Origin: Gari tellinella
Lineage: Eukaryota > Mollusca > Bivalvia > Cardiida > Psammobiidae
Direction: 5' to 3'
Assembly (NCBI GenBank): GCA_922989275.2
Contig: OV277872.1
Span: 30,153,619 to 30,217,618, forward strand
Length of the DNA stretch: 64,000 nt
Shown here one piece after another: positions 1 through 64,000 of the stretch. A program made the translations under genes and the position numbers. The notes beneath the pieces are model-generated. The model was not told the origin of the DNA. It did not search any database and saw nothing but the letters and a program-made list of their open reading frames with translations. Position 1 is the first letter of the stretch; every line of letters begins with the position of its first letter.

Positions 1-83
1 TAAATACCCGGCTGACTAGAAAAGAGAATACCACTGTTTGCTGTTTCGGTTAGCAGTTTGTGCCCCGTTTGCAGCGCCCAGAG

Positions 84-316
84 TACAGTAGAGAAAACAG
101 TGTATTTCCAAATAACCCCGGTTAAGCTTAAACTATTGTTTTCATTGCAAACAGTTTGGAGTCAGATCACCCCGTAACCCGGCGTCTGATCAGGCTCCAA
201 ACTGTTTCCCACTCAAATTAAAACTGGTGGTCGGAATTGTCAAAAGGTTGTCATTTTCTATATTTCATTGCAATGCGTTTGCGTTTGAACGAAATAATTA
301 CGTTTTCTCCACTGTA
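84..316. mobile_element. MITE family A, copy 1
   Basis: The ends read TACAGTAGAGAAAAC and GTTTTCTCCACTGTA, an inverted terminal repeat with TA at the outside. The middle (147-207) is a damaged form of the family hairpin: the right arm GGCGTCTGATCAGGCTCC is intact but the left arm has lost several bases. The flanks carry the family's AATGCGTTTGCGTTTGAACG block. There is no coding capacity. The termini resemble pogo/Tigger-type Tc1-mariner MITEs; that class assignment is an inference. Confidence 0.75.
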
Positions 317-447
317 TTTCCGACCGGTAGCCAACCTACCATCGATTTCTTTACTCACTGAACTCTTCACTGTATGGTTGTGATTATCTGATGCTACATA
401 AATTGCGATACATTTCACAGAAAGACTTCATGCAATATACATACATA

Positions 448-803
448 CATTGCTCCCTCTCTACACCGTCCCTCTAAACAACGACTCCCTCCTTACAACG
501 ACACTTGCTGCAGTTCCCTAAACAGGACAATTATGTCTAATGCTTTACTGTTCCAATATTGTCTGCTCAAAGTTGTCATCTGCTATGTTGTTCTCAAAGT
601 TACATATTTGACCTTTGACAATAAAACGTAATGACGAGTGACAAATAGCTTGAATCATGATCAGACGCCGCGTTACGCGGCGTCTGATCCGGATTAAGCT
701 GTTTGCAAATGTAAACCAGATTCCCTCTCTGTAACGACTTCTTCCGAACAACGCACACATTTTTGTCCTCCATTGGATGTCGTTGTAGAGAGGGCGCGCT
801 GTA
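448..803 (-). mobile_element. MITE family B, copy 1
   Basis: The left end TGCTCCCTCTCTACA and the right end GTAGAGAGGGCGCGCTGTA form inverted ends. The central hairpin is at 641-706, with the arms TTGAATCATGATCAGACG and CGTCTGATCCGGATTAAG. The usual family B internal blocks are present (AGTTACATATTTGACC, CAACGACTCCCTCCTTACAACG). Open frames here are readings through the hairpin and not genes. Confidence 0.75.
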
Positions 804-975
804 TTACCTAGGTCTGGAACAATAACTAAATGGATTTTCCTCTCGCAGAATAAACTCCACCTCTCTCATGCAATATTATTCTCTATTTACATGTACATGT
901 GCATTGCCAGATGGTGGCTACTCTAGAAACAAAAGGGAAAACCCATTCACTGTCAATATTTTGGCTTCCTTTCAG

Positions 976-1104
976 CTGTGGCCGTCTCCACGAATTGCAC
1001 TACCGGTCATGTGAGCAGCTGTCCCGGCCACACCTCATGTAGCACTATGTATCACCTGCAATGTTACGATGGTGCCTGTGTGTGTGCGCATAACACTGCT
1101 AATG
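976..1104 (+). CDS. Internal exon of a cysteine-rich secreted-type protein
   Basis: This exon lies between a pyrimidine-rich acceptor (CTTCCTTTCAG) and a strong donor (GGTAAGG). It begins with the last two bases of a codon and ends with the first base of the next, so it is a symmetric phase 1-1 exon of 129 bp with no stop in the reading frame. The 42 whole codons hold six cysteines spaced C-x8-C-x5-C-x7-C-x4-C-x1-C and end in GACVCAHNTAN. Its phase fits the exon at 4210-4319, whose translation has the same C-x4-C-x1-C ending, so the two look like successive cysteine-rich repeats of one gene. Small disulfide-rich repeats of this kind are typical of secreted proteins. I cannot name the family: EB-like, defensin-like and protease-inhibitor folds are all possible. 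The signal-peptide exon is not visible and would lie upstream, probably outside the window. Confidence 0.6.
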
Positions 1105-1454
1105 GTAAGGAAACAATGTTTTCAGGGTCCCATGTTATAAAGCTTTTCAGTTGAGTCTAAACTCGTTCCCAAGCATTTGATTGGTCAGATTTGAGCCTAG
1201 GCTTAAATCTGACAATCAAAGCTTGAGAACACACTCAGACTCAGCTCATATCCTTTATAACCTTGGACCCTGTGTTCACTAATTCTAATGTATAGCCAGG
1301 TAGGGCGGAGCTAACCTTTGGCAAAGATAAACTAATTTGCATTTGATTTTAGAGGTGATAAGTATTGTTCCGTATAGAATAGTTATTTTGCGATACTTTC
1401 CAAATAAAGAACATATGAGCGTGCAGCTATATCCACGTTCAAAAGGTGTGTACA

Positions 1455-1517
1455 GTGCTCTCTACAACAACACCCAATGGGAGACAATGATTGCATGTCT
1501 TGTTCGGACGGAGTTGT
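1455..1517 (+). mobile_element. MITE family B fragment truncated by family K
   Basis: TACAGTGCTCTCTACAACA and CACCCAATGGGAGACAA are the first 60 or so bases of family B. The element stops where the family K terminus TACAGTAAAG begins, so K probably inserted into B or replaced its remainder. Confidence 0.6.
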
Positions 1518-2253
1518 TACAGTAAAGTCCACTTATAACGAAGTCTTCGGGACCGTCTGATTTATTTCATTATATCCAAATTTCGTTTTATCAGGTCCAT
1601 TTTACTATGATGTTGATTATATAGAGGATAACTGTTTTTTTCAGTGTAAGATCAAATTTAATCCATTGAGTGAACATCAGATGTTATATTTTCACGAGTG
1701 GCGAAAATATAACAGTCTGATGGTCACGAAATGGATTAAATTCAATCTGACACTGGAAAAACACAGTTATTCTATTTATTTATGCTTTTAAGCCACTTTT
1801 TAAACGAAATTGTTTGACAATTGAAAGCGAAAGTACATTAGTGATCCCGTGTTTAGCCCCAAGTTTTATGTCGAACACATGTACATGTACGTGACAGTTG
1901 GCGGTACAATGACGTCATTTATTTATTGATTTGACGTCAAAGGAATTACGTCGTTACTTCCGATCTTGGATTCGTGTTCTTCCGTTGAGTGGTTCGCGAC
2001 AAAACGGACTGCCGGAATTGAACGATAAGACACGATTTACTACGATTCTTGGGGAGCCCTACGGGGAAAACTCATAAAAAAAGCACGAACGACGATAATC
2101 CCACTGCTTGAAGCAGTGGATTATCAAGTAATAATCCACTGCTTTTTCCCGGTAATCCACCGAAAAGCATAAATAAATATTGGGATTACATTTTGTTTCG
2201 CTATATCCAATATTTCGTCATATCCAAAGTCGTTATAAGCAAGCTTCACTGTA
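1518..2253. mobile_element. MITE family K (about 735 bp, TA-flanked, with hairpin)
   Basis: The left end TACAGTAAAGTCCACTTATA and the right end GCTTATAACG...AAGCTTCACTGTA are imperfect inverted repeats with repeated ATATCC blocks behind each end. A long hairpin lies at about 1645-1755: AATTTAATCCATT, GATGTTATATTTTC, loop, GAAAATATAACAG, AATGGATTAAATT. A second dyad at about 2097-2175 contains CCACTGCTTGAAGCAGTGG. No protein is encoded. The CAGT start with a TA target suggests a pogo/Tigger-like non-autonomous element. Confidence 0.65.
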
Positions 2254-2259
2254 TAGGGA

Positions 2260-3430
2260 GAGCATATTAAGATTTGGTTTAGATTTGCAAACAACTTGTA
2301 TCCAGACCAGACGCTGCGTCACGCGACGTCTGATCTGGATTCAAACTTTTTTTCATTCTTGATTATATTCTTTCTGTCAAAATGTCCCTTAATATGTAAG
2401 GTTGAGGAAACAGGGGAGACGACGGTAACTTTCGATAATAAAAGAGCGTGCTGACGTCCCCAAAGTTGAAATGCAAAGATCCGCATCAAAACTCCTCCCT
2501 GCCAGGTCAATAAAATCGACCTATACGACGAAAAATAAACTCAATCGCAAAGCAAAAATTGAAAATAAGAATTAGTTTTACGAAATTTCTTACGAGTTAT
2601 TTTATTCTGAGTGGTAAACAGTTCGGGTCCAACTCAGACACTGGGTTACACTGCGTCTGATTTTACTCTAAACTATTTGCAATGGATATGTTTTATGTAC
2701 AAAAACTGTATAAGCACTGCCAAGACGTCACCAAGCTTAACAAATTATAGACTTCTTTTACTTCTCAAATTTTAAATTTAGTTATTGTGACTCAAAAAAT
2801 ATTAACATGAGTGTCAATTAGTTTGAACCCTGATCATACGCCGCTTCAGGATCCAAACTGTTTGCAACTAATTCCAATTCCTTTATTACGCTCAATTCAT
2901 GAATAACATGTTATACATGAGGAAATATAATATATTCATAAACAAAACAGAATATTTTAGTCTATTAGATTCCGGGTTTATTACGTATGTATTTGAGACT
3001 TGGAGATATACGGGTATTAACAGAAAGTTACGGTTGACAAAATGTACTGAGAAAGCTAGACTTTTTACGTTTTCTGTAAAAAAAACCAACAACATAGGAT
3101 AATTCAAAAGCACGTTTACTTTTAGATAGATGTATAACAATAGCTTCTAGTACATTTACACACGTTCCTAAGCACAAAATGCGTATGGTTATATAAGACA
3201 TGTAAATATTTTAATGAATGGATGAACGAATGATTGGTTGAATGAATGAGTGAATTAATCAATCAACCAGTCAATATACCAGTCGTAGGACAATGGAAGG
3301 GTTTATTTATCAAAGTGTGTATTGGTTGAACGTCAGTCTACAGTAGATCTAGATCAGCCTTTATGCAGTGGTCCGACCCCGAATCTCTCCAAACCTCCCC
3401 AAACCACTTTTAAAAACAAGTTTTCCATAT
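2260..3430. other. Gene-free stretch with decayed hairpin remnants
   Basis: I see no exon with convincing splice signals here. The stretch holds eroded copies of the CAAACAG/GATCAGA hairpin (2288-2347 and 2627-2686), an AT-rich segment open on both strands (2892-3140) without family resemblance, and short ATGAATGA-type low-complexity sequence near 3213-3260. Confidence 0.5.
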
Positions 3431-3444
3431 TCTAACAGATGGTC

Positions 3445-3517
3445 GCTTAAAGCAGGCTGAAAGTACAACAGGATGCGCACTTAGGTGCAGTCTGCTTTAC
3501 TTTCAACCTGCTTTAAG
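3445..3517. repeat. Family C hairpin core
   Basis: GCTTAAAGCAGGCTGAAAGT is followed, after a CG-rich apex, by its inverted form ACTTTCAACCTGCTTTAAG. The outer parts of the family C element are weak here, so only the core is annotated. Confidence 0.6.
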
Positions 3518-4032
3518 TGGATACCTATCTTGTTTGGAGTGGTTTGGAGAAGTTTAGGAAGGTTTGGGGTCTTTAGACTGATTCTTTTTTTGAGAATTGG
3601 AGAATAACATATTCCAATCTGTAGAAGTAAAGTAACTGTTATAAAGCATTTCTACTCTTGTTAACTCATTCAACCCTGAAACTTTAAATGGAAAATTACA
3701 GACTCTAAATAAGTAGATTCTATTTTTGATTATTTAAGGGTGTTTATTGCAATATAGTGCAAAATTACTAACAGTGCAGACTTATGGAGCCCTCTGATCA
3801 GGGTCTAAACTGATTTGAATAAAACATGTATACTCCTCTGAGGCATACTGGTTGTAAATGACGAGTATACTCGTCGCTAGGGTTGAATGTGTTAACTCAT
3901 ATATCCCTGACATTAACGTTGTTTCGCCTTTCAACTGTTCCACAATTGAAATAAAAATATTTTGTCTACATACATTCATAAATATTTACATGCACCATAA
4001 GAAAGATTTTGGTTATCGCTGAAAAATAATAC

Positions 4033-4103
4033 CTCAAAGTAGGCTGAAAGGTAAGCAGAATAAGCCTTACGGCGCTATCTGCTTTACGTTCAACCTACTT
4101 TAG
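4033..4103. repeat. Family C hairpin core (diverged)
   Basis: CTCAAAGTAGGCTGAAAGG and CGTTCAACCTACTTTAGA are imperfect inverted arms. The region continues to GGTAATAGGTTAAG near 4150, a remnant of the element end. It lies in the intron upstream of the terminal cysteine-rich exon. Confidence 0.5.
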
Positions 4104-4209
4104 ATGGTCACCTGCCTTCAAAACTAGAAACAAGGTAGGTGGTAATAGGTTAAGAGACCTCTCCGAGGGTAAAGTTACAACAAACCTGATTATATTGTAT
4201 ATTTTCTAG

Positions 4210-4319
4210 GCAACGGCTGTTCATCGAGCCGTGACTGCACAGGAAGCTGTCACACCCACGGATCTAACCATAGAAACATTTGCTTTCATGGTAATTGTCG
4301 CTGCACAATTCTAGGATGA
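4210..4319 (+). CDS. Terminal exon of the cysteine-rich secreted-type protein
   Basis: The acceptor is TATTTTCTAG. The first two bases complete the codon opened by the exon ending at 1104 (G|GC, giving Gly), and the frame runs to TGA at 4317-4319. The exon encodes six cysteines spaced C-x4-C-x3-C-x10-C-x4-C-x1-C (NGCSSRDCTGSCH, then FHGNCRCTILG). CxxxC followed by CxC with these gaps is the signature spacing of the cysteine-stabilised alpha-beta fold of invertebrate defensins. That is a spacing match only, not a proven homology. The upstream exon does not keep the CxxxC step. An AATAAA signal begins four bases after the stop, consistent with a 3' end. The protein is probably secreted; its function is unknown. 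Confidence 0.6.
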
Positions 4320-4322
4320 GAT

Positions 4323-4328
4323 AATAAA
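4323..4328 (+). promoter_or_regulatory. Candidate polyadenylation signal
   Basis: AATAAA lies directly behind the TGA of the cysteine-rich terminal exon, followed by a T-rich stretch (TCATATATTTTGTTC) within 40 bases. The position fits a compact 3' end. It is unproven without transcript data. Confidence 0.35.
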
Positions 4329-4392
4329 TATCTGTTGATCATAAATCTCATATATTTTGTTCATATTTTGCTAAAATGCTATAAATGAGCAT

Positions 4393-4641
4393 GTACATTA
4401 GACGAGACGTTATTCTTCCCCAATACACGCTTTACACTAAAACTATTTTTTATTAAAATCAGTTTGGAACCAGACCAGACGCCGGGTATCCCGGCGTCTG
4501 ATCATGCTCCAGACTGTTTGCCACTAATTTTAAAATAAACAGTTAGGATTGTCAACAACTTGCCATTTTCTGTATTTTAATGCAATGCGTTGGCGTTTCG
4601 TTCGCGTTTAAACGGGAAAGAATAACGCTTTCTCCCCTGTA
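4393..4641. mobile_element. MITE family A, copy 2
   Basis: The element runs from TACATTAGACGAGACG to TTTCTCCCCTGTA with a near-complete hairpin at 4460-4520 (GCCGGGTATCCCGGC apex). The adjoining family B copy begins two bases later, so the two elements sit side by side. Confidence 0.75.
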
Positions 4642-4643
4642 TC

Positions 4644-5003
4644 TACAGTGTTCTTTTCTACAACGAATATCCAAACAACGACTCCATCCTTACAACGGCC
4701 ATCGCCTATGTTCTCCAAACAAGACACTTATGTCCAACATTTTCTCGGCTTCGTTATCGTCTGCTTAAAATTGTCTTCTGCTGTTTTTTCTCAAAGTTAC
4801 ATAATTGATATTTTGACAGAAAAAGTATAATGTCGAGTAGCAAACAGCTTGAATCCAGATCAGACGCCGCGTAACGCGGCGACTGATCTGGATTCAAGCT
4901 GTTTTCAAATGTAAGCCACTTCCCTCCCTATAACGACTTTCTCAGAACAAAGCAAATACTCTTTGTCTCCCATTGGGTGTCGTTGTAGGGAGGGACCACC
5001 GTA
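4644..5003 (-). mobile_element. MITE family B, copy 2
   Basis: TACAGTGTTCTTTTCTACAA and GTTGTAGGGAGGGACCACCG are the ends. The hairpin is at 4841-4905 with apex CGCCGCGTAACGCGGCG and one mismatch (GACTGATC for GTCTGATC). Confidence 0.75.
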
Positions 5004-5009
5004 CATGTA

Positions 5010-5760
5010 AATTGTATCCAATCACGAACGACGTCACATGCAATTGTTGACAGTTTTGATACAGGTCAGACATAAAGGGCAGTGCTCAAACTGTTTGATA
5101 TTTATCCTGATTATTCGTTATTTCGGAAGTCTTCCAAATTTCAACGCCATGTGAATATCGTCGCCATCGACCATTTTCAAATGTTATTTAAGACATCCCT
5201 AGATGACCTTTCAATCATAACGCCTTGCCAGACAATTTCCTTGCAATAATCATGGATCTCATGAACATGTTGCTAGCAAAATACCATTGAAGCTTCTCGT
5301 GTGAGACTCTATCTTTATATTTGATAGTTTGGTTAGAAATAACCATTAAAATGACTAGAGCATGAGTATAATCAGGACCTCACCCGGAAATAATTAGATT
5401 GTGCTGCACGTGTTTTGACACTTACTTTGACACCTCCAGAACAATGGGGTGGTGGTCCCTCAATGGACTGAGGAAAAGTCTTCAAATGACTTTCTTTCCG
5501 AACATACAGACAGAGTGTCAAACAGGTAGAATCCAGATGAGACTGATTAATTTGGTGTCTCATCAATGTCCAAACTGGTTATAAACATTGTCACAAATGC
5601 ACTTGCAGCGTGCGGAAAATTAAGCAAAGAACAATTTCGAACCAGACAATATGTATGGAGAAGACGTTATGATTTCCAAATAAACATGTGATCGCTAAAA
5701 CTATTACATGTATACATATCTATTGCAAACAGTTTGGAGCTGGGTAGTTTACTCGGTAAT
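5010..5760. other. Gene-free stretch, nothing recognised
   Basis: Both strands have short open frames around 5372-5584, but they have no signal peptide, no splice-site support and no recognisable motif. I see no family terminus in this interval. Confidence 0.4.
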
Positions 5761-5763
5761 TCA

Positions 5764-5870
5764 ATTAAGGAATAATTCGAATATTTATTGTATTCATGGA
5801 GGTATGAAGCGGTTTCATACAAAAAAACAATATTTTTCATACCTCCATGAATACAATAAATATTCCGAAT
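5764..5870. repeat. Family D hairpin alone
   Basis: GAATATTTATTGTATTCATG is answered by CATGAATACAATAAATATTC. The arms also include GGAGGTATGAA and its complement. The remainder of family D is missing on the left. Confidence 0.7.
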
Positions 5871-6288
5871 TAGCACATGGCTTGGAGCTCTCGGCCAATC
5901 AGAGGCCTCAAAAACCTGTGAATATATCGTTTATTTTACAAAACCATGAAATAACTAACACACTGTTCACTTATTCCAAGCTTCCGTCATATCAAGGCAA
6001 TTTGACGTCACAACCCTAGATCGGAGGGGAACTGCACTCGCTTGATGACGTCATATTATGTACAGTGAGACCTAAACTTTAAAGGCAATTAATAATGAAT
6101 TGTGCTTACATATAGAGCTTCAATAAGCGTTATTTATGTTGGTGTTAAAGCATGCTTAATGTCTCAAACTGCACATTGAAATAACCTTTCAATTTAAGTA
6201 AAGTATTACCAATAAAATGACTTTTTCGTCTAAAACAAAAAGTAGAAACGTAGGGTCTTCTTGTTTTCCTCGAGCCCAAGCCAGTGCT

Positions 6289-6396
6289 AAATAGGTTAGA
6301 CCACGGTTACGCGCGAATAAACGACATTGTTCTCGGGGGCTACGCCCCCTCGAACTATATCGTTTATTCGCTTGCAACCATGGTCTAACCTATACT
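6289..6396. repeat. Long imperfect hairpin
   Basis: Arms ATAGGTTAGACCA...GCGAATAAACGA and TCGTTTATTCGC...TGGTCTAACCTAT pair over about 45 bases each side. The apex is itself a small hairpin (GGGGGC TAC GCCCCC). It directly abuts the reversed family D copy and may be its own terminal palindrome variant. Confidence 0.6.
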
Positions 6397-6738
6397 TATT
6401 CCTTATAATTTAATATCACTTCTGAATTTAAGAAAGTAGTTAAATAGAGAATCTGACGCGAATGTTCTTTTTTAACGCTTTTGAAACGTAGATTGTAGTC
6501 CCTCCGCCATAATGTATTTTCAGCCAAAACGCAACGTTGTTATGTAGTAAAGTCGACGTCAATGATGTCATTTGGCATCCTGCTTCATGCAGCGCTTGTG
6601 AAGAGCAGTTGGACTAAGGGAAAGTAGTCCTGACAAGGCGTGGCCTAAATTTTTTTTTTTTTTTCTGGAGTTATGAAACAAAAACTACAGCCAATCACAG
6701 CTAACCAAATGTAATGAAAACAAACAATATTAAATTAT
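6396..6738 (-). mobile_element. MITE family D, copy 1 (reversed)
   Basis: The copy contains the family's diagnostic blocks in reverse order: TTAAGAAAGTAGTTAAATAG, the GCCAAAACGCAACGTTG block, AATGATGTCATTTGGC, GCAGCGCTTGTGAAGAGCAG and CAATCACAGCTAACC. It ends at AAACAATATTAAATTATAG, and a scrap of family B hairpin follows (6740-6800). Confidence 0.65.
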
Positions 6739-7470
6739 AGCTCCGTAACGCGGCGTCTGATCTGAATTCCAGCTGTTTATCACTCGTCATTATGTTTATT
6801 CTACTGTCCTTTTCACTCAGCTCTGTCACTCAATTTTTATCAAGATTTTTTTGTTTCAAACAATATCAGCTTTGTACCTGCACGAGACAATTAGATTGTT
6901 TTTTACGAACTCACATGTAAAGTTTCAGATTTATCCAGGCTGTGAATGAAAAATTATCGTGAAAAATGTATTTTCCCCATAGTGAAATAGGCCTCAGTTG
7001 TTTACAAAATGGCTGACTTTGTGAATAGTGTGTGACGTTTTGGGACAGTCTATTTTTACAGAGGTGGAGAAGGCCTATTAAAATAAAACATAAAAATGAT
7101 ATTGTCAATCCGTGAATGGTAATCTAAACGTGAAATTAAGATAAAAAAAAGTGTTAGATATGACACATATTCATTACGGTATATATTGGAACTAATTTCT
7201 TTAACGGGTGAATAAAATGCAAGTGCTAAAAGTCGCTTCTATAAGGGAAAGGCTTAACTGCACGCTTCTGTTATGCTGGACACAAGCGTGTAGTTAGGCA
7301 CTTCTGATAATGTTTCCGTTGAGAGACGAAACCGTCAAAATGTAAGTTAATTTTTTTCGTGCTGTGATTAGAAGAAAATGATATTCAAAAGTGGCAAACA
7401 GATTTGATCCAGGATCAAGACTGTTTGCAAATGCGCTTTATTGCATGATTTATAGTAAAAGGGGCAACGT

Positions 7471-7690
7471 TTATGCTACCTCGTTTAAACACGTTATGTA
7501 TCTTAAAAATAGAACCGACCACATATGTATCTTATTCAAATATGGAAATATGACGAAATGTGCTTGTACATGTACACAGTTGCATTGAACCTTTATGTCG
7601 AATTTGTGAAGCATTCTGAACGTGTGCGTTAATAATGACAAAGGTGCTATCTTTACACAAGGTATAGTCAAATGACGTTGAGGACAATAA
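7471..7690 (+). repeat. Lectin-intron duplicate, matches 45050-45500
   Basis: Blocks such as ACACGTTATGTATCTTAAAA, TTTGTGAAGCATTCTGAAC and ATAGTCAAATGACGTTGAGG recur in the same order upstream of lectin exon 3 at 45050-45500. This shows that the two lectin units arose by duplication of gene plus intron. The copy at 45 kb contains a family H insertion that is absent here. Confidence 0.65.
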
Positions 7691-7830
7691 CAATATCAAT
7701 AAGAATAATAATATTCATAAAAATAATAATAAGGTAATCACACTTATAATAATAATGTTATGATAATGGTAATAAAAATAATTTTAATACTTTTGACAAT
7801 AATAATAATTAAAAAAATCAGTTCAATATT
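7681..7830. repeat. AAT-rich low-complexity tract
   Basis: The tract is a degenerate (AAT)n/(ATA)n run, continuing after a gap at 8095-8160. The same kind of tract lies in the equivalent intron position of the second lectin unit (45485-45565 and 45905-45985). Confidence 0.8.
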
Positions 7831-8186
7831 TTATTGTCTCCGTGAATAGGTGTATGTGGGTCGGAGATCCATCCCACTCTGCACCTTACAATACATAGTT
7901 AACATATAAATCTCCAAATATATTGAACATCATTTTTTATGTATGTATAAAGAAAAGAAAAAAGGAAACAATTGGGAAAAAGATAGTGTGCTGAAAATAA
8001 CACGAGAGATATGAAGACATGCCTCTATTTTATATTAGGAGTGTTTCAAGCTATGACAATTATAATGATAACAACATTACGTAGAAACAAACAAATTATG
8101 ATGATACTATAAATAGTAATAATTAAAGTAATAGTAATAAAAATAATAATAATAACAGTTAACTCACATTTACCTGCATAAACTAA

Positions 8187-8669
8187 TAATTTAATATTGT
8201 TTGTTTTCATTACATGTGGTTAGCTGTGATTGGCTGTAATTTTTGTTTCATAACTCCATGAAAAAAATAAAATTCAGGTCACTCCTTGTCAGGACTACTT
8301 TCTCTTAGTCCAACTGCTCTCCACAAGCGCTGCATAAAGCAGGACGCCAAATGACGTCAGTGACGTCGACGTTACTACAAAACAAGGTCGCGTTTTGGCG
8401 GAAAACATATATGGCGGAGGGACTACGACCTACGTTTTAAAAGCCTTAAAAATGAACATTTGCGTCAGATTCTCTATTTAACTACTTTCTTAAATTCAGT
8501 AGTGATATTAATTATAAGGAATAATTCGGAATATTTATTGTATTCATGGAGGTATATATAAAAAAACAACCTGGTCACACTTTTGTATGAAACCGCTTCT
8601 TCGGTTTCATACAGTGTGACCAGGTTTTGTTTTTCATACCTTCATGAATACAATAAATATTCGAATTAA
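8187..8669 (+). mobile_element. MITE family D, copy 2
   Basis: The copy starts TAATTTAATATTGTTTG and carries ATTGGCTGTAATTTTTGTTT, GCGTTTTGGCGGAAAAC and ATATATGGCGGAGGGACTAC-type blocks. It ends in the D hairpin, whose arms include TTCATACAGTGTGACCAGG paired with CCTGGTCACAC. Confidence 0.75.
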
Positions 8670-8712
8670 TTATTACATGAATTACTTCCTTGCTTCTCAA
8701 TGTATGCCCTAG

Positions 8713-8816
8713 ATCGCTTGCCAGACTGTTCCAGTCTCGGCCCATCTAGCAGACCTCAAAACCAAGGCGGAACGTGAGAGTCTACAGCAAGCAATACAAG
8801 ATGACACACTGGGTCT
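8713..8816 (+). pseudogene. C-type lectin exon 3 paralogue, interrupted by a MITE
   Basis: The acceptor is TGCCCTAG. The frame reads IACQTVPVSAHLADLKTKAE and then ERESLQQAIQDDTLGL, close to the intact exon at 46044-46161. It holds the conserved CTLD cysteine (IACQ) and the HLADL stretch. Just after Gly-Leu the family A terminus TACAGTGGAG begins; read onward, the element adds nine missense residues and a stop. Compared with the intact exon, the last 14 or so coding bases are lost. Behind the element the sequence resumes with GTAAGTAAC, matching the donor region of the intact copy. With no exon 1 or 2 found upstream on this strand, I call this unit a pseudogene. A spliced rescue is conceivable. 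Confidence 0.7.
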
Positions 8817-9045
8817 TACAGTGGAGAATATGTTATTCTGTCCTGTTTAAACGTAAACGTACGCAAACGCAAAGTTCTAAAACGTAGAAAAGTACAACCT
8901 TTTCACAATTCTGATAATTCGTGTTTATCTTGGTGGCAAACAGTTTGGAGCCTGATCTGGCTTCAACTGTTTGCACTGCAAATAATAGTTTAAGCGTAAA
9001 CGCGTTTATTGGGAAAGAATAACAGATTATCCATTGATTACTGTA
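8817..9045 (-). mobile_element. MITE family A, copy 3, inserted in a lectin exon
   Basis: TACAGTGGAGAATATG opens it and CCATTGATTACTGTA closes it. The hairpin has collapsed to a short form at 8931-8974 (GGAGCCTGATCTGGCTTC), losing the apex. The insertion disrupts lectin exon 3 of unit 1. Confidence 0.75.
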
Positions 9046-9363
9046 AGTAACACTCATTCATAAATTGCAAAATGCAACTTCTATTGAAAACACCTGATAA
9101 CGGGCGCAACAACTATGCGCACTATTTTGTCTTGAAATTCTTCATTTTTAAACTTAACAGATTCATTTAAATTTTTTGACACTTTGGGAAAAGAATCAAA
9201 CACCTTGGATCAAGATATGTCGCCGGGCTAGTTGGCGATTCATCCAGATCTATTAGATTTACTTATGGTACAGCAGTCGGGTATATTTGTAGATGTTAAA
9301 GGTATAAAACGTTTACGCGGCAGCTGTTCTGAAGTCAATGTGTTTTTCTTTTTAAATTAAGCT

Positions 9364-9500
9364 TATGTTCCTCCCTATGAACAACGGACACATTCTAGGA
9401 AACCAACTGAATGTTGTTGTATAGAGGGGGCACTTTATTATCCATAGAATAATCCTTATCTGACGCCGCGTTACTGTTTGCAACTTATTTTGAAACTAAG
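9364..9500. mobile_element. MITE family B remnant
   Basis: TTCCTCCCTATGAACAACGG and GTTGTTGTATAGAGGGGGCA are diverged B terminal pieces, followed by a hairpin scrap (CTGACGCCGCGTTACTGTTTGC) with one arm missing. Confidence 0.5.
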
Positions 9501-9777
9501 TGAACTTATGCTGCCTTTAATCTAACTATAAAACGCTATTGCAGCAAACAATATTGAAGCATTTGACTATATGGCGATGAAAGGGTAAAAAACGCACGAT
9601 AGATTTGATCATGAAAGGTTAAATTTCAGTTTTTTCAGGAATTTTAGACAAAACAAAAAAAATATATATAGCATACACATCAAACAGATTGAATCCTGAC
9701 AAGTCGATGCGTCTGATGGCGTCTTATAAGGACCCAATCTGCTGATTAGTTCAACTAAAGTAGTAGCTGGCTATGAG

Positions 9778-10006
9778 TTAACCCGTTCATGATCAAATTA
9801 TTCGGGATATTTGTACACCTTCACCGTTTCATTGTCGTCTGCTTCAGTATTGTTGTCTGCAATGTCGTTTCAAAGCTACAAAAAATAAGGCAGTATTACT
9901 TTTTTTTTTCAAAACGAGTGTCAAACAGTTTGGATCTTGATCAGATACCGCGTAACGCAAACGTTTGTAAACGCGCTTTTAAGCGTCATTGAGAGTGAAA
10001 GGGTTA
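9778..10006. mobile_element. MITE family F, copy 1
   Basis: The ends TTAACCCGTTCATGATC and GAGAGTGAAAGGGTTAA have a TTAA at each outside. The hairpin at 9925-9972 has lost its right arm. A C/F-type element with a TTAA target is piggyBac-like in form. Confidence 0.65.
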
Positions 10007-10339
10007 ATTAAGGTACGGCCTGTATCAAATACTTTAAGCTAAAAACTTAACCGACGCAGACGCTGACACAGACGCAGCCGTAGACGCAGACGACAGGGTG
10101 ACGACAATAACTCGACTTTTCGAAAAAGTCGAGCTAAAAATCGACTTTTGCAAACGGTTTGGATCAAGATCAAATTGATCAGGACCAAACTTATTTGACA
10201 CTCTTATCGATATTTTCTAAGTCATACAACCTTAAGTCTTACTTTATAATGTTCAGCAGACAACAATCAGTGATGAGTTCAGTAAAAAAATCGATGGCCG
10301 TCGATGGCCATTGATTGCGAGTTGGCTACCGGTCTGAAA

Positions 10340-10577
10340 TACAGTGAAGAAAAAGTAATTATTTCGTTCAAATGCAAATGCATTGCAATATGAAATATGG
10401 ACAATGACAACATTTTGACAATTCAGACTGCCAGTTTTAATTCGAGTGGCAAACAGTTTGGAGCCTGGTCAGACGTCGGTTACCCGGCGTCTGATCTGGC
10501 TCCAAACTATTTGCAATGAAAATAATAGTTTAAGCGTAACCGGGATTATTTGGACCGGAAACGTTTTATCTACTGTA
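10340..10577 (-). mobile_element. MITE family A, copy 4
   Basis: TACAGTGAAGAAAAAG and TTATCTACTGTA are the ends. The hairpin is at 10449-10514 (GGAGCCTGGTCAGACG and CGTCTGATCTGGCTCC). Confidence 0.75.
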
Positions 10578-10906
10578 CTCTGAACACTGCACACGGGGGC
10601 ACAAACCGCTAACCTAAATAGCAAACAGTGGTAATTGAACACGCTATAGGTGGCCAATTGGTAAAATTCTCCAGAATTATTTAACGCTGAAAGGTTTAAA
10701 GAATAACGTCGTTTGCCATGTAAATATTTCGTTAAGTCGCGAGTCGGTATAAACACTGGGGACCAACTAGGTATTACGATAAAATGTTTTCATACGACAA
10801 CTTATATGGAATTTATAACATATTTGTATTGCTACGAAGGCAACTTTTGTTTCGTTGACAAACATTTCTCTCTATAACAACTGACAATACGTAGTTGGCC
10901 CCCGTG

Positions 10907-11158
10907 TTAACCCTTTAACCCATAGCCTATTTCTAGTAGTTAAGATTTGTGACCTATTAAAGCAGGCTGAAAGTAAAGCAGAATGTGCCCTAGGGCACAT
11001 TCTGCTTTACTTTTAGCCTACTTTAAGTTACTATCTGCTAGTATATAGAAAATATTTCTTATAATACATATTCATGACAGTATAAAATGGAACTATTTTC
11101 TTTGGCGAATGAATAAAATGAATGCGCTAAAAGTCGCTTCTATAAGGGAAAGGGTTAA
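10907..11158. mobile_element. MITE family C, full copy
   Basis: TTAACCCTTTAACCCATAGC and TATAAGGGAAAGGGTTAA are the inverted ends with TTAA duplicated outside. The core hairpin at 10965-11036 is almost perfect (AAAGCAGGCTGAAAGTAAAG against CTTTACTTTTAGCCTACTTT). It lies in the intron just before lectin exon 4 of unit 1; unit 2 lacks it there. Confidence 0.8.
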
Positions 11159-11195
11159 AGGATCCTAAATGTTAAAATTGTTTTACTGTATACAG

Positions 11196-11455
11196 TCTGG
11201 CTTGTCGGATGGACGAATGGCGATGGTTTTATTTGGAGTGACGGCTCATCTGCTGTAGAGACCGAGCTACCGGAGGATATTGATTATGATCGCATGTTTC
11301 TGCAAGAAGCGCATTGCCGTACTACTGGCATATGTGCCGAAAATGGAGATTACTGCATCACTACTTCTAGTGACGTTTCCTCTTGGCACTTGATTGCCTG
11401 TAGAGGAGTGCTTTCAATATTTACAATCGGAGGATTATGTGAATTGGATATCTAA
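11196..11455 (+). CDS. C-type lectin terminal exon of the broken unit 1
   Basis: The acceptor ACTGTATACAG precedes two bases that complete a codon, and then an open frame of 85 codons runs to TAA at 11453-11455. It is exactly as long (260 bp) as the intact terminal exon at 46609-46868. It encodes WLVGWTNGDGFIWSDG, the cysteines of HCRTTGICAENGDYC, SSWHLIACRG and a final GGLCELDI, i.e. the second half of a CTLD fold with the W-G, W-S-D and final Cys landmarks. The calcium-site motifs are not canonical: there is no EPN or QPD, and WHL stands where WND is expected. The exon itself is undamaged, but its exon 3 partner is disrupted. It is therefore either a relic or part of a transcript with other 5' exons. 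Confidence 0.65.
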
Positions 11456-11583
11456 CAAGGCTTGCACCGAGGGGAAGCCTTTATATACGTCATATGCGGA
11501 AAATACATTACCAGCCATGAGTTCAGTAAGGAAATCGATGGCAGTCGATGGCCATCGATTGCGAGTTGGCTTCCGATCTGAAA

Positions 11584-11809
11584 TACAGTAGAGAAAACGT
11601 TATTCTTCCGTACAAACGCAAACGCATTGCAAAACAATATGGTAAATGACAACTGTTTGCCTATTCTGACTACCAGTTTTAATCTGAGTGGCAAACAGTC
11701 TGGAGCCTGTGTTACCCGGCGTCTGATATGGCTCGAAACTATTTGCAATTAAAATAATAGTTTAAGTGTAAACGCGGTTATTTTGAAATAAAACGTGTTC
11801 TCGAATGTA
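11584..11809 (-). mobile_element. MITE family A, copy 5
   Basis: TACAGTAGAGAAAACG opens it and GTTCTCGAATGTA closes it. The hairpin (11690-11746) has lost bases from its left arm (GGAGCCTGTGTTACCCGG). Confidence 0.7.
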
Positions 11810-12105
11810 CTTTGCACGCTGCACACGGGGCACAAACTGCTAACCTAAACAGCTAACAGTGGTAATTAAACACACTATTGTTTATAATGTTACACGCACG
11901 CGATTATGCTAACTAAAATCACATTTTGAGAAAAAAATGTGCGGCTGGCCAATCAGAGTCGGTTATTCAGGTTTTCCTTGTTCTTGAATACTGGATTATA
12001 TTCCCGCCTAAATGAAACACTCATGAGGAAAACCTGATTGGCAGATTATCGTTGCTTGCAACTTAAAACAGCTGACTTAGGGGCGTGGACGGAATAGCAA
12101 CCACC

Positions 12106-12598
12106 GTGAGCGTGTTCACCTGAGACCCTCTAGTCGACCCGAGTTCCTCAGGTTACAGGTGAACAAACCGTGTTCGTACTCGAATGACGTCATATGACCT
12201 CTAAACCGAAATTTAGGCTAACCCAGTCCCTGCGCAGGGTTAGTCGAGTTTCAAAATGGCGTCCGAAAATGACAACACAAAATCCCAATAGTAAAAAGCT
12301 AAATACCGTATAATGTACGCATGCATAAGAGTGTTTTAATAAACAGTCCTGTAACCGTGCTATAAGATAACAAATAGTTAGCCTAGGGTTTCATTGTTCG
12401 ACATTATAATCATAAAATTGACAGTTTTGGTCCGGGTTGGCGTGGTTCCCATTTTGTTTTAGGCCGTCATTTGACCCATTACTTACTCGTCTGAAGGGTT
12501 TGTCGTTCTGCTGAAAGATGCGTGCGCATTCAGAATTTAGCGCCATTTTACGTCATTTGATGAACTCTACTGGACTCGCGAGTTTCAGGTGAACACGC
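12106..12598. mobile_element. Candidate MITE with GCGTGTTCACCTGA ends
   Basis: GAGCGTGTTCACCTGAGA on the left is answered by TTTCAGGTGAACACGCCCC on the right, a terminal inverted repeat of about 15 bases around 490 bp of non-coding sequence. No other copy is in the window and the target duplication is unclear. Confidence 0.4.
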
Positions 12599-12889
12599 CC
12601 CAAGTGTACATCACATAGTGACGTAGCTTTTTAAACACTGTTCCTTATTTGCATTTATGGGCGGTGTAAATCGGTAAGACTACAAATGGAAATTCTTCTT
12701 GAAATAGGAGAAGAATGAACACCTGTTTAACGTGATTACAGTAATTGAGATTTTTATAACCCTTTCAGGGCTTCCATAAGTTGACATGAAAAATCCTAAG
12801 ATTTCCAAACTTGCATTTTTCAAGTGCGATTTAACGAATCGTACCTTTACCTATTAGCCTTTTTCTTGTTTTGTTGACATGCGACTTCT

Positions 12890-12960
12890 TAAAGCAGGCT
12901 GTAAGTAAAGCAGAATGCGCCTTAGGGCGCATTCTGCTTTACTTTCAGTCTGCTTTAAGC
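12890..12960. repeat. Family C hairpin core
   Basis: The arms are nearly perfect (CTTAAAGCAGGCTGTAAGTA against TACTTTCAGTCTGCTTTAAG). The apex is GCGCCTTAGGGCGC. A local GGAGATT/GGAAAAATCCGGAG duplication follows. Confidence 0.7.
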
Positions 12961-12999
12961 TACTATGTACTGGGAAAAATCCGGAGATTTAGGAAAAAT

Positions 13000-13890
13000 C
13001 CGGAGAAATGGCAGCCCTGCCCTTTTGCCCATGAGAACGCTTTTTGACGCAGTTCGCAATTTTCGTTACATGTATTATCAATGTATTACTTGTCTCTGAT
13101 TAAGATTTTAACTCTAAGAGTTAATAATAGTAACAAAACGGAGAGAACAATATTTCTTAAACATTGAACAATACTGTAAAGAAACGGAAAACAGGATTGG
13201 GCCTAAATTCTATATTGTAAATGATTTCATGAAACAAAAAAAACAGTTTTTCAAGTATATACTTAAATATTCATAAGTAATATAAGATCTCTTTCACCCA
13301 GGCGTCACTCAGTTTCATTCAGAACAGAAGCAGTCGAGATGCTGAATAACTATGGCAGTGTTATTCAACATCTATTCTGGATGCAATTACTTGTTAATGT
13401 CGTATTTCTGCAGCTTTGATCTGGATTCAAACTCAGACTTTACCACTTGAATGAATATTTATTAAACTAATAATATTATAAATTGATATATTTGATTTTT
13501 TAAAATATCAGATCAGGGTTTACACTGTTTGTTAAGTATGTTAATGCAGGGTCGAGCTTATGCGTTGGATATTATAATAGGTTATGGGAATGTTAGACCA
13601 AAATTGAACCACCAAATGAACCGAAACGGCCTAATTCTAAAGCTAGGCCGAAACGACCTATGTCGAAACAACCTAGGCCGAAACGAACAATGGCCGGAAC
13701 AATCCGTTACCTAATCTCCTTCACAGAGAGTGCCCGTTACCATTCGTACACAAAGAAAGTGAAAGTATGTTGTTCTAGTTATGTGATCATCATATTTACT
13801 TTAAAGTTCTATGTTTATTCACTAGAAATTATTTTTTAAAATGTTTCACTGTTTCTCGTTACACAGATTTTCAAAATTAATCGATTTTAC
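13000..13890. repeat. Gene-free stretch with a degenerate CCGAAACG repeat
   Basis: From about 13590 to 13700 the phrase GGCCGAAACGACCTA recurs in several degenerate forms. An inverted relative of the same array, with CCACCAAATG beside it, is at 62540-62640. Outside that array I recognise nothing. Confidence 0.5.
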
Positions 13891-13892
13891 GT

Positions 13893-14145
13893 TTTAACCC
13901 TTTACCTGATAGCATATGTCTAGTGGTGAAGATAGGTGACTACTTAAAGTAGGTTGATAGTAAAGCAGAATGCGCCATAAGGCGCATTCTACTTTACTTT
14001 CAGCCTACTTTAAGCTATCCAGCGCTAGAATATAGAAAATATTCCATGTAAAATGTATTCATGACTGATTAAATTGGAACTATTTTCTTCAGCGGAGGAA
14101 TAAATCATATTCGCTAAAAGGCGCTTCTATGGGGGAAAGGGTTAA
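13893..14145. mobile_element. MITE family C, full copy
   Basis: It is bounded by TTAACCCTTTACCTGATAGC and GGGGGAAAGGGTTAA. The core hairpin is at 13945-14014 and the ends are inverted with TTAA. Confidence 0.75.
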
Positions 14146-14149
14146 AGCG

Positions 14150-15120
14150 ATATTACATGTACTGAGTGTTGCTTTCTGGAGCCGATGAGTACTGAGACGA
14201 CGGTGACTATGAAGAATTTAAATCATATGTTAGAAACCATAAAAAAAAACAAGTTGGCTGCTTTATAAAAGGAAACGAAGACAAAGTCTGAAGTCGTTAA
14301 TGGATGTTAGATGAAATTGGGTCTTGGTTACAATTTACTGAATATAGAAAACAATTTTTACATTGACGTGTACATGAACTCGATGCCAGGGGTCAATATA
14401 TAGCTGAGTCCGTATTTAAACCGTGACTTACTGTCTATACTAACAACGATTAAAACATGTCAATCGAATTTCAGTCGTCAAATCAATCATTATGCAGGCG
14501 TCTCGGCTTAAAGCCCTATATCAAGCCCTACATAGCACCCACCAATCACCCATAACAGGGTATGTCTATTATAAACAAATTATCACAGCAGGGTACTAAT
14601 TTATAGATGTAGACCAATATAAGGGATAATGATAGCTGTGCATTTAACCCTTAAGCTGTGGATCGCTAGTTGACTGTTATTTTTTCAAACAGTCTGATCC
14701 AGATCTGATACTGCATAATATCGCATCTGATCTGTATCCAAACTGTATACCATACTTTTTTAATTGAAATATGTACAAATCTAATTTAAATATTGTTTGC
14801 AGACGACAATTTAAAGGCAGAAGATATTACCGCAGGGTAAGGGTTAAGCACACAGTGATATTGTCTGTAGATTAAAAATTGATGGAATTGATTTAATTTT
14901 ATTATTCTGTAAGTTTGGTTCTTATAATACATAACAAAACAGTGGGATAGTAATCTGGCTTTAATAAATAACATCAAGCATAATACCAAGCAAGTCATGA
15001 CATCACATTTACAATCATCAACTATCAAACTACATTTGAAAAATGCAAACTGCATAGATCCAGATCAAATTCTCAGTTACAAAGCACATGAGCTGGAGCC
15101 ATACTAATGACTTTAGGACA
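14150..15120. other. Gene-free stretch with one eroded hairpin
   Basis: The only structure I recognise is a decayed CAAACAG/GATCAGA hairpin at about 14686-14748 (CTGATCCAGATCTGATACT against ATCTGATCTGTATCC). Open frames here have no splice or motif support. Confidence 0.45.
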
Positions 15121-15226
15121 AATAGATATACCCTGATTACTGAAAACTAAGTTATTAGCAAAATATTTTATATGTTTGATCAGCATGATTCATTTTAATA
15201 ACAATTCCAATTTCTCATAAAGTCTA

Positions 15227-15812
15227 GTTCATTTTAACTATATGATAAGGTTGCTATAAGAGCAAATAGTTTAGTCTATTTTGACTATATGGTAGGGTTG
15301 CTATAAAAGCAAATAGTCTAGTCAATTTTGACTATTAAATCTGATAAGTGTCCAATGGTAAAATTTACCCCTATATCATAGCAAATGGTAGCTTAAAGCA
15401 GGTTGAAAGTAAAGAAAAATGCTTTACTTTCTTGGCATTTTCTTGTGATTTAACCCATTTCTCCATTAAAACACATTTTATGTATTCCTACTATGAAGAG
15501 AAAACTTCTACTTTTTACTACATGAATATGCAAAATAATATATCCTAGCAGATTGTAGCAGAAAACTGACTGAAGGTTAATCGGAACATGCCTTCAGTTT
15601 CATTCTGCTTTACTTTCAACGTGCTGTGCTGTATGTGGTCACATGTTGTTTACACACTACCCCATAAACACACCTTTTTTACACCTTTCTTTAATTCATC
15701 TATTGAATTTATCCATTATTATAAATGTGAAATATATTTCCTATATCATAGCAAATGGTAGCTTAAAGCAGACTGAAAGTAAAGAAAAATGCTTTACTTT
15801 AAACCTGCTTTA
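15227..15812 (+). repeat. Local direct duplications including family C cores
   Basis: A 46-bp unit (TAAGGTTGCTATAAGAGCAA type) is repeated side by side at 15227-15315. CATAGCAAATGGTAGCTTAA with a short C-type hairpin (AGTAAAGAAAAATGCTTTAC) occurs at about 15370 and again at about 15745, a second duplication with a spacing near 370 bp. Confidence 0.6.
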
Positions 15813-16267
15813 AGTGGTCACTTTGGTCAAATTTCGAAATAGGCTATTGGATTTGTATACATATAACTTATACGACAGTTTTTAGTTGACAAAATACAGA
15901 TGTCAAAAGGTGTAGAAAAAAGGTTTCATAACTTGATAATTTGACAATTAATGGAAATGATCTAGATGCAAACTTTTGGTTTTTTTGTGAAGTCCTATTC
16001 TGATCTTTATATGTATGCAACAATATCACATTGTTGAAATGGATCAGCTAGATCCCTTATCTACCTGTATTAATACCTAGTACCCTAGACCATGATGCCC
16101 TATGTGCCTCTGGGTAATATGATGTAACAGTTGTATATCAAACCTGTTGTGTGACCCTACCACAATATACAGTCCAATAGACATCCTGCTGAGCCAGATT
16201 TAGGCCTTTAAGTATGCGATGCCATCAAAGTCGAATTTGCTGCTTAGGAAATCAAGTGTGGCACTAC

Positions 16268-16440
16268 TATGCTCCCTCCCTACAACTGTCATCATAACAA
16301 CGACTCCCTCCTTATAACGACCCTTCTCGCAGTTTCCTTAACAAGACAATTATGTCTAACTCTTTTACTGCTGCAATATTGTCTGCGTAAAATTATCGTC
16401 TGCTGTTTTTCTCAAAGTTACATATAAGAATCTATAATAA
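16268..16440 (-). mobile_element. MITE family B fragment
   Basis: CTATGCTCCCTCCCTACAAC and the family's ATTGTCTGCGTAAAATTATC block are present, but the hairpin and right half are missing. A second, complete B copy starts 20 bases later. Confidence 0.6.
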
Positions 16441-16460
16441 CGTTAATCAGTATTTACTCA

Positions 16461-16811
16461 TACAGCGCTTCCTCTCTACAACGACAACCAAAATGAGACA
16501 ATAATTGTGTGCGTTGTACGGAGGGAGTCGTTATAGGGAGGGAAGTTAGCTTACATTTAAACAGCTTGAATCCAGATCAGACGCCGCCTGACGCGGTGTC
16601 TAATCTAGATTCAAGCTGTTTGTCACCCGTCATTATATTTATTCCATCAAAATGTAACTTTGAGAAAAAAAACAGCAGACGACAATTTGAAGCAGACGGT
16701 ATTACATAAGTAAAAGCGTTTGACATAACTGTCCTGTTTAGGGAGCTGCGGTAATCGTCGTTGTAAGGACTGAGTCGTTGTTAGGAGGACCGGTAGAGAT
16801 GGAACACCGTA
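16461..16811 (+). mobile_element. MITE family B, copy 4
   Basis: TACAGCGCTTCCTCTCTAC and GAACACCGTA are its ends. The hairpin at 16559-16622 has arms TTGAATCCAGATCAGACG and TAATCTAGATTCAAG. Confidence 0.75.
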
Positions 16812-16824
16812 TCAGTTGTCATAC

Positions 16825-16916
16825 CATACTGTCGTCTCGAGACATAGGCTCTGGTATGTATTTGTAGCATGATTTGTAGATGAATCCCCAACCATCCGGG
16901 CATACCTTTACCGCTT
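16825..16916 (-). CDS. C-type lectin exon 2 (CTLD start), minus-strand copy a
   Basis: Read on the minus strand, ATTTCAG is followed by 92 bases and then GTATGAC as donor. The translation (phase 1 in, phase 0 out) includes VCPDGWGFIYKSCYKYIPEP and MSRDDSM, the first strand of a C-type lectin domain with its CPxGW and SCY landmarks. It matches the exon at 40226-40317 in length and phase. A second copy lies 55 bp upstream in transcription order. Because 92 is not a multiple of three, only one of the two can be used in a transcript that keeps the frame. No matching exons 3-4 are visible on this strand to the left, and the exon 1 relative to the right (26303-26592) is broken, so the gene may be incomplete. 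Confidence 0.65.
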
Positions 16917-16971
16917 CTGAAATACAAAAATTATATTATCGTTGAATATATACTCATATCAGTTTTTTTAC

Positions 16972-17063
16972 CACACTGTCGTCTCGAGACATAGGCTCTG
17001 GTACGTATTTGTAGCATGATTTGTAGATGAATCCCCAACCAACCGGGCATACCTTTGCCTCTT
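16972..17063 (-). CDS. C-type lectin exon 2, minus-strand copy b (tandem duplicate)
   Basis: This is the upstream member of the duplicated pair. After ATCTCAG it reads E-A-K-VCPVGWGFIYKSCYKYVPEP-MSRDDSV and ends before GTAAAAAAACTG. Relative to copy a it has a Val for Asp in CPDGW and Ile-to-Val and Met-to-Val changes. The frame is open and both splice sites are retained. Exon plus spacer is a direct repeat of 147 bp. The pair could be mutually exclusive alternative exons or simply a recent duplication in a dying gene. Confidence 0.65.
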
Positions 17064-17282
17064 CTGAGATACAAAACAATATTTTTATCACATCTGCACT
17101 GCCACGAAGTAATTTGATTTACCCCTTTCACAGCCATATGGGTGTAATAACCTGTCTAACACAGTTTTTTCCTTTGTATCGTCAGCTTACTGTGAAACAG
17201 TTTTTTTTTCACGTCATGAATATTTCGCGAAATGTGGTTTTGTATTTATTCGCGACCTCATGCACTATTTCTAGCAGGTAGA

Positions 17283-17356
17283 AGCTTAAAGCAGGCTGAA
17301 AGTAAAGCAGCATGTGCCTTAATGCACATTCTGCTTTACTTTCAACGTGCTTTAAG
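17283..17356. repeat. Family C hairpin core
   Basis: GCTTAAAGCAGGCTGAAAGT against ACTTTCAACGTGCTTTAAG, with apex GTGCCTTAATGCAC. It is followed by a CGCGAATTAACGCG-rich stretch at about 17388-17420. Confidence 0.65.
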
Positions 17357-17654
17357 AAGTTACCTATTTTTAAAACTAGAGACATTCGCGAATTAACGCG
17401 TAAATTATGTTTTCGCGAATAAAACCAATTTTACAGTGTATGTTTTGTCTACTTTTATTGATACACTGTTTGCAAATGAAAATGGTAAGGTCTCACATTG
17501 GGTGTCATTGCAGAGGGATTGATGTGAAAATGTCTAATATTTTTTGTCTTGAGCACACTTACTCATAAAGGAACCAGCTGTAAAGACATACATGTTGGCT
17601 TACTGATACCCAATTCAGGCAAAGGCAGGTAAGTGGTAAACCTTAGCCACGATA

Positions 17655-17904
17655 TACAGTAGAGAAAACGTTATTCTTTCCCGTTTAAACGCAAACGTCC
17701 GCAAACGCCAAGCAATAATACGTAGAAACGTACAAATTTTGGACAATTCTGATAATTCATGTTTATCTTGGTGACAAACAGTTTGGAGCCTGATCAGACG
17801 CCGGGTTACCCGGCGTCTGATCTGGCTCCAAACTGTTTGCAATAGAAACAATAGTTTTAGCGTAAACGCGTTTATTGGGAAAGAATAACGCTTTCTCCAC
17901 TGTA
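17655..17904 (-). mobile_element. MITE family A, copy 6
   Basis: The ends are complete (TACAGTAGAGAAAACG and CTTTCTCCACTGTA). The hairpin at 17775-17839 is perfect in the stem (GGAGCCTGATCAGACGCC) with apex GGGTTACCC. Confidence 0.85.
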
Positions 17905-17970
17905 AACCCTAGCTACGATATATAGTCATCTGTTTTAAAGTGTTTGCCGTCTGTGAAATAAACACTGCAA

Positions 17971-18193
17971 TTAAACCTTTCACTCCCAATGACGATTAAA
18001 AGCGCGCTTGCAAAACAGTTTGGACCCTGAGCAGGACCTAAACTGTTTGATACTCGTATCGATATCTATAAACTCACACAACCTTAAATCTTACTTTGAA
18101 ACGTGCCTTGCAGACAACAATACTGAATCAGACGACAACAAAGCGGTGAGGGGGTAAAATATACCACGAATAATTTTATCATGAAAGGGTTAA
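17971..18193. mobile_element. MITE family F, copy 2
   Basis: TTAAACCTTTCACTCCCAAT and CATGAAAGGGTTAA are the ends. The hairpin is collapsed: GTTTGGACCCTGAGCAGG runs directly into ACCTAAACTG. Confidence 0.65.
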
Positions 18194-18258
18194 GTGTTTT
18201 GCATTATACTTTAAGACATCCATCCCTGGCACTTCCCATGCACATTTCGATTATCAAT

Positions 18259-18693
18259 TATTTAATATTGTTTGTTTTCACTACATTTGGTTAGCTGTGA
18301 TTGGCTGTAATTTTTGTTTCATAACTCCATGAAAAAAATGAAAAATCAGACCACACCTTGTCAGGACTACTTTCTCTTAGTCCAACTGCTCTCCACAAGC
18401 GCTGCATGAAGCAGGACGCCAAATGACGTCATTGACGTTCACGTTACCACATAACAACGTCGCGTTTTGGCGGAAAATATATATGGCGGAGGGACTACAA
18501 CCTACGTTTTAAAAGCGTAAAAAATAAACATTCGCGTCAGATTCTCTATTTATCTACTTTCTTAAATTCAGTTGTGATATTAAATTATAAGGAATAATTC
18601 GAATAATTATTGTATTTATGGAGGTTTCATACAGTGTGACCAGTTTTTTTTCATACCTCCATGAATACAATAAATATTCGAATTATTCCTTAA
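18259..18693 (+). mobile_element. MITE family D, copy 3
   Basis: It carries the same blocks as the copy at 8187-8669, with the uninterrupted phrase CCACATAACAACGTCGCG. That phrase shows the empty target of the large element in the copy at 20271-24624. The terminal hairpin is shortened. Confidence 0.8.
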
Positions 18694-19254
18694 ATAAAGA
18701 CTGGTCTAGTTTTAACTAATAAGAATTCTTAATATTATGTTTCAAACTTACAAACAATGTATACCCTGCTCGGAAGACTCATTGACTTGCCTCTAATCAG
18801 GAGTTGCATTGTTTACATATGGCAAAAGTATGTTTCAAGGGCACCTTATATGTACATAAAGAGTATCTGCGTCGCTAGGGTAGTTAGTAAAAATATGTAT
18901 GTTAAATTGTAGATTAAAACAAATATAATATAATAATGAGCTAGGTTTGGATTCGTACACACGCAGAGAAAACACGCAAAAGTAAGAACTGTTCTCTTAC
19001 CTATCGATCATCTTGCATTTCTTATATTATTCACACCTATATAGACTAAATTGCTTTGAAACTCCTCCTCCTACCACGTAACGATTCAAGAGATTTGAGA
19101 ACATGACTGTATTTAACTGAGTTGTTTAAACAGTTACCCCATATATACACCTTTAACGCCTTTAATTTATTCCTCTACTGAGAATACATTTCCTATTTAT
19201 ACCGTTATCAATAAAAATCATAAGAAATGGTTTCAATATTCTAGCAGATAAAAG

Positions 19255-19316
19255 TTTAAAGCAGGCTGAAAGTCAAACAGAATGTGCCTTTCTGCTTAAA
19301 TTTCAACCTGCTTTAA
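19255..19316. repeat. Family C hairpin core (shortened apex)
   Basis: TTTAAAGCAGGCTGAAAGTC against AATTTCAACCTGCTTTAA, with the apex mostly deleted. Confidence 0.55.
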
Positions 19317-19339
19317 TTGGTTACCTGTTTTCAAAAGTA

Positions 19340-19740
19340 AAAACAGGCTATGGGTTAATGGGTAGACTGCGATTACAAAAAGCAAATTGTTATTGGACTA
19401 GAGTCTCGAACATCAATATTGTTTCGTATTGAACTGGACAACCCTTCCGACATTTTGCTAAGAGTGACTTCCCGTAAGAACAGCTACAAATCAACCAGTG
19501 TTCCCACAGTTTTGTCGAATACAATGTTGTTTAATAAAGAGATTCAGCATTTTAAAGTTAATTTGAATTCTTTCAAATTGCCAATCGAATTTCGTTTCAA
19601 GCATTCCGCCATGCAATCAATTGGGCTAATGTTTATTCAACATCACGGTAACAATTGCTTGCTATTTCAAATGTATAAATAACGTCATTATCACGACGTC
19701 ATCATATGACGCCATCAGCTCACCGTCTTCATGTATAGAA
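19340..19740. other. Gene-free stretch, nothing recognised
   Basis: An 87-codon open frame (19419-19682) has no signal, motif or splice support. GACGTCATCATATGACGCC near 19696 is a short dyad. Confidence 0.35.
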
Positions 19741-20656
19741 ACAAGAGCGTGTCCCAGTTACACGAATGCCCCCGATGATACAGGGAGGGGAATCCAGACT
19801 ATCAAATGTAGAATGTACCAGTTAGAGAGCTGAAACTGTCGTGGATTGCCATTTTGAGGAATTCAAGGGTCATTACTCCAAAGCCTAGCATAAATTGGTG
19901 CCGCTGGTTATCCAAATTGGTCTCCATTTTATGTCAACAAACATTTTTAGAAAGTTTGGTGAAGATCAGATGAAAAGCAATGTGTTTGTGAAACACAAAT
20001 GCCCCCAGCCAGCGTCATGTTCTGTTATGTAATGCGTATTTGCAAAAGTAGGTCAAAAGTCATGGTCGTAGAGTAAATGAAACATTGGTATGGTGGGAGA
20101 AGTCTTAACACAATAAACATACAAAGTATGGAAGCTCTAGGCCTACTGGTTCTAATGTTATAGGCATATAAAGATTTATACAAAAGAAGGTCAAAGGTCA
20201 AGATCACAAGGGCAAAAACGTAGGCATGGTTGGAAAGGTCTTGACACAAGAAATATATAAACAAAATATAATTTAATATTGTTTGTTTTCATTACATTTG
20301 GTTAGCTGTGATTGGCTGTAATTTTTGTTTCATAACTCCATGAAAAAAATTAAATTCAGGCGACGCCTTGTCATGGCTACTTTCCCTTAGTCCAACTGCT
20401 CTTCACAAGCGCTGCATGAAGCAGGATGCCAAATGACGTCATTGACGTCGGCGTTACCACATAACACACGCATTCTCAATAAAAAGGTGCACATAGAATA
20501 TTTAATAAGTGAAAAATGAAATTCAAAATTTCTTTGATGTTTTGTATTATATCAATTGATACATGTTTTGTGTGCAATATTATAAATTTTCTTGAACATG
20601 AATCAACTATTAATTGTTATACGGTCATTCAAGCAAACCTCTGCTTTTCTCTAGTG

Positions 20657-23600
20657 AAAGGTTAGTTACTGTATGGGTAGTTTGTTTTTAAGATGAGTTT
20701 GGCATGTTTATTTAAATAGTATTTGAACACTTATACTGTTGAAAGTTAGTATGCAAGTGTACTAGATATACCCTACAAATGATATTCCTTAAAATGAAAT
20801 ATACTCGTTGGAAAACTGATTGCAAGCTAATTTGTGTATTTGGAAAAACATATTTTTGTAATACTGTATAAATGCAATGCCTAACATTTGCAATATACGA
20901 CGTAATTCGATGTTCTTTTTAATCTAGTGTTTAGAAACATTAGAATTATTGGTGCTTGGTCAAATCCAAATACAGTTTTAACATATTACTTCCATATAAA
21001 TAAATATTTGTAACCTTTGAACAAGCTGACCCACAAGTAACTAACCTTACCACAAACGTTTCTACAAATGCTGTTAGTAAATGCAAGAATTAAAGGACCA
21101 AATAAGAGTGTATTTTGAAACAATAATATTTGTCATACACAGAAACAACAGTGTTATGTACTTTATACTGTACATAAATAAACTGGCCAATCTGAATGCA
21201 GTTAAAATTGATCGAACAACCTTAGATCATGTAAACATTGGACATCATGTTCCAGATACCAACATCAACACTACCTTTGCTAACATGTTGTGTTCGTCTA
21301 TATAATGACATACAGACTTGACTTAATCATTATTATGGATCTCTTTTGTACCGTACCTAAGAAAATGTAAGTTAAATGTGTATATGTAAGGTTCGTTCAC
21401 AGTGTAAGGTTCATTACTAGTAAATGTTAACACTTAATGAACTTTCTAACTATTGCAAAACAGTTTAACAAAAGCAAAACAGCAAATACATTGGGGAACA
21501 CTTATTTAAATAGATAGATTTATAACTCTGTATTTTCTTGCTATGAATGTTGCTATGTTTGTACAATATAGATCTACCACTATGTAAGGTTTGTGCCTCT
21601 GAGTTGCGCTGAACATATTGGAGTTACGTTTTGCTTTCAACTGTGTCTATGTCTTGTTTTACTCAGTTTAAACATTCGCTGTGACTTCCCTGTAGGTAAA
21701 GGCTCTGCAACTGTGCAGAAAATATCATGGCTGTGTGTCCAAAGTATGTTGTCATGTTTCAATCATTGTAAGAACTTTTTCACATTTTCCATGAATGTAA
21801 TCCAAAGGTATTTTTACCTGCGCATCGAGCTTGAGTCCGATACTCATAAAATTTACCAGGGACTCATTTGGTGAAAGGATGTGAGTCCCATGGACTCATA
21901 ACTTTTCTTGCCTTTGTCCATTACACCATAATTATGCATTTTAATGTCTTTAATTATTCTTCCACTAAAGAGAATAGCTCAGCTTTATAGTTTATACAGT
22001 TATAAATGTTCATCATAAGAATAGTTTCTATATCCTAGCAGATGGTATCTTAGAGCAGCCTTAAGGCACATCCTGCTTTACTTTCAAACACTTTAAAGTT
22101 ATCTTCAGAACTAAAAGTAAGTTTTTTGGATAATTGATTAGGTTTAAACTCAAGGACTGAATGTGTGCCTCAAGGTCTCGTTGTTTCACAGAATAAATAT
22201 CCTTGGAATTCATTCTTTTAATTTCCAAATTTATCATTGTGATCTCAACCTCATCGTCTTCATCATCTCTAAAACCTTCCCTATCTAAGGGCTGTATACA
22301 TTGCTGTCATATCTAGTCTCAACAAAATCACCTATATTGATGTCTGAGAACTTCATTGTTTTAATGGTACGCCGGCAGACGAGGTCCAGTGGTAACACAC
22401 TCGACTGCGATACCAGAGGGCATGGGTTTGATTCTCCACCGGACCAAGTTCTTTGGATGAGACGTTCATATAAACCTATATCCGATGTATGTGCTTCACA
22501 CTAGACATCAGATTGACCTAAATAAATCTGTTGATAATAAGAGTAGGAAAAAGCACCCGGGTTTTCTGTATCCGCACCTCTTTCTCTGGAGCATCTAACT
22601 AACCCATTACCAAACAAATCGAATTCGTAATGGAACAACTTGGTGACTGTGCCCATTTCAAGAAATAGCTAGCATCTTTTATTGTAACTTAAATGTTCAT
22701 GTGTTAACTGCATCGTCCGCCATTCTCTTTGCGTCCCCACTCAGTCCATCACATGAGTGGCATGGCCCTTTGCACTGGCTCGACGATCTTTCCTCTGTTT
22801 CTTTACCTGCTTGTCCGCTGGTTCTTCTTTGCTCTTCCGTGCTCTTGCCTTTCTTATGTATAATTGATACCCTCTGAGGTCACTTTACGTTCTTTCTCTA
22901 TATTATACCCCTTTTTCTTTTGTTGACTTCGCCATACGCTACCATTACTAATAAGAAAGGTTCGTTACTATGGGTAACTAACCTTACTATTAGCAAAACA
23001 GACAGTTACTTGACTTATATACTACCAGGATAAAAATCAATGCCTGCAGTAATATAAAATCATTTTTACACGAATATCTTTGTTAATTTACGAATAAATA
23101 ATAGGGCATATACATGATAAAACTTCACTTTTGATAGACAATCAAATTTTATCTCGTGATATTTAAAACAAATAAAATCAATTTAGACCAGCGTTTTCCA
23201 GTCACTGTAAGACATTTGAGGCACAACAACTCCTTCTAGAATAAGATAATCAGTTCAATACGTGAACTCTACAAAGCAATTGATATTCACTGACATTGCT
23301 AAAGACATGTAAGGTTAGTTACCAAATCTACGAACCTTACATGTCTTTAAACATAATTCTACTATAGTATTTTCTCTGTATTAAGTTTGAATTGTACTTT
23401 GCTAGCAAAAACATTATTTTAACAAGATACTTGCTATAAAAAAGGTCATATAAAATATAAAAAGTATTGTGAAAAATCCTTACTGTGTCTGCTAGTTAGA
23501 ATGTTACCAAAACAAGACATGTGTACACTTCTCTCCGCACATATACTTACTATAATTGGCTTCTTTGACATGTATTCCAACCATTAACGTCATGTCTTAA

Positions 23601-24244
23601 AAACATGACGTAAGCAAACGTTTCTGTACAATATTGATTAAAACTTCCAGCTTTATTTATTTCCTGGTAACTAACCTTACAGAATGAACCTTACGAACAC
23701 AGTTCAAAGTCTACTTTATAGTTGTTCTTACGGTGTCAGTAATATATATCTATATCAATTATATCCTTTATCTGTATTCTTTAAAATGGTGTAATCACCA
23801 CTCAATATAGTTAACACGTATGTGTTAAAAGGTGTAACAAACCTTACTGTCTTAAAACAAACGTTGGGAGAAACTAATTTCATAGACGATTAATGCAGGC
23901 AATGTCCTTTTATACTAACTATAGATGCTACTTCATAACAAAATGAGTGCTACATGAAATTATAACGTATAAAAAAGTAGCTTATTCGTAAAAAGAGATA
24001 CATATTTTTACTTTGAAATGAATAAGGTAAATGAATTTGTGGTTAATTAAGATTTAAGAGACATTTAACTAACAAGGTTCTGCTTTCAACAAAGAAACTT
24101 TAAGATGATGTCATCTTCAGTTTCTGTTAGGTAGGACCATATGCAATACGACTTGCATGTAAAACAAATCTACAATTAATAGATTATTTGAGAAAATAAT
24201 ACTACAAAATGAGATACCTTATCGGGGACAGTAACAAACCTTAC
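20657..24244. repeat. Array of 14-bp GTAAGGTTNGTTAC motifs
   Basis: Matches are at 20657, 21037, 21386, 21404, 21584, 22955, 22974, 23309, 23331, 23667, 23686, 23834 and 24231 (starts; some are one or two bases off consensus). GTAAGGTT orientation prevails left of 23 kb and AACCTTAC right of it. Several pairs are back to back (22955/22974, 23309/23331, 23667/23686). I do not see the motif outside this element. The layout resembles subterminal transposase-binding repeats of large DNA transposons. Confidence 0.7.
22370..22560 (+). mobile_element. tRNA-derived SINE
   Basis: AGGTCCAGTGGTAACACACT resembles a polymerase III A box, and GGGTTTGATTCTCCACCGG contains a B box. A tail follows with TTGGATGAGACGTTCATA, a phrase I associate with a conserved central domain of molluscan SINEs. 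A cloverleaf is not intact, so this is not a tRNA gene. It lies inside the 4-kb element. Confidence 0.55.
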
Positions 24245-24639
24245 AGAATTGTAAATTCAGTCTGCAATTTGACAAGAAATATAAGGAATAATAAAGTCAA
24301 AGGTATGTGCCAGGAACAATACTTTATGTCTGCATTAGAAGATATTGTAAGTTTGATTTTGTAGAGAATTCAGACCATTGTACAATACAAGGACAACATA
24401 ATTGGTTAAGTGCACCTTCTTATTGAGAATGAGTGAACAACGTCGCGTTTTGGCGGAAATATATATGGCGGACAACCTACGTTTTAAAAGCGTTAAAAAG
24501 AACATTCGCGTCAGATTCTCTATTTAACTACTTTCTTAAGTTCAGAAGTGATAATAAATTATAAGGAATAATTCGGAATATTTATTGTATTCATGAGTAC
24601 AATAAATATTCGAATTATTCCTTAAATGAAAGCGGTAGG

Positions 24640-25140
24640 CCTACTGGTGCAAATGTTATAGCCATTTAAAGATTTCAACAAAAGTAGGTCAAATGTCAAG
24701 GTCAAAAAGTTGTGTATGGTTGGAAAGGTCTTGATACAGGGAAGACACATGCCAAGTATAAAAGTCCCAGGTTCAAAAATGCAAAAGTAATAGCTAAGGT
24801 TAAGGTTTTTGGTTAAAGTTTGATTAAATAGGTCAAAGGTCGAGGTCAAGGTCACATGGTCAAAGATGTTGGTATGGTTGGAAAGGTCTTGACACACAAA
24901 ATATACATACAAAATATGAAAGCCCTGGACCAATTGGTGAAAATGTAATAGACATTTAAAGATTGTTACAAAAGTAGGTCAAATGTCAAGGTCAAGGTCA
25001 CAAGGTCAAAAAAAGTGTTTGGTTGGAAAGGTCTTGCCATGAGAAATACACATGCCAAGTATAAAAGATCCAGGTTCAAAAATGCAAGAGTTATAGCCAA
25101 TGTTAAGGTTTTTGGCACAGACAGACGGACGGACAGACAA
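24640..25140 (+). promoter_or_regulatory. Repeated TCAAGGTCA half-sites (incidental or functional)
   Basis: GTCAAGGTCA is seen near 24685, 24843 and 24990, the last two as part of AAGGTCAAGGTCA-like runs. TCAAGGTCA is the known monomer site of NR5A/ERR nuclear receptors. Nothing here shows that the sites are used. Confidence 0.25.
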
Positions 25141-25295
25141 ACCAACAGACATGACAAAAACTATATGCCCCCGAATCGTAGATTCTGGGGGCATAAAAAA
25201 AGCAATTTGAGTTTTTTTCTGTGATGAATACCTTAATTGTGCGAAATAATGTGCAAATATTAGGAGCGACATTTACAGTGAGTGTGAAATGCAGC

Positions 25296-25623
25296 TACAT
25301 CGCTCCCTATCTACAACAACACTCAATGTGAGCTAAAAGGGTGTGTGTTAATCGGAGGGAGTCGTTATAGGGAGGGAAATTGTCTTACATTTGCAAACAA
25401 ATTGAATCCAGACCAGACGACGTTAAACGCGGAGTCTTATCTGGATTCAAACTGTTTGTCACTCGTCATTAAGTTTGTTGTTTTGTCAAAATGTCCATTA
25501 TGTAATTTTGAAAATAACAGCAGACGACATTTGCATTAGTAAAAGAGTTTAGACATAGCGGCAAGAGTCGTCGTAAGGTAAGAGTCTTTGTTGTAAGAGC
25601 CGTGGTAGGGAGGAAACACTGTA
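25296..25623 (+). mobile_element. MITE family B, copy 5
   Basis: TACATCGCTCCCTATCTAC and GAGGAAACACTGTA are the ends. The hairpin at 25392-25457 is eroded at the apex (GACGACGTTAAACGCGGAG). Confidence 0.7.
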
Positions 25624-25649
25624 TTGTATTATTTGTGGTTGCTTCTAGA

Positions 25650-26300
25650 TATTAACCTACTATCAACTAGCCTATTCCTGGTTTTGAAGACAGGTATCCA
25701 CTTTAAGCAGTTTGAGAATAAAGCAGAATGCACCTTAAACCTTATATTCAAAAGCTGCCATCTGCTAGAATATGGAAAAAATGTTTTAAAAAGTGGTGTG
25801 GGGAGGTTTTGAGAGGTATTGAGAGATTTGATGTCTTTAGAAGGACCTTTTTTAGAATGTCTTACACCGACCGTATTTATTGCCATAGGTTCGATAAATT
25901 CGCGAATTGGCCTAAACTAGAATAATTATATCTATCAACTTTATGTTTTTATTTTTTTATGTTTTTATTTTTTATTTCTTTCAATTTTTCATTTTTCAGT
26001 TTTAATTTAGAAAATGGACCCTTTGTTTTTAGTTTCTTTCAAAAAAATTATGTCTATTTCGAATAATTTGTAATTAGGCTCAAATCTGTCAATCGACATT
26101 TCCTTTAATCATATATATATATTTAAAACAATATTGCACAGACAACAATATTGAAGCATATTGAGGACGACAATATGGTGTTGATGAGATAAAACATTCA
26201 CGATAAATTGATCATGAAAGGGTTAAACTGAAGATGTCTAAAGGTATATGTACATCTTCGAACTACCGTACCTTTTTTGAAGATTTTCGCCCCCAATAGA
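25650..26300. other. Gene-free stretch with eroded C and F remnants
   Basis: TTTGAGAATAAAGCAGAATG near 25710 is half of a family C core. GACAACAATATTGAAGC and ATCATGAAAGGGTTAA (26130-26225) are the right end of a family F copy. TTTTTATTTTT low complexity lies at 25945-26010. Confidence 0.45.
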
Positions 26301-26302
26301 TT

Positions 26303-26592
26303 CCTTGTACAATAATCATGATATATGGCACTTAAACAGTAGCACGTGGAATTGTTCCTGAGGTAGATTGAAGCGCTCGAACTGTTGGACTGTTGAACAC
26401 GCGATCAAACAGCTGAGTGGACTTGGAGCAAATAATTCTAACTCCAAATGTTCTTCCGCACATAACCTATTTGCGTAGGCCTTATCTTCTTTAAACATAA
26501 TCACAATTTCACAATTAATGTGTAAAGGTACAGAATCATGATTTTAGTTATAAGAAACGGTTTCGAGTAACTGAACATATCGCATTCCGCGC
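26303..26592 (-). pseudogene. C-type lectin exon 1 relic (signal peptide and PAN-like segment)
   Basis: On the minus strand it aligns with the intact exon 35662-35962 from GCGCGGAATG upstream of the start to CTGTACAAGG. The frame that survives reads FKEDKAYANRLCAEEHLE and then SPLSCLIACS, matching the intact YKEDKTYTDKLCAKEYLE. About 32-34 bases of the signal peptide are deleted, which shifts the frame so that the ATG at 26537-26539 runs into a stop after 12 codons. A second frame error follows near the conserved Cys-Tyr-Cys, where the intact gene reads STCYC. It lies on the same strand as the doubled exon 2 (16825-17063) and could once have been its first exon. It cannot now encode the protein. 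Confidence 0.7.
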
Positions 26593-26962
26593 ATAACCTT
26601 CTGATCTTCAGTAGGTTTAAAAGGTCACACTAAAACGATGAGAAACTTAAATATTTAAAATAACAAATGAGTTTCAGTGCAGGAAACATTATTCTTTATC
26701 AATAAATGCGTTTATCTTAACCCTGGCATTGACAACATTGACGTTCGCGAAACTTGGTACGATATGTGAACAGGATTCAAACGCTCATATTAATGTTACT
26801 TAAGTGCGAAACGAAATATTTTTTTCAAATTGAAACAGTAAAAGCAGACCAAACTACAAGCAGGCAGTTATATAACAGAGGCTATGTAAGACGGATGTTT
26901 CCGTTATAATGGCAGTGAAAGGGTTATACAGTGTGAGTTTAGAGCCAACACAGACACCAGCT

Positions 26963-27216
26963 GTTAACCCTTTCCCTTATAGAAGCGACTTTTAGCACAT
27001 GCATTTTATTCATCCGCTGAAAAAAATAGTTCCAAATAATACCGTAATGAATATGTGTCATATTAAATACTTTCCTTATTCTAGCAGTTAATAGCTTAAA
27101 GCAGGCTGAAAGTAAAGCAGAATGCGCCTTAGGGCGCATTCTGCTTTACTTTCAACCTGCTTTAAGTAGTCACATATCTTCAATACTAGAAACAATGCTA
27201 TCAGGTAAAGGGTTAA
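26963..27216. mobile_element. MITE family C, full copy (reference empty site)
   Basis: TTAACCCTTTCCCTTATAG and GGTAAAGGGTTAA are the ends, with the hairpin at 27094-27166. Its AATGCTATCAGGTAAAGGG phrase is the unoccupied form of the site into which the LTR element inserted at 56740. Confidence 0.85.
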
Positions 27217-27359
27217 GCAATACTGGGTGCCACTCAGAATAAAATGAAGAGTTAGAAATTTCTATCATTCGGAACTTTCTACATTTTATTGCAACGCGTT
27301 TGCTCTTCGGTTGCGTTGAATAGGGGAGAAATATCGCCTCCTATGTACCTTCTCTCAAA

Positions 27360-27709
27360 TACAGTACTTCCTCTCTACAACGGCCTTCCCAACAACGACT
27401 ACCTTCTTACAACGACCATTGCCGCTGTTCCCCAAACAAAACATTTACGTCTAACCTTTTTCATGGCTGCAATACCGTCGGCTTAAATTTGTCGTCTGCT
27501 GATTTTCTCAAGTTACATATAAGTGGATATTTTGATACATTCAATACGATAACGAGTAACAAACAGCTTGATTCCAGACTAGACGCCGCGTCTTATCTGG
27601 ATTTAAGCTGTTTGCAAATGTAAGCCAAGTCTTCATTTTCCCTCCCTATAACGACTTCCTCCGAACAAGACACACAATCTGGTATTGTTGTAGAGAGAGA
27701 GCACTGTAC
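27360..27709 (-). mobile_element. MITE family B, copy 6
   Basis: TACAGTACTTCCTCTCTAC and GAGAGAGCACTGTA are the ends. The hairpin (27560-27615) lacks its apex and part of the right arm. Confidence 0.7.
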
Positions 27710-27719
27710 ACAAACACAT

Positions 27720-28040
27720 TTAAGACACGCGCTGTTTCAGTAACGCGTGACATGCAAGCACACGTGTGATCAGCGACAGTAGAAGAAAGATTCCTTTGTC
27801 TTCAGAACAAATAATTGCATAACAGTCCTTTAGGTCCTGCAATAAGCTCACCCTTTCTTACGGGAATTTGAATGGCTATCAAGTGATACAGTAAGCGCGA
27901 TATGTTATGCCCCCACGCTAGTTGTGTGCGCATGTAGTGACTAGAATACTTCTGATTGAATGGTACTGTCAGCTACCTGGTCATCTCCTGTGACATTATT
28001 CTGGCCATTAGTGGGAAAAGGGCACTGGTTACATTAGCTT
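27720..28040. other. Gene-free stretch, nothing recognised
   Basis: No splice-supported frame, terminus or hairpin is visible here. It contains only ordinary AT-moderate sequence between two family B copies. Confidence 0.35.
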
Positions 28041-28041
28041 C

Positions 28042-28368
28042 TAGATTTCTCTCTACAACGACACGCAATGGGAGACATAAATTGTGTTCATTGTTAGGAG
28101 GGAGTCGTTATAAGGAGGGAAATTGACATACGTTTGCAAACGTTACGCGGAGTCTGATCAGGATTCAAGCTGTTTGTTACTAGTCATTAAGTTTTTTTCT
28201 GTCAAAACGTCCGTTATGTAACTTTGAAGAAAACAACAGAAGACAAGTTAAGCAGACTGTATTGCAGCCATGAAACGGTTGGACATTAATGTTTAGTTTG
28301 GGGAACAGCGCCAAACGTAGAGCGGGAGTCGTTGTTGGAAGGGTCGTTGTAGAGAGGGAACGCTGTAC
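28042..28368 (+). mobile_element. MITE family B, copy 7 (hairpin arm lost)
   Basis: TTTCTCTCTACAACGACACG opens and GTAGAGAGGGAACGCTGTA closes it. Only the right hairpin arm remains (GGAGTCTGATCAGGATTC), directly behind TTGCAAACG. Confidence 0.65.
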
Positions 28369-28562
28369 TTCCCGTGTTGTGAGAATGTCCGTCAGTTTGC
28401 CCGTGTCACCGTTTTCCTGGAGCATAGTTCCTATACAACATAATATAGGGATATCAAATATGTTGTGTTGGTACGTATTAGGAATGTTTGCTGTCCCAAA
28501 CAAACCATTTCTAGGTCGCTCTGTCATTGACTTTGAAATTGATTTTTGACAGCAATAATAAA

Positions 28563-28930
28563 AACAGTGAAACCCCTCTAAACCGGACATGTGTGGGAAC
28601 AACCTAAATTTGCGGTTTAGAGGGTTTTCCGCTTTTAAGGGGTTTTAACCTATTAACAAATAGCTTGTTACTAGTATGGAAGATAACGGACACTTAACGC
28701 AGGTTGAAAGTAAAGCAGAATGCGCCTGCTTTAAACTATCGTCTACTAGAATATAGAAATTTGATAAGAATTGTATTTCTTAAGTGAAACAATTATTCAA
28801 AGGCGTAAAAATGCGTATTAATGGTGTCACGGGGTAAAACAAAAAAGGGTTGAAACGGGACCAAAGATTTTGTCCGGAGAGCGAGAATTCCGGTATTAAG
28901 AGGTTTCAGTTTAGAGGAGTTCCACTGTAT
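28563..28930. mobile_element. MITE family L, copy 1, with a nested family C piece
   Basis: ACAGTGAAACCCCTCTAAAC and GTTTAGAGGAGTTCCACTGTA are imperfect inverted ends. TAACCTATTAACAAATAGC to GGGTAAAACAAAAAAGGG (about 28645-28855) is an eroded family C element with a short hairpin. The same nesting recurs at 44431-44805. Confidence 0.65.
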
Positions 28931-29114
28931 ACGAAAACAAGCCTGTCCGGAGGATATGTCGTCTGCATAACAACAAAGGGATACTGAATTTGACGTCGCA
29001 GCACGTCGCGATAGGATGGAGCGTTCTGTTATATTTCAAGATAACTGTAACATTGACCTAGGGCCTGATTTATACATAAAAATTAGTTCCGTATCAAATA
29101 TCAAGCAGAAACAG

Positions 29115-29443
29115 AGTGTGTGCGTTGTTCGGAGGGAGTCGTCATAGAGAGGGAACATTAAGACTTGAATTACATTTGCAAATAGCTTGAATCCAGATCA
29201 AACGCCACTTAACGTGGCGTCGGATCTGGATTCAAGCTGTTTGTCACTCGTCATTATATTTATTATAACAAAACGTCTACTTATATATAACTTTGAGGAA
29301 AACATCAGACGACAACTTTAAGCAGGCGATATTGCAATATTGAAACGTTAGACATACTTCTCCTCTTTAGGGAAGAGCGGCAAGAGTCGTTGTAAGGAGG
29401 GAGTCGTTGTTTGTATGACCGTTGAGGAGAATGAGCGTTGTAC
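29115..29443 (+). mobile_element. MITE family B, copy 8 (left end truncated)
   Basis: It starts at GTGTGTGCGTTGTTCGGAGG without the terminal repeat. The hairpin at 29183-29243 has the apex CGCCACTTAACGTGGCG, a compensated variant of the usual one. Family A follows immediately. Confidence 0.7.
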
Positions 29444-29633
29444 AGTGGAGAAAACGTTATTCTTTCCCGTTTAAACGAAACGAAACGCAAAACACTAAAA
29501 TGTGGAAAAGTGCAACATTTTGACAATTCTGATAATTCATCTTTATCTTGGTGGCAAACAGTTTGCAATAGAAATAATAGTTTTAGCGTAAACGTGTTTA
29601 TTGGGAAAGAATTGTAACGTTTGCTCCACTGTA
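29441..29633 (-). mobile_element. MITE family A, copy 7 (hairpin cleanly lost)
   Basis: The ends are TACAGTGGAGAAAACG and GCTCCACTGTA. Where other copies have the hairpin, this one reads GGCAAACAGTTTGCAATAG, i.e. the outer CAAACAG and GTTTGC boxes fused without anything between. Confidence 0.8.
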
Positions 29634-29639
29634 TCTTTG

Positions 29640-30380
29640 GACGAGGGAGATTAGCGTACCATTTCCAAATGTTGTGTTTGTGTAATAAAACTGGTGTGCA
29701 TAGACAAACATTCATTTCAGTATCAACGCCTTTGAGGCATCTGTCACTTACAGAGATCCGCAAGCTTTCGTTTATTTATGAAAACAAAGTTTCGCCCTGA
29801 CACAAGACATTTATTTAAAAGAGCGTAACAGACAGAATACGTAGATCAAACTACCCTTTAACCATTTTACGTCGTGTATGACGACATTATCTGTTCCACA
29901 CAATCAACCCCCTGAATGTTTTACCCCAAAAACACTTGTTATTGCAATGGCGTCATAAAACGCAATTGCAAACCGTTTTGATTCTTATCAGAGGATCATA
30001 ACGGCTTGCCAATTGTTTTGAAATTACGTCAGGTATACTGCCTTAAATCTGACTTTGGAACGATATTGCAGACTACAATATTGAAGCAGACGATAATATT
30101 GTTATTCTAGGAATCCTTTCATTTTTTGAAGAAATACGTTCAAATACATCCATGCAATTTTAAGAATTCTTACCTTTTGTGCAAACATATGCTCAAATGT
30201 AGTTATTCAATGTTAAAAATCCCTGCATGTTGCAAAGAACTGTGCTCAAATGCAGGTTTTTGAATGTGAAGACACCTTACAGTTCGAAAAGAACAGTGCT
30301 CAAATGTAGTTATGCATAATGAGAGCTCCTACCTTTTTGAACAAAACTGTGCTTAACTTATTCTGAAATAACGTCTGTTG
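29640..30380. repeat. Gene-free stretch with F remnant and local direct repeats
   Basis: A diverged F-like piece lies near 29905-30110 (GCAAACCGTTTTGATTCTTA; CAGACTACAATATTGAAGC). Three diverged direct repeats of a CAAATGTAGTTATTCAATG / AAATGCAGG type lie at 30175-30340, about 65 bases apart. Confidence 0.45.
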
Positions 30381-30387
30381 TACTGCC

Positions 30388-30639
30388 TTAACCCTTTACC
30401 TGATAGTCTATTTCTAGTATTGAAAATAGGTTACTACTTAAAGCAGGTTGAAAGTAAAGCAGAATGCGCTTAAGGCGCATTCTGCTTTACTTTCAGCCTG
30501 CTTTAAGCTATCATGTACTATAATATAGAAAAATATTCCCTAAAATACATATTCATTACTGATTAAATTGGAACTATTTTCTTCAGCGGATGAATAAATC
30601 ATAGCCGCTAAAAGGCGCTTCTATTGGGGAAAGGGTTAA
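30388..30639. mobile_element. MITE family C, full copy
   Basis: TTAACCCTTTACCTGATAG and GGGGAAAGGGTTAA are the ends. The hairpin is at 30438-30509 and is nearly perfect. Confidence 0.8.
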
Positions 30640-30761
30640 GCCTTACATTGAAACAATATTCCAGACAACAAATGTGAAGCATGCGATAATATGGCAGTGA
30701 AGGGGTAAATAACTCACAATAAATTTGATCATGAAAGGGTTAAACTCAACATACACTGATA

Positions 30762-31164
30762 GAGGATATTGTATGAGTGTTCATTATTTATCATTTTTAA
30801 TAAACGAGTTGACTAAAATATGATGCGAGCCTTGGCGAGCGTCATATTCATTTTAGTCAACGAGTTTATTAAAAATGATAAATAATGAACACGAATGTGA
30901 TATTCTATTTATCACATTACAAGTTCAAGCACCTATTAAATTGATTTGAAGCCGTAGTTTGTAGACCCTACGCTATATAGATTTTCCGCCAAACGTTACG
31001 TTGTTTACGTTAACGTCATAGTAAATGACGTCATTTGGCACCCCGCTACATGCAGCGCTTATGGACGAACAAGTTAGGCCGGAGCCCAAAAAACGATATT
31101 CCACTAGTGGATTACGATATTTATACAATCGCTTTATGCAACTCCCAGACCGCAAATTATGTGA
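30762..31164 (+). mobile_element. MITE family E, copy 1
   Basis: The hairpin at 30781-30891 has arms TTTTTAATAAACGAGTTGAC and GTCAACGAGTTTATTAAAAA with apex GAGCCTTGGCGAGC. The tail carries GACGTCATTTGGC and CATGCAGCGCTTATGGACG, which are shared with family D, so D and E are probably related. Confidence 0.7.
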
Positions 31165-31595
31165 TAAATCATTTTACTCCATTTGAACAATTCAGCATAA
31201 AATTGTGTAAAGATCGGGCGCCTCGTACCTCTAAACAAACATCATGGCTCTCCACTGTGGCTTAAAATGTAACAAATCAAACAAACTCGCTTATGATCTT
31301 AGAGCCTACCGCAACTAACAAAGCCCATAATAACTCTTATCCTGTCTAATAGCCATATCAGGGCTCTAGATAAGGGCGAGTTATTCGATCAAATCCAACA
31401 ATTTTTCATTCATATAGCACTAAATCCTATGGTAAAACTACTCGAAGAGACGATTCTAATGAGTTGTGACACCATAGGTTTAAAGCAGAAATAAAGATTT
31501 TAGTATTGGAATAATCCCCTTATCTAGTACCCTGCATATGTAAAAATTCGCCTACTATGCATATCTGTCATTTTAACTGGTGCGTTGACTGATAC

Positions 31596-31905
31596 TACAG
31601 TGTTTCTTGTCTACAACGACACCCAATGGGAGACACAGACTGTGTTGTTCAGAGGGAGTAGTTATATGGAGGGACTTTTAAGACTTGGCTTACATTTGCA
31701 AATAGCTTGAATCCAGATTAGACGCCGCGTTTGTCACTTGTCATTATATTTAAAAACAAAACAACAGCAGATGACAATGTTAAGTAGACGATATTGCAGC
31801 AGTAAAAGCTATAGAAATAATTGTCCGGTTTAGGGAACATCTGCAAGGGTCGTTGTTAAGAGGGCATCGTTGTTGGGAGGGCCGTTATAGGGATGGAACA
31901 CTGTA
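31596..31905 (+). mobile_element. MITE family B, copy 9 (right hairpin arm lost)
   Basis: TACAGTGTTTCTTGTCTAC and GATGGAACACTGTA are the ends. The left arm GAATCCAGATTAGACGCCG is followed directly by TTTGTCACTTGTC. Confidence 0.7.
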
Positions 31906-31928
31906 TAAGGAAACAGATCTTATATGAA

Positions 31929-31987
31929 AACAGTGCAAACTCTGATCAGACAGCTCCTGAAAGAGCTGTCAGATCTGAGTCTCAACT
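31929..31987. repeat. Solitary hairpin of the GATCAGA type
   Basis: CTGATCAGACAGCTCCTG, loop AAA, and GAGCTGTCAGATCTGAG form a 20-base stem. The inner box GATCAGA is kept but the middle segment differs from every other family. Confidence 0.6.
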
Positions 31988-32013
31988 AATCTCTAAAAGC
32001 ATTAATATACACT

Positions 32014-32551
32014 ATACACTCAGTGCAAAAAGAAAACGCACATCGTGCTCAGGCGCAGATTAGGATACATTGTTTTTGAGGAAAATTAGAAAAGAAAGAC
32101 CATATCTCAAGATTTATTTAATTCTGCAACAAGTTCAGAAAAAAATACTCAAAAACATTGTGCTGCCTTTTAACCATTTCCCTCCTAATGACGCCAAAAA
32201 GCGTTTGCAAACAGTTTGGATCCTGATCAGACGCAGCGTAACGCGGCGTCTGATCAGGATCCAAACTGTTTGACACTCTTATCGATTTCATTTAAGTCAT
32301 TCTACATTGAAATTTACTTTGAAACGATCTTGCAAACAGCAAAATTGAAGCAGACGACAATAAGACGGTGAAGTTGTAAAAACCTCACGATTAATTTGGC
32401 AGCGTAAGAATTAACTACAGCTTGTTTAAAATACCGCACCGATTAGTGCAGGTTGTGATGCTACCAATTCAATAATGATTTAATAATAATTCACAAATAC
32501 GTTCCTTCTACATAAAAATAAGATTGTACGTTTCTTTTTGAACTGAGTGTA
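32014..32551. mobile_element. MITE family M, copy 1, with embedded family F
   Basis: TACACTCAGTGCAAAAAG and CTTTTTGAACTGAGTGTA are the ends. At 32169-32414 it contains a full F element (TTAACCATTTCCC to GTAAGAATTAA) with a perfect hairpin at 32205-32272. The second M copy (54192-54707) has F at the same internal site, so F was aboard before M spread. Confidence 0.75.
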
Positions 32552-32559
32552 TGTAGGAG

Positions 32560-34940
32560 AAGGTTTGAGATTGTCTTGAGAAATACAACAGACATCTATA
32601 CCTTATGAATCTTTCAACTAATGTCAGTATATGTCTAATATATGATATCTGTCACGTACTGCTATAAGTTAAGTCACGTACACACTATATATCACTTTGA
32701 AACCTGCCACAGGTATAGTCTGAATGAAGTACGGCTTTCCCTTTACAGCGGAAAATATTTCATTATATCCTTTTAAATGCGTTTACGTTAACAGTTACTT
32801 CAATCAGGTTCCAAAGTTTGCAGTAGACATTATGTTTTGGACAGAAATGAGTTGGGAAATATTTACATTCACCCAATTCACATCCATTGAAAAAAGTGCG
32901 TTCATTTCGTGTAAATGCTATCTTTCGAGAGGGAGGGACTTGTGGATAAGTCTCGCAGAGAAGGTGGGGCCAGTGCATTTTTCATTCGCGAATTAATCTT
33001 TGGAACTCGGACAGCAAACATTAGGCGGATTTTGTAAAAAAAAAAAAGTTCTTAACCGATGTATGCCTTCCTTTTAGCGGAAGCCATGATTACCGACTGA
33101 AATTCTTCTTTATTAATTAGATAAACTGCAAGACAATTGGTATACCTTATAAACAGCAGCTGTCTGTATTTCTTTATGACAAAAAATCGACATATTTATT
33201 CTACTTTAAAAATGACGTCACTTCCAAATGACGTCAAATCAGCATGTTTGAGCCAAACTATCAAGATGTTGACATTGAAATGTAAACAACGGAACTTATT
33301 TTTTCTTTCGAATGTACACAGCTTCAGTACTTCGGTCATGGATGTTCCTTATAGGGTACACATGTTTCGTGTTATCAACCATTAATATGGATTAAACATA
33401 CATGCGTACTAACAAATTGTTTATTTGATATTAGACATTGCAACACATATATTGTAAATATAAGAAATGAACTGATTTTTTTCAGGCGAAATTAACGACA
33501 GAAAATTATCGGCAAATTTACTATAAATGATTAGCGTGATTCATGATAAGTGCCGTTAACATTCTGCGAAAGAAAAACAGTTCATTTCTTAAAGAACAAC
33601 GTCTTTTCCACCGTAATTCATATGAAAAATGTACCTAGAAACTGACTCTTCAGTTTGTCCGGTACGGTGGTATCGCCACAGAGTTCAAATGGTAGTACTT
33701 TGAAGGTTTGAGTTAGCACAATCATTAATTGCAAACTTACTAAACGCTTTCGGTGCTAAACGAGCGACCAAATGCTTAGAAACTCACTTCATGCAGCCAA
33801 TATTCATGATCGAAAACCAGATGTGCGCCTACATTTGACCACAAAGCACAGGCGAATATGCCTGAACTTTGCAGAAGGACACCGGTAAACAGTGGCTACC
33901 GTAAGGTCTACCCTACTTACATATGAGTCAACATTCTTTTTTGGCTTCAATGGTAGCCACATACGTATTTGGCACCAGCAAAACGAGAGATGTGTTAACT
34001 GTTGCACCGTGTAACATAACATATTTGGTAAATAGATAGATAGATTTATTTCGGTAAAAAGTGTACAAAACATGGCAAAACATAATTAAAGCAAAACATA
34101 TAAGAGCCATGTAATGCGCACTAAAAACCAAGGGGTCCTTAGTACTTATATAACATATGTATGGACTTGAAACCACGCTTGTGACAGAGCCCTGACAGGT
34201 TTAAGGTATCGGGTTGAGATAATAGATGGTGTGTGAGTGTCTGGGCGCTGTTGGTATGGACTTCGTACTAATGGATGATATTTCCCGGCTACATACTAGC
34301 AGGCCTCGATTTGCCCATGAAATACTTGGGGGCAAGGGGGCTTATCCCATGAGCTTTTCCGATTGCTGTCATAACCACTATCATATTACACTTGTGAAGG
34401 ACAGTCTTCAGATGCAAATATCTGCTAGAAATGTGCGCCTGCAGACGCAAAATTAGAATCAAGAACCGGTTTTGTTTAAGACCGAGGATTCTATACCCGG
34501 TGTTGGTATTTTCCCATCCGAACACCAGATAAGGTTTGCTAAATTGCTGTTTTGAGCTATTTATAGTAACAAAATGTATCTGGCACATCTGAATAAAGGT
34601 AAGAGCTAGTTTAGACTTAAATTAAAGAATGAGCAAGCATCCCCTTTCTCATTTCACCATTTTTTATCAGGAACATCCGGATCAGGTGTAGATGTTAGAC
34701 TGGATCCCAATCAGGTTATACAGTTAATTAAGATCATTATTTGACCACGTAATGAATTATAATGTGTTATTCCCCCATATTACATATCCCACAATAACAT
34801 GCAAAAAAACCCATCAATTTTCGGTAATGATTCGAAACATTTGCAGTTATTTGCAGTTATTTACTTGATACCTTTTAGTATCATGGTGAAATAATTTTGT
34901 AAGGATAAATTATCAAATGATGGATATTGTTTGCTTTGAT
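32560..34940. other. Gene-free stretch of low recognisability
   Basis: I find no convincing exon. Items seen are GACGTCACTTCCAAATGACG (33212), a GATAGATAGATTTATTTCGG segment with AAAACATATAAGAGCCATG (34034-34120) that looks like a LINE or SINE tail, and a doubled ATTTGCAGTT at 34838-34860. Several open frames of 70-99 codons (32724-32996, 33804-34176, 34289-34588) lack any motif I recognise. Confidence 0.4.
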
Positions 34941-34944
34941 CCTT

Positions 34945-35195
34945 AACTCTTTGAACCCTAGTGACGCATATATGCGTCCTTTACTGATTGTGTACATGTG
35001 AAGAGTTCACTTGTCCTATGCAAACAGTGAAGTTCCTGATCAGAGGGCTCCTGCAGGAGCCCTCTGATCAGGGATTTCACTGTTTGGCATTTTGCAATTT
35101 ATTGCAAAAAAAAACCCTAAATAGTCTAAAATGGACCAGCCTTTATTGAAAACTAGAATTGTCCATTGGAAGTTTCAGGGGATAATGAGTTAAAC
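34945..35195. mobile_element. MITE family I, copy 1
   Basis: TTAACTCTTTGAACCCTAG and GGGGATAATGAGTTAA are the ends (TTAA outside). The hairpin at 35022-35090 is nearly perfect: CAAACAG, TGAAGTTCCT, GATCAGA, GGGCTCC, TGCA, then the complements. A degraded relative is at 39232-39445, and fragments lie near 3660-3900, 54090-54150 and 55470-55530. Confidence 0.7.
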
Positions 35196-35240
35196 TCTTT
35201 AGAGGAATATTAGATCCAAACAAGTTTATTTCATGACTGA

Positions 35241-35540
35241 TCAAAAGCGAAGTTCAGTGGCAACCAGTATTGCTTCATCCGTGTCTGTTTTGGCTTTAAA
35301 CTCGCACTGGACAACCCCTCCACTCCAACTATAACGCAACTTTTCGTCTGCTTTTACTGTTTTTGTTTGGAAATGTATGCGTGTTTCACCTAAGAAACAT
35401 GAATGTGAGTGTTTGAATCCTGATTGGACATTGTACAACTCTTCGCGAATGTGAATGTGGTCGGCCTCCGCAATGCCAGTGTTAAGATAAATGCAGTTGT
35501 TGAGACAGAATAATGTCCTGCACGGTAGCTCATTTGTCAC
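35241..35540 (-). CDS. Unrecognised open frame beside the lectin gene
   Basis: On the minus strand the frame is open for about 100 codons and stops with TGA at 35241-35243. It has no ATG: the first codons lie just behind an in-frame TAA, so if it is real it is a terminal exon with an acceptor inside it (a TGCAG at about 35520 is a candidate). The translation is not repeat-like and includes KADEKLRYSWSGGVVQCEF and TDTDEAILVATELRF. It contains alternating hydrophobic and charged residues that would suit a beta-rich domain. I do not recognise a family. It lies 120 bp from the lectin exon 1, divergently oriented. It may be a genuine exon or chance. Confidence 0.3.
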   Translation of the reverse strand: MTNELPCRTLFCLNNCIYLNTGIAEADHIHIREELYNVQSGFKHSHSCFLGETRIHFQTKTVKADEKLRYSWSGGVVQCEFKAKTDTDEAILVATELRF

Positions 35541-35661
35541 TTTAAATATTTAAGTTTCTCAATTATTAAGACTGCCCTTGCAAACCTATTGAAGAACAGA
35601 AGGTTTGAGCGCGGAATGTGAAAGGTTCAGTTACTCGAAATTGTTTCTTAAATCGAGAACC

Positions 35662-35962
35662 ATGATTCTTAACAAATTTCTTATTTTCATTTATATAATA
35701 TGTACACCTTTACACATTTATTGCGAAATTGTGACAATGTATAAAGAAGACAAGACATACACAGACAAGCTATGTGCGAAAGAGTATTTGGAATTAGAAC
35801 TTTTTGTTCCAAGTCCACTCAGCTGTTTAATCGCTTGTTTGAATTCAAACAGCTCGAGCTCTTCAATATACCACAGAAATAACTCCACGTGTTACTGTAT
35901 CAGTGACGGTTACCATGGTAACTGTACAAGGGATCTGCCCGGTGCGAAGATGTACAAAAAAG
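35662..35962 (+). CDS. C-type lectin gene exon 1: signal peptide and PAN-like segment
   Basis: The start is the ATG at 35662. The TTG-led frame upstream is not a eukaryotic start. Residues 1-20 are a classic signal peptide (MILNKFLIFIYIICTPLHIY), then comes EIVTMYKEDKTYTDKLC. A segment with Cys pairs SPLSCLIAC and STCYC resembles the start of a PAN/Apple domain but is shorter than the usual 80-90 residues. Several N-x-S/T sequons (NSS, NST, NCT) suggest glycosylation. The exon ends AAA AAA G before GTACGA, phase 1, which joins exactly to exon 2. The product would be secreted and probably carbohydrate- or pathogen-binding, as lectins with such architecture are in bivalves; its ligand is unknown. 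A broken paralogue is at 26303-26592. Confidence 0.75.
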
Positions 35963-36069
35963 GTACGATAATTATAAGACCTTTAGACATTCTCCGTTTC
36001 AAAAATTCTAATGCATTGAGATTCTTTAGTGAATGCTGCTTACTAAATACTCTTATACAAAAATTGAAA

Positions 36070-36920
36070 ATAATATGACGAAAGTTTTGACGATCGTGAT
36101 ATTCATTTCAAACGATATGAGCACGAGTGTGAGACTTTAGTTATCACATAATATTTTAGTTAACTGGAAAATAGTGTGTTTATCGTTCCATCATATATGT
36201 GTTTTTCCACCAAAAATATATTGTTCATGGTAACTACATCATAAATTAAATTATTGCAGCATGCTTCATTCAGAGTTTTAGGGCTAACACTGCTGCGTTT
36301 GGGCACACACTTTTGAAGTAATATGATGAAACAGGGATTTTTCAGTATTCTAAAATGGAAACATGTTTATTTCTAACACCTAATTTATTCCGTGTCATAC
36401 ATGCAACTCAACTGAAGGCTTGCTATTACCAAGAATGTGTTCTTGCAAAACAACAGAACATACGAAATTAAGATCACATTCGTGGCATTAAGAACGGTTG
36501 ACAGAGGAACCTGTAGCTGTGTTTCTGTAGAGTGGAATAATAGCGAACTGTCGTGGAACGCTCGGCCATCATCTTATTAGCGCACTTATCATTCTTCTAA
36601 GTGCTTCTCCTGTAAAAGTTGGAATGGGATACACATTGTACTGTACACGATCATTACAGTATTTGCAGCAAGTAATGCTGGAAATAGCTATGCCTTGAAT
36701 TTCAAAGGCAGTCCAGCCTGGTTTATGAGTTTCTAGCCGTCATGCATTTTTGTCCAATCTGCACAATGTTGCTAATATCATTCAAAATTCTGTTACATCA
36801 TTTCCTAAAATATTTGATTGGTTTGTTCACTATAGACGGTCGCAATGGCATACCTTGTTGTAGCCCTTAAAGTGTATAAAGATGACATAATCACGAGGAC
36901 GAGAATTGGGGGAGAAGGAG
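36070..36920. other. Lectin intron 1, first part, nothing recognised
   Basis: The intron starts at 35963. Up to the family B copy at 36923 I see no terminus, hairpin or coding motif. Confidence 0.4.
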
Positions 36921-36922
36921 TC

Positions 36923-37294
36923 TACAGTGCTCCCTCTCTACAACGACACCCAATGGGAGACCAAAAATGTGTGCGTTGGTCGGAGGGAGTCGTTATAGGG
37001 AGGGAACATTAAGACTTGGCTTACATTTGCAAACAGCTTGAATCCAGATCAGACGCCGCGTAACGCGGCGTCTGATCTGGATTCAAGCTGTTTGTCACTC
37101 ATAATTATATTTATTCTATCAAAATGTCCACTTATATGCAACTTTGAGAAAAACTGCAGACGACAAATTTAAGTAGACGGTATTGCAACCATAAGAAAGT
37201 TGGACATAAATGTTTCGTTTGGGGAACAACGGGACATGTCGTTGTGAGGAGGGAGTCGTTGTTGGGAGGGCCGTTGAAGGGAATGAACGCTGTG
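36923..37294 (+). mobile_element. MITE family B, copy 10 (best preserved)
   Basis: TACAGTGCTCCCTCTCTAC and GAATGAACGCTGTG are the ends. CACCCAATGGGAGACC and GTCGGAGGGAGTCGTTATAG are the subterminal blocks. The hairpin at 37028-37094 is a perfect stem: CAAACAG, CTTGAATCCA, GATCAGA, CGCCGCG, TAA, then the complements. Confidence 0.85.
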
Positions 37295-37524
37295 CAACTA
37301 AGACATAGGAACAGGCAGAGAGCTTTGCTGAAGCAAAGCTACATAGTTGACAGTGTCTCCCTGACCAATGCAGGTACAGCAAAACGAAATCAAAAGATTA
37401 AAAAAGAAGCGAAAAAATCTACGGGGAGACCAGGATAGCGAGCACTGTTGAACTTGGTCAACAGGAAGCGCGAACAAGATGATCAACGGATGGAATCGTA
37501 CATGGGACAGCATATGCCAGTATG

Positions 37525-37740
37525 AACCACTGAGACATAGCTGTTGGGTAAGATCAGTATAATGATTTGCCACCACATAATCTAGCTATCACAGATGTGA
37601 TAAAAATTATGACCCACTATGCCAGTTTTGTGGGAAAATGACAAACTCGAACATAGCATGTCCACTTATCTAACAGTTCTAACCCAAGGACGACACAGAC
37701 GGAAGCATGATGAAGTTATCAGAGAAGTGACAAATGTTCA
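37525..37740 (+). pseudogene. LINE polymerase C-terminal zinc-finger fragment (decayed)
   Basis: Read with two frame changes, the strand gives WVRSV, then DLPPHNLAITDV, then DPLCQFCGK, then LEHSMSTYLTVLTQ and GRHRRKHDEVIREV. The C-x2-C ... H ... RHD-x-V order is the familiar tail of non-LTR retrotransposon polyproteins (R...YD-LP-P-NL, C-C, H-S, QGRY-RH-V). Frames are broken and the reverse transcriptase is missing, so this is an old, truncated remnant lying in lectin intron 1. Which LINE clade it comes from I cannot say. Confidence 0.5.
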
Positions 37741-37744
37741 AATG

Positions 37745-38440
37745 TTCAAATGTTCAATGTGACATATTTAAAGAGCAAAGAAGAGGCAGACAGGGAATAA
37801 CTCTTAAGTCATACAATTAACTTTGTCAGTGAAGGAAAGATTTGCCTACAGCATTGACAACAACAAACAGGCCTTATATTAAGAGCAGATGTATGTAATA
37901 TGGTAGTGGATTCAAACTAAAGCTTCTTTTTCAAAGATATAGTACATACACATCAGAGACCAGGTGTTGACTAGTGTTCCAAACAAGACAAGAAGTTCGT
38001 CATGATATATTGTAGAGTTAACTGTCCCTTGCTTGGGAGACAAGATGTGAAGGGGCCCTTGAAAGAAAACGTATAAAGTATACAGAGCTACAGGCACTCT
38101 GCAAGAACACAGGGTGGGGAACACAGCTTTTGCCCCTAGATATTTGTACCAGAGGATTTGCTTTTGCAGTCATCGTGGCGCATTCAGAGCTCCGTAGGTT
38201 TGAAGGGAGAGACAGGACAGGAGCAGTACAGACAATATGTCAGACAGAAGAGAGAGCATTCAGTAAGCTCTGACTCTGGCTCGGCAAGTTACATACTGGT
38301 AGACCTTAAGCTGTTCTCAAGGGAAGTTACTTTCATCAAAGTGTGAAGAAGAGTTGTCTAGTACAATACGAAACAATTTTGATGTCCGAGACGCTAGTCC
38401 AATATGAAAACAATTTGGTATTTCAGGATCGCAATTTTAC
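37745..38440. other. Lectin intron 1, middle part, nothing certain
   Basis: This may be further LINE debris in the sense of the fragment before it, but no motif survives that I can read. AATGTTCAAATGTTCAAATG near 37735 is a tiny direct repeat. Confidence 0.35.
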
Positions 38441-38447
38441 AATTCAG

Positions 38448-38767
38448 TACAGTGCTCCCTCCCAACAACAGCCCTCCCAACAACGACTCCCTCCTTACAA
38501 CGACTCTTGCCGCAGTTCCCCAAACAAGACAATTATATGAATAATACTTTCATTTGTGCAATATGGTCTGCTTTAAACTGTCGTCTGCTGTTTTTTTCTG
38601 AAAATTACATAATGGACATTTTGACAAACAGCTTGAATCCAGATCAGACGCCGCGTTAGGTGGCGACTGATCTGGATTCAAGCTGTTAGCAAAATGTAGA
38701 TAAACTTGCCTCTCTATAACAACTCCCTCCGAAAAACGCACACTTATTGTAGAGAGGGAGCGCTGTG
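38448..38767 (-). mobile_element. MITE family B, copy 11
   Basis: TACAGTGCTCCCTCCCAACA and GAGAGGGAGCGCTGTG are the ends. The hairpin at 38626-38688 has one apex change (GCGTTAGGTGGC). Confidence 0.8.
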
Positions 38768-38870
38768 CAATACTCGTTTCTCTTGTATCGTCACGTGGTA
38801 GCTTCCAATTGGTTTAGTCTATATAAATGTAAATAATATAAGAAAAGCCAGATAATCGAGAGGTAAAAGA

Positions 38871-39115
38871 CAGGGGGCCGTTTTACTAAACAACTTATGC
38901 AAATTATTTGCGTAAGTCAAAATCGTTTAACTCTTATTTTTCGATCATAAACGTTTGCAAACAGCAAATAGCAAGATCAGAGGATGCGCTAAAAGCGCGT
39001 CCTCTGATCGGGCTATTTGCTGTTTGTAGCAAGTGATAATAAAAAATATAAATTTAAATTTAAAAGTTTGACTTCCGCAAAAATTGTGCGTAAGTTGTTT
39101 AGTAAAACGGGCCCC
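38871..39115. mobile_element. MITE family G, copy 1
   Basis: GGGGGCCGTTTTACTAAAC and GTTTAGTAAAACGGGCCCC are the ends, with TTATGCAAA/TTGTGCGTAA behind. The hairpin at 38950-39030 has CAAACAG, CAAATAGC, GATCAGA, then GGATGCGC, TAAAA and the complements. The second copy is at 53662-53902. Confidence 0.8.
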
Positions 39116-39231
39116 AGAACTTTAATTGTCGTGTGTTTTCTATGCATGGATCAGAGAACAGACCTAGCTCAATATTATATCATATACATGTATATGTTTT
39201 TAATCTACGTTTTAACATAAATCCTTTTATT

Positions 39232-39445
39232 AGCCACCCTAGCGACGAGGATACTCGTCATATACATATCCTATGTAAACAGTGCTGATCCTGAGAATAG
39301 GCTTCAAAATAAGCCCTCTGTGCAGGGTATACATTGCTTGTCCGTTTGAAACATAATGTTAAGAATTCTTTTTAGTCAAAAGTAGACTAGTCTTTGTTGA
39401 AAAGTTGAATTGTGCATGTGAAGTGCCAGGAGTGAACGCGTAAAA
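39232..39445. mobile_element. MITE family I, copy 2 (eroded)
   Basis: CACCCTAGCGACGAGGATA and TAGACTAGTCTTTGTTGAA match family I blocks. The hairpin is reduced to GTAAACAGTGCTGATCCTGAG with loose complements. Confidence 0.5.
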
Positions 39446-39461
39446 ATCTGTTGTTTTATAC

Positions 39462-39661
39462 CAGGAGGTCCGTTTCATAAAACTTTATACGAAAAAAACG
39501 ATCGTAAGTCTAAACTTTAAAATTCATTTAATTTCCTTTCAAGACGATTCCAAAGAGATGTCACAAGACAAGATTTGATGGAGAAATAAATAATTATTGA
39601 GACTTTTATAATCTGACTTACGACACATTTGTCGTACGAAGTTTTATGAAACGGGCCCCTG
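39462..39661. mobile_element. MITE family H, copy 1
   Basis: CAGGAGGTCCGTTTCATAAA and TTTATGAAACGGGCCCCTG are inverted ends, with TTACGACA/TGTCGTACGA behind. CAGG...CCTG ends recall hAT elements, but I find no 8-bp duplication, so the class is open. The second copy is at 45153-45390. Confidence 0.75.
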
Positions 39662-39946
39662 ATGAATATAATTATATCTATAGCTAGGGTTGACCGCTTC
39701 CCTACCTTTGTCTGATTTTGATATTAGTAATTCAACATGTATGGTATTGCTGCTGATCACTTTATGAGCCAGTGTGCTCAAAATCTATATCAAAGACAGA
39801 AATGATTTATCATTCTCGCTGCCATTTTAATTGGCAAGCAGTTTATCAGTAAAAGCAGACGAAACTTATTAGAAGACGATACAAAGGCAAATACTTGTTA
39901 GACGGGTTATTACGTCAGTATGTACAAAAAAATGTATGTGAAAGGG

Positions 39947-40170
39947 TTAAGTATTTCACTGCCAACGCCGCCAAAAAGCGACTTTGCAAACAATTTGGAA
40001 TCTGATCAGCACCGTATAACGTGGCTTATGACCAGGAACCGAACTGTTTGACATCGATAAGTTTTAAGCCATACTCTATTGAAACTTGCAAACAACAAAA
40101 TTGAAGTAGACGACAATGAAATGGCGAAAGGGTAAACATCTTAAATATAATTTGGCAGCGAAGGAGTTAA
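39947..40170. mobile_element. MITE family F, copy in lectin intron 1
   Basis: GGGTTAAGTATTTCACTGCC and GCGAAGGAGTTAA are the ends. The hairpin at 39983-40053 is imperfect (CTGATCAGCACCGTATAACG). Confidence 0.65.
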
Positions 40171-40225
40171 AACCAATGACGTCATGGCGGTGCTGATGTG
40201 ATAAAAAGACTGTTTTGTATTTCAG

Positions 40226-40317
40226 AAGCGGCAAAGGTATGCCCAGATGGTTGGCGATTCATCTACAAATCATGCTACAAATACATAGAGGAGCGAATGT
40301 CTCGAGACGACAGTATG
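40226..40317 (+). CDS. C-type lectin gene exon 2: start of the CTLD
   Basis: The acceptor is TGTATTTCAG and the donor GTAGGA. The two leading bases complete the Glu codon begun by exon 1. The 30 following codons encode the first part of a C-type lectin domain: AAKVCPDGWRFIYKSCYKY, then IEERMSRDDSM, with the long-form N-terminal Cys pair (CPDGW ... SCY) and the RDD segment that precedes helix 1. The exon ends on a codon boundary (phase 0), as exon 3 requires. It is 92 bp, identical in length to the two minus-strand duplicates at 16825-16916 and 16972-17063. Confidence 0.8.
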
Positions 40318-40981
40318 GTAGGAAAACATATATGAGTATATATTATTAAACGATAATATATTTTTTATAATTATCACATTTAGTCAAAACGATTAGTTCA
40401 TCTTTCTTTTTCTGTCATTAGTTCCCTCTTTATCTCGTATTCCATCATTTTCTCACATAACTACCCCTGTTTTCTATAGCGAACAACGATGACGAATATC
40501 CTTATCTCCAACATGTGTAAGATCACTTTGATGACGTCACTATAACGTCACTATTTATAACGGCGTTTTGACGTCACCGGGGTTCCAAAAAATGCATATT
40601 GCTTTAAAAGAATCTGTCACTCGTCGATGTTTAAGACAAGTTGATCTCAAAATCGTATAGAATAGAAAGGTTATTAAGCATTTCAATTCTAGACTCGTTT
40701 GAGATCAGCTTGTCTTAAAAATCGACTCATAACAGATCCTATATATCTCCTTGCCAATATCATTATTTATCTCTTCCCTTTTTTCTTCTTTCTCATTTAA
40801 ATTATTACTTATCATGGTAACCATTTAGGAGGCCAATTGTGCCATGTTAAGCACAGTGTGTCCGTTGTTAGGCAACAATAGGAATGGTTGATAAAACATT
40901 CGGTCAGTAGTTATGATGAATATTGATTTTTAGTGTTTATGATAGATATTGATTTATCAAACAAATATTGGTGTAGAAAAT

Positions 40982-41396
40982 GTAATTATCACATAACTTG
41001 CGGTCTGTGAGTGACATAAAGCCATTATGTAAATATCGTAATCCACTAGTGGAATATCGTTTTTTGGGCTCCAGCCCAACCTGTTCGTCCACAAGCGCTG
41101 CATGTAGCGGGACGCCAAATGACGTCATTTGCGACGACGTTAACGTAAACAGTCTAACGTTTTGGCGCAAAAACTATATAGCGGAGTGTCTACAAGCTAC
41201 GGCTTCAATTAAATTAATTTAATAGGTGCTTAAAGTTGTTATGTGATCAATAGAATCTCACATTAGTCCTCATTATTTATCATTTTAATAAACTCGTTGA
41301 CTAAAATGAATATGACGCTCGCCAAGGCTCGCGTCATATTATTTTAGTCAACTCGTTTATTAGAAATAATAAATAATGAGCACTCATACAAGATCT
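40982..41396 (-). mobile_element. MITE family E, copy 2 (reversed)
   Basis: This is the same element as 30762-31164 in the other orientation. The hairpin is at 41279-41385 with arms TTTAATAAACTCGTTGAC and GTCAACTCGTTTATTAG. CAAGCGCTGCATGTAGCGG and AATGACGTCATTTGCG are the D-like blocks. Confidence 0.7.
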
Positions 41397-41404
41397 TCTA
41401 TGTA

Positions 41405-41654
41405 TACAATGAAGAAAACATTATTTTTTCCCAATAAACGCACTGAATGAGAAATAATTTATGGCCATTGCAAACAGTTTGGAGTCAAATTAGACGCCTG
41501 TGTCTTATCAGCCTCAAATATAATAATTATTTGCAACTCAGATTAAAATGAAAAAATTAGAGGTTTTTCAACCGTACATTTTCTACATTTTAATGCAATG
41601 CGTGTGCGTTTCGTGTGCGTTTGAACGAGAAAGATTAACGTCTTCGTTGCTGTA
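41405..41654. mobile_element. MITE family A, copy 8
   Basis: TACAATGAAGAAAACATTA and CTTCGTTGCTGTA are degraded ends. The hairpin (41470-41535) is eroded in both arms. Confidence 0.6.
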
Positions 41655-42039
41655 ATATATTCTAAATTTGTCGTTTTTAGTACATAAAATATTCTTATGT
41701 GAACTTCTATATGGCACATTAGTTTAGTAGTTATTTGAATTGGAATTCGTGCTAGATTTCTTCCTCTTTTAAATTATGCGAGTGCATATCTATATCTGTA
41801 CTTTTAGCACAATTTATCAAATACAAATACATGATTCATAGTCTATTGTTATGAGTAAACACATATGTGACACGTGTTGTACCTTATTATCTAAATAACT
41901 AATGTTTGAAACATTATATAAGCCGTATATTGTAGTATATAAGGACATCTATTATGTTTCTATGCAAGTGTCATTTATGATTAAACAAATTACCAACATT
42001 GGAAGGTTATCCGGATCGGAAGCAAACCATAACTAGATT

Positions 42040-43232
42040 AACCCTTTAACCCATAACCTGTTTCTAGTTTTGAAAATAGGTGACTACTTAAGGGTGTATC
42101 AATGTCATGAGCCATTTTTTCAAAGTATTAAACTTTTTTTCTATCATTGTTTTTTTGGAAGAGCTATTTATGATGAATGAAAAAATGTAAAAAAATATAT
42201 ATGGTGGTGTCCTTTTTTTTGAGCTACAGCGATTTGAAAAAGGTATGTCAAATTTGGATTTTTTCTCTCAAATTTTACCCATTCAGAGTACAAGCTTTAG
42301 TAAAATCTATTTCAAAACAAAACAAAAATGTTAATTTGGGTTTTCTTTATTTATGTCATGTCTATGGTGGTATGTTCACATATATAAACCAAATTTAGAC
42401 AAAGCAGGCACCAGGTTTGAACAATATGGATCCTTGAATATCAAAAATATGCTTTATATAGGGCATGATTTTATTAGATTTTTTATTTTATGAAAAAAGT
42501 AAAAAAGTTTGAAAATGAAATAGTTCTAGTATTTAACTTTTTCTTATATTCTACCAGATGAAAGCCCATACTAAGGCAGTTCAAAATATGAAAAGAAATT
42601 GAAAGGTCAGTGTTGAAAATGTTGAGTTATTAAAGAAAAAAGAGTTATCGCCCCTTACAAAATTTACAAAAAAGTACCATACCGATGATATTTAGAGCTT
42701 TATAAATTTCACATTTGGTGCTTTTTTTTTCTTAAATTAGTTTTTGTATGAAGAAATACTACCATAGATAGGAAATAAATAACACAAAACCAAATTATCA
42801 TATTTGTTTTCATTTAAAATGGGTTTTATTGAAGCGGGCTGTTTGAAAAGGACAAAATAAGAGGAAGTGGGTGGGGTAAATTTTACATGGCCGTAGAGCC
42901 AACTGTTGTCCACCAAAATGTACACTTTTTCTATTTGTTCATTCATCTTAAATAGCTCTTCAATACAAAACTATCATAGAGTGTTTTCATGTACTTTGAA
43001 AAGTTCCCAACTTCATGACATTGATACACCCTTAAAGCGGGTTGAAAGTAAAGCAGAATGCGCCCTAAGGCGCATTCTGCTTTACTTTCAGCCTGCTTTA
43101 AGTTACCACCTGCTAGAATTAAGAAAATATTCCTTCTGATACATACATGTATTCATGACTGTATAGATTGGAACTATTTTCTTTGGCGTATGAATAAAAT
43201 GAATGCGCCAAAAGTCGCTTCTATAAGGGAAA
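42040..43232. mobile_element. MITE family C, copy split by a TTAA element
   Basis: The outer pieces are 42040-42091 (TTAACCCTTTAACCCATAAC to GACTACTTAA) and 43032-43232 (TTAAAGCGGGTTGAAAGT, hairpin to 43101, then to GGGAAAGGGTTAA). They join at one TTAA to give the normal C sequence, which dates the inner element as younger. Confidence 0.8.
42092..43031. mobile_element. 940-bp TTAA-flanked non-autonomous DNA element
   Basis: The ends GGGTGTATCAATGTCATGA and TCATGACATTGATACACCC are a perfect 19-bp inverted repeat, flanked by TTAA on both sides. Subterminal CTTTTCAAAGTAC-like and CAAAGTATTAAAC blocks and internal inverted pieces (CATGTCTATGGTGGTATG against TACTACCATAGATAGG) suggest a foldback interior. 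It encodes no transposase. A TTAA duplication is used by piggyBac and Kolobok elements; GGG at the 5' end does not decide between them. Confidence 0.8.
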
Positions 43233-43239
43233 GGGTTAA

Positions 43240-44020
43240 ATGCATGTGACTGAACATATGCATTCTTACAGTTAACATCTTAAACTACCTTTCTGAAAAG
43301 CTTTTTCAGGACGTCGCCTTTCAAAGTGACAACGCTTCAGTTTACGATCATTGTAAACGTATTGCGATTCCTTTGCACCAAACCGGAAGTTGCACTCTGC
43401 GTTCGTTATACGAAATTCCCTAACAGTTTTATACTATCAATCTGAATAAGGGGAGATCCTTTGAAAGCACAGAAAACAAAGCAAATACTGAAAATTGCAG
43501 ACTCGGTTTAATTGAGTCTGTTCATGAGCAAAACTGAAATATGCAACAGTGCTCATGTCTCCTAGCACCAGCTTAAGCGGAATTCAACTTTCAACTGTAA
43601 ATGCGCTGAAATCAATGATTCCAAAGGACCAGAAAGTATAACAACACCGAGAATGAAGTACCTTTATGTCTTCTTTAAGTGCAAACACTTACTATCCCAC
43701 GTCTCTGGTTGTAAAGCTGGTCTGTGAATAGCGCAAATTTCTTTTTCATGGCCGACCCATCTTTAAGATATTTATAGAATTATTCAGTTCATGCTATTAA
43801 ATAATTGTGCTGACGCTAAAAAGAAGTCCACTATGCTTTTGCAATTGTTTACAGTAAATGTACATTTACCGATGTCATTCTCGAAACAGCCTCCATTTAT
43901 ACAATAAGACCCGTGTGCTTTTTTTCATTTCACGGGGATCCAAAAATGCAAAAACATGCATATACATGTACATTGAAGTAGACAAAATTTATATTCGTAT
44001 GCGTTTATACGGAAAACAAT
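43240..44020. other. Lectin intron 2, unique-looking part
   Basis: I see no repeat terminus, hairpin or exon between the family C copy and the family B copy. It is one of the few parts of this window without a recognisable repeat. Confidence 0.4.
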
Positions 44021-44026
44021 AATGTC

Positions 44027-44357
44027 TACAGTGTTCCCTCTCTACAACGGCCCTCCCAACAACGACTCCCTCCTTACAACGACGCTCACCGATATTCCCC
44101 AAAAAATAATTTTGTCCAACCTTTTCACTGCTGCAATATCGTCTGCTTAAAAAAATTGTCGTCTTCTATTTTACTAAAAGTTACATATTTGACCATTTTA
44201 GAGTAAAATACTTAATTACGAGTGACGAACAGCGTCTGATCTGGATTCAAGCTGTTTGCAAATGTAAGCCAATTTCCCTTCCTATAACGACTCCCTCCGA
44301 ACAACGAACACATTTTTTGTCTCCCATTGGGTGTCGTTGTAGATAGGGAACGCTGTA
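44027..44357 (-). mobile_element. MITE family B, copy 12 (hairpin arm lost)
   Basis: TACAGTGTTCCCTCTCTAC and GATAGGGAACGCTGTA are the ends. Only the right arm remains after GACGAACAG (CGTCTGATCTGGATTCAAG). Confidence 0.75.
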
Positions 44358-44430
44358 CTTAACTTTACATTGTTACAAAAGCTGCATCGCCTGACAGTAG
44401 TATGTTAACGTTTATGCTGTTTCGTTTATC

Positions 44431-44805
44431 TACACTAAAACCCCTCTAAACCGGAACCTCTAAATTCCGGAATTCTTTCTAAACCGGACAAAAAATTTGG
44501 TCACGTTTCGAACCTATTTTTACGGCTTTGATTTATTCCTTTACTGAAGAAAATACATTCATGAACATATATCATCAGAAATATTTTCTATATTCTAGCA
44601 GATGATAGCTTAAAGCAGGTTAAAAGTAAAGCAGAATGCGCCTTAATGTGCATTCTGCTTTACTTTTCAACCTGCTTTAAGTGGTCAGCTACCTTCCATA
44701 CTAGAAACAAGCTATGGGTTAAAACCCCTCGAAACCGGAAACCCCTCGAAACCGGATGTTTTTGTTGTTCACACACATGTCCGGTTTAGAGGGGTTTCAC
44801 TGTTG
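44431..44805. mobile_element. MITE family L, copy 2, with nested family C
   Basis: TACACTAAAACCCCTCTAAA and CCGGTTTAGAGGGGTTTCAC are the ends, with several extra AACCGGA repeats inside both. The nested C piece (about 44510-44722) carries a hairpin at 44611-44682. Confidence 0.7.
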
Positions 44806-45035
44806 TTGGTTTCATGATCAAATTTATTGAAATACTTTACCTTTTTTACAGCCATATTGTCGTCTGCGTCAATATTGTTGTCTGCAATATGGTTTCAAAG
44901 TAAGATTAAAGGCAGTATAACTGACGTATTTTCAAAACAAATGGCACAGTTTTGATCCAGATCAGACGGCGTATTACCAGGATCAAAACTGTTTGCAAAC
45001 GCGCTTTATGACGTCATTCAGAATGTAAGGGTTAA
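44806..45035. mobile_element. MITE family F, copy in lectin intron 2
   Basis: GGTTTCATGATCAAATTTAT and GAATGTAAGGGTTAA are its ends. The hairpin (44943-44995) has lost part of the right half of its apex. Confidence 0.65.
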
Positions 45036-45152
45036 CGTACATGCCATTTCGTTTATCTAGTTGGTTAAACACGTAATGTATCTTAAAAATAAAACCGAAC
45101 GTATTTTTATCTGGTTCAAATATGGCAATATGATTAACTGTGATTGTACACA

Positions 45153-45390
45153 CCAGGGTCCCGTTTCATAAAACATCTTACGACAAATGTTTTCAATTTC
45201 AAATACATTTAATCTCTGATTTCTCTATCTAATCCTGTCTTGTGACATCTTTTTTTAATCGTCTTTTCAAGACGATTTCAAAAAGATGTCACAAGACAGG
45301 ATTAGATGGAGAAATAAATAATAATTGAGAGTTTTATAATCTGACTTACGACAACATTTGTCTTACGAAGTTTTATGAAACGGACCCCTG
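45153..45390. mobile_element. MITE family H, copy 2 (absent from the paralogous intron)
   Basis: CAGGGTCCCGTTTCATAAAA and TTTATGAAACGGACCCCTG are the ends, with AAGACGATTTCAAAAAGATG and TCGTCTTTTCAAGACGAT inside. The matching position at about 7580 in unit 1 has no such element. Confidence 0.8.
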
Positions 45391-45573
45391 TATTTGTACT
45401 TTTAGGTCAAATTTGTGAAGCATTTTGAACATGTGTACATTATGACAAATTGGTCATGTTAATATAGTCAAATGACGTTGAGGACCGTTATAATAATTAA
45501 CATAATAATTATGATAAAAACAATAATATATAGGCAAATGATGATGAGGACAATAACAATAACAATTTGTTAA

Positions 45574-45897
45574 TACAGCATTCCCTCTCTACAACGACAC
45601 CCAGTGGGAGACAAAAATGGTGTTCGTTGTTCGGAGGGATTCGTTATAGCGAGGGAAATTGTTTAACATTTGCAAACAGCTTGAATCCAGATCAGACGCC
45701 GCGTAACGCGGCGTCTGATCTGGATTCAAGCTGTTTGTCAATCGTAAATAAGGCTTTTTTCTGTCAAAATGACCATTATGTAACTTTGAGAAAAACAGAA
45801 GACGACAATTTTAAGCAGACGATATTGTAGCAGTAAAGGCGTTCGACATACTTGTCATGTTCGGCAATGGTCATGGTAGGGAGGGAGTCGTTGTTGA
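45574..45897 (+). mobile_element. MITE family B, copy 13 (right end lost)
   Basis: TACAGCATTCCCTCTCTAC opens it. The hairpin at 45671-45738 is perfect in the stem. The copy breaks off at GGGAGTCGTTGTTGACGACG and passes into AAT-rich sequence. Confidence 0.75.
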
Positions 45898-46043
45898 CGA
45901 CGAAAAAGAAGATGAAGTCGAATGATGACGATAATAATAATTATAATAACAAGGGTAATAATAATATTAATTTAATGAGAATAATAACAATTTACCTGCA
46001 TAAACTAATGAAGTATGGTAATGCTTCTCTATCTATGCCCTAG

Positions 46044-46161
46044 ATCGCTTGCCAGAATGATTCAGTCTCGGCACATCTAGCAGACCTCCAAACCAAGGCG
46101 GAACGTGAGAATCTCCAGCAAGCAATACAAGATGACACACTGGGTCTTATTAAGGACAGCA
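46044..46161 (+). CDS. C-type lectin gene exon 3: CTLD helices
   Basis: After TATGCCCTAG the exon starts in phase 0 and gives IACQNDSVSAHLADLQTKAE and then RENLQQAIQDDTLGLIKDS, ending with one base before GTAAGT. These are the first conserved core cysteine (IACQ), the AHLADL strand and the second helix of a CTLD. The paralogue at 8713-8816 has the same frame until its MITE. Both the donor GTAAGTAAAG and the spacing to exon 4 are conserved between the units. Confidence 0.8.
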
Positions 46162-46269
46162 GTAAGTAAAGATTATTCATAAAAAAATCAAAATGCAACT
46201 TCTATTAAAAAAAACTCTGAATGGCAGCAACAAGTATGCGCACTATTTCGTCTCCTTCATTTTTAAACT

Positions 46270-46509
46270 TTTTTTACATTTTAAAGCTTACTTTGCGAAC
46301 ACTTTGGATCCAGATCAGACGCCACGTTACGCGGCGTCTTATCATAATCCAAACTATTTGACACTTGTTTCGATGAATCTTAAGACACAACAAGATCTAC
46401 CTGCAATCTTACTTTGAAACGACCTTGCAGACAACAATGTTGATGCAGACGACAATAAAGCAGTCAATGGGTAAAATTATCCCGAATAGTTTAGCGCCGA
46501 AAGGGTTAA
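46270..46509. mobile_element. MITE family F, copy in lectin intron 3
   Basis: ACTTTGGATCCAGATCAGAC and GTCTTATCATAATCC form an eroded hairpin (46300-46360), and the right end is GCCGAAAGGGTTAA. It lies between lectin exons 3 and 4. Confidence 0.6.
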
Positions 46510-46608
46510 GGGAAAACGAATAACGTCGTCTGCAATGTAAATATTTCGTTATATCGCGAGTCGGTATAAATGGTATCCTAAATGTTACACTTGTTTTACT
46601 GTATTTAG

Positions 46609-46868
46609 TCTGGCTTGGCGGCAGGACGTATGGCGAGGATTTTATATGGAGCGACAACACAACGGCTGTAGAGACCGAGCTACCGGGGGATATTAATTAT
46701 AGTCTCATGTTTCAAGGAAAAGCGATGTGCCAAGCAATTGGCTTATGTGCTGAAAATGGAGAATACTGTATCACTGCTTATATCAACGTTTCCTCTTGGA
46801 ATGTGGTTGCTTGTAAAGGAGCGCTTTTAGTATTTACATTCGGAGGATTATGTGAACTGGATATCTAA
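46609..46868 (+). CDS. C-type lectin gene exon 4: end of the CTLD and stop
   Basis: The acceptor is ACTGTATTTAG. With the last base of exon 3 the first codon is Ile, and the frame runs to TAA at 46866-46868. Visible landmarks are WLGGRTYGEDFIWSD (WIG-like and W-S-D), cysteines in AMCQAIGLCAENGEYC, SSWNVVACKG and the closing GGLCELDI. The fourth core cysteine lies eight residues from the end, as in a CTLD without a C-terminal tail. The canonical calcium and sugar motifs are missing: ELPGDI stands in the long loop in place of EPN/QPD, and WNV replaces WND, so classic calcium-dependent mannose or galactose binding is not predicted. The full product is about 256 residues: signal peptide, PAN-like segment and CTLD. 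Confidence 0.8.
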
Positions 46869-46995
46869 CTAGGCTTGTTCAGAGGGGGAAACTTTGTTGA
46901 CGTCATGTGTGCGACGTCATACATCAGAGATAATGTTATTTATTTTCATTTTTGCACGAAATTGGGCTAACATTGTTACCTTTATTGTAAATAGC

Positions 46996-47239
46996 TACAG
47001 TGGAGAACACGTTATTCTTTCCCAATAAACATGTTTATATTAAATCTATTATTTCCGTTGCAAACAGTTGAGAGCCAGATCAGACGCCGGGTTACTCGGC
47101 GTCTGATCAGGCTCCAAACTGTTTGCCACTCATATTAAATTGAATAGTCAGACTTATCAAAAAGTTGTCATTTTCTTCATTTTATTGCAATGCGTTTCGT
47201 TTGCGTTTAAACGGGTAGAATAACGTCTTCTCCACTGTA
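46996..47239. mobile_element. MITE family A, copy 9, just behind the lectin gene
   Basis: TACAGTGGAGAACACG and CTTCTCCACTGTA are the ends. The hairpin at 47060-47126 has apex CGCCGGGTTACTCGGCG. The CCCAATAAACATG inside lies 155 bases behind the lectin stop codon and includes an AATAAA. Confidence 0.8.
47023..47028 (+). promoter_or_regulatory. AATAAA supplied by a MITE downstream of the lectin stop
   Basis: This is the first AATAAA seen after the lectin stop at 46868. It belongs to the terminal block of a family A MITE. Use as a polyadenylation signal is a possibility only. Confidence 0.2.
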
Positions 47240-47357
47240 AGAACAGATGCCCTTCTGATTAATATGATGTTGTAGTAGTCTAGATGTATATCGTCTTCAC
47301 GTAGCATTTTTATCAAACGATAACACCTACGATATTCATCAGGATAGCTTATGTTAA

Positions 47358-47682
47358 CTTCTAAAATAATTTTCTACTCGCATATCCAAATAGTTTTTAC
47401 TTACAATGACAGTTTCGGCATTCCGTTGGAGTGCCTTCTTCAGACTGTGAAATTGACCGTTGGAGGATTACGTGATAAGTTTTGTTTACTACTGGGCATT
47501 TTCCCGTAGTAAACAGCGGCCGGTAGATGGGGCTCATTAGATATCCCCCCTCGTCCCTGTTCATGACTCTGTCCTCCTGTACGATGCATAGGGATTCTCT
47601 TAATCTCCTCATGGATGTGTTATTCTCTCTGTCTATCACTTTTACACCCTCCCAGTCTTTAACATGGTTGTGTCTGGCAACA
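47358..47682 (-). pseudogene. Penelope-like element 3' fragment, inverted pair, left arm
   Basis: On the minus strand the frame reads ARHNHVKDWEGVKVIDREN, then SMRRLRESLCIVQ, then MNRDEGGYLMSPIYRPLF. H-x-(D/N)W-x-x-x-KV-DRE followed by a NRDEG-Y segment is, to my knowledge, the stretch found behind the GIY-YIG endonuclease of Penelope-like retroelements (and of some relatives). The rest of the polyprotein is missing. The second arm at 47717-47994 is the same sequence inverted, so the two form a giant hairpin with about 35 bases between. Confidence 0.5.
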
Positions 47683-47716
47683 GTCTACAGAACATGCTAG
47701 TGCAGTGACAAATCAT

Positions 47717-47994
47717 ATTGCCAGACACAATCATGTTATAGACTGGGAGGGTGTAAAAGTGATAGACAGAGAGAATAACACATCCCTGAGGAAATTAAGA
47801 GAATCCCTATGCATCGTACAGGAGGACAGGGACGAGGGGGATATCTAATAAGCCCCATCTACCGGCCGCTGTTTACTACGGGAAAAATGCCCAGTAGTAA
47901 ACAAAACTTATGACGTCATCCTCCAACGGTCAATTTCACTGTCATTGTAAGTAAAAACTATTTGGATATGCGAGTAGAAAATTATTTTAGAAGA
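47717..47994 (+). pseudogene. Penelope-like element 3' fragment, inverted pair, right arm
   Basis: This is the plus-strand copy of the same fragment: ARHNHVIDWEGVKVIDREN, then SLRKLRESLCIVQED, then RDEGGYLISPIYRPLF. It lacks six bases around MNR and about 35 bases near the CACTGTCATT junction that the left arm retains. Both arms end at the same point (CTTTTAGAAG), which suggests an inverted duplication or a hairpin-ended insertion. Confidence 0.5.
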
Positions 47995-48218
47995 TATAGA
48001 TTTTATTAGGTTTACTCGCAAGATAAAAGACGGACAAATGCCCTTTATCATTTTTTAACCAATTGTGTAGATTAGTTGAACAGGATTAATCATGTTTAAT
48101 GGGAGGGTTAGTGATAATCAGCGCTGCGGTAAATATATGTTTCAACAGTCGTTCAAGTCTAGTAGATTTTGTAATAATATCAAGCTTTCATCATTGAATG
48201 CATGTCGCCGGTTTGTAG

Positions 48219-48577
48219 TACAGCGCTCTTTCTCTACAACGACACCAAATGGGAGCCAACAATTGTGTGCGTTGTTCGGAGGGAGTCTTTATAGGGAGGG
48301 AAATTGTCTTACATTTGCAAACATCGTGAATCCAGATCAGACGCCGCGTAAAGCGGCGTCTGATCTGGATTCAAGCTGTTTGTCACTCGTCATTACGTTT
48401 TTTTCTGTAACAGTGCCCATTATGTATTTGAGAAAAACAACAGACGACAATCTAAAGCAGACGACATTGCCACCGTTAATAGATTGGACATAATTGTCTT
48501 GTTTGGGGGCAGAGTGGCAAGCGTCGTTGTAAGGGAAGTTGTTGCTGGGAGGGCCGTAATAGAGAGGGAACACTGTA
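48219..48577 (+). mobile_element. MITE family B, copy 14
   Basis: TACAGCGCTCTTTCTCTAC and GAGAGGGAACACTGTA are the ends. The hairpin is at 48316-48382 with apex CGCCGCGTAAAGCGGCG. Confidence 0.8.
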
Positions 48578-48784
48578 TATGAAACGAATATCTTATCCGA
48601 TCATGTTTCACTTAACTTTCCTTTGAGTTTGATGCACCGCAATTTACGGTGACTTATTCAACTAGACATATCAATAAAGTTGATTGATACCCCCACCACA
48701 CGCATTATATTATAAAAACCTAAAAGCTTGACCTTTATGCAATCATGTCATTATTCTGAAAGTATCTCATGTTCTGGACAAATT

Positions 48785-49140
48785 CTCAAGAAAGTTGCGT
48801 GACCCAATTAGGGACAAAATTCAAGTTGAAAATGGACATTATTCTGTCAGACGTGTATATAATACAAGCTATAGAACTTGTAGAAGAGTGTCCCAACATA
48901 ACACCAATTATGTGTTTCAAGTATGTAAATAATATCATAACTAGTTTTCAGGAAAATAGCATACCCAAAATTCAAGTTAAAAGATGCATAACTCATTTGT
49001 GTGCAAGAGTCATGAATCGGATGGAAAAGTGTCTTAACATAAAATGTGTAATGCTTACCAATTTTGTTTTATTTTTATTATTATTATTATACCCGATTTA
49101 TACGAGCACCATTCAATTAATTTTGAGCCTACTCTGATTA
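48785..49140. repeat. Interspersed repeat containing GGGACAAAATTCAAG units
   Basis: The segment GGGACAAAATTCAAG...TGTGCAAGAGTCATGAA, with GTAGAAGAGTGTCCCAACAT, recurs in diverged form at 51640-52045 (GGGGACAAAATTTCAAAT, TGTGCAAGAGTTATGAA, AATGAGTGTCCCC). The 122-codon open frame here follows the repeat and is AT-rich with a poly-Leu end, so I do not treat it as a gene. Confidence 0.5.
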
Positions 49141-49479
49141 TTCTTTCAAAATGCACTATTTGCGTATGCGAGATAGTGTGAACCATTGTTCAAGCTTTAT
49201 CCTATCATATAAAATAAGCTGCACTAAAATCGGTTTGGTAGTTTTGAAACAATAGCCGTGTAAAGTGAACCTACTCATAGACACTATGTGAAAAATATTG
49301 AATGACACTAAAATTCAAATATGTGTTTTTTTTAAAACTCGTTATTTACTTTGGATTTTCAAGAAAACATACACAGTAAAGTTTGAGAATCATTTGTGTG
49401 TTATAGTGTTTCTTATGCTACCGTTAAACGCCGGGTGAAAAGGTTCAAACGTTGAGATCTGACTCTCAAAAACAAGCCA

Positions 49480-50316
49480 ATTCCAGAACATCCGAATTCT
49501 GCTGTTAATTCCAAACCATTAAGCAAGTCAGTGACCTATTACTGAATGATGCCCAAATCATACACAGCATATAGCTAATATACCTGGGATATCTGTTGGG
49601 TCAATTTTCACTATTTCAAAGAAGCGACTTGGCGTCTGGCGTATTTGCTAGATGGGAGTAAAATATGTTAACTGATGAGCGAAACAAGACAGTGTTAAGA
49701 ATGCCCGTAAACTACTGAAGAAATACCCAAATTTAACACCACGAGCATTTTCACATATATGTACAGTTGACAAAACATGGGTACATTGCTTTGGACCTGC
49801 TAGAAAAAGGATTATAACAAGATACGGGCAAGTAGAGTTATGAGGAGACCAAGTTGCTAAAATAGTACAAAGTGTACAGGAGATGATGTAGCAATTTTTG
49901 TTTATGCAAGAGGAGAGTTAATACGAATTCTGATACCACGGGGTAAAACTGTTAACTGGAAGGTTTAAAGAGACACAGTATTAAAAATCGAAAAAGTTAT
50001 GTTACAAAAGCTGAAAAAAACGTTCGGATAACATGGTGTCTATATGTTACATGACAATGTTCCTGCACTCATGTCCAATTATTTGACCAAGTTTCCGTAA
50101 AGGAAATGCATCGAGGTGTTTCCACTGCCACTTTACAGTCAAGACCTGGCCCTGTACGAATTCTGGTTGTTCCAAAACATGAAAAAGTTCCCCAAGGGAC
50201 GCCGATGTTGGACTAAAACAGCCATTTGGTCTGCCATTTATCAGTATATGAACAGTATACCCAAATCTGCCTACCATAAAGCATTCCACGGATTTCAAGG
50301 CTGTAATTTGGCATAA
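49480..50316 (+). pseudogene. Mariner-like transposase, dead copy
   Basis: With several frame changes and stops, the plus strand reads in order: SDLLLNDAQIIHSI (helix-turn-helix part), LTDERNKTVL, VDKTWVHCF (first catalytic Asp), YMLHDNVPALMSNYL (second Asp), then LYSQDLALYEFWLFQNMKKF, GRRCWTKTAIWSAIYQYMNS and IPKSAYHKAFHGF. The gap from the second Asp to the third catalytic position is 34 residues, the mariner D34D spacing, but the third residue is Glu in this copy. Premature stops make it inactive. A family C MITE begins a few bases behind its end. Confidence 0.75.
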
Positions 50317-50319
50317 GCG

Positions 50320-50572
50320 TTAACCCATTACCTGATAGCATTGTATCTAGTATTGAAGATATGTGACTACTTAAAGCAGGTTGAAAGTAAAGCAGAATGC
50401 GCCCTACGGCGCATTCTGCTTTACTTTCAGCCTGCTTTAAGCTATTAAGTGCTAGAATAAGGAAAGTATTAAATATGACACATATTCATTACTGTATAAT
50501 TTGGAACTATTTTCTTCAGCGGATGAATAAAATGAATGTGCTAAAAGTCGCTTCTATAAGGGAAAGGGTTAA
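50320..50572. mobile_element. MITE family C, full copy
   Basis: TTAACCCATTACCTGATAGC and TATAAGGGAAAGGGTTAA are its ends. The hairpin at 50371-50443 is nearly perfect (GCGCCCTACGGCGC apex). Confidence 0.8.
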
Positions 50573-50589
50573 TGAGTAATACTCTAAAA

Positions 50590-51240
50590 GAATAAAGAAA
50601 ACGGTTTGCTGCTTGGTTTGTTTGTTTCTTTTTTATAGGGCAATGCTCACTATTAATTGAATGGTCCTCGTATAGCGCTCTTTTCACACAGGAGTTGTAC
50701 GTTCACGTGAAATTATATAAATGTACCTACAAAGCGAGAAAAGACAAATAACTACATTCACAATAAACATGATACATTATGGAGTTACATGGAAACATGG
50801 AAATTCAATAGTACTACAAAGATTATAAGATTGCTATAGTTAGTTTGTAAAATCAACTTTAAAAAGAGTCCAATAATTAAAAGATCAATGGCATGATTAA
50901 AAAAGTTTCTTTTGGTTGATTTTTTGTTTGTTTGTTTTGTTTGTTTGTTTCTGTATTGAGTCGGGGAGTAGTTCACAAATGGTAAAACGAATATTTAAGA
51001 AACTACTCTCCTTGTTGTTTGGTTGAGAATTGTATAATCCATGTCTGAGTTACACACTTAATTTATAAAAAATAAAGATAAAACTTCCAAGAATTATACC
51101 ACAGATCCAGCCAACTGGTTTCAAAGCGATTGGGCAATCCCTACCAGCAAGATCCACCAGACAGGTACAATTCCAGAACTCCCATTTAGACACACAGCAT
51201 TTACAGCAAGAACACAGTCCAGAGATAGAAGTCATTGATT
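50590..51240. other. Stretch with TTTG microsatellite and a small Cys-rich frame
   Basis: At 50923-50951 there is a TTTG/TTTTG tandem run. On the minus strand at 51053-51211 a 52-codon frame from an ATG gives CSCCKCCVSKWEFWNCTC and then a hydrophobic end (GWICGIILGSFIFIFY). It follows the LINE tail in the same direction and could be its 3' part. I do not recognise it. Confidence 0.3.
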
Positions 51241-51252
51241 TCCTACTTTCTT

Positions 51253-51585
51253 CTAATAACAGATATTACAGAAGTGTGTTTTCAGACGTTGTTTTAAGGC
51301 TGCAATCGAGCTCGCATCTCTGAGGTCTGATGGTAGAGTGTTCCAGAGCTTTTGGGCTGCATACATGAAATTCATATCTCCAAACTTCATAAAACGACTT
51401 CTCGGTACAACCAGCGATACTGATTTACACGCAGACCGCAACTCTCTTCGAGGTCTATACACGTCCAGCATACTAACGATGTACCTTGGAGAATCATTGC
51501 ACATGGCTTTGTATGTGAGTGTCAGAATTTTGAATTCAATTCTGTGTTGAACTGGAAGCCAGTGAAGCTCCTTCAAGACTGGAAT
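51253..51585 (-). pseudogene. LINE reverse-transcriptase C-terminal fragment
   Basis: The minus strand encodes KELHWLPVQHRIEFKILTLT, YKAMCNDSPRYI, RRELRSACKSVSLVVPRSR and YAAQKLWNTLPSDLR before a stop at 51253. LHWLPV-x-RI-x-FKI-x-L-x-YK-A and the AA-x-LWN-LP-x-LR block are the well-known end of ORF2 in CR1/L2/Jockey-type non-LTR retrotransposons. The frame is open for 107 codons but the polymerase core is absent, i.e. a 5'-truncated copy, the common fate of such insertions. Confidence 0.8.
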
Positions 51586-52049
51586 TTTGAAGACAAGATT
51601 ATTGCTATTTCTTTAGAAATGGCCAAATGTCCCTTTTAAGGAACAAAGGTTCATGTTAAAAAGGAAACATTATTCTGTAAATAATTTGCAAGAGTTATTA
51701 AATTTCAATAAGAGTCTTCCAACAGAATGCTGATTATGTGTATCAAGTAACAGTATCATAAATAGGTTGTAAGAAAATGGCATTTCCCCAAGAAAATTAC
51801 CTCATTAGGGGACAAAATTTCAAATAAAAAAGGGGCATGTTTCTGTCGTATTTTGTGCAAGAGTTATGAAACTTGTAAATGAGTGTCCCCTTATAACACT
51901 GATACTGTATACCAGGTTTGAAGATGGTATCATGAAGGTGAAATGGACAGTCCCGATAAAGTCGGTCTTAAATTGTAGATTTTTTCTTAAAAACAACACA
52001 CATGTATGTCCAAATCCCGTTGTCGATGGGATGCATATAAGAGTAAAAT

Positions 52050-53655
52050 AAATAGATTTTACACTATCCAGGTGAGTCTTCCCTCATTAAATAGAAGGCC
52101 GTCATCTTTGCATATTCGCTAGCGGAACCCCTCGGTCTTTATGCTGTTTGTGACGTCATCTCTCACCACGCATGCTGCCGGGTACTTTGGCTATACAGGG
52201 TACATACAACATACGTAATTATTTCTTTGATAAAAAGCCATAAAACACTAACTGATTTTCGAAAAATTACTAGCTAAACTGTTGATAAAAGTACAATTAG
52301 ACTTCATGAAAGACGGGAAACTTAGCAAACCCCTTTTCTACTTTTTGTTTTAACACGAAAAGACTATCACAACTAAACACACACGCGCACATTTCAGACA
52401 TGTATGCACAGAACAGTGGCATGATGCATCCTGATTGCCATTAGTCAATCCCTCGTGATAATTGCTGTCCTTACCATTGGAAACAAGTAATATCTTTAAA
52501 AAAGATATTCGGCGGAATGAGTGGTTGAACTAAGGCTATATAGATCACAGGTACTTGACACATACTTTATTATCTATTAACACCCCCCCCCCCCCCCCCT
52601 TAAAAAAAAAATTTTTTTTTTTTGCTATACTTCTATTATAGATACAAGGTAAACAGCGCAATTCGACACCTAGTCTTTACTATCCACTTAAACTGATGCT
52701 AAAATAGACTCGATCGCCGATATTCTCTTGTGGTATCCTCGGGAAAGGATTAATTTATCAATATCTACTTTTTATTTCATCAGCATGATTATGGGCATTT
52801 TGCAAAGACAATTACCCCTTTTAAACATAGTACACGATGAATACAGATAGTTCATGCCACCCTTTATTCTTTTATATATCAGTACACTATGTGATCTTTT
52901 CTATCGAGCCTGCAGTTTGGTCACCACAACTTGAATAAAAGGGACAAAAATGTACCTGAAACATATTAAAGAATAAAAATATATACAGCACGCCACCATT
53001 TTAAGTTTTATCTGTAAATGCTGCGTGTAATTTACCCCCAACTTAGCTCGTGTTAGAAGTTTATACTATTATAAAATACAACACAAAAGCTTAACCGCGA
53101 CACGCGTACGAGAGACACGTTATTTTGCGAGATTTCGCGAGGCTCAAATCTACGTTCCTGGTAAAACTATGGTCAGTTTTGGACATTTCAAAGTATTTTT
53201 GTGAATTAAAATGTTATTTTATGAATAAAAAAAGGGAAATAAATCGAAGTACCAGAAGCTTTTAAAGAACATGGGTATTCGTATAGACACCAACCATACA
53301 TGAACAATTAATGTTTAACAGGTTTTAACTGATCAAGTTAATCTTATTGTCACAGAAAGCATGTCTTCTTTGTTGTGAACATATACCGATATGGGATAAA
53401 TGTTTACACACAGGTAATCAAAATGGCGGCCTCCATGAAAGATCGTTATCCAAACTAGAAAATTCTATAAAAGCATTATTTTGAAAGTTTTAGGAGATTT
53501 TGTTTTTCAATTCTTGCATTTTGAATCCATGAACTTTCGTTTAAAACCAAGTTGTAATCAGCTGTCCATTTTCCTTTCACCGTTTGAAGAAAAAGTAAAC
53601 AGTCCCAGAGAAACGAGGAGGACGGACAAGGCTATTCCTATGTATAGTCCCCACA
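52050..53655. repeat. Gene-free stretch with a homopolymer cluster
   Basis: At 52583-52623 there are seventeen C, two T, ten A and twelve T in succession. The remainder has no recognisable exon or terminus. Confidence 0.5.
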
Positions 53656-53661
53656 ACAAGG

Positions 53662-53902
53662 ACTCGTTTTACTAAACAACTTACGCAAAATTTTTGCGTA
53701 AGTCAAAATCGTTTAACTCTGATTTTTCGATCATAAACGTTTGCAAACAGCAAATAGCCATTTCAGAGGACGCGCTAAAAGCGCGTCCTCTGATCTGGCT
53801 ATTTGCTGTTTGTAGCAAGTGATAATTAAACATATAAATTAAAATTTAAAATTTTTACTTACGCAAAACTTTTGCGTAAGTAGTTTAGTAAAACGGGCCC
53901 CC
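53662..53902. mobile_element. MITE family G, copy 2
   Basis: CGTTTTACTAAACAACTTA and TAGTTTAGTAAAACGGGCCC are the ends. The hairpin at 53740-53815 has near-perfect arms (CAAACAG, CAAATAGCC, apex GCGCTAAAAGCGC) with TTTCAGA on the left against TCTGATC on the right. Confidence 0.8.
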
Positions 53903-55281
53903 GAACTATAGTTCCACGTGCAGTCGCTTTATAGTTTCCGTGTTTAATTATGAGTATTGACGATGAACATATAATTATTCTGTAGATGTGTATAACTATG
54001 AACTGCATAAGTCGAATTTACCTATTAAATACTTGCCGCGCAAAATATGTATCTTTTAACAAACAGTGTACCTGTGAAGAGTACACTTTTCCTATACAAA
54101 AAGTGCATATCTTTTGTATGAGCCCTTCGACCAGGGTCTAAATGCAGACGACATGTTTGCAAGCGGACACAGGGCTACCATACACTCAGTGCAAAACGAA
54201 ACGCACATTTTTCATTACACTATTTGTTTGTAGAAGGAACGTATTTGTGAATTAATATTTTCATTAAGGCAGTAGTTCTGTCTGGGGGTATCAATGTTGA
54301 AAAACACAACCTGCACAAATCAGTGCGATGATTAAAACAGACTGTAGTTTTCTTTCGCTGCCAAATTAGTCGTGCGATGTTTACCCCTTCACCGTTTCAT
54401 TGTCGTCTGCTTCAAATTTGTTGTTTGTAAGATCGTTTCAAAGAAAGATCCAATGTAATATGAACATATCGGTACGAGCGTTACGCGGCGTCTGATCAGG
54501 ATTCAAACTGTTTGCAAATGCGTTTTTTTGCGTTGTTAAGAGTTACAGGGTTAAAAAGCAGCACACTGGTTTTGAGTTTTTTGTTTCTGAACTTGTTACA
54601 GAATTAAATCAATCTTGAGATATGGTATTAGTATTCTAATTTTTTTCAAGAAAAGATTCTTAATCTGCACATGAGCACGATGTGCGTTTCTTTTTGCACT
54701 GAGTGTAAGTTGATCTTAAAAAATCCTAAGATTTCAAAATTTTCCATTTGTCAAGCAGGATTACTTAAAGCAGGTTGAAAATAAAACAAAATGCGCCTCA
54801 TGGCGCATTCTGCTTTACTTTCAGTATGCTTTAAGCTACCATCTGCTAGGATAAACATCCGAAGATTTCGGAAAATTCTTGAAGATGATATTATGACAGT
54901 GAATGTGTTCGTCAGATTATGAAGTCTTAACCCTTTCATGATCAAATTTATCTTGAGATGTTTACCCCTTCACCGCAATAGTGTCCTCTGCTTTAATAAT
55001 ATTATCTGCAATATCGTTTGAAGCTAGAGTCATTGCAATATGATTGACGAAAAGTAAATTTCGAAACGTGTATCAAACAGTTTGGGTCATGATCAGACGC
55101 CGCGTTACGCGGTGTCTGATCAGGACCCAAACTGTTTACAAACGGTCTTTAAAGCGTCATTTAGAATGAAAGGGATAACGGCGGAGAATTAGTTAGAAAG
55201 CATACTTGTGCTAACCGACCGCATTCTTATATCAGACCATTCAATACGGACGAGCGTCTGATGAAGCAGAAAAACAGAAAC
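53901..55281 (+). repeat. Tandem duplication, copy 1 (holds family M)
   Basis: It starts CCCGAACTATAGTTCCACG and ends CAGAAAAACAGAAACAATC. Without the family M insertion at 54192-54707 it is about 0.87 kb and matches copy 2 almost base for base. It contains a family C core (54766-54835) and a family F element (54927-55178). Confidence 0.8.
54192..54707. mobile_element. MITE family M, copy 2, with embedded family F
   Basis: TACACTCAGTGCAAAACG and CTTTTTGCACTGAGTGTA are the ends. The duplicate sequence at 55560-55575 reads CTACCATAAGTTG without it, proving a TA target duplication. F lies at about 54365-54554, at the same internal place as in 32014-32551. Confidence 0.85.
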
Positions 55282-55914
55282 AATCCCCGAACTATAGTTC
55301 CACGTGAAGTCGTTTGATAATTTCCGTGAATAATTATGAGTATTGGTGTTGAGCATTTAGTTATTCTGTAGATGTGTATAACTATGAACTGCATAAGTCG
55401 AATGTACCTATTAAATACTTGCCGTGCAAAATATGTACCTTGTAACAAACAGTATACCTGTGAAAAGTACACTTTTCCTATACAAACAGTGCATATCTTT
55501 TGTATGAGCCCTTCGATCAGGGTCTAAATGCAGACGACATGTTTGCAAGCGGACACAGGGCTACCATAAGTTGATCTTAAAAATTCCTAAGATTTCCAAA
55601 TTTTCCATTTGTCAAACAGGACTACTTAAAGCAGGTTGAAAATAAAACAGCGCATTCTGCTTTACTTTCAGTATGCTTTAAGCTACCATCTGCTAGGATA
55701 AACATCCGAAGATTTCGGAAAAATCTTCAAGACGATATTATGACAGTGAATGTGTTCGTCAGATTATGAAGTCTTAACCCTTTCATGATCAAATTGATCT
55801 TGAGATGTTTACCCCTTCACCGCAATAGTGTCGTCTGCTTCAATATTGTAGTCTGCAATATCGTTTGAAGCTAGATTTAAGGCAATATGACTGACGAAAT
55901 TTTGAAATATTTTG

Positions 55915-55983
55915 ACAAACAGTTTGGGTCATGATCAGACGCCGCGTTACGCGGTGTCTGATCAAGACCCAAACTGTTTGCAA
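55915..55983. repeat. Family F hairpin, well preserved
   Basis: CAAACAGTTTGGGTCATGAT, CAGACGCCGCGTTACGCGG, then TGTCTGATCAAGACCCAAAC. The sister in copy 1 is at 55076-55141. The surrounding F element is 55773-56019. Confidence 0.8.
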
Positions 55984-56035
55984 ACGGGCTTTAAAGCGTC
56001 ATTTAGAGTGAAATGGATAACGGCGGAGAATTAGT

Positions 56036-56285
56036 TACAGTGGAGAATGTGTTAATCTTTCCCAATAAACGCGTTTACGCTAAAACTATTATTTGCAGTG
56101 CAAACAGTTTGGACTCAGATCAGACGCCGGGTAACCCGGCGTCTGATCAGGCTCTAAACTGTTTGCCACCTAAATAAACATGAAATATCATAATTGTCCG
56201 AAAGTTGTTCTTTTCTACGTTTAGTGTTTTGCGTTTGCGTACGTTTGCGTTTAAACGGGAAAAAAATAACAGATTCTCCACTGTA
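56036..56285. mobile_element. MITE family A, copy 10
   Basis: TACAGTGGAGAATGTG and GATTCTCCACTGTA are the ends, with TA on both sides and a single TA in the empty site of the tandem partner. The hairpin is at 56100-56166. Confidence 0.85.
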
Positions 56286-56740
56286 GCAAGCATTTTTGTG
56301 CTAACCGACTGCTTTCTTATATCAGACCATTCAATATGACTGAGCGTCTGAAGGAAGCAGAAAAACAGAAACAATCACCAAACGATATTTATTTCACTGA
56401 ACAATTAAACGTGAAGTAATACATACTTAAACTCGGAATACTCAATTCACCATGCTTATAATCAACTCTATTTGTACATTGGAGAAGACGTTATTCTGTC
56501 CCGTTTAACCCTTTCCCCCATAGAAGCGACTTTTAGCAAATATTATTTATTCCTCCCCTGAAGAAAATAGTTCCAATTTAATCAGTCATGAATATATATT
56601 ATAGGGAACATTTCTATATTCAAGCACATGATAGCTTAAAGCAGGCTGAAAGTAAAGCAGAATGTGCCTTAAGGCGCATTCTGCTTTACTTTCAACCTGC
56701 TTTAAGTAGTCACCTATCTTCATTGCTAGAAAGGGGCTAT

Positions 56741-57465
56741 TTTGGTAGAGTGTTATGTGGATCTGTCGTTCCACTGGCCTTCCGGCCTAACTCAGGGATT
56801 CTAATCAGGATCAACACTCCGATCAAGTAAATCAGTTGTTTATTTCAATATGGACTGTAATGATCATGACAAAGTCATGATAAATGAATCTGCAAATAAT
56901 AAACAATAATAAGAATATGGAAATGATACTTCATGCTACTATAAACAAAGTAATTGTACACAGATATATAGTAAACAAACATGTATATTCGGTGTCAGCT
57001 AGACAAAATACACCGACTTGTTACATTACAAATAATTACTGTTATAAATACAAAAGTTATCTTATCCTAACTTAAAGGTATGAAAGCTAATAGTATCAAC
57101 ATTATAAAAATAGTCTTAACAACATAACAACATGTATTTACCTGTATAAATATCCAATTTATTCAGACGTTAACAAATGCCTATATAATGGCTGCCATTT
57201 AAATTTACCGGATAAAGATGACCCGTAATCACGTGATGTAAAAGTTAGTCAAAATAATGTTAGTGAAAGTTAGTTCCCCTAGACCGAAAGTACATATTCC
57301 TAACGACTGACAAGACCAAAACGTATAAACTAACAGCTAAATATCTAAATTCTACTGATTATTCTAATGGGAAAATCGAAATAACAAGAAACTAGGTGAT
57401 TACATACAATATTTTATTGATTTATTCATATTTTATCAGTTCATAGCAAAATCCACCCTACGACA
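56741..57465 (-). repeat. 3' LTR of a Ty3/gypsy-type element
   Basis: This is about 725 bp, from TTTGGTAGAGTGTTATGTG to ACCCTACGACA (plus strand). It differs from the other LTR by about eight substitutions and one single-base indel in my reading, so the insertion is fairly young. CTAT precedes it at 56737-56740 and follows the other LTR at 60087-60090: the target duplication. Confidence 0.85.
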
Positions 57466-57479
57466 TACTCCCCCTGTTT
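57466..57479 (-). promoter_or_regulatory. Polypurine tract next to the 3' LTR
   Basis: On the minus strand CAGGGGGAGTA stands immediately before TGTCGTAGGG, the LTR start. A purine run at this position primes plus-strand synthesis in LTR retroelements. A small dyad ATGTCG-TCCC-CGACAT lies just upstream. Confidence 0.75.
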
Positions 57480-57935
57480 GAAAAATGTCGTCCCCGACAT
57501 TTAAAATATATGAACACAAAGGAACGTAAAGTAGACATAGGATGTTAGGGTCATCAAATAAATGGTGCAACAACCACCATCAGCCGGAATGTAATATCCA
57601 TGCAATGGAAATTAAATGAAATGAACGAACGAAATGAAAACACATGTACAACAAAAATCAAATAATCGATAACACCACCGTGTTGACACAACATCAAACA
57701 CAAATTCAAAACCGTTGCATGATCAACTGTAGTCCCGAACATTCAAAGAATACTCCAATATATTGACAACAGATGCAACCATGGCATGACCAAAGAAAAA
57801 TGAAATGTAGTGATACAAAAATTACACAAACGATAAGCGCTAGCTGAAACTCACACACTTCAGCTAATATTAAGGCAATAAAAGCAAGATAAAATTCACT
57901 GATCAAATATAGTACAGCTGATATGAGTATACAAC

Positions 57936-59360
57936 TCAACGTCGGGCAGGAATAACGTATTTCCCACTCTCCCTGACGTCTTTCTGGTAGTCAACTTTCT
58001 TGTGTCCAAGTGGCAGAAGAAGGTTTCTGTGGAGTACTCTTGTTGCCCTTGCCTTTGGACAGTCCTTCTTTACTTTATAAACCGGTATGTCCGGGTTGGG
58101 TTGAGACACAACCACATACGGTGTACTCTCCCACTTGTCCGCAAGTTTGTGCTTCCCTCGCAATGATACGTTTCTAACGAGGACGAGGTCTCCAACAGCT
58201 AATGTGCTGGCTTTGGCTCTGGTATCATAACGGGATTTGTTGTCTGATGCTCCCTTTGCTGCAACTGCTTCCGCCTTTTTGTATGCCTTGGATAAGCGAT
58301 CACGAAGCTGTTTGATATATTCATGCTTGCTCTGGTATTTATCATCATTTGCCGAAAGTCCGAGCAGCGAATCTATGGCTAGTTTTGGATGTCGACCAAA
58401 CATAAGAAAGTACGGTGAGTAGCCAGTAGATTTGTGAATGGTGACATTGTACGCATGAACCATAGGTGCAACATGCGATTTCCAGTCCGCTTTGTTATCT
58501 TCCTCCAAGGTCCCTAGCATCTTCAGAAGGGTTGAGTTGAATCTCTCCACTTGTCCATTCCCCATAGGGTGATATGGTGTCGTGTGGCTTTTTGCTATTC
58601 CAGCAAGTTGGCAGAGATCTTTAATTAGTTCAGACTCGAAGTTAGGGCCTTGGTCAGAGTGGATGCGTGATGGAAATCCATAGTGCGTGATGAAGGATTC
58701 GAACAAAACCTTGGCTGTTGTTCTGGCTAATTGATTCTTGGTCGGATATGCTTGGGCGTAGCGCGAAAAGTGATCTGTCACAACCAAGATGTTCTCAAAT
58801 CCGCCTTTGGATCGCTCTAGACTTAGAAAGTCTATACAAATGATTTCCATTGGTGCGGAAGATGTAATGGTGACCAGTTCTGCTTTTGATGGTGTCGTTT
58901 TCCTTCTAATACACCTTGGGCACTGTCTCACTTTCTCCTCAATCCATGAATCCATCCCTGGCCAGAAAAATCTCTGCTTGAATAATGAAATAGTTCTGTC
59001 CCTGCCCTGATGTCCTAGATCATCGTGGAGGGCTTTGAATATTTCATCCCGTAAATCGTACGGTAATACTAGTTGTGAGTATTCTTCATTATTGACTTTT
59101 CCACTGTGGTAGAGGACTTCATCCCTCAAGCAGAGTTTTTCCCAGCAACGGAGAAACTTCAGGACCAGAGGACTTTGTTTCGAAGTTAGTCGAGTGACTT
59201 TTGGTCTTGTTCCTCTCCTCAAGTGGCCTATCACTTCAGCTGTCACCTTGTCATTAGATTGTGCTGTTCTCCACTCTCTAGATGTTAGAGCTTCAGACTG
59301 AATTACTTCACTTGGAATGTGTTGTGCCTCTTCGATGTCAGGGCTACGATGTTGGGCGCC
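57936..59360 (-). CDS. Integrase remnant of an internally deleted Ty3/gypsy retrotransposon
   Basis: One frame of about 475 codons is uninterrupted and ends in TGA at 57936. It starts directly behind the primer-binding site and has no ATG, so it is the 3' part of a pol frame fused to the leader by an internal deletion; gag, protease, reverse transcriptase and RNase H are gone. Counting from the open frame's first codon (59396), it shows a zinc-binding H124-H129 ... C159-C162, the catalytic core D189 (ICIDF), D248 (HSDQG) and E284 (GQVERFN) with the D-35-E gap, and a C-terminal GPY/F-like module (KWESTPYVVV). All three acidic residues are intact. Integrases insert retroelement cDNA in the nucleus. 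Whether this one is expressed is unknown; without an ATG near the start it would need splicing or another start. Confidence 0.85.
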   Translation of the reverse strand, partial: GAQHRSPDIEEAQHIPSEVIQSEALTSREWRTAQSNDKVTAEVIGHLRRGTRPKVTRLTSKQSPLVLKFLRCWEKLCLRDEVLYHSGKVNNEEYSQLVLPYDLRDEIFKALHDDLGHQGRDRTISLFKQRFFWPGMDSWIEEKVRQCPRCIRRKTTPSKAELVTITSSAPMEIICIDFLSLERSKGGFENILVVTDHFSRYAQAYPTKNQLARTTAKVLFESFITHYGFPSRIHSDQGPNFESELIKDLCQLAGIAKSHTTPYHPMGNGQVERFNSTLLKMLGTLEEDNKADWKSHVAPMVHAYNVTIHKSTGYSPYFLMFGRHPKLAIDSLLGLSANDDKYQSKHEYIKQLRDRLSKAYKKAEAVAAKGASDNKSRYDTRAKASTLAVGDLVLVRNVSLRGKHKLADKWESTPYVVVSQPNPDIPVYKVKKDCPKARATRVLHRNLLLPLGHKKVDYQKDVRESGKYVIPARR

Positions 59361-59361
59361 A
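59344..59361 (-). promoter_or_regulatory. Primer-binding site, tRNA-Lys type
   Basis: On the minus strand, directly behind the 5' LTR, TGGCGCCCAACATCG begins. Its first eleven bases equal the complement of the 3' end of animal tRNA-Lys as used by other retroelements (TGGCGCCCAAC). The match weakens after that. Confidence 0.7.
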
Positions 59362-60086
59362 TTTTGGTAGAGTGTTATGTGAATCTGTCGTTCCACTGGC
59401 CTTCCGGCCTAACTCAGGGGTTCTAATCAGGATCAACACTCCGATCAAGTAAATCAGTTGTTTATTTCAATATGGACTGTAATGATCATGACAAAGTCAT
59501 GATAAATGAATAAGCAAATAATAAACAATAATAAGAATATGGAAATGATACTTCATGCTACTATAAACAAAGTAATTGTACACAGATATATAGTAAACAA
59601 ACATGTTTATTCGGTGTCAGCTAGACAAAATACACCGACTTGTTACATTACAAATAATTACTGTTATAAATACAAAAGTTATCTTATCCTAACTTAAAGG
59701 TATGAAAGCTAATAGTATCAACATTATAAAAATAGTCTTAACAACATAACAACATGTATTTACCTGTATAAATATCCAATTTATTCAGACGTTAACAAAT
59801 GCCTATATAATGGCTGCCATTTAAATTTACCGGATAAAGATGAACCGTAATCACGTGATGTAAAAGTTAGTCAAAATAATGTTAGTGAAAGTTAGTTCCC
59901 CTAGACCGAAAGTACATATTCCTAACGACTGACAAGACCAAAACGTATAAACTAACAGCTAAATATCTAAATTCTACTGATTATTCTAATGGGAAAATCG
60001 AAATAACAAGAAACTAGGTGATTACATACAGTATTTTATTGATTTATTCATATTTTATCATTCATAGCAAAATCCACCCTACGACA
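59362..60086 (-). repeat. 5' LTR of the Ty3/gypsy-type element
   Basis: This partner LTR reads TTTTGGTAGAGTGTTATG to ACCCTACGACA on the plus strand. Behind it CTATCAGGTAAAGGG continues the family C element. Differences from the 3' LTR include GTGAATCTG for GTGGATCTG and CATGTTTATTC for CATGTATATTC. Confidence 0.85.
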
Positions 60087-60524
60087 CTATCAGGTAAAGG
60101 GTTAAACGTATACGAAACGCAAACGCACTGCATTTAAATGTAAAAAATGACGATTTTTCTTCAATCTGAGTGGCTAACAGTTTGGAGCCTGATCAGACGC
60201 CGGGTTACCTAGCGTCTGCTCTGGCTACAATTTTTTTTGCACTTGAAATAATAGTTTTTAGCTTAAACGCGTTTATTAGGAAAGAATAACGTCTTCTCCA
60301 CTGTTACCCTTCTTCTGCTCAACCCCTTCTACAGTGACGTCATCAAATTGAAACAATTCTCGTCTGCTTTTACTTCTCAAATTTGAATTTTGCGTATTTT
60401 GACTTCAGAAGTATGTTAATACATGTACAAGCCAAACAGTTTGAATCCTGGTCGAAAGATTGGTTAGGAGGCGTCTGGTCAGGATCCAAACTGTTTGCAA
60501 ATTACTACTGTACTGGGAGTAAGG

Positions 60525-60774
60525 TACAGTGGAGAATCTGTTATTCTTTCCCGTTTAAACGCAAACGTACGCAAACGCAAAGCACTAAAACGTTGAAAAG
60601 AACAACTTTTGGACAATTCTGATAATTCATGTTTATCTTGGTGACAAACAGTTTGGAGCCTGATCAGACGCCGGGTTACCCGGCGTCTGATCTGGCTCCA
60701 AACTGTTTGCAATAGAAATAATAGTTTTAGCGTAAACGCGTTTATTGGGAAAGAATAACGTTTTCTCCACTGTA
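60525..60774 (-). mobile_element. MITE family A, copy 12 (well preserved)
   Basis: TACAGTGGAGAATCTG and CGTTTTCTCCACTGTA are the ends. The hairpin at 60645-60710 is a perfect stem. A stray second copy of the right-hand block (GCGTAAACGCGTTTATTGGG) follows at 60811-60845. Confidence 0.85.
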
Positions 60775-61011
60775 CCTTTATGTTTTTGTTTGTTTGTTTT
60801 TTCTTCCTTTTTTAGCGTAAACGCGTTTATTGGGAAAGAATAACACAGAAGGGGTTCTGTCTATATAGTCAGAGTCGATTTTCCAAAACGTTGACTCATT
60901 TCTCATCCGCTCAAGAAAGCAACACCCAGTAATACCGCTTAAAAACAAAATAAAAATCAATAAATTCTAAAACTGTATTAGAAGAAACAGTGAAAGGATT
61001 TAAAACAACAA

Positions 61012-62440
61012 GAGCACCGCAGTGCGGCAAAAAACGCCCGTCATGGCCGGCGGGTGTCAAAGTCGTCCGGACTCAGGCCGACTGGAAAAAGTCGCCCGGA
61101 GTGTAGGCCCGACTATCGATCTCAAAAATACTATGCTGTAGTATTGCGATAGTTCAAGTACTATCCCGATAGTATTGCGATAGTTAAGAAGCTATTGCAA
61201 TACTATCACGATAGTTTTTCTACCAACTGTTTTCTCATAAACAAATGCTCTTTGGGCGTATTTACATACTTTGGATATATCACGGAATTATATGTATAAT
61301 AGATTGAGCAAGCATAATCAACATGATGAATCCATGTTTCAATTTTCTTTACTTATACACATGTATAACTAACCTCATAGTTTTCCGCTTAACCATTTAC
61401 CTAATAGCCTGTTTCTTGTTATGAAGACAGGTGACCGTTCAAAGCAGGTTGAAAGTAAAGCAGAATGCACCTTAAGGCTAGAGGTGTTACAAAAGTAAAG
61501 TCTGCGAGTGTGATCAACCTTGCACTTTTCAGTCTTGCTCATTATTAGACTTAGTTATACAAAGATGAAAGAAAACTAAAAGTTATTGTCTGATAGTGTG
61601 GCTTATCTTAAATTTTAAGTATGTAAATGGGCATAACTCGTTAAAACATAATTTAACAGGAACCAAATATTAAATTTGAAATCAATTGAATAAAAAAGAA
61701 GAAAGTTCTTGGTCTTTAAAAAATGCCCATTTTTGACAATAAAGGGGCATAACTCTGCTAAAAATAATCGCCAACGTCTGAAACGCGAACTCGTCCGCAC
61801 TAATGTGGTATGGAATATTTGTAGGAAGTTTTATCAAAATTGTTCAATAAATGAAGGTGAGAGAGCGCTAAGAAGAAAAGTTAACGGACGAAGTGTGGCT
61901 TATTTTAAATTTTAAGTATGTAAAGGGGTATAACTCATAGAAATTATTTTTAACAGGAACCAAAATTCACAGGTGCCCTCCCTGCATGATGAGAAAGATA
62001 AATATGAAATTTGGTTACAATAGACAAAATGTAAGTAAAATTATTATCAGGAAACAATATATTGTTAAAAAAATTGTGTGAAGGGGCATAACTCTGAAAA
62101 TACGGAGTCAAACCAAAAACCCGTAATTTATGTTAAGTAACTTCATTCATTGTATCACCATTTCAAATTTGAAATCAATTGAATAAAAAAAAAAGTTCTG
62201 TTTTCTTTTTTTAAAAATGCCAATTTTTGACAATAAAGGGGCATAACTCTGCTAACAATAGCCGCCAACGTCTGAAACGCGAACTCGTCCGAACTATTGT
62301 GGTATGAAATATTTGTAGGAAGTTTAATCAAAATCGGTAAATAAATGAAGGTGAGAGAGCGCTAACAAGAAAAGTTAACGGACGGACGGACAGCGCTGGG
62401 TATACCATAATACGTCCGTCGATGACGGGCGTATAATAAA
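61012..62440 (+). mobile_element. Long non-coding interspersed repeat with CGCCCGTCA ends
   Basis: It opens ACAAGAGCACCGCAGTGCGG, AACGCCCGTCATGG and closes CGTCGATGACGGGCGTATAA, so CGCCCGTCA/TGACGGGCG is an inverted pair. Two internal units of several hundred bases (about 61600-61910 and 62080-62385) share GGGGCATAACTCTGCTAA, CAACGTCTGAAACGCGAAC and AATGAAGGTGAGAGAGCGC. CTATCGCAATACTATCACG-type short repeats lie near 61140-61225. It has no coding capacity, and this type of repeat is common in bivalve DNA in my experience of such sequences. Confidence 0.6.
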
Positions 62441-62826
62441 CTTCTAGTGAAAAAACATAACACTGTGAAGTGAATATGATGATCACAAAATAATCTACTT
62501 TCTCTTTCTTTAATATATCATATGGTGAAGGATTGTTTCGGTATTGGTTTGTTCGACCTTGGCCGTTTTGACCTATATTTAGGGGTTGGCCGTTTCAGTC
62601 CATTTGGTGGTTCGTTTTCGGTCTACGTTTTGAAACCATCATCAGTGCTCTCAAGAACTTTGATATATAAATATGCGCTCACTACTGTTCTTGAGCAAGA
62701 TTCTTCTGTCCACTTCTCTCGCGTCGTGTGTTAGCTGTGCGCAATATTGTAGGCAAGAGGGCAGTAAATGTATAGTTGGCTGAAATTAGACTATAACTTG
62801 GCACTCTACTTTACTTATAAGATAGC

Positions 62827-63025
62827 CTTTCATGATCAAATTTATTGTAAGATGTTTACCACATCATCACCATATTGACGTCTGCTTCAATATTGTTGTC
62901 TGCAATGTCGTTTCAAAGTTAGATTTACGGCAGTATGACTAACAGAATTTCAAAATGAGTGTCAAACAGTTTGGATCCTGATCAGATGCCACATTATGCG
63001 GCATCTCATCACTATCAAAAATTGT
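62827..63025. mobile_element. MITE family F, last copy (right end missing)
   Basis: CCTTTCATGATCAAATTTAT opens it. The hairpin (62962-63022) is GGATCCTGATCAGATGCC against GGCATCTCATCACTATC. It runs into TTACAGTTTAAACATATTTT, a LINE-like tail with GGGGTTGGGCCACAAG. Confidence 0.55.
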
Positions 63026-63433
63026 TACAGTTTAAACATATTTTATTCCATAAATATACATAGAAATGGGGTTGGGCCACAAGTTCTCACATCATTAGAT
63101 TCGGCCCTTCCCCTTGTGTGTAAACATTCAGACAATATATACAATGGCACTAAACATATATAAATATTTAGTGACATCAAATAGAGTGAGTGGTAAGTAA
63201 GAGAAGAGAAGGAGAAGAAATAAAAATAGCTTACTAATTATGCATATAAAATAACTTATTTAATTTGAGTCACATTTTTGGATCAGTTAGTAGCAGCTGA
63301 GCATGTACAGTTAGTCTTGTATCCAAAAGAAGATGACAACTGATAGATGATGTAGCTCAATGCAGAACAAAACAACAATACAGAAAGTGTTAATAAAAAA
63401 GGAAGAAAAAACAAACAAACAAAAAAATAAAGG

Positions 63434-63683
63434 TACAGTGGAGAAAACGTTATTCTTTCCCAATAAACGCGTTTACGCTAAAACTATTATTTCTATTGCA
63501 AACAGTTTGGAGCCAGATCAGACGCCGGGTAACCCGGCGTCTGATCCGGCTCCAAACTGTTTGTCACCAAGATAAACATGAATTATCAGAATTGTCCAAA
63601 AGTTGCACTTTTCTACGTTTTAGTGTTTTGCGTTTGCGTTTCGTTTCGTTTAAACGGGAAAGAATAACGTATTCTCCACTGTA
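63434..63683. mobile_element. MITE family A, copy 13 (well preserved)
   Basis: TACAGTGGAGAAAACG and CGTATTCTCCACTGTA are the ends. The hairpin at 63498-63563 has the arms GGAGCCAGATCAGACGCC and GGCGTCTGATCCGGCTCC. Confidence 0.85.
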
Positions 63684-63714
63684 AACAGAACAAATCACAT
63701 TTGGTTAACATTAA

Positions 63715-64000
63715 TCAAATGTCAAACACTTTATTTCTCTTACATATCGGTGTACAGCAGCAGATATAACCATATTCAATAGTTAAGTTGTTACACCCGT
63801 GCATTAGTAATCCTGATTTTAAAGGATGAAACGCTCTCATAGCGTTGAAAAGTTTTATTCTTGGAGCATTGTATTTAGGACAGATAAAAAGGTAATGCTC
63901 TGCATTTTTCTATTTGGTTACAGTGGGTACAATTCGAATTGTTTGATATATGATTATCATAAAGATCGCTGTTCAAATTACTACAGTTATTTCGCAGACA
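63715..64000 (-). pseudogene. LINE C-terminal zinc-knuckle fragment, runs off the window
   Basis: The minus strand gives NSNCTHCNQIE and, one base shifted in an A-run, AEHYLFICPKYNAPRIKLFN and a tail ending NKVFDI before TGA. C-x2-C ... E-H-x-LF-x-C-x-x-Y-x-x-x-R is the usual cysteine-histidine motif at the end of non-LTR retrotransposon polyproteins. The extra A at about 63911 breaks the frame. The upstream polymerase would lie beyond 64000. Confidence 0.65.

Follow-up and report, generated by a model that had tools for sequence, protein, structure and literature searches.

The whole stretch of Gari tellinella DNA analyzed here (64 kb, hereafter the window) contains 27 complete copies of a hairpin with one layout, counted when the 14 box bases of each arm contained no more than two mismatches. 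This layout consists of an outer box (CAAACAG), a 10-nt segment, an inner box (GATCAGA), a GC-rich stem specific to the family, and a 3-4-nt loop. We found 29 more single-arm matches at about 27 places, 24 of which were inspected; some of these are damaged copies, and others certainly arose by chance. Given these counts, the figure of about 40 copies in the initial annotation was fair, and the five hairpins it had cited for families B, A, F, I, and G are all present where it had put them. It had also called the stems near-perfect, but those of A, I, and two other representatives are not perfect because they carry an A-A mismatch at arm position 17.

For the five cited families, elements with placed ends are present in the window. 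A family B element with TA ends (TACAGTGCTCCCTCTCTACAACG..) lies at 36923-37293 on the + strand (hairpin 37030-37094), and a family A element, also with TA ends (TACAGTGGAGAA..), lies at 60525-60774 on the - strand (hairpin 60645-60709). TTAA ends delimit a family F element at 32170-32414 (+; hairpin 32208-32272) and a family I element at 34943-35193 (+; hairpin 35021-35086), while family G elements with GGGCCCGTTTTACTAAAC-type ends lie at 38873-39115 (+; hairpin 38958-39026) and 53665-53913 (+; hairpin 53744-53812). Further family B hairpins occur at 642-705 (-), 2288-2352 (+), 4841-4905 (-), 16558-16622 (+), 25394-25458 (+), 27560-27614 (-; shortened), 29179-29243 (+), 38625-38689 (-), 45673-45737 (+), and 48318-48382 (+). 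Family A contributes hairpins at 10450-10513 (-), 17775-17839 (-), 56101-56165 (+), and 63499-63563 (+), plus two of variant A2 at 148-208 (+) and 47061-47125 (+). Those of family F lie at 39987-40050 (+), 46296-46360 (+), 55074-55138 (-), and 55916-55980 (-), and the one copy seen of the TTAA family F2 is at 14686-14749 (+).

Copy number and folding

A genome-wide pattern search returned 706,566 occurrences of the exact two-box arm (353,127 + 353,439) versus 23 (6 + 17) for the reversed two-box pattern used as a control. The core GATCAGACGCC-N9-GGCGTCTGATC occurs 178,681 times genome-wide and its control 0 times. The inner box is not completely fixed, since family K has GATGAGA/TCTCATC; arms of this type number 83,881. 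Folding gave z scores of -12 to -15.5 for six representative hairpins and -15.8 for a whole A element, in which the terminal repeats pair around the hairpin.

To place hairpins in families, we used a 288-kb sample made up of the window (picked for the finding), eight 3-kb arm-bearing loci, and twenty 10-kb stretches at round coordinates (200 kb), the last being the sole unselected part and holding 72 of the 104 paired hairpins. Six main families account for 77 of the 104, and 27 are unplaced. Centre-deleted and one-armed copies are also present. The sample includes 21 short family A elements with paired ends, 19 carrying the hairpin and 2 a remnant, and 5 such family B elements, 4 carrying it and 1 a remnant, so that no empty, hairpin-free form was found among these 26 elements.

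Families with the same hairpin have different ends

The families are of MITE type, being short (~200-370 bp) with terminal inverted repeats and without a transposase gene. Flanks were counted per end and not per element, and since two end queries of one family may match the same ends, the two counts overlap, certainly in A. TA flanks 44 of 50 and 47 of 53 ends in A, and 9 of 10 and 8 of 8 in B; TTAA flanks 9 of 10 and 8 of 10 ends in I, 4 of 8 and 5 of 8 in F, and 6 of 6 and 9 of 9 in K. Families M, N, and P also have TTAA-type ends. The outer-end bases at four G ends are CTG, CAG, CTG, and CGG, and two out of three G elements have a matching 3-bp CNG duplication (CTG at locus L045 and CAG on both sides of the element at 38873), while the third, at 53665, shows no matching duplication. 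The initial annotation was thus right that the ends differ, with TA in A and B, TTAA in F and I (and also K), and matched CNG in two of three G elements.

Arms covary between families but decay in resident copies

Covariation between the arms, which the initial annotation had recommended testing, was assessed in 14 chosen representatives, nine of them single-copy; L024:837 and the hairpin at 14686 in the window were omitted because of their 9-base segment. Double changes were present at 15 of 27 arm positions between families. Watson-Crick pairing of the arms was 91.8%, versus 74.3% (maximum 81.5% of 2,000) when right arms were dealt to other families, and for the segment alone it was 92.1% versus 59.7% (maximum 73.8%) under the same dealing.

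On the other hand, resident copies of 60-70 nt showed 260 one-sided versus 20 two-sided changes in 2,198 pairs, and 10 changes were compensated where ~3.6 were expected by chance. The statement that arms are being kept paired therefore holds between families and fails for resident copies, whose decay is neutral. In family A, decay figures from 49 full-size copies among 60 flank-paired copies were 0.098 for the outer box, 0.110 for the segment, 0.119 for the inner box, and 0.138 for the stem core, with flank identities of 89.7% and 87.4%; by eye, the two long-gapped pairings at L037:3366-3102 and L044:9655-9283 could be read in part at most. When copies were chosen by their flanks alone, the boxes were not conserved above other internal sequence within the family, so it is between families that the boxes stay fixed. 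Pairing maintained by the host was dropped as an explanation, since hairpins of resident copies decay about as fast as their flanks.

The shared core extends beyond the hairpin in several families

The y side has NCACTC at the hairpin edge, and further out GCAGACGACA repeats occur in several families. Comparison of y sides gave z scores of 14.4 for B-M, 14.5 for B-F2, 8.8 for B-F, 9.8 for F-K, and 8.5 for M-N, scores that no mononucleotide shuffle out of 300 attained; F2, M, N, and P have each been seen in no more than two copies. The B-F2 match extends up to the TTAA end of F2. A shorter 75-nt test with other scoring gave z 7.5 for B-M (0/400 shuffles) and z 2.8 for B-F2 (4/400), and the y side of A was weakly B-like, with the A2-B score reached by 4/400 shuffles. 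In the longer comparison, the y sides of A, I, G, and P did not reach z 4 against any other family, so the case for shared descent of A, I, and G is carried chiefly by the hairpin together with its edge. The interior of B is like that of TTAA elements as far as their terminus, which makes B resemble a TTAA element on which TA ends have been placed. The TTAA families themselves have a y side in common and similar ends (TTAACCC..).

Autonomous partners

We identified 86 piggyBac domain matches and cut out 12 loci, six of which have ends like those of F and K: L048, L049, L050, L051, and L054, which form one family, and L055, which belongs to another. The L048 ends (TTAACCCTTTCGGCGCC) match the F copy at 46296, whose right end reads TTAACCCTTTCGGCGC inward, whereas for the more frequent F left end (TTAACCCTTTCACTC) the match is shorter; the L055 ends (TTAACCCTTAGACCGCCACTCGCG) match family K. 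Ends of F and K thus match piggyBac elements in the same genome. None of these six loci contains a hairpin arm at two or fewer mismatches (L055 has one at three), and GCAGACGACA occurs in them once, at one mismatch, in L055. We therefore dropped the idea that the hairpin was inherited from inside the two end-defined piggyBac families. Hairpin arms are present in all six piggyBac loci without located ends (L046, L047, L052, L053, L056, and L057); the L046/L047 arm belongs to a TTAA MITE of its own, ~203 bp long and adjacent to the transposase gene, and that of L053 falls outside the part aligned to sibling loci.

No partner with A or B ends was found among four pogo-like loci, two of which have clear ends of neither type; the two whose ends were not found contain hairpin arms. 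Scoring of 150 of 515 DDE_Tnp_4 candidates yielded no Harbinger locus and no autonomous element with G ends.

Unrelated hairpins of similar size

A second hairpin of 70 nt, unrelated in sequence, lies inside another TTAA MITE, with 55 paired copies in the 288-kb sample and 13 in the window, among them those at 17286-17355, 27096-27165 (RNA fold z -13.9), and 50371-50440 (z -15.7). A third unrelated hairpin, of 67 nt, is present in 18 copies between CAGGGCTCCAGATAAG ends. Since other such elements carry these two unrelated hairpins of similar size, the hairpin shape itself may aid spread.

Discussion

We consider it somewhat probable that an old hairpin core was passed down in a large clade of TTAA MITEs and acquired other ends, with the fold perhaps being beneficial to the element. 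Hairpin and y side would then form the core that a very large clade of non-autonomous DNA elements inherited, many families of which are TTAA-flanked and are probably moved by several piggyBac lineages. This core would have been re-fitted with TA (pogo/Tc1-like) ends, which is clear for B and probable for A, and probably with CNG, Harbinger-like ends in G, and a TTAA-type end would still be recognizable inside B; the order of exchange is one that we infer. Among the readings that the initial annotation had offered, descent from a common source followed by swapped termini is the best supported, for B through the y side it has in common with the TTAA families M and F2, and probably for A and G.

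Because changes are matched between lineages while settled copies decay, the fold appears to matter, or to be regenerated, during copy multiplication and not later for the host. Our guess is that it may confer an element-level advantage independent of the transposase. In RNA, the fold and terminal repeats would fold the whole element, perhaps favoring its removal from, or tolerance in, host transcripts; in DNA, it may act as a single-stranded or cruciform structure while the element is replicated and transposed. An element-level benefit in RNA or single-stranded DNA is the role that we would favor. The transcript-removal idea ("SOS splicing") draws on one sentence in PMC13155455 and on general background, and no paper with this term was found in open-licence PMC. 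More tentatively, and with rather lower confidence than for the inherited core, a hairpin of ~65-70 nt of any sequence may be a transposase-independent propagation device, which animal MITEs with piggyBac-, TA-, Harbinger-, and CAGGG-type ends inherited or separately evolved and through whose fold they succeed.

The double changes could also arise without any function of the fold, if template switching or gene conversion between arms restores their match (quasipalindrome correction) and the core spread only by being present in the first MITEs to succeed. Copies with one arm or a deleted centre suggest an unstable hairpin, and at one inner-box position 1,034 mismatched cores stand against 178,681 with a C-G pair, these being the two classes counted. 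However, little correction is seen in resident copies (260 one-sided versus 10 compensated changes, though 10 exceeds the chance expectation), A and I both retain the same A-A mismatch, and the two unrelated hairpins of similar length would be left unexplained; we regard such correction as a possible but less convincing account. Host selection for a regulatory, binding-site, or hairpin-RNA role seems improbable: the palindromic inner box and the pre-miRNA-like size of 65-70 nt would suit it, but the hairpin decays about as fast as its flanks and no Rfam family reaches its gathering threshold anywhere in the window. A hammerhead ribozyme, whose CUGAUGA motif we take the inner box to resemble, was dropped on the same Rfam result.

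Divergence of one old MITE, with ends drifting apart in all families, would account well for the TTAA families among themselves, given their related ends and common y side. TA and TTAA duplications, on the other hand, point to different transposase types, with G looking like a third, and the TA ends of B lie outside the stretch that matches a TTAA end; simple divergence is contradicted for A and B, whose duplication is not TTAA, and probably fails for G, making it quite unlikely as a general account. Least likely is a hairpin module that inserts into MITEs by itself. The occurrence of the same hairpin in many end contexts would fit this reading, but the 21 short A and 5 short B elements include no empty form, no duplication was noticed at the hairpin edges, and homology runs beyond the edge in several families, leaving the self-moving module proposed earlier without support. 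The 27 of 104 sampled hairpins outside the six main families leave some room for such an inserting module.

MITEs are DNA transposons that are short and non-autonomous and depend on piggyBac, Tc1/mariner-pogo, or PIF/Harbinger transposases for movement, and those of one family usually have their ends, and often their insides, in common with one autonomous partner. The elements described here resemble them in size, terminal repeats, TTAA, TA, or 3-bp duplications, lack of a transposase gene, and very high copy number, and differ in that families with different end types have a 65-69-nt hairpin in common. Internal sequences raise transposition of Stowaway and mPing MITEs, and here too the inside may be important for amplification, although theirs is not known to be a covarying hairpin common to transposase types. 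In the Angel MITE, the whole element folds and one family is concerned, unlike the discrete internal hairpin common to several end types here. Bivalve pearl and Donax elements are likewise short and non-autonomous with a distinctive core, which is a tandem repeat in them and a hairpin here. For zebrafish Angel, intrastrand folding was proposed to act in amplification (Izsvak et al. 1999, as described in PMC12628747), and pearl elements and Donax tandem-repeat MITEs appear among the titles cited in that article.

MITEs are understood through their ends, with their insides usually seen as passive filler, whereas here an inside is conserved across end types and carried by several hundred thousand copies in one genome. 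This bears on the long-standing question of why a few short elements explode in number, which becomes directly testable. If a hairpin of any sequence is indeed a propagation device, the hairpin rather than the ends would be the constant part of the selfish unit.

Among the topic-matched papers found in open-licence PMC, no title or abstract describes the two-box layout. Searches of papers for hairpin sequence strings returned only papers with unrelated titles and abstracts, and those for hairpin peptides returned none. A protein search with one degenerate B reading frame gave no match, and pattern scans of viral contigs gave 16 stretches in which visual inspection revealed no second arm. Pattern scans of genome contigs gave one match, with the hairpin at a contig end of a Spirochaeta MAG. 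Of 4,139 candidate public proteins, 1,414 match the translated hairpin with E values no higher than 0.1; 31 sequences were inspected.

Two-box hairpins in the window and across the genome

Each of the five hairpins that the initial annotation had cited as examples was found in place. When up to two mismatches per arm were allowed over the 14 box bases (outer box CAAACAG/CTGTTTG, inner box GATCAGA/TCTGATC), the window held 27 complete hairpins, together with 29 extra single-arm matches at about 27 places, part of which are surely due to chance. Six representative hairpins gave fold z scores of -12 to -15.5. We scanned 1,597,604,326 bases of the genome in 80 contigs (the window lies on contig 17) and found 353,127 + 353,439 exact matches to the arm CAAACAG-N10-GATCAGA, compared with 6 + 17 for a reversed control, and 178,681 exact matches to the inner core, compared with 0 for its control. 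Twenty 10-kb stretches at round coordinates contained 72 paired hairpins in their 200 kb, a density that would correspond to several hundred thousand genome-wide.

Families with different ends share a core

Clustering by flanks assigned 77 of 104 hairpins to six main MITE families (A 33, I 15, B 14, F 7, K 5, and G 3), and the other 27, some of them from the minor families M, N, P, and F2, fell outside these clusters. TA adjoined the ends of A in 44/50 and 47/53 cases and those of B in 9/10 and 8/8, and TTAA adjoined the ends of K in 6/6 and 9/9, of I in 9/10 and 8/10, and of F in 4/8 and 5/8; both end queries of one family can match the same ends, so these counts overlap. Only four outer ends of G entered this count (CTG, CAG, CTG, and CGG). 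Taken one by one, two of the three G elements were flanked left and right by an identical triplet (CTG in the sampled sequence L045 and CAG at 38873), and matching 3 bases were looked for on both sides of the third (53665) and were absent. We take CNG duplications to suit PIF/Harbinger.

The region common to families extends past the hairpin itself. In many families, the box is bordered by CA on one flank (the x side) and by NCACTC on the opposite flank (the y side), and a y side with GCAGACGACA repeats is common to B, F, K, M, F2, and V71. The y-side matches scored z 14.4 for B-M, 14.5 for B-F2, and 9.8 for F-K, each reached by 0/300 mononucleotide shuffles; when the comparison was repeated over 75 nt with other scoring, B-M was still strong (0/400 shuffles), B-F2 was weak (4/400), and A2-B was reached by 4/400. 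Since the B-F2 match extends to the TTAA end of F2, beyond which B has a TA-type half-element, we read B as a TTAA element enclosed by TA-type ends. In the 300-shuffle comparison, the y sides of A, I, G, and P had no match at z 4 or above to other families, and the case for a shared core in A, I, and G is built mainly on the hairpin and its edge.

Arms change together between families and decay within copies

Among 14 representatives, double changes occurred at 15 of 27 arm positions, and Watson-Crick pairing was 91.8%, compared with 74.3% when right arms were dealt to other families (maximum 81.5% of 2,000). For the variable segments, the values were 92.1% and 59.7% when re-dealt (maximum 73.8%), and a change in the K inner box was matched on both arms. 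The earlier claim that the boxes stay fixed did not hold within A, B, and F, where in copies selected by flanks alone the boxes diverge like the remaining hairpin (for A, outer box 0.098, segment 0.110, inner box 0.119, and core 0.138). In copies of I selected in the same way, the outer box was without change (0/209) and the segments differed at 0.090, and those of K showed almost no change anywhere in the hairpin.

Across 2,198 pairs in resident copies, we found 260 one-sided and 20 two-sided changes, the latter comprising 10 compensated and 10 uncompensated cases, with 10.8 two-sided changes expected under independence; 8 of the 10 compensated cases come from I and F, two families likely to contain subfamilies. 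The proposal that arms are kept paired thus stands for multiplying lineages, given the double changes between them, but not for single loci, where one-sided changes prevail. At one inner-box position, mismatched cores numbered 558 + 476 = 1,034 genome-wide, compared with 178,681 with a C-G pair; the G-C version of that core is GATGAGACGCC-N9-GGCGTCTCATC, and arms of the G-C type number 83,881. Altogether, a hairpin core is conserved with different kinds of ends, changes in a matched manner between lineages, and decays freely after insertion.

The different ends may have been exchanged through nested insertion or recombination, and the fold would be beneficial while elements multiply. A serious rival is that the matched arm changes arise by mutation rather than by a benefit of the fold. 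If the fold is indeed beneficial, an effect at the RNA or single-strand level is favored, since the complete A element forms a fold in which its two ends pair with each other around the hairpin (z -15.8).

An A-A mismatch at arm position 17 is common to A and I and to the hairpins at L043:7080 and L039:5496, in elements with TA and TTAA ends alike. Separately, copies at window positions 8937, 29441-29633, 17998, and 44027-44357 lack the hairpin center or one arm, and by eye some of these deletions appear to be bounded by short direct repeats of the arm sequence, as slippage at a hairpin would give.

Candidate autonomous elements

The piggyBac domain PF13843 had 86 matches, and 12 loci (L046-L057) were extracted. 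Four of them, L048, L049, L050, and L054, form a sibling group with 97-99.8% identity over their aligned parts (the limits of L049 were borrowed from L048), and L051 was assigned to this family by its ends alone. The ends of the L048 family, TTAACCCTTTCGGCGCC, resemble the F copy at 46296 at its right end, and those of L055, TTAACCCTTAGACCGCCACTCGCG, resemble K ends. No hairpin arm at ≤2 mismatches was found inside these five elements, with L054 scanned as a whole locus, or inside L055, which has one arm-like match at 3 mismatches. In L046 and L047, the hairpin belongs to a separate TTAA MITE of ~203 bp. Arms are present in the extracted loci L052, L053, L056, and L057, whose element ends are undefined, and the arm in L053 lies outside the sibling-aligned part. 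For DDE_1, 150 of 486 candidates were scored and four loci taken; two had clear ends, in neither case of A or B type, and the other two had arms and undefined ends. For DDE_Tnp_4, 150 of 515 candidates were scored, with no locus taken.

Occurrence in other records

One of two pattern scans of genome contigs placed the hairpin, with a TTAA-like flank, at the end of the Spirochaeta MAG contig MUIB01000095.1 (L001:1-120), the sole such place in that MAG. Judging from its name, this record is probably MAG P3, the Spirochaeta-like gill MAG of the lucinid clam Phacoides pectinatus described in PMC6461927. By eye, the flank is similar to family P of Gari tellinella. The simplest reading is that host DNA was joined onto the contig, and a host-bacterium chimera in a public MAG is probable. 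At the protein level, 1,414 of 4,139 candidate proteins were hit at E ≤0.1 by a profile built from the translations of ten window hairpins; among the 120 matches listed, 31 proteins were inspected, and most contained ANSxxPDQT-type peptides and several the matching right-arm half.

Other hairpins and inverted repeats

A stem scan of a 288-kb sample (score ≥20, loops of 3-6 bases) returned 116 stems. Of these, 51 belonged to the two-box type (10-90% length range 65-68) and 33 to a second type (median 72); the remaining 32 include some trimmed two-box stems. The second type, a 70-nt hairpin unrelated in sequence (TTAAAGCAGGYTGAAAGTAAAGCAGAATG..), sits inside a TTAA MITE with ends TTAACCCTTTACCCCATA and has 55 paired copies in the sample, 13 of them in the window (starts 3447, 4034, 10957, 12889, 13944, 17286, 19256, 27096, 30438, 43032, 50371, 54765, and 56636). 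A third, also unrelated type of 67 nt (CCTATGGTGTCACTACTCATTAGAATCGTCTC..) has 18 copies in the sample (L036:5697, L036:6123, L032:6879, L039:9283, and others) and none in the window; it lies between CAGGGCTCCAGATAAG ends of hAT-like appearance. Four hairpins of the second and third types gave fold z scores of -12.5 to -15.7. Since palindromes of 74-165 nt are also present in the scan, a size of ~65-70 nt is common but not exclusive.

Longer inverted repeats lie in the window at 47569-47829 (arm 112 nt), 45219-45315 (47 nt), and 40609-40740 (60 nt), and these three are perhaps fold-back elements. The window also contains a 490-aa open frame at 57936-59408 on the minus strand that by eye resembles a Ty3/gypsy integrase region.
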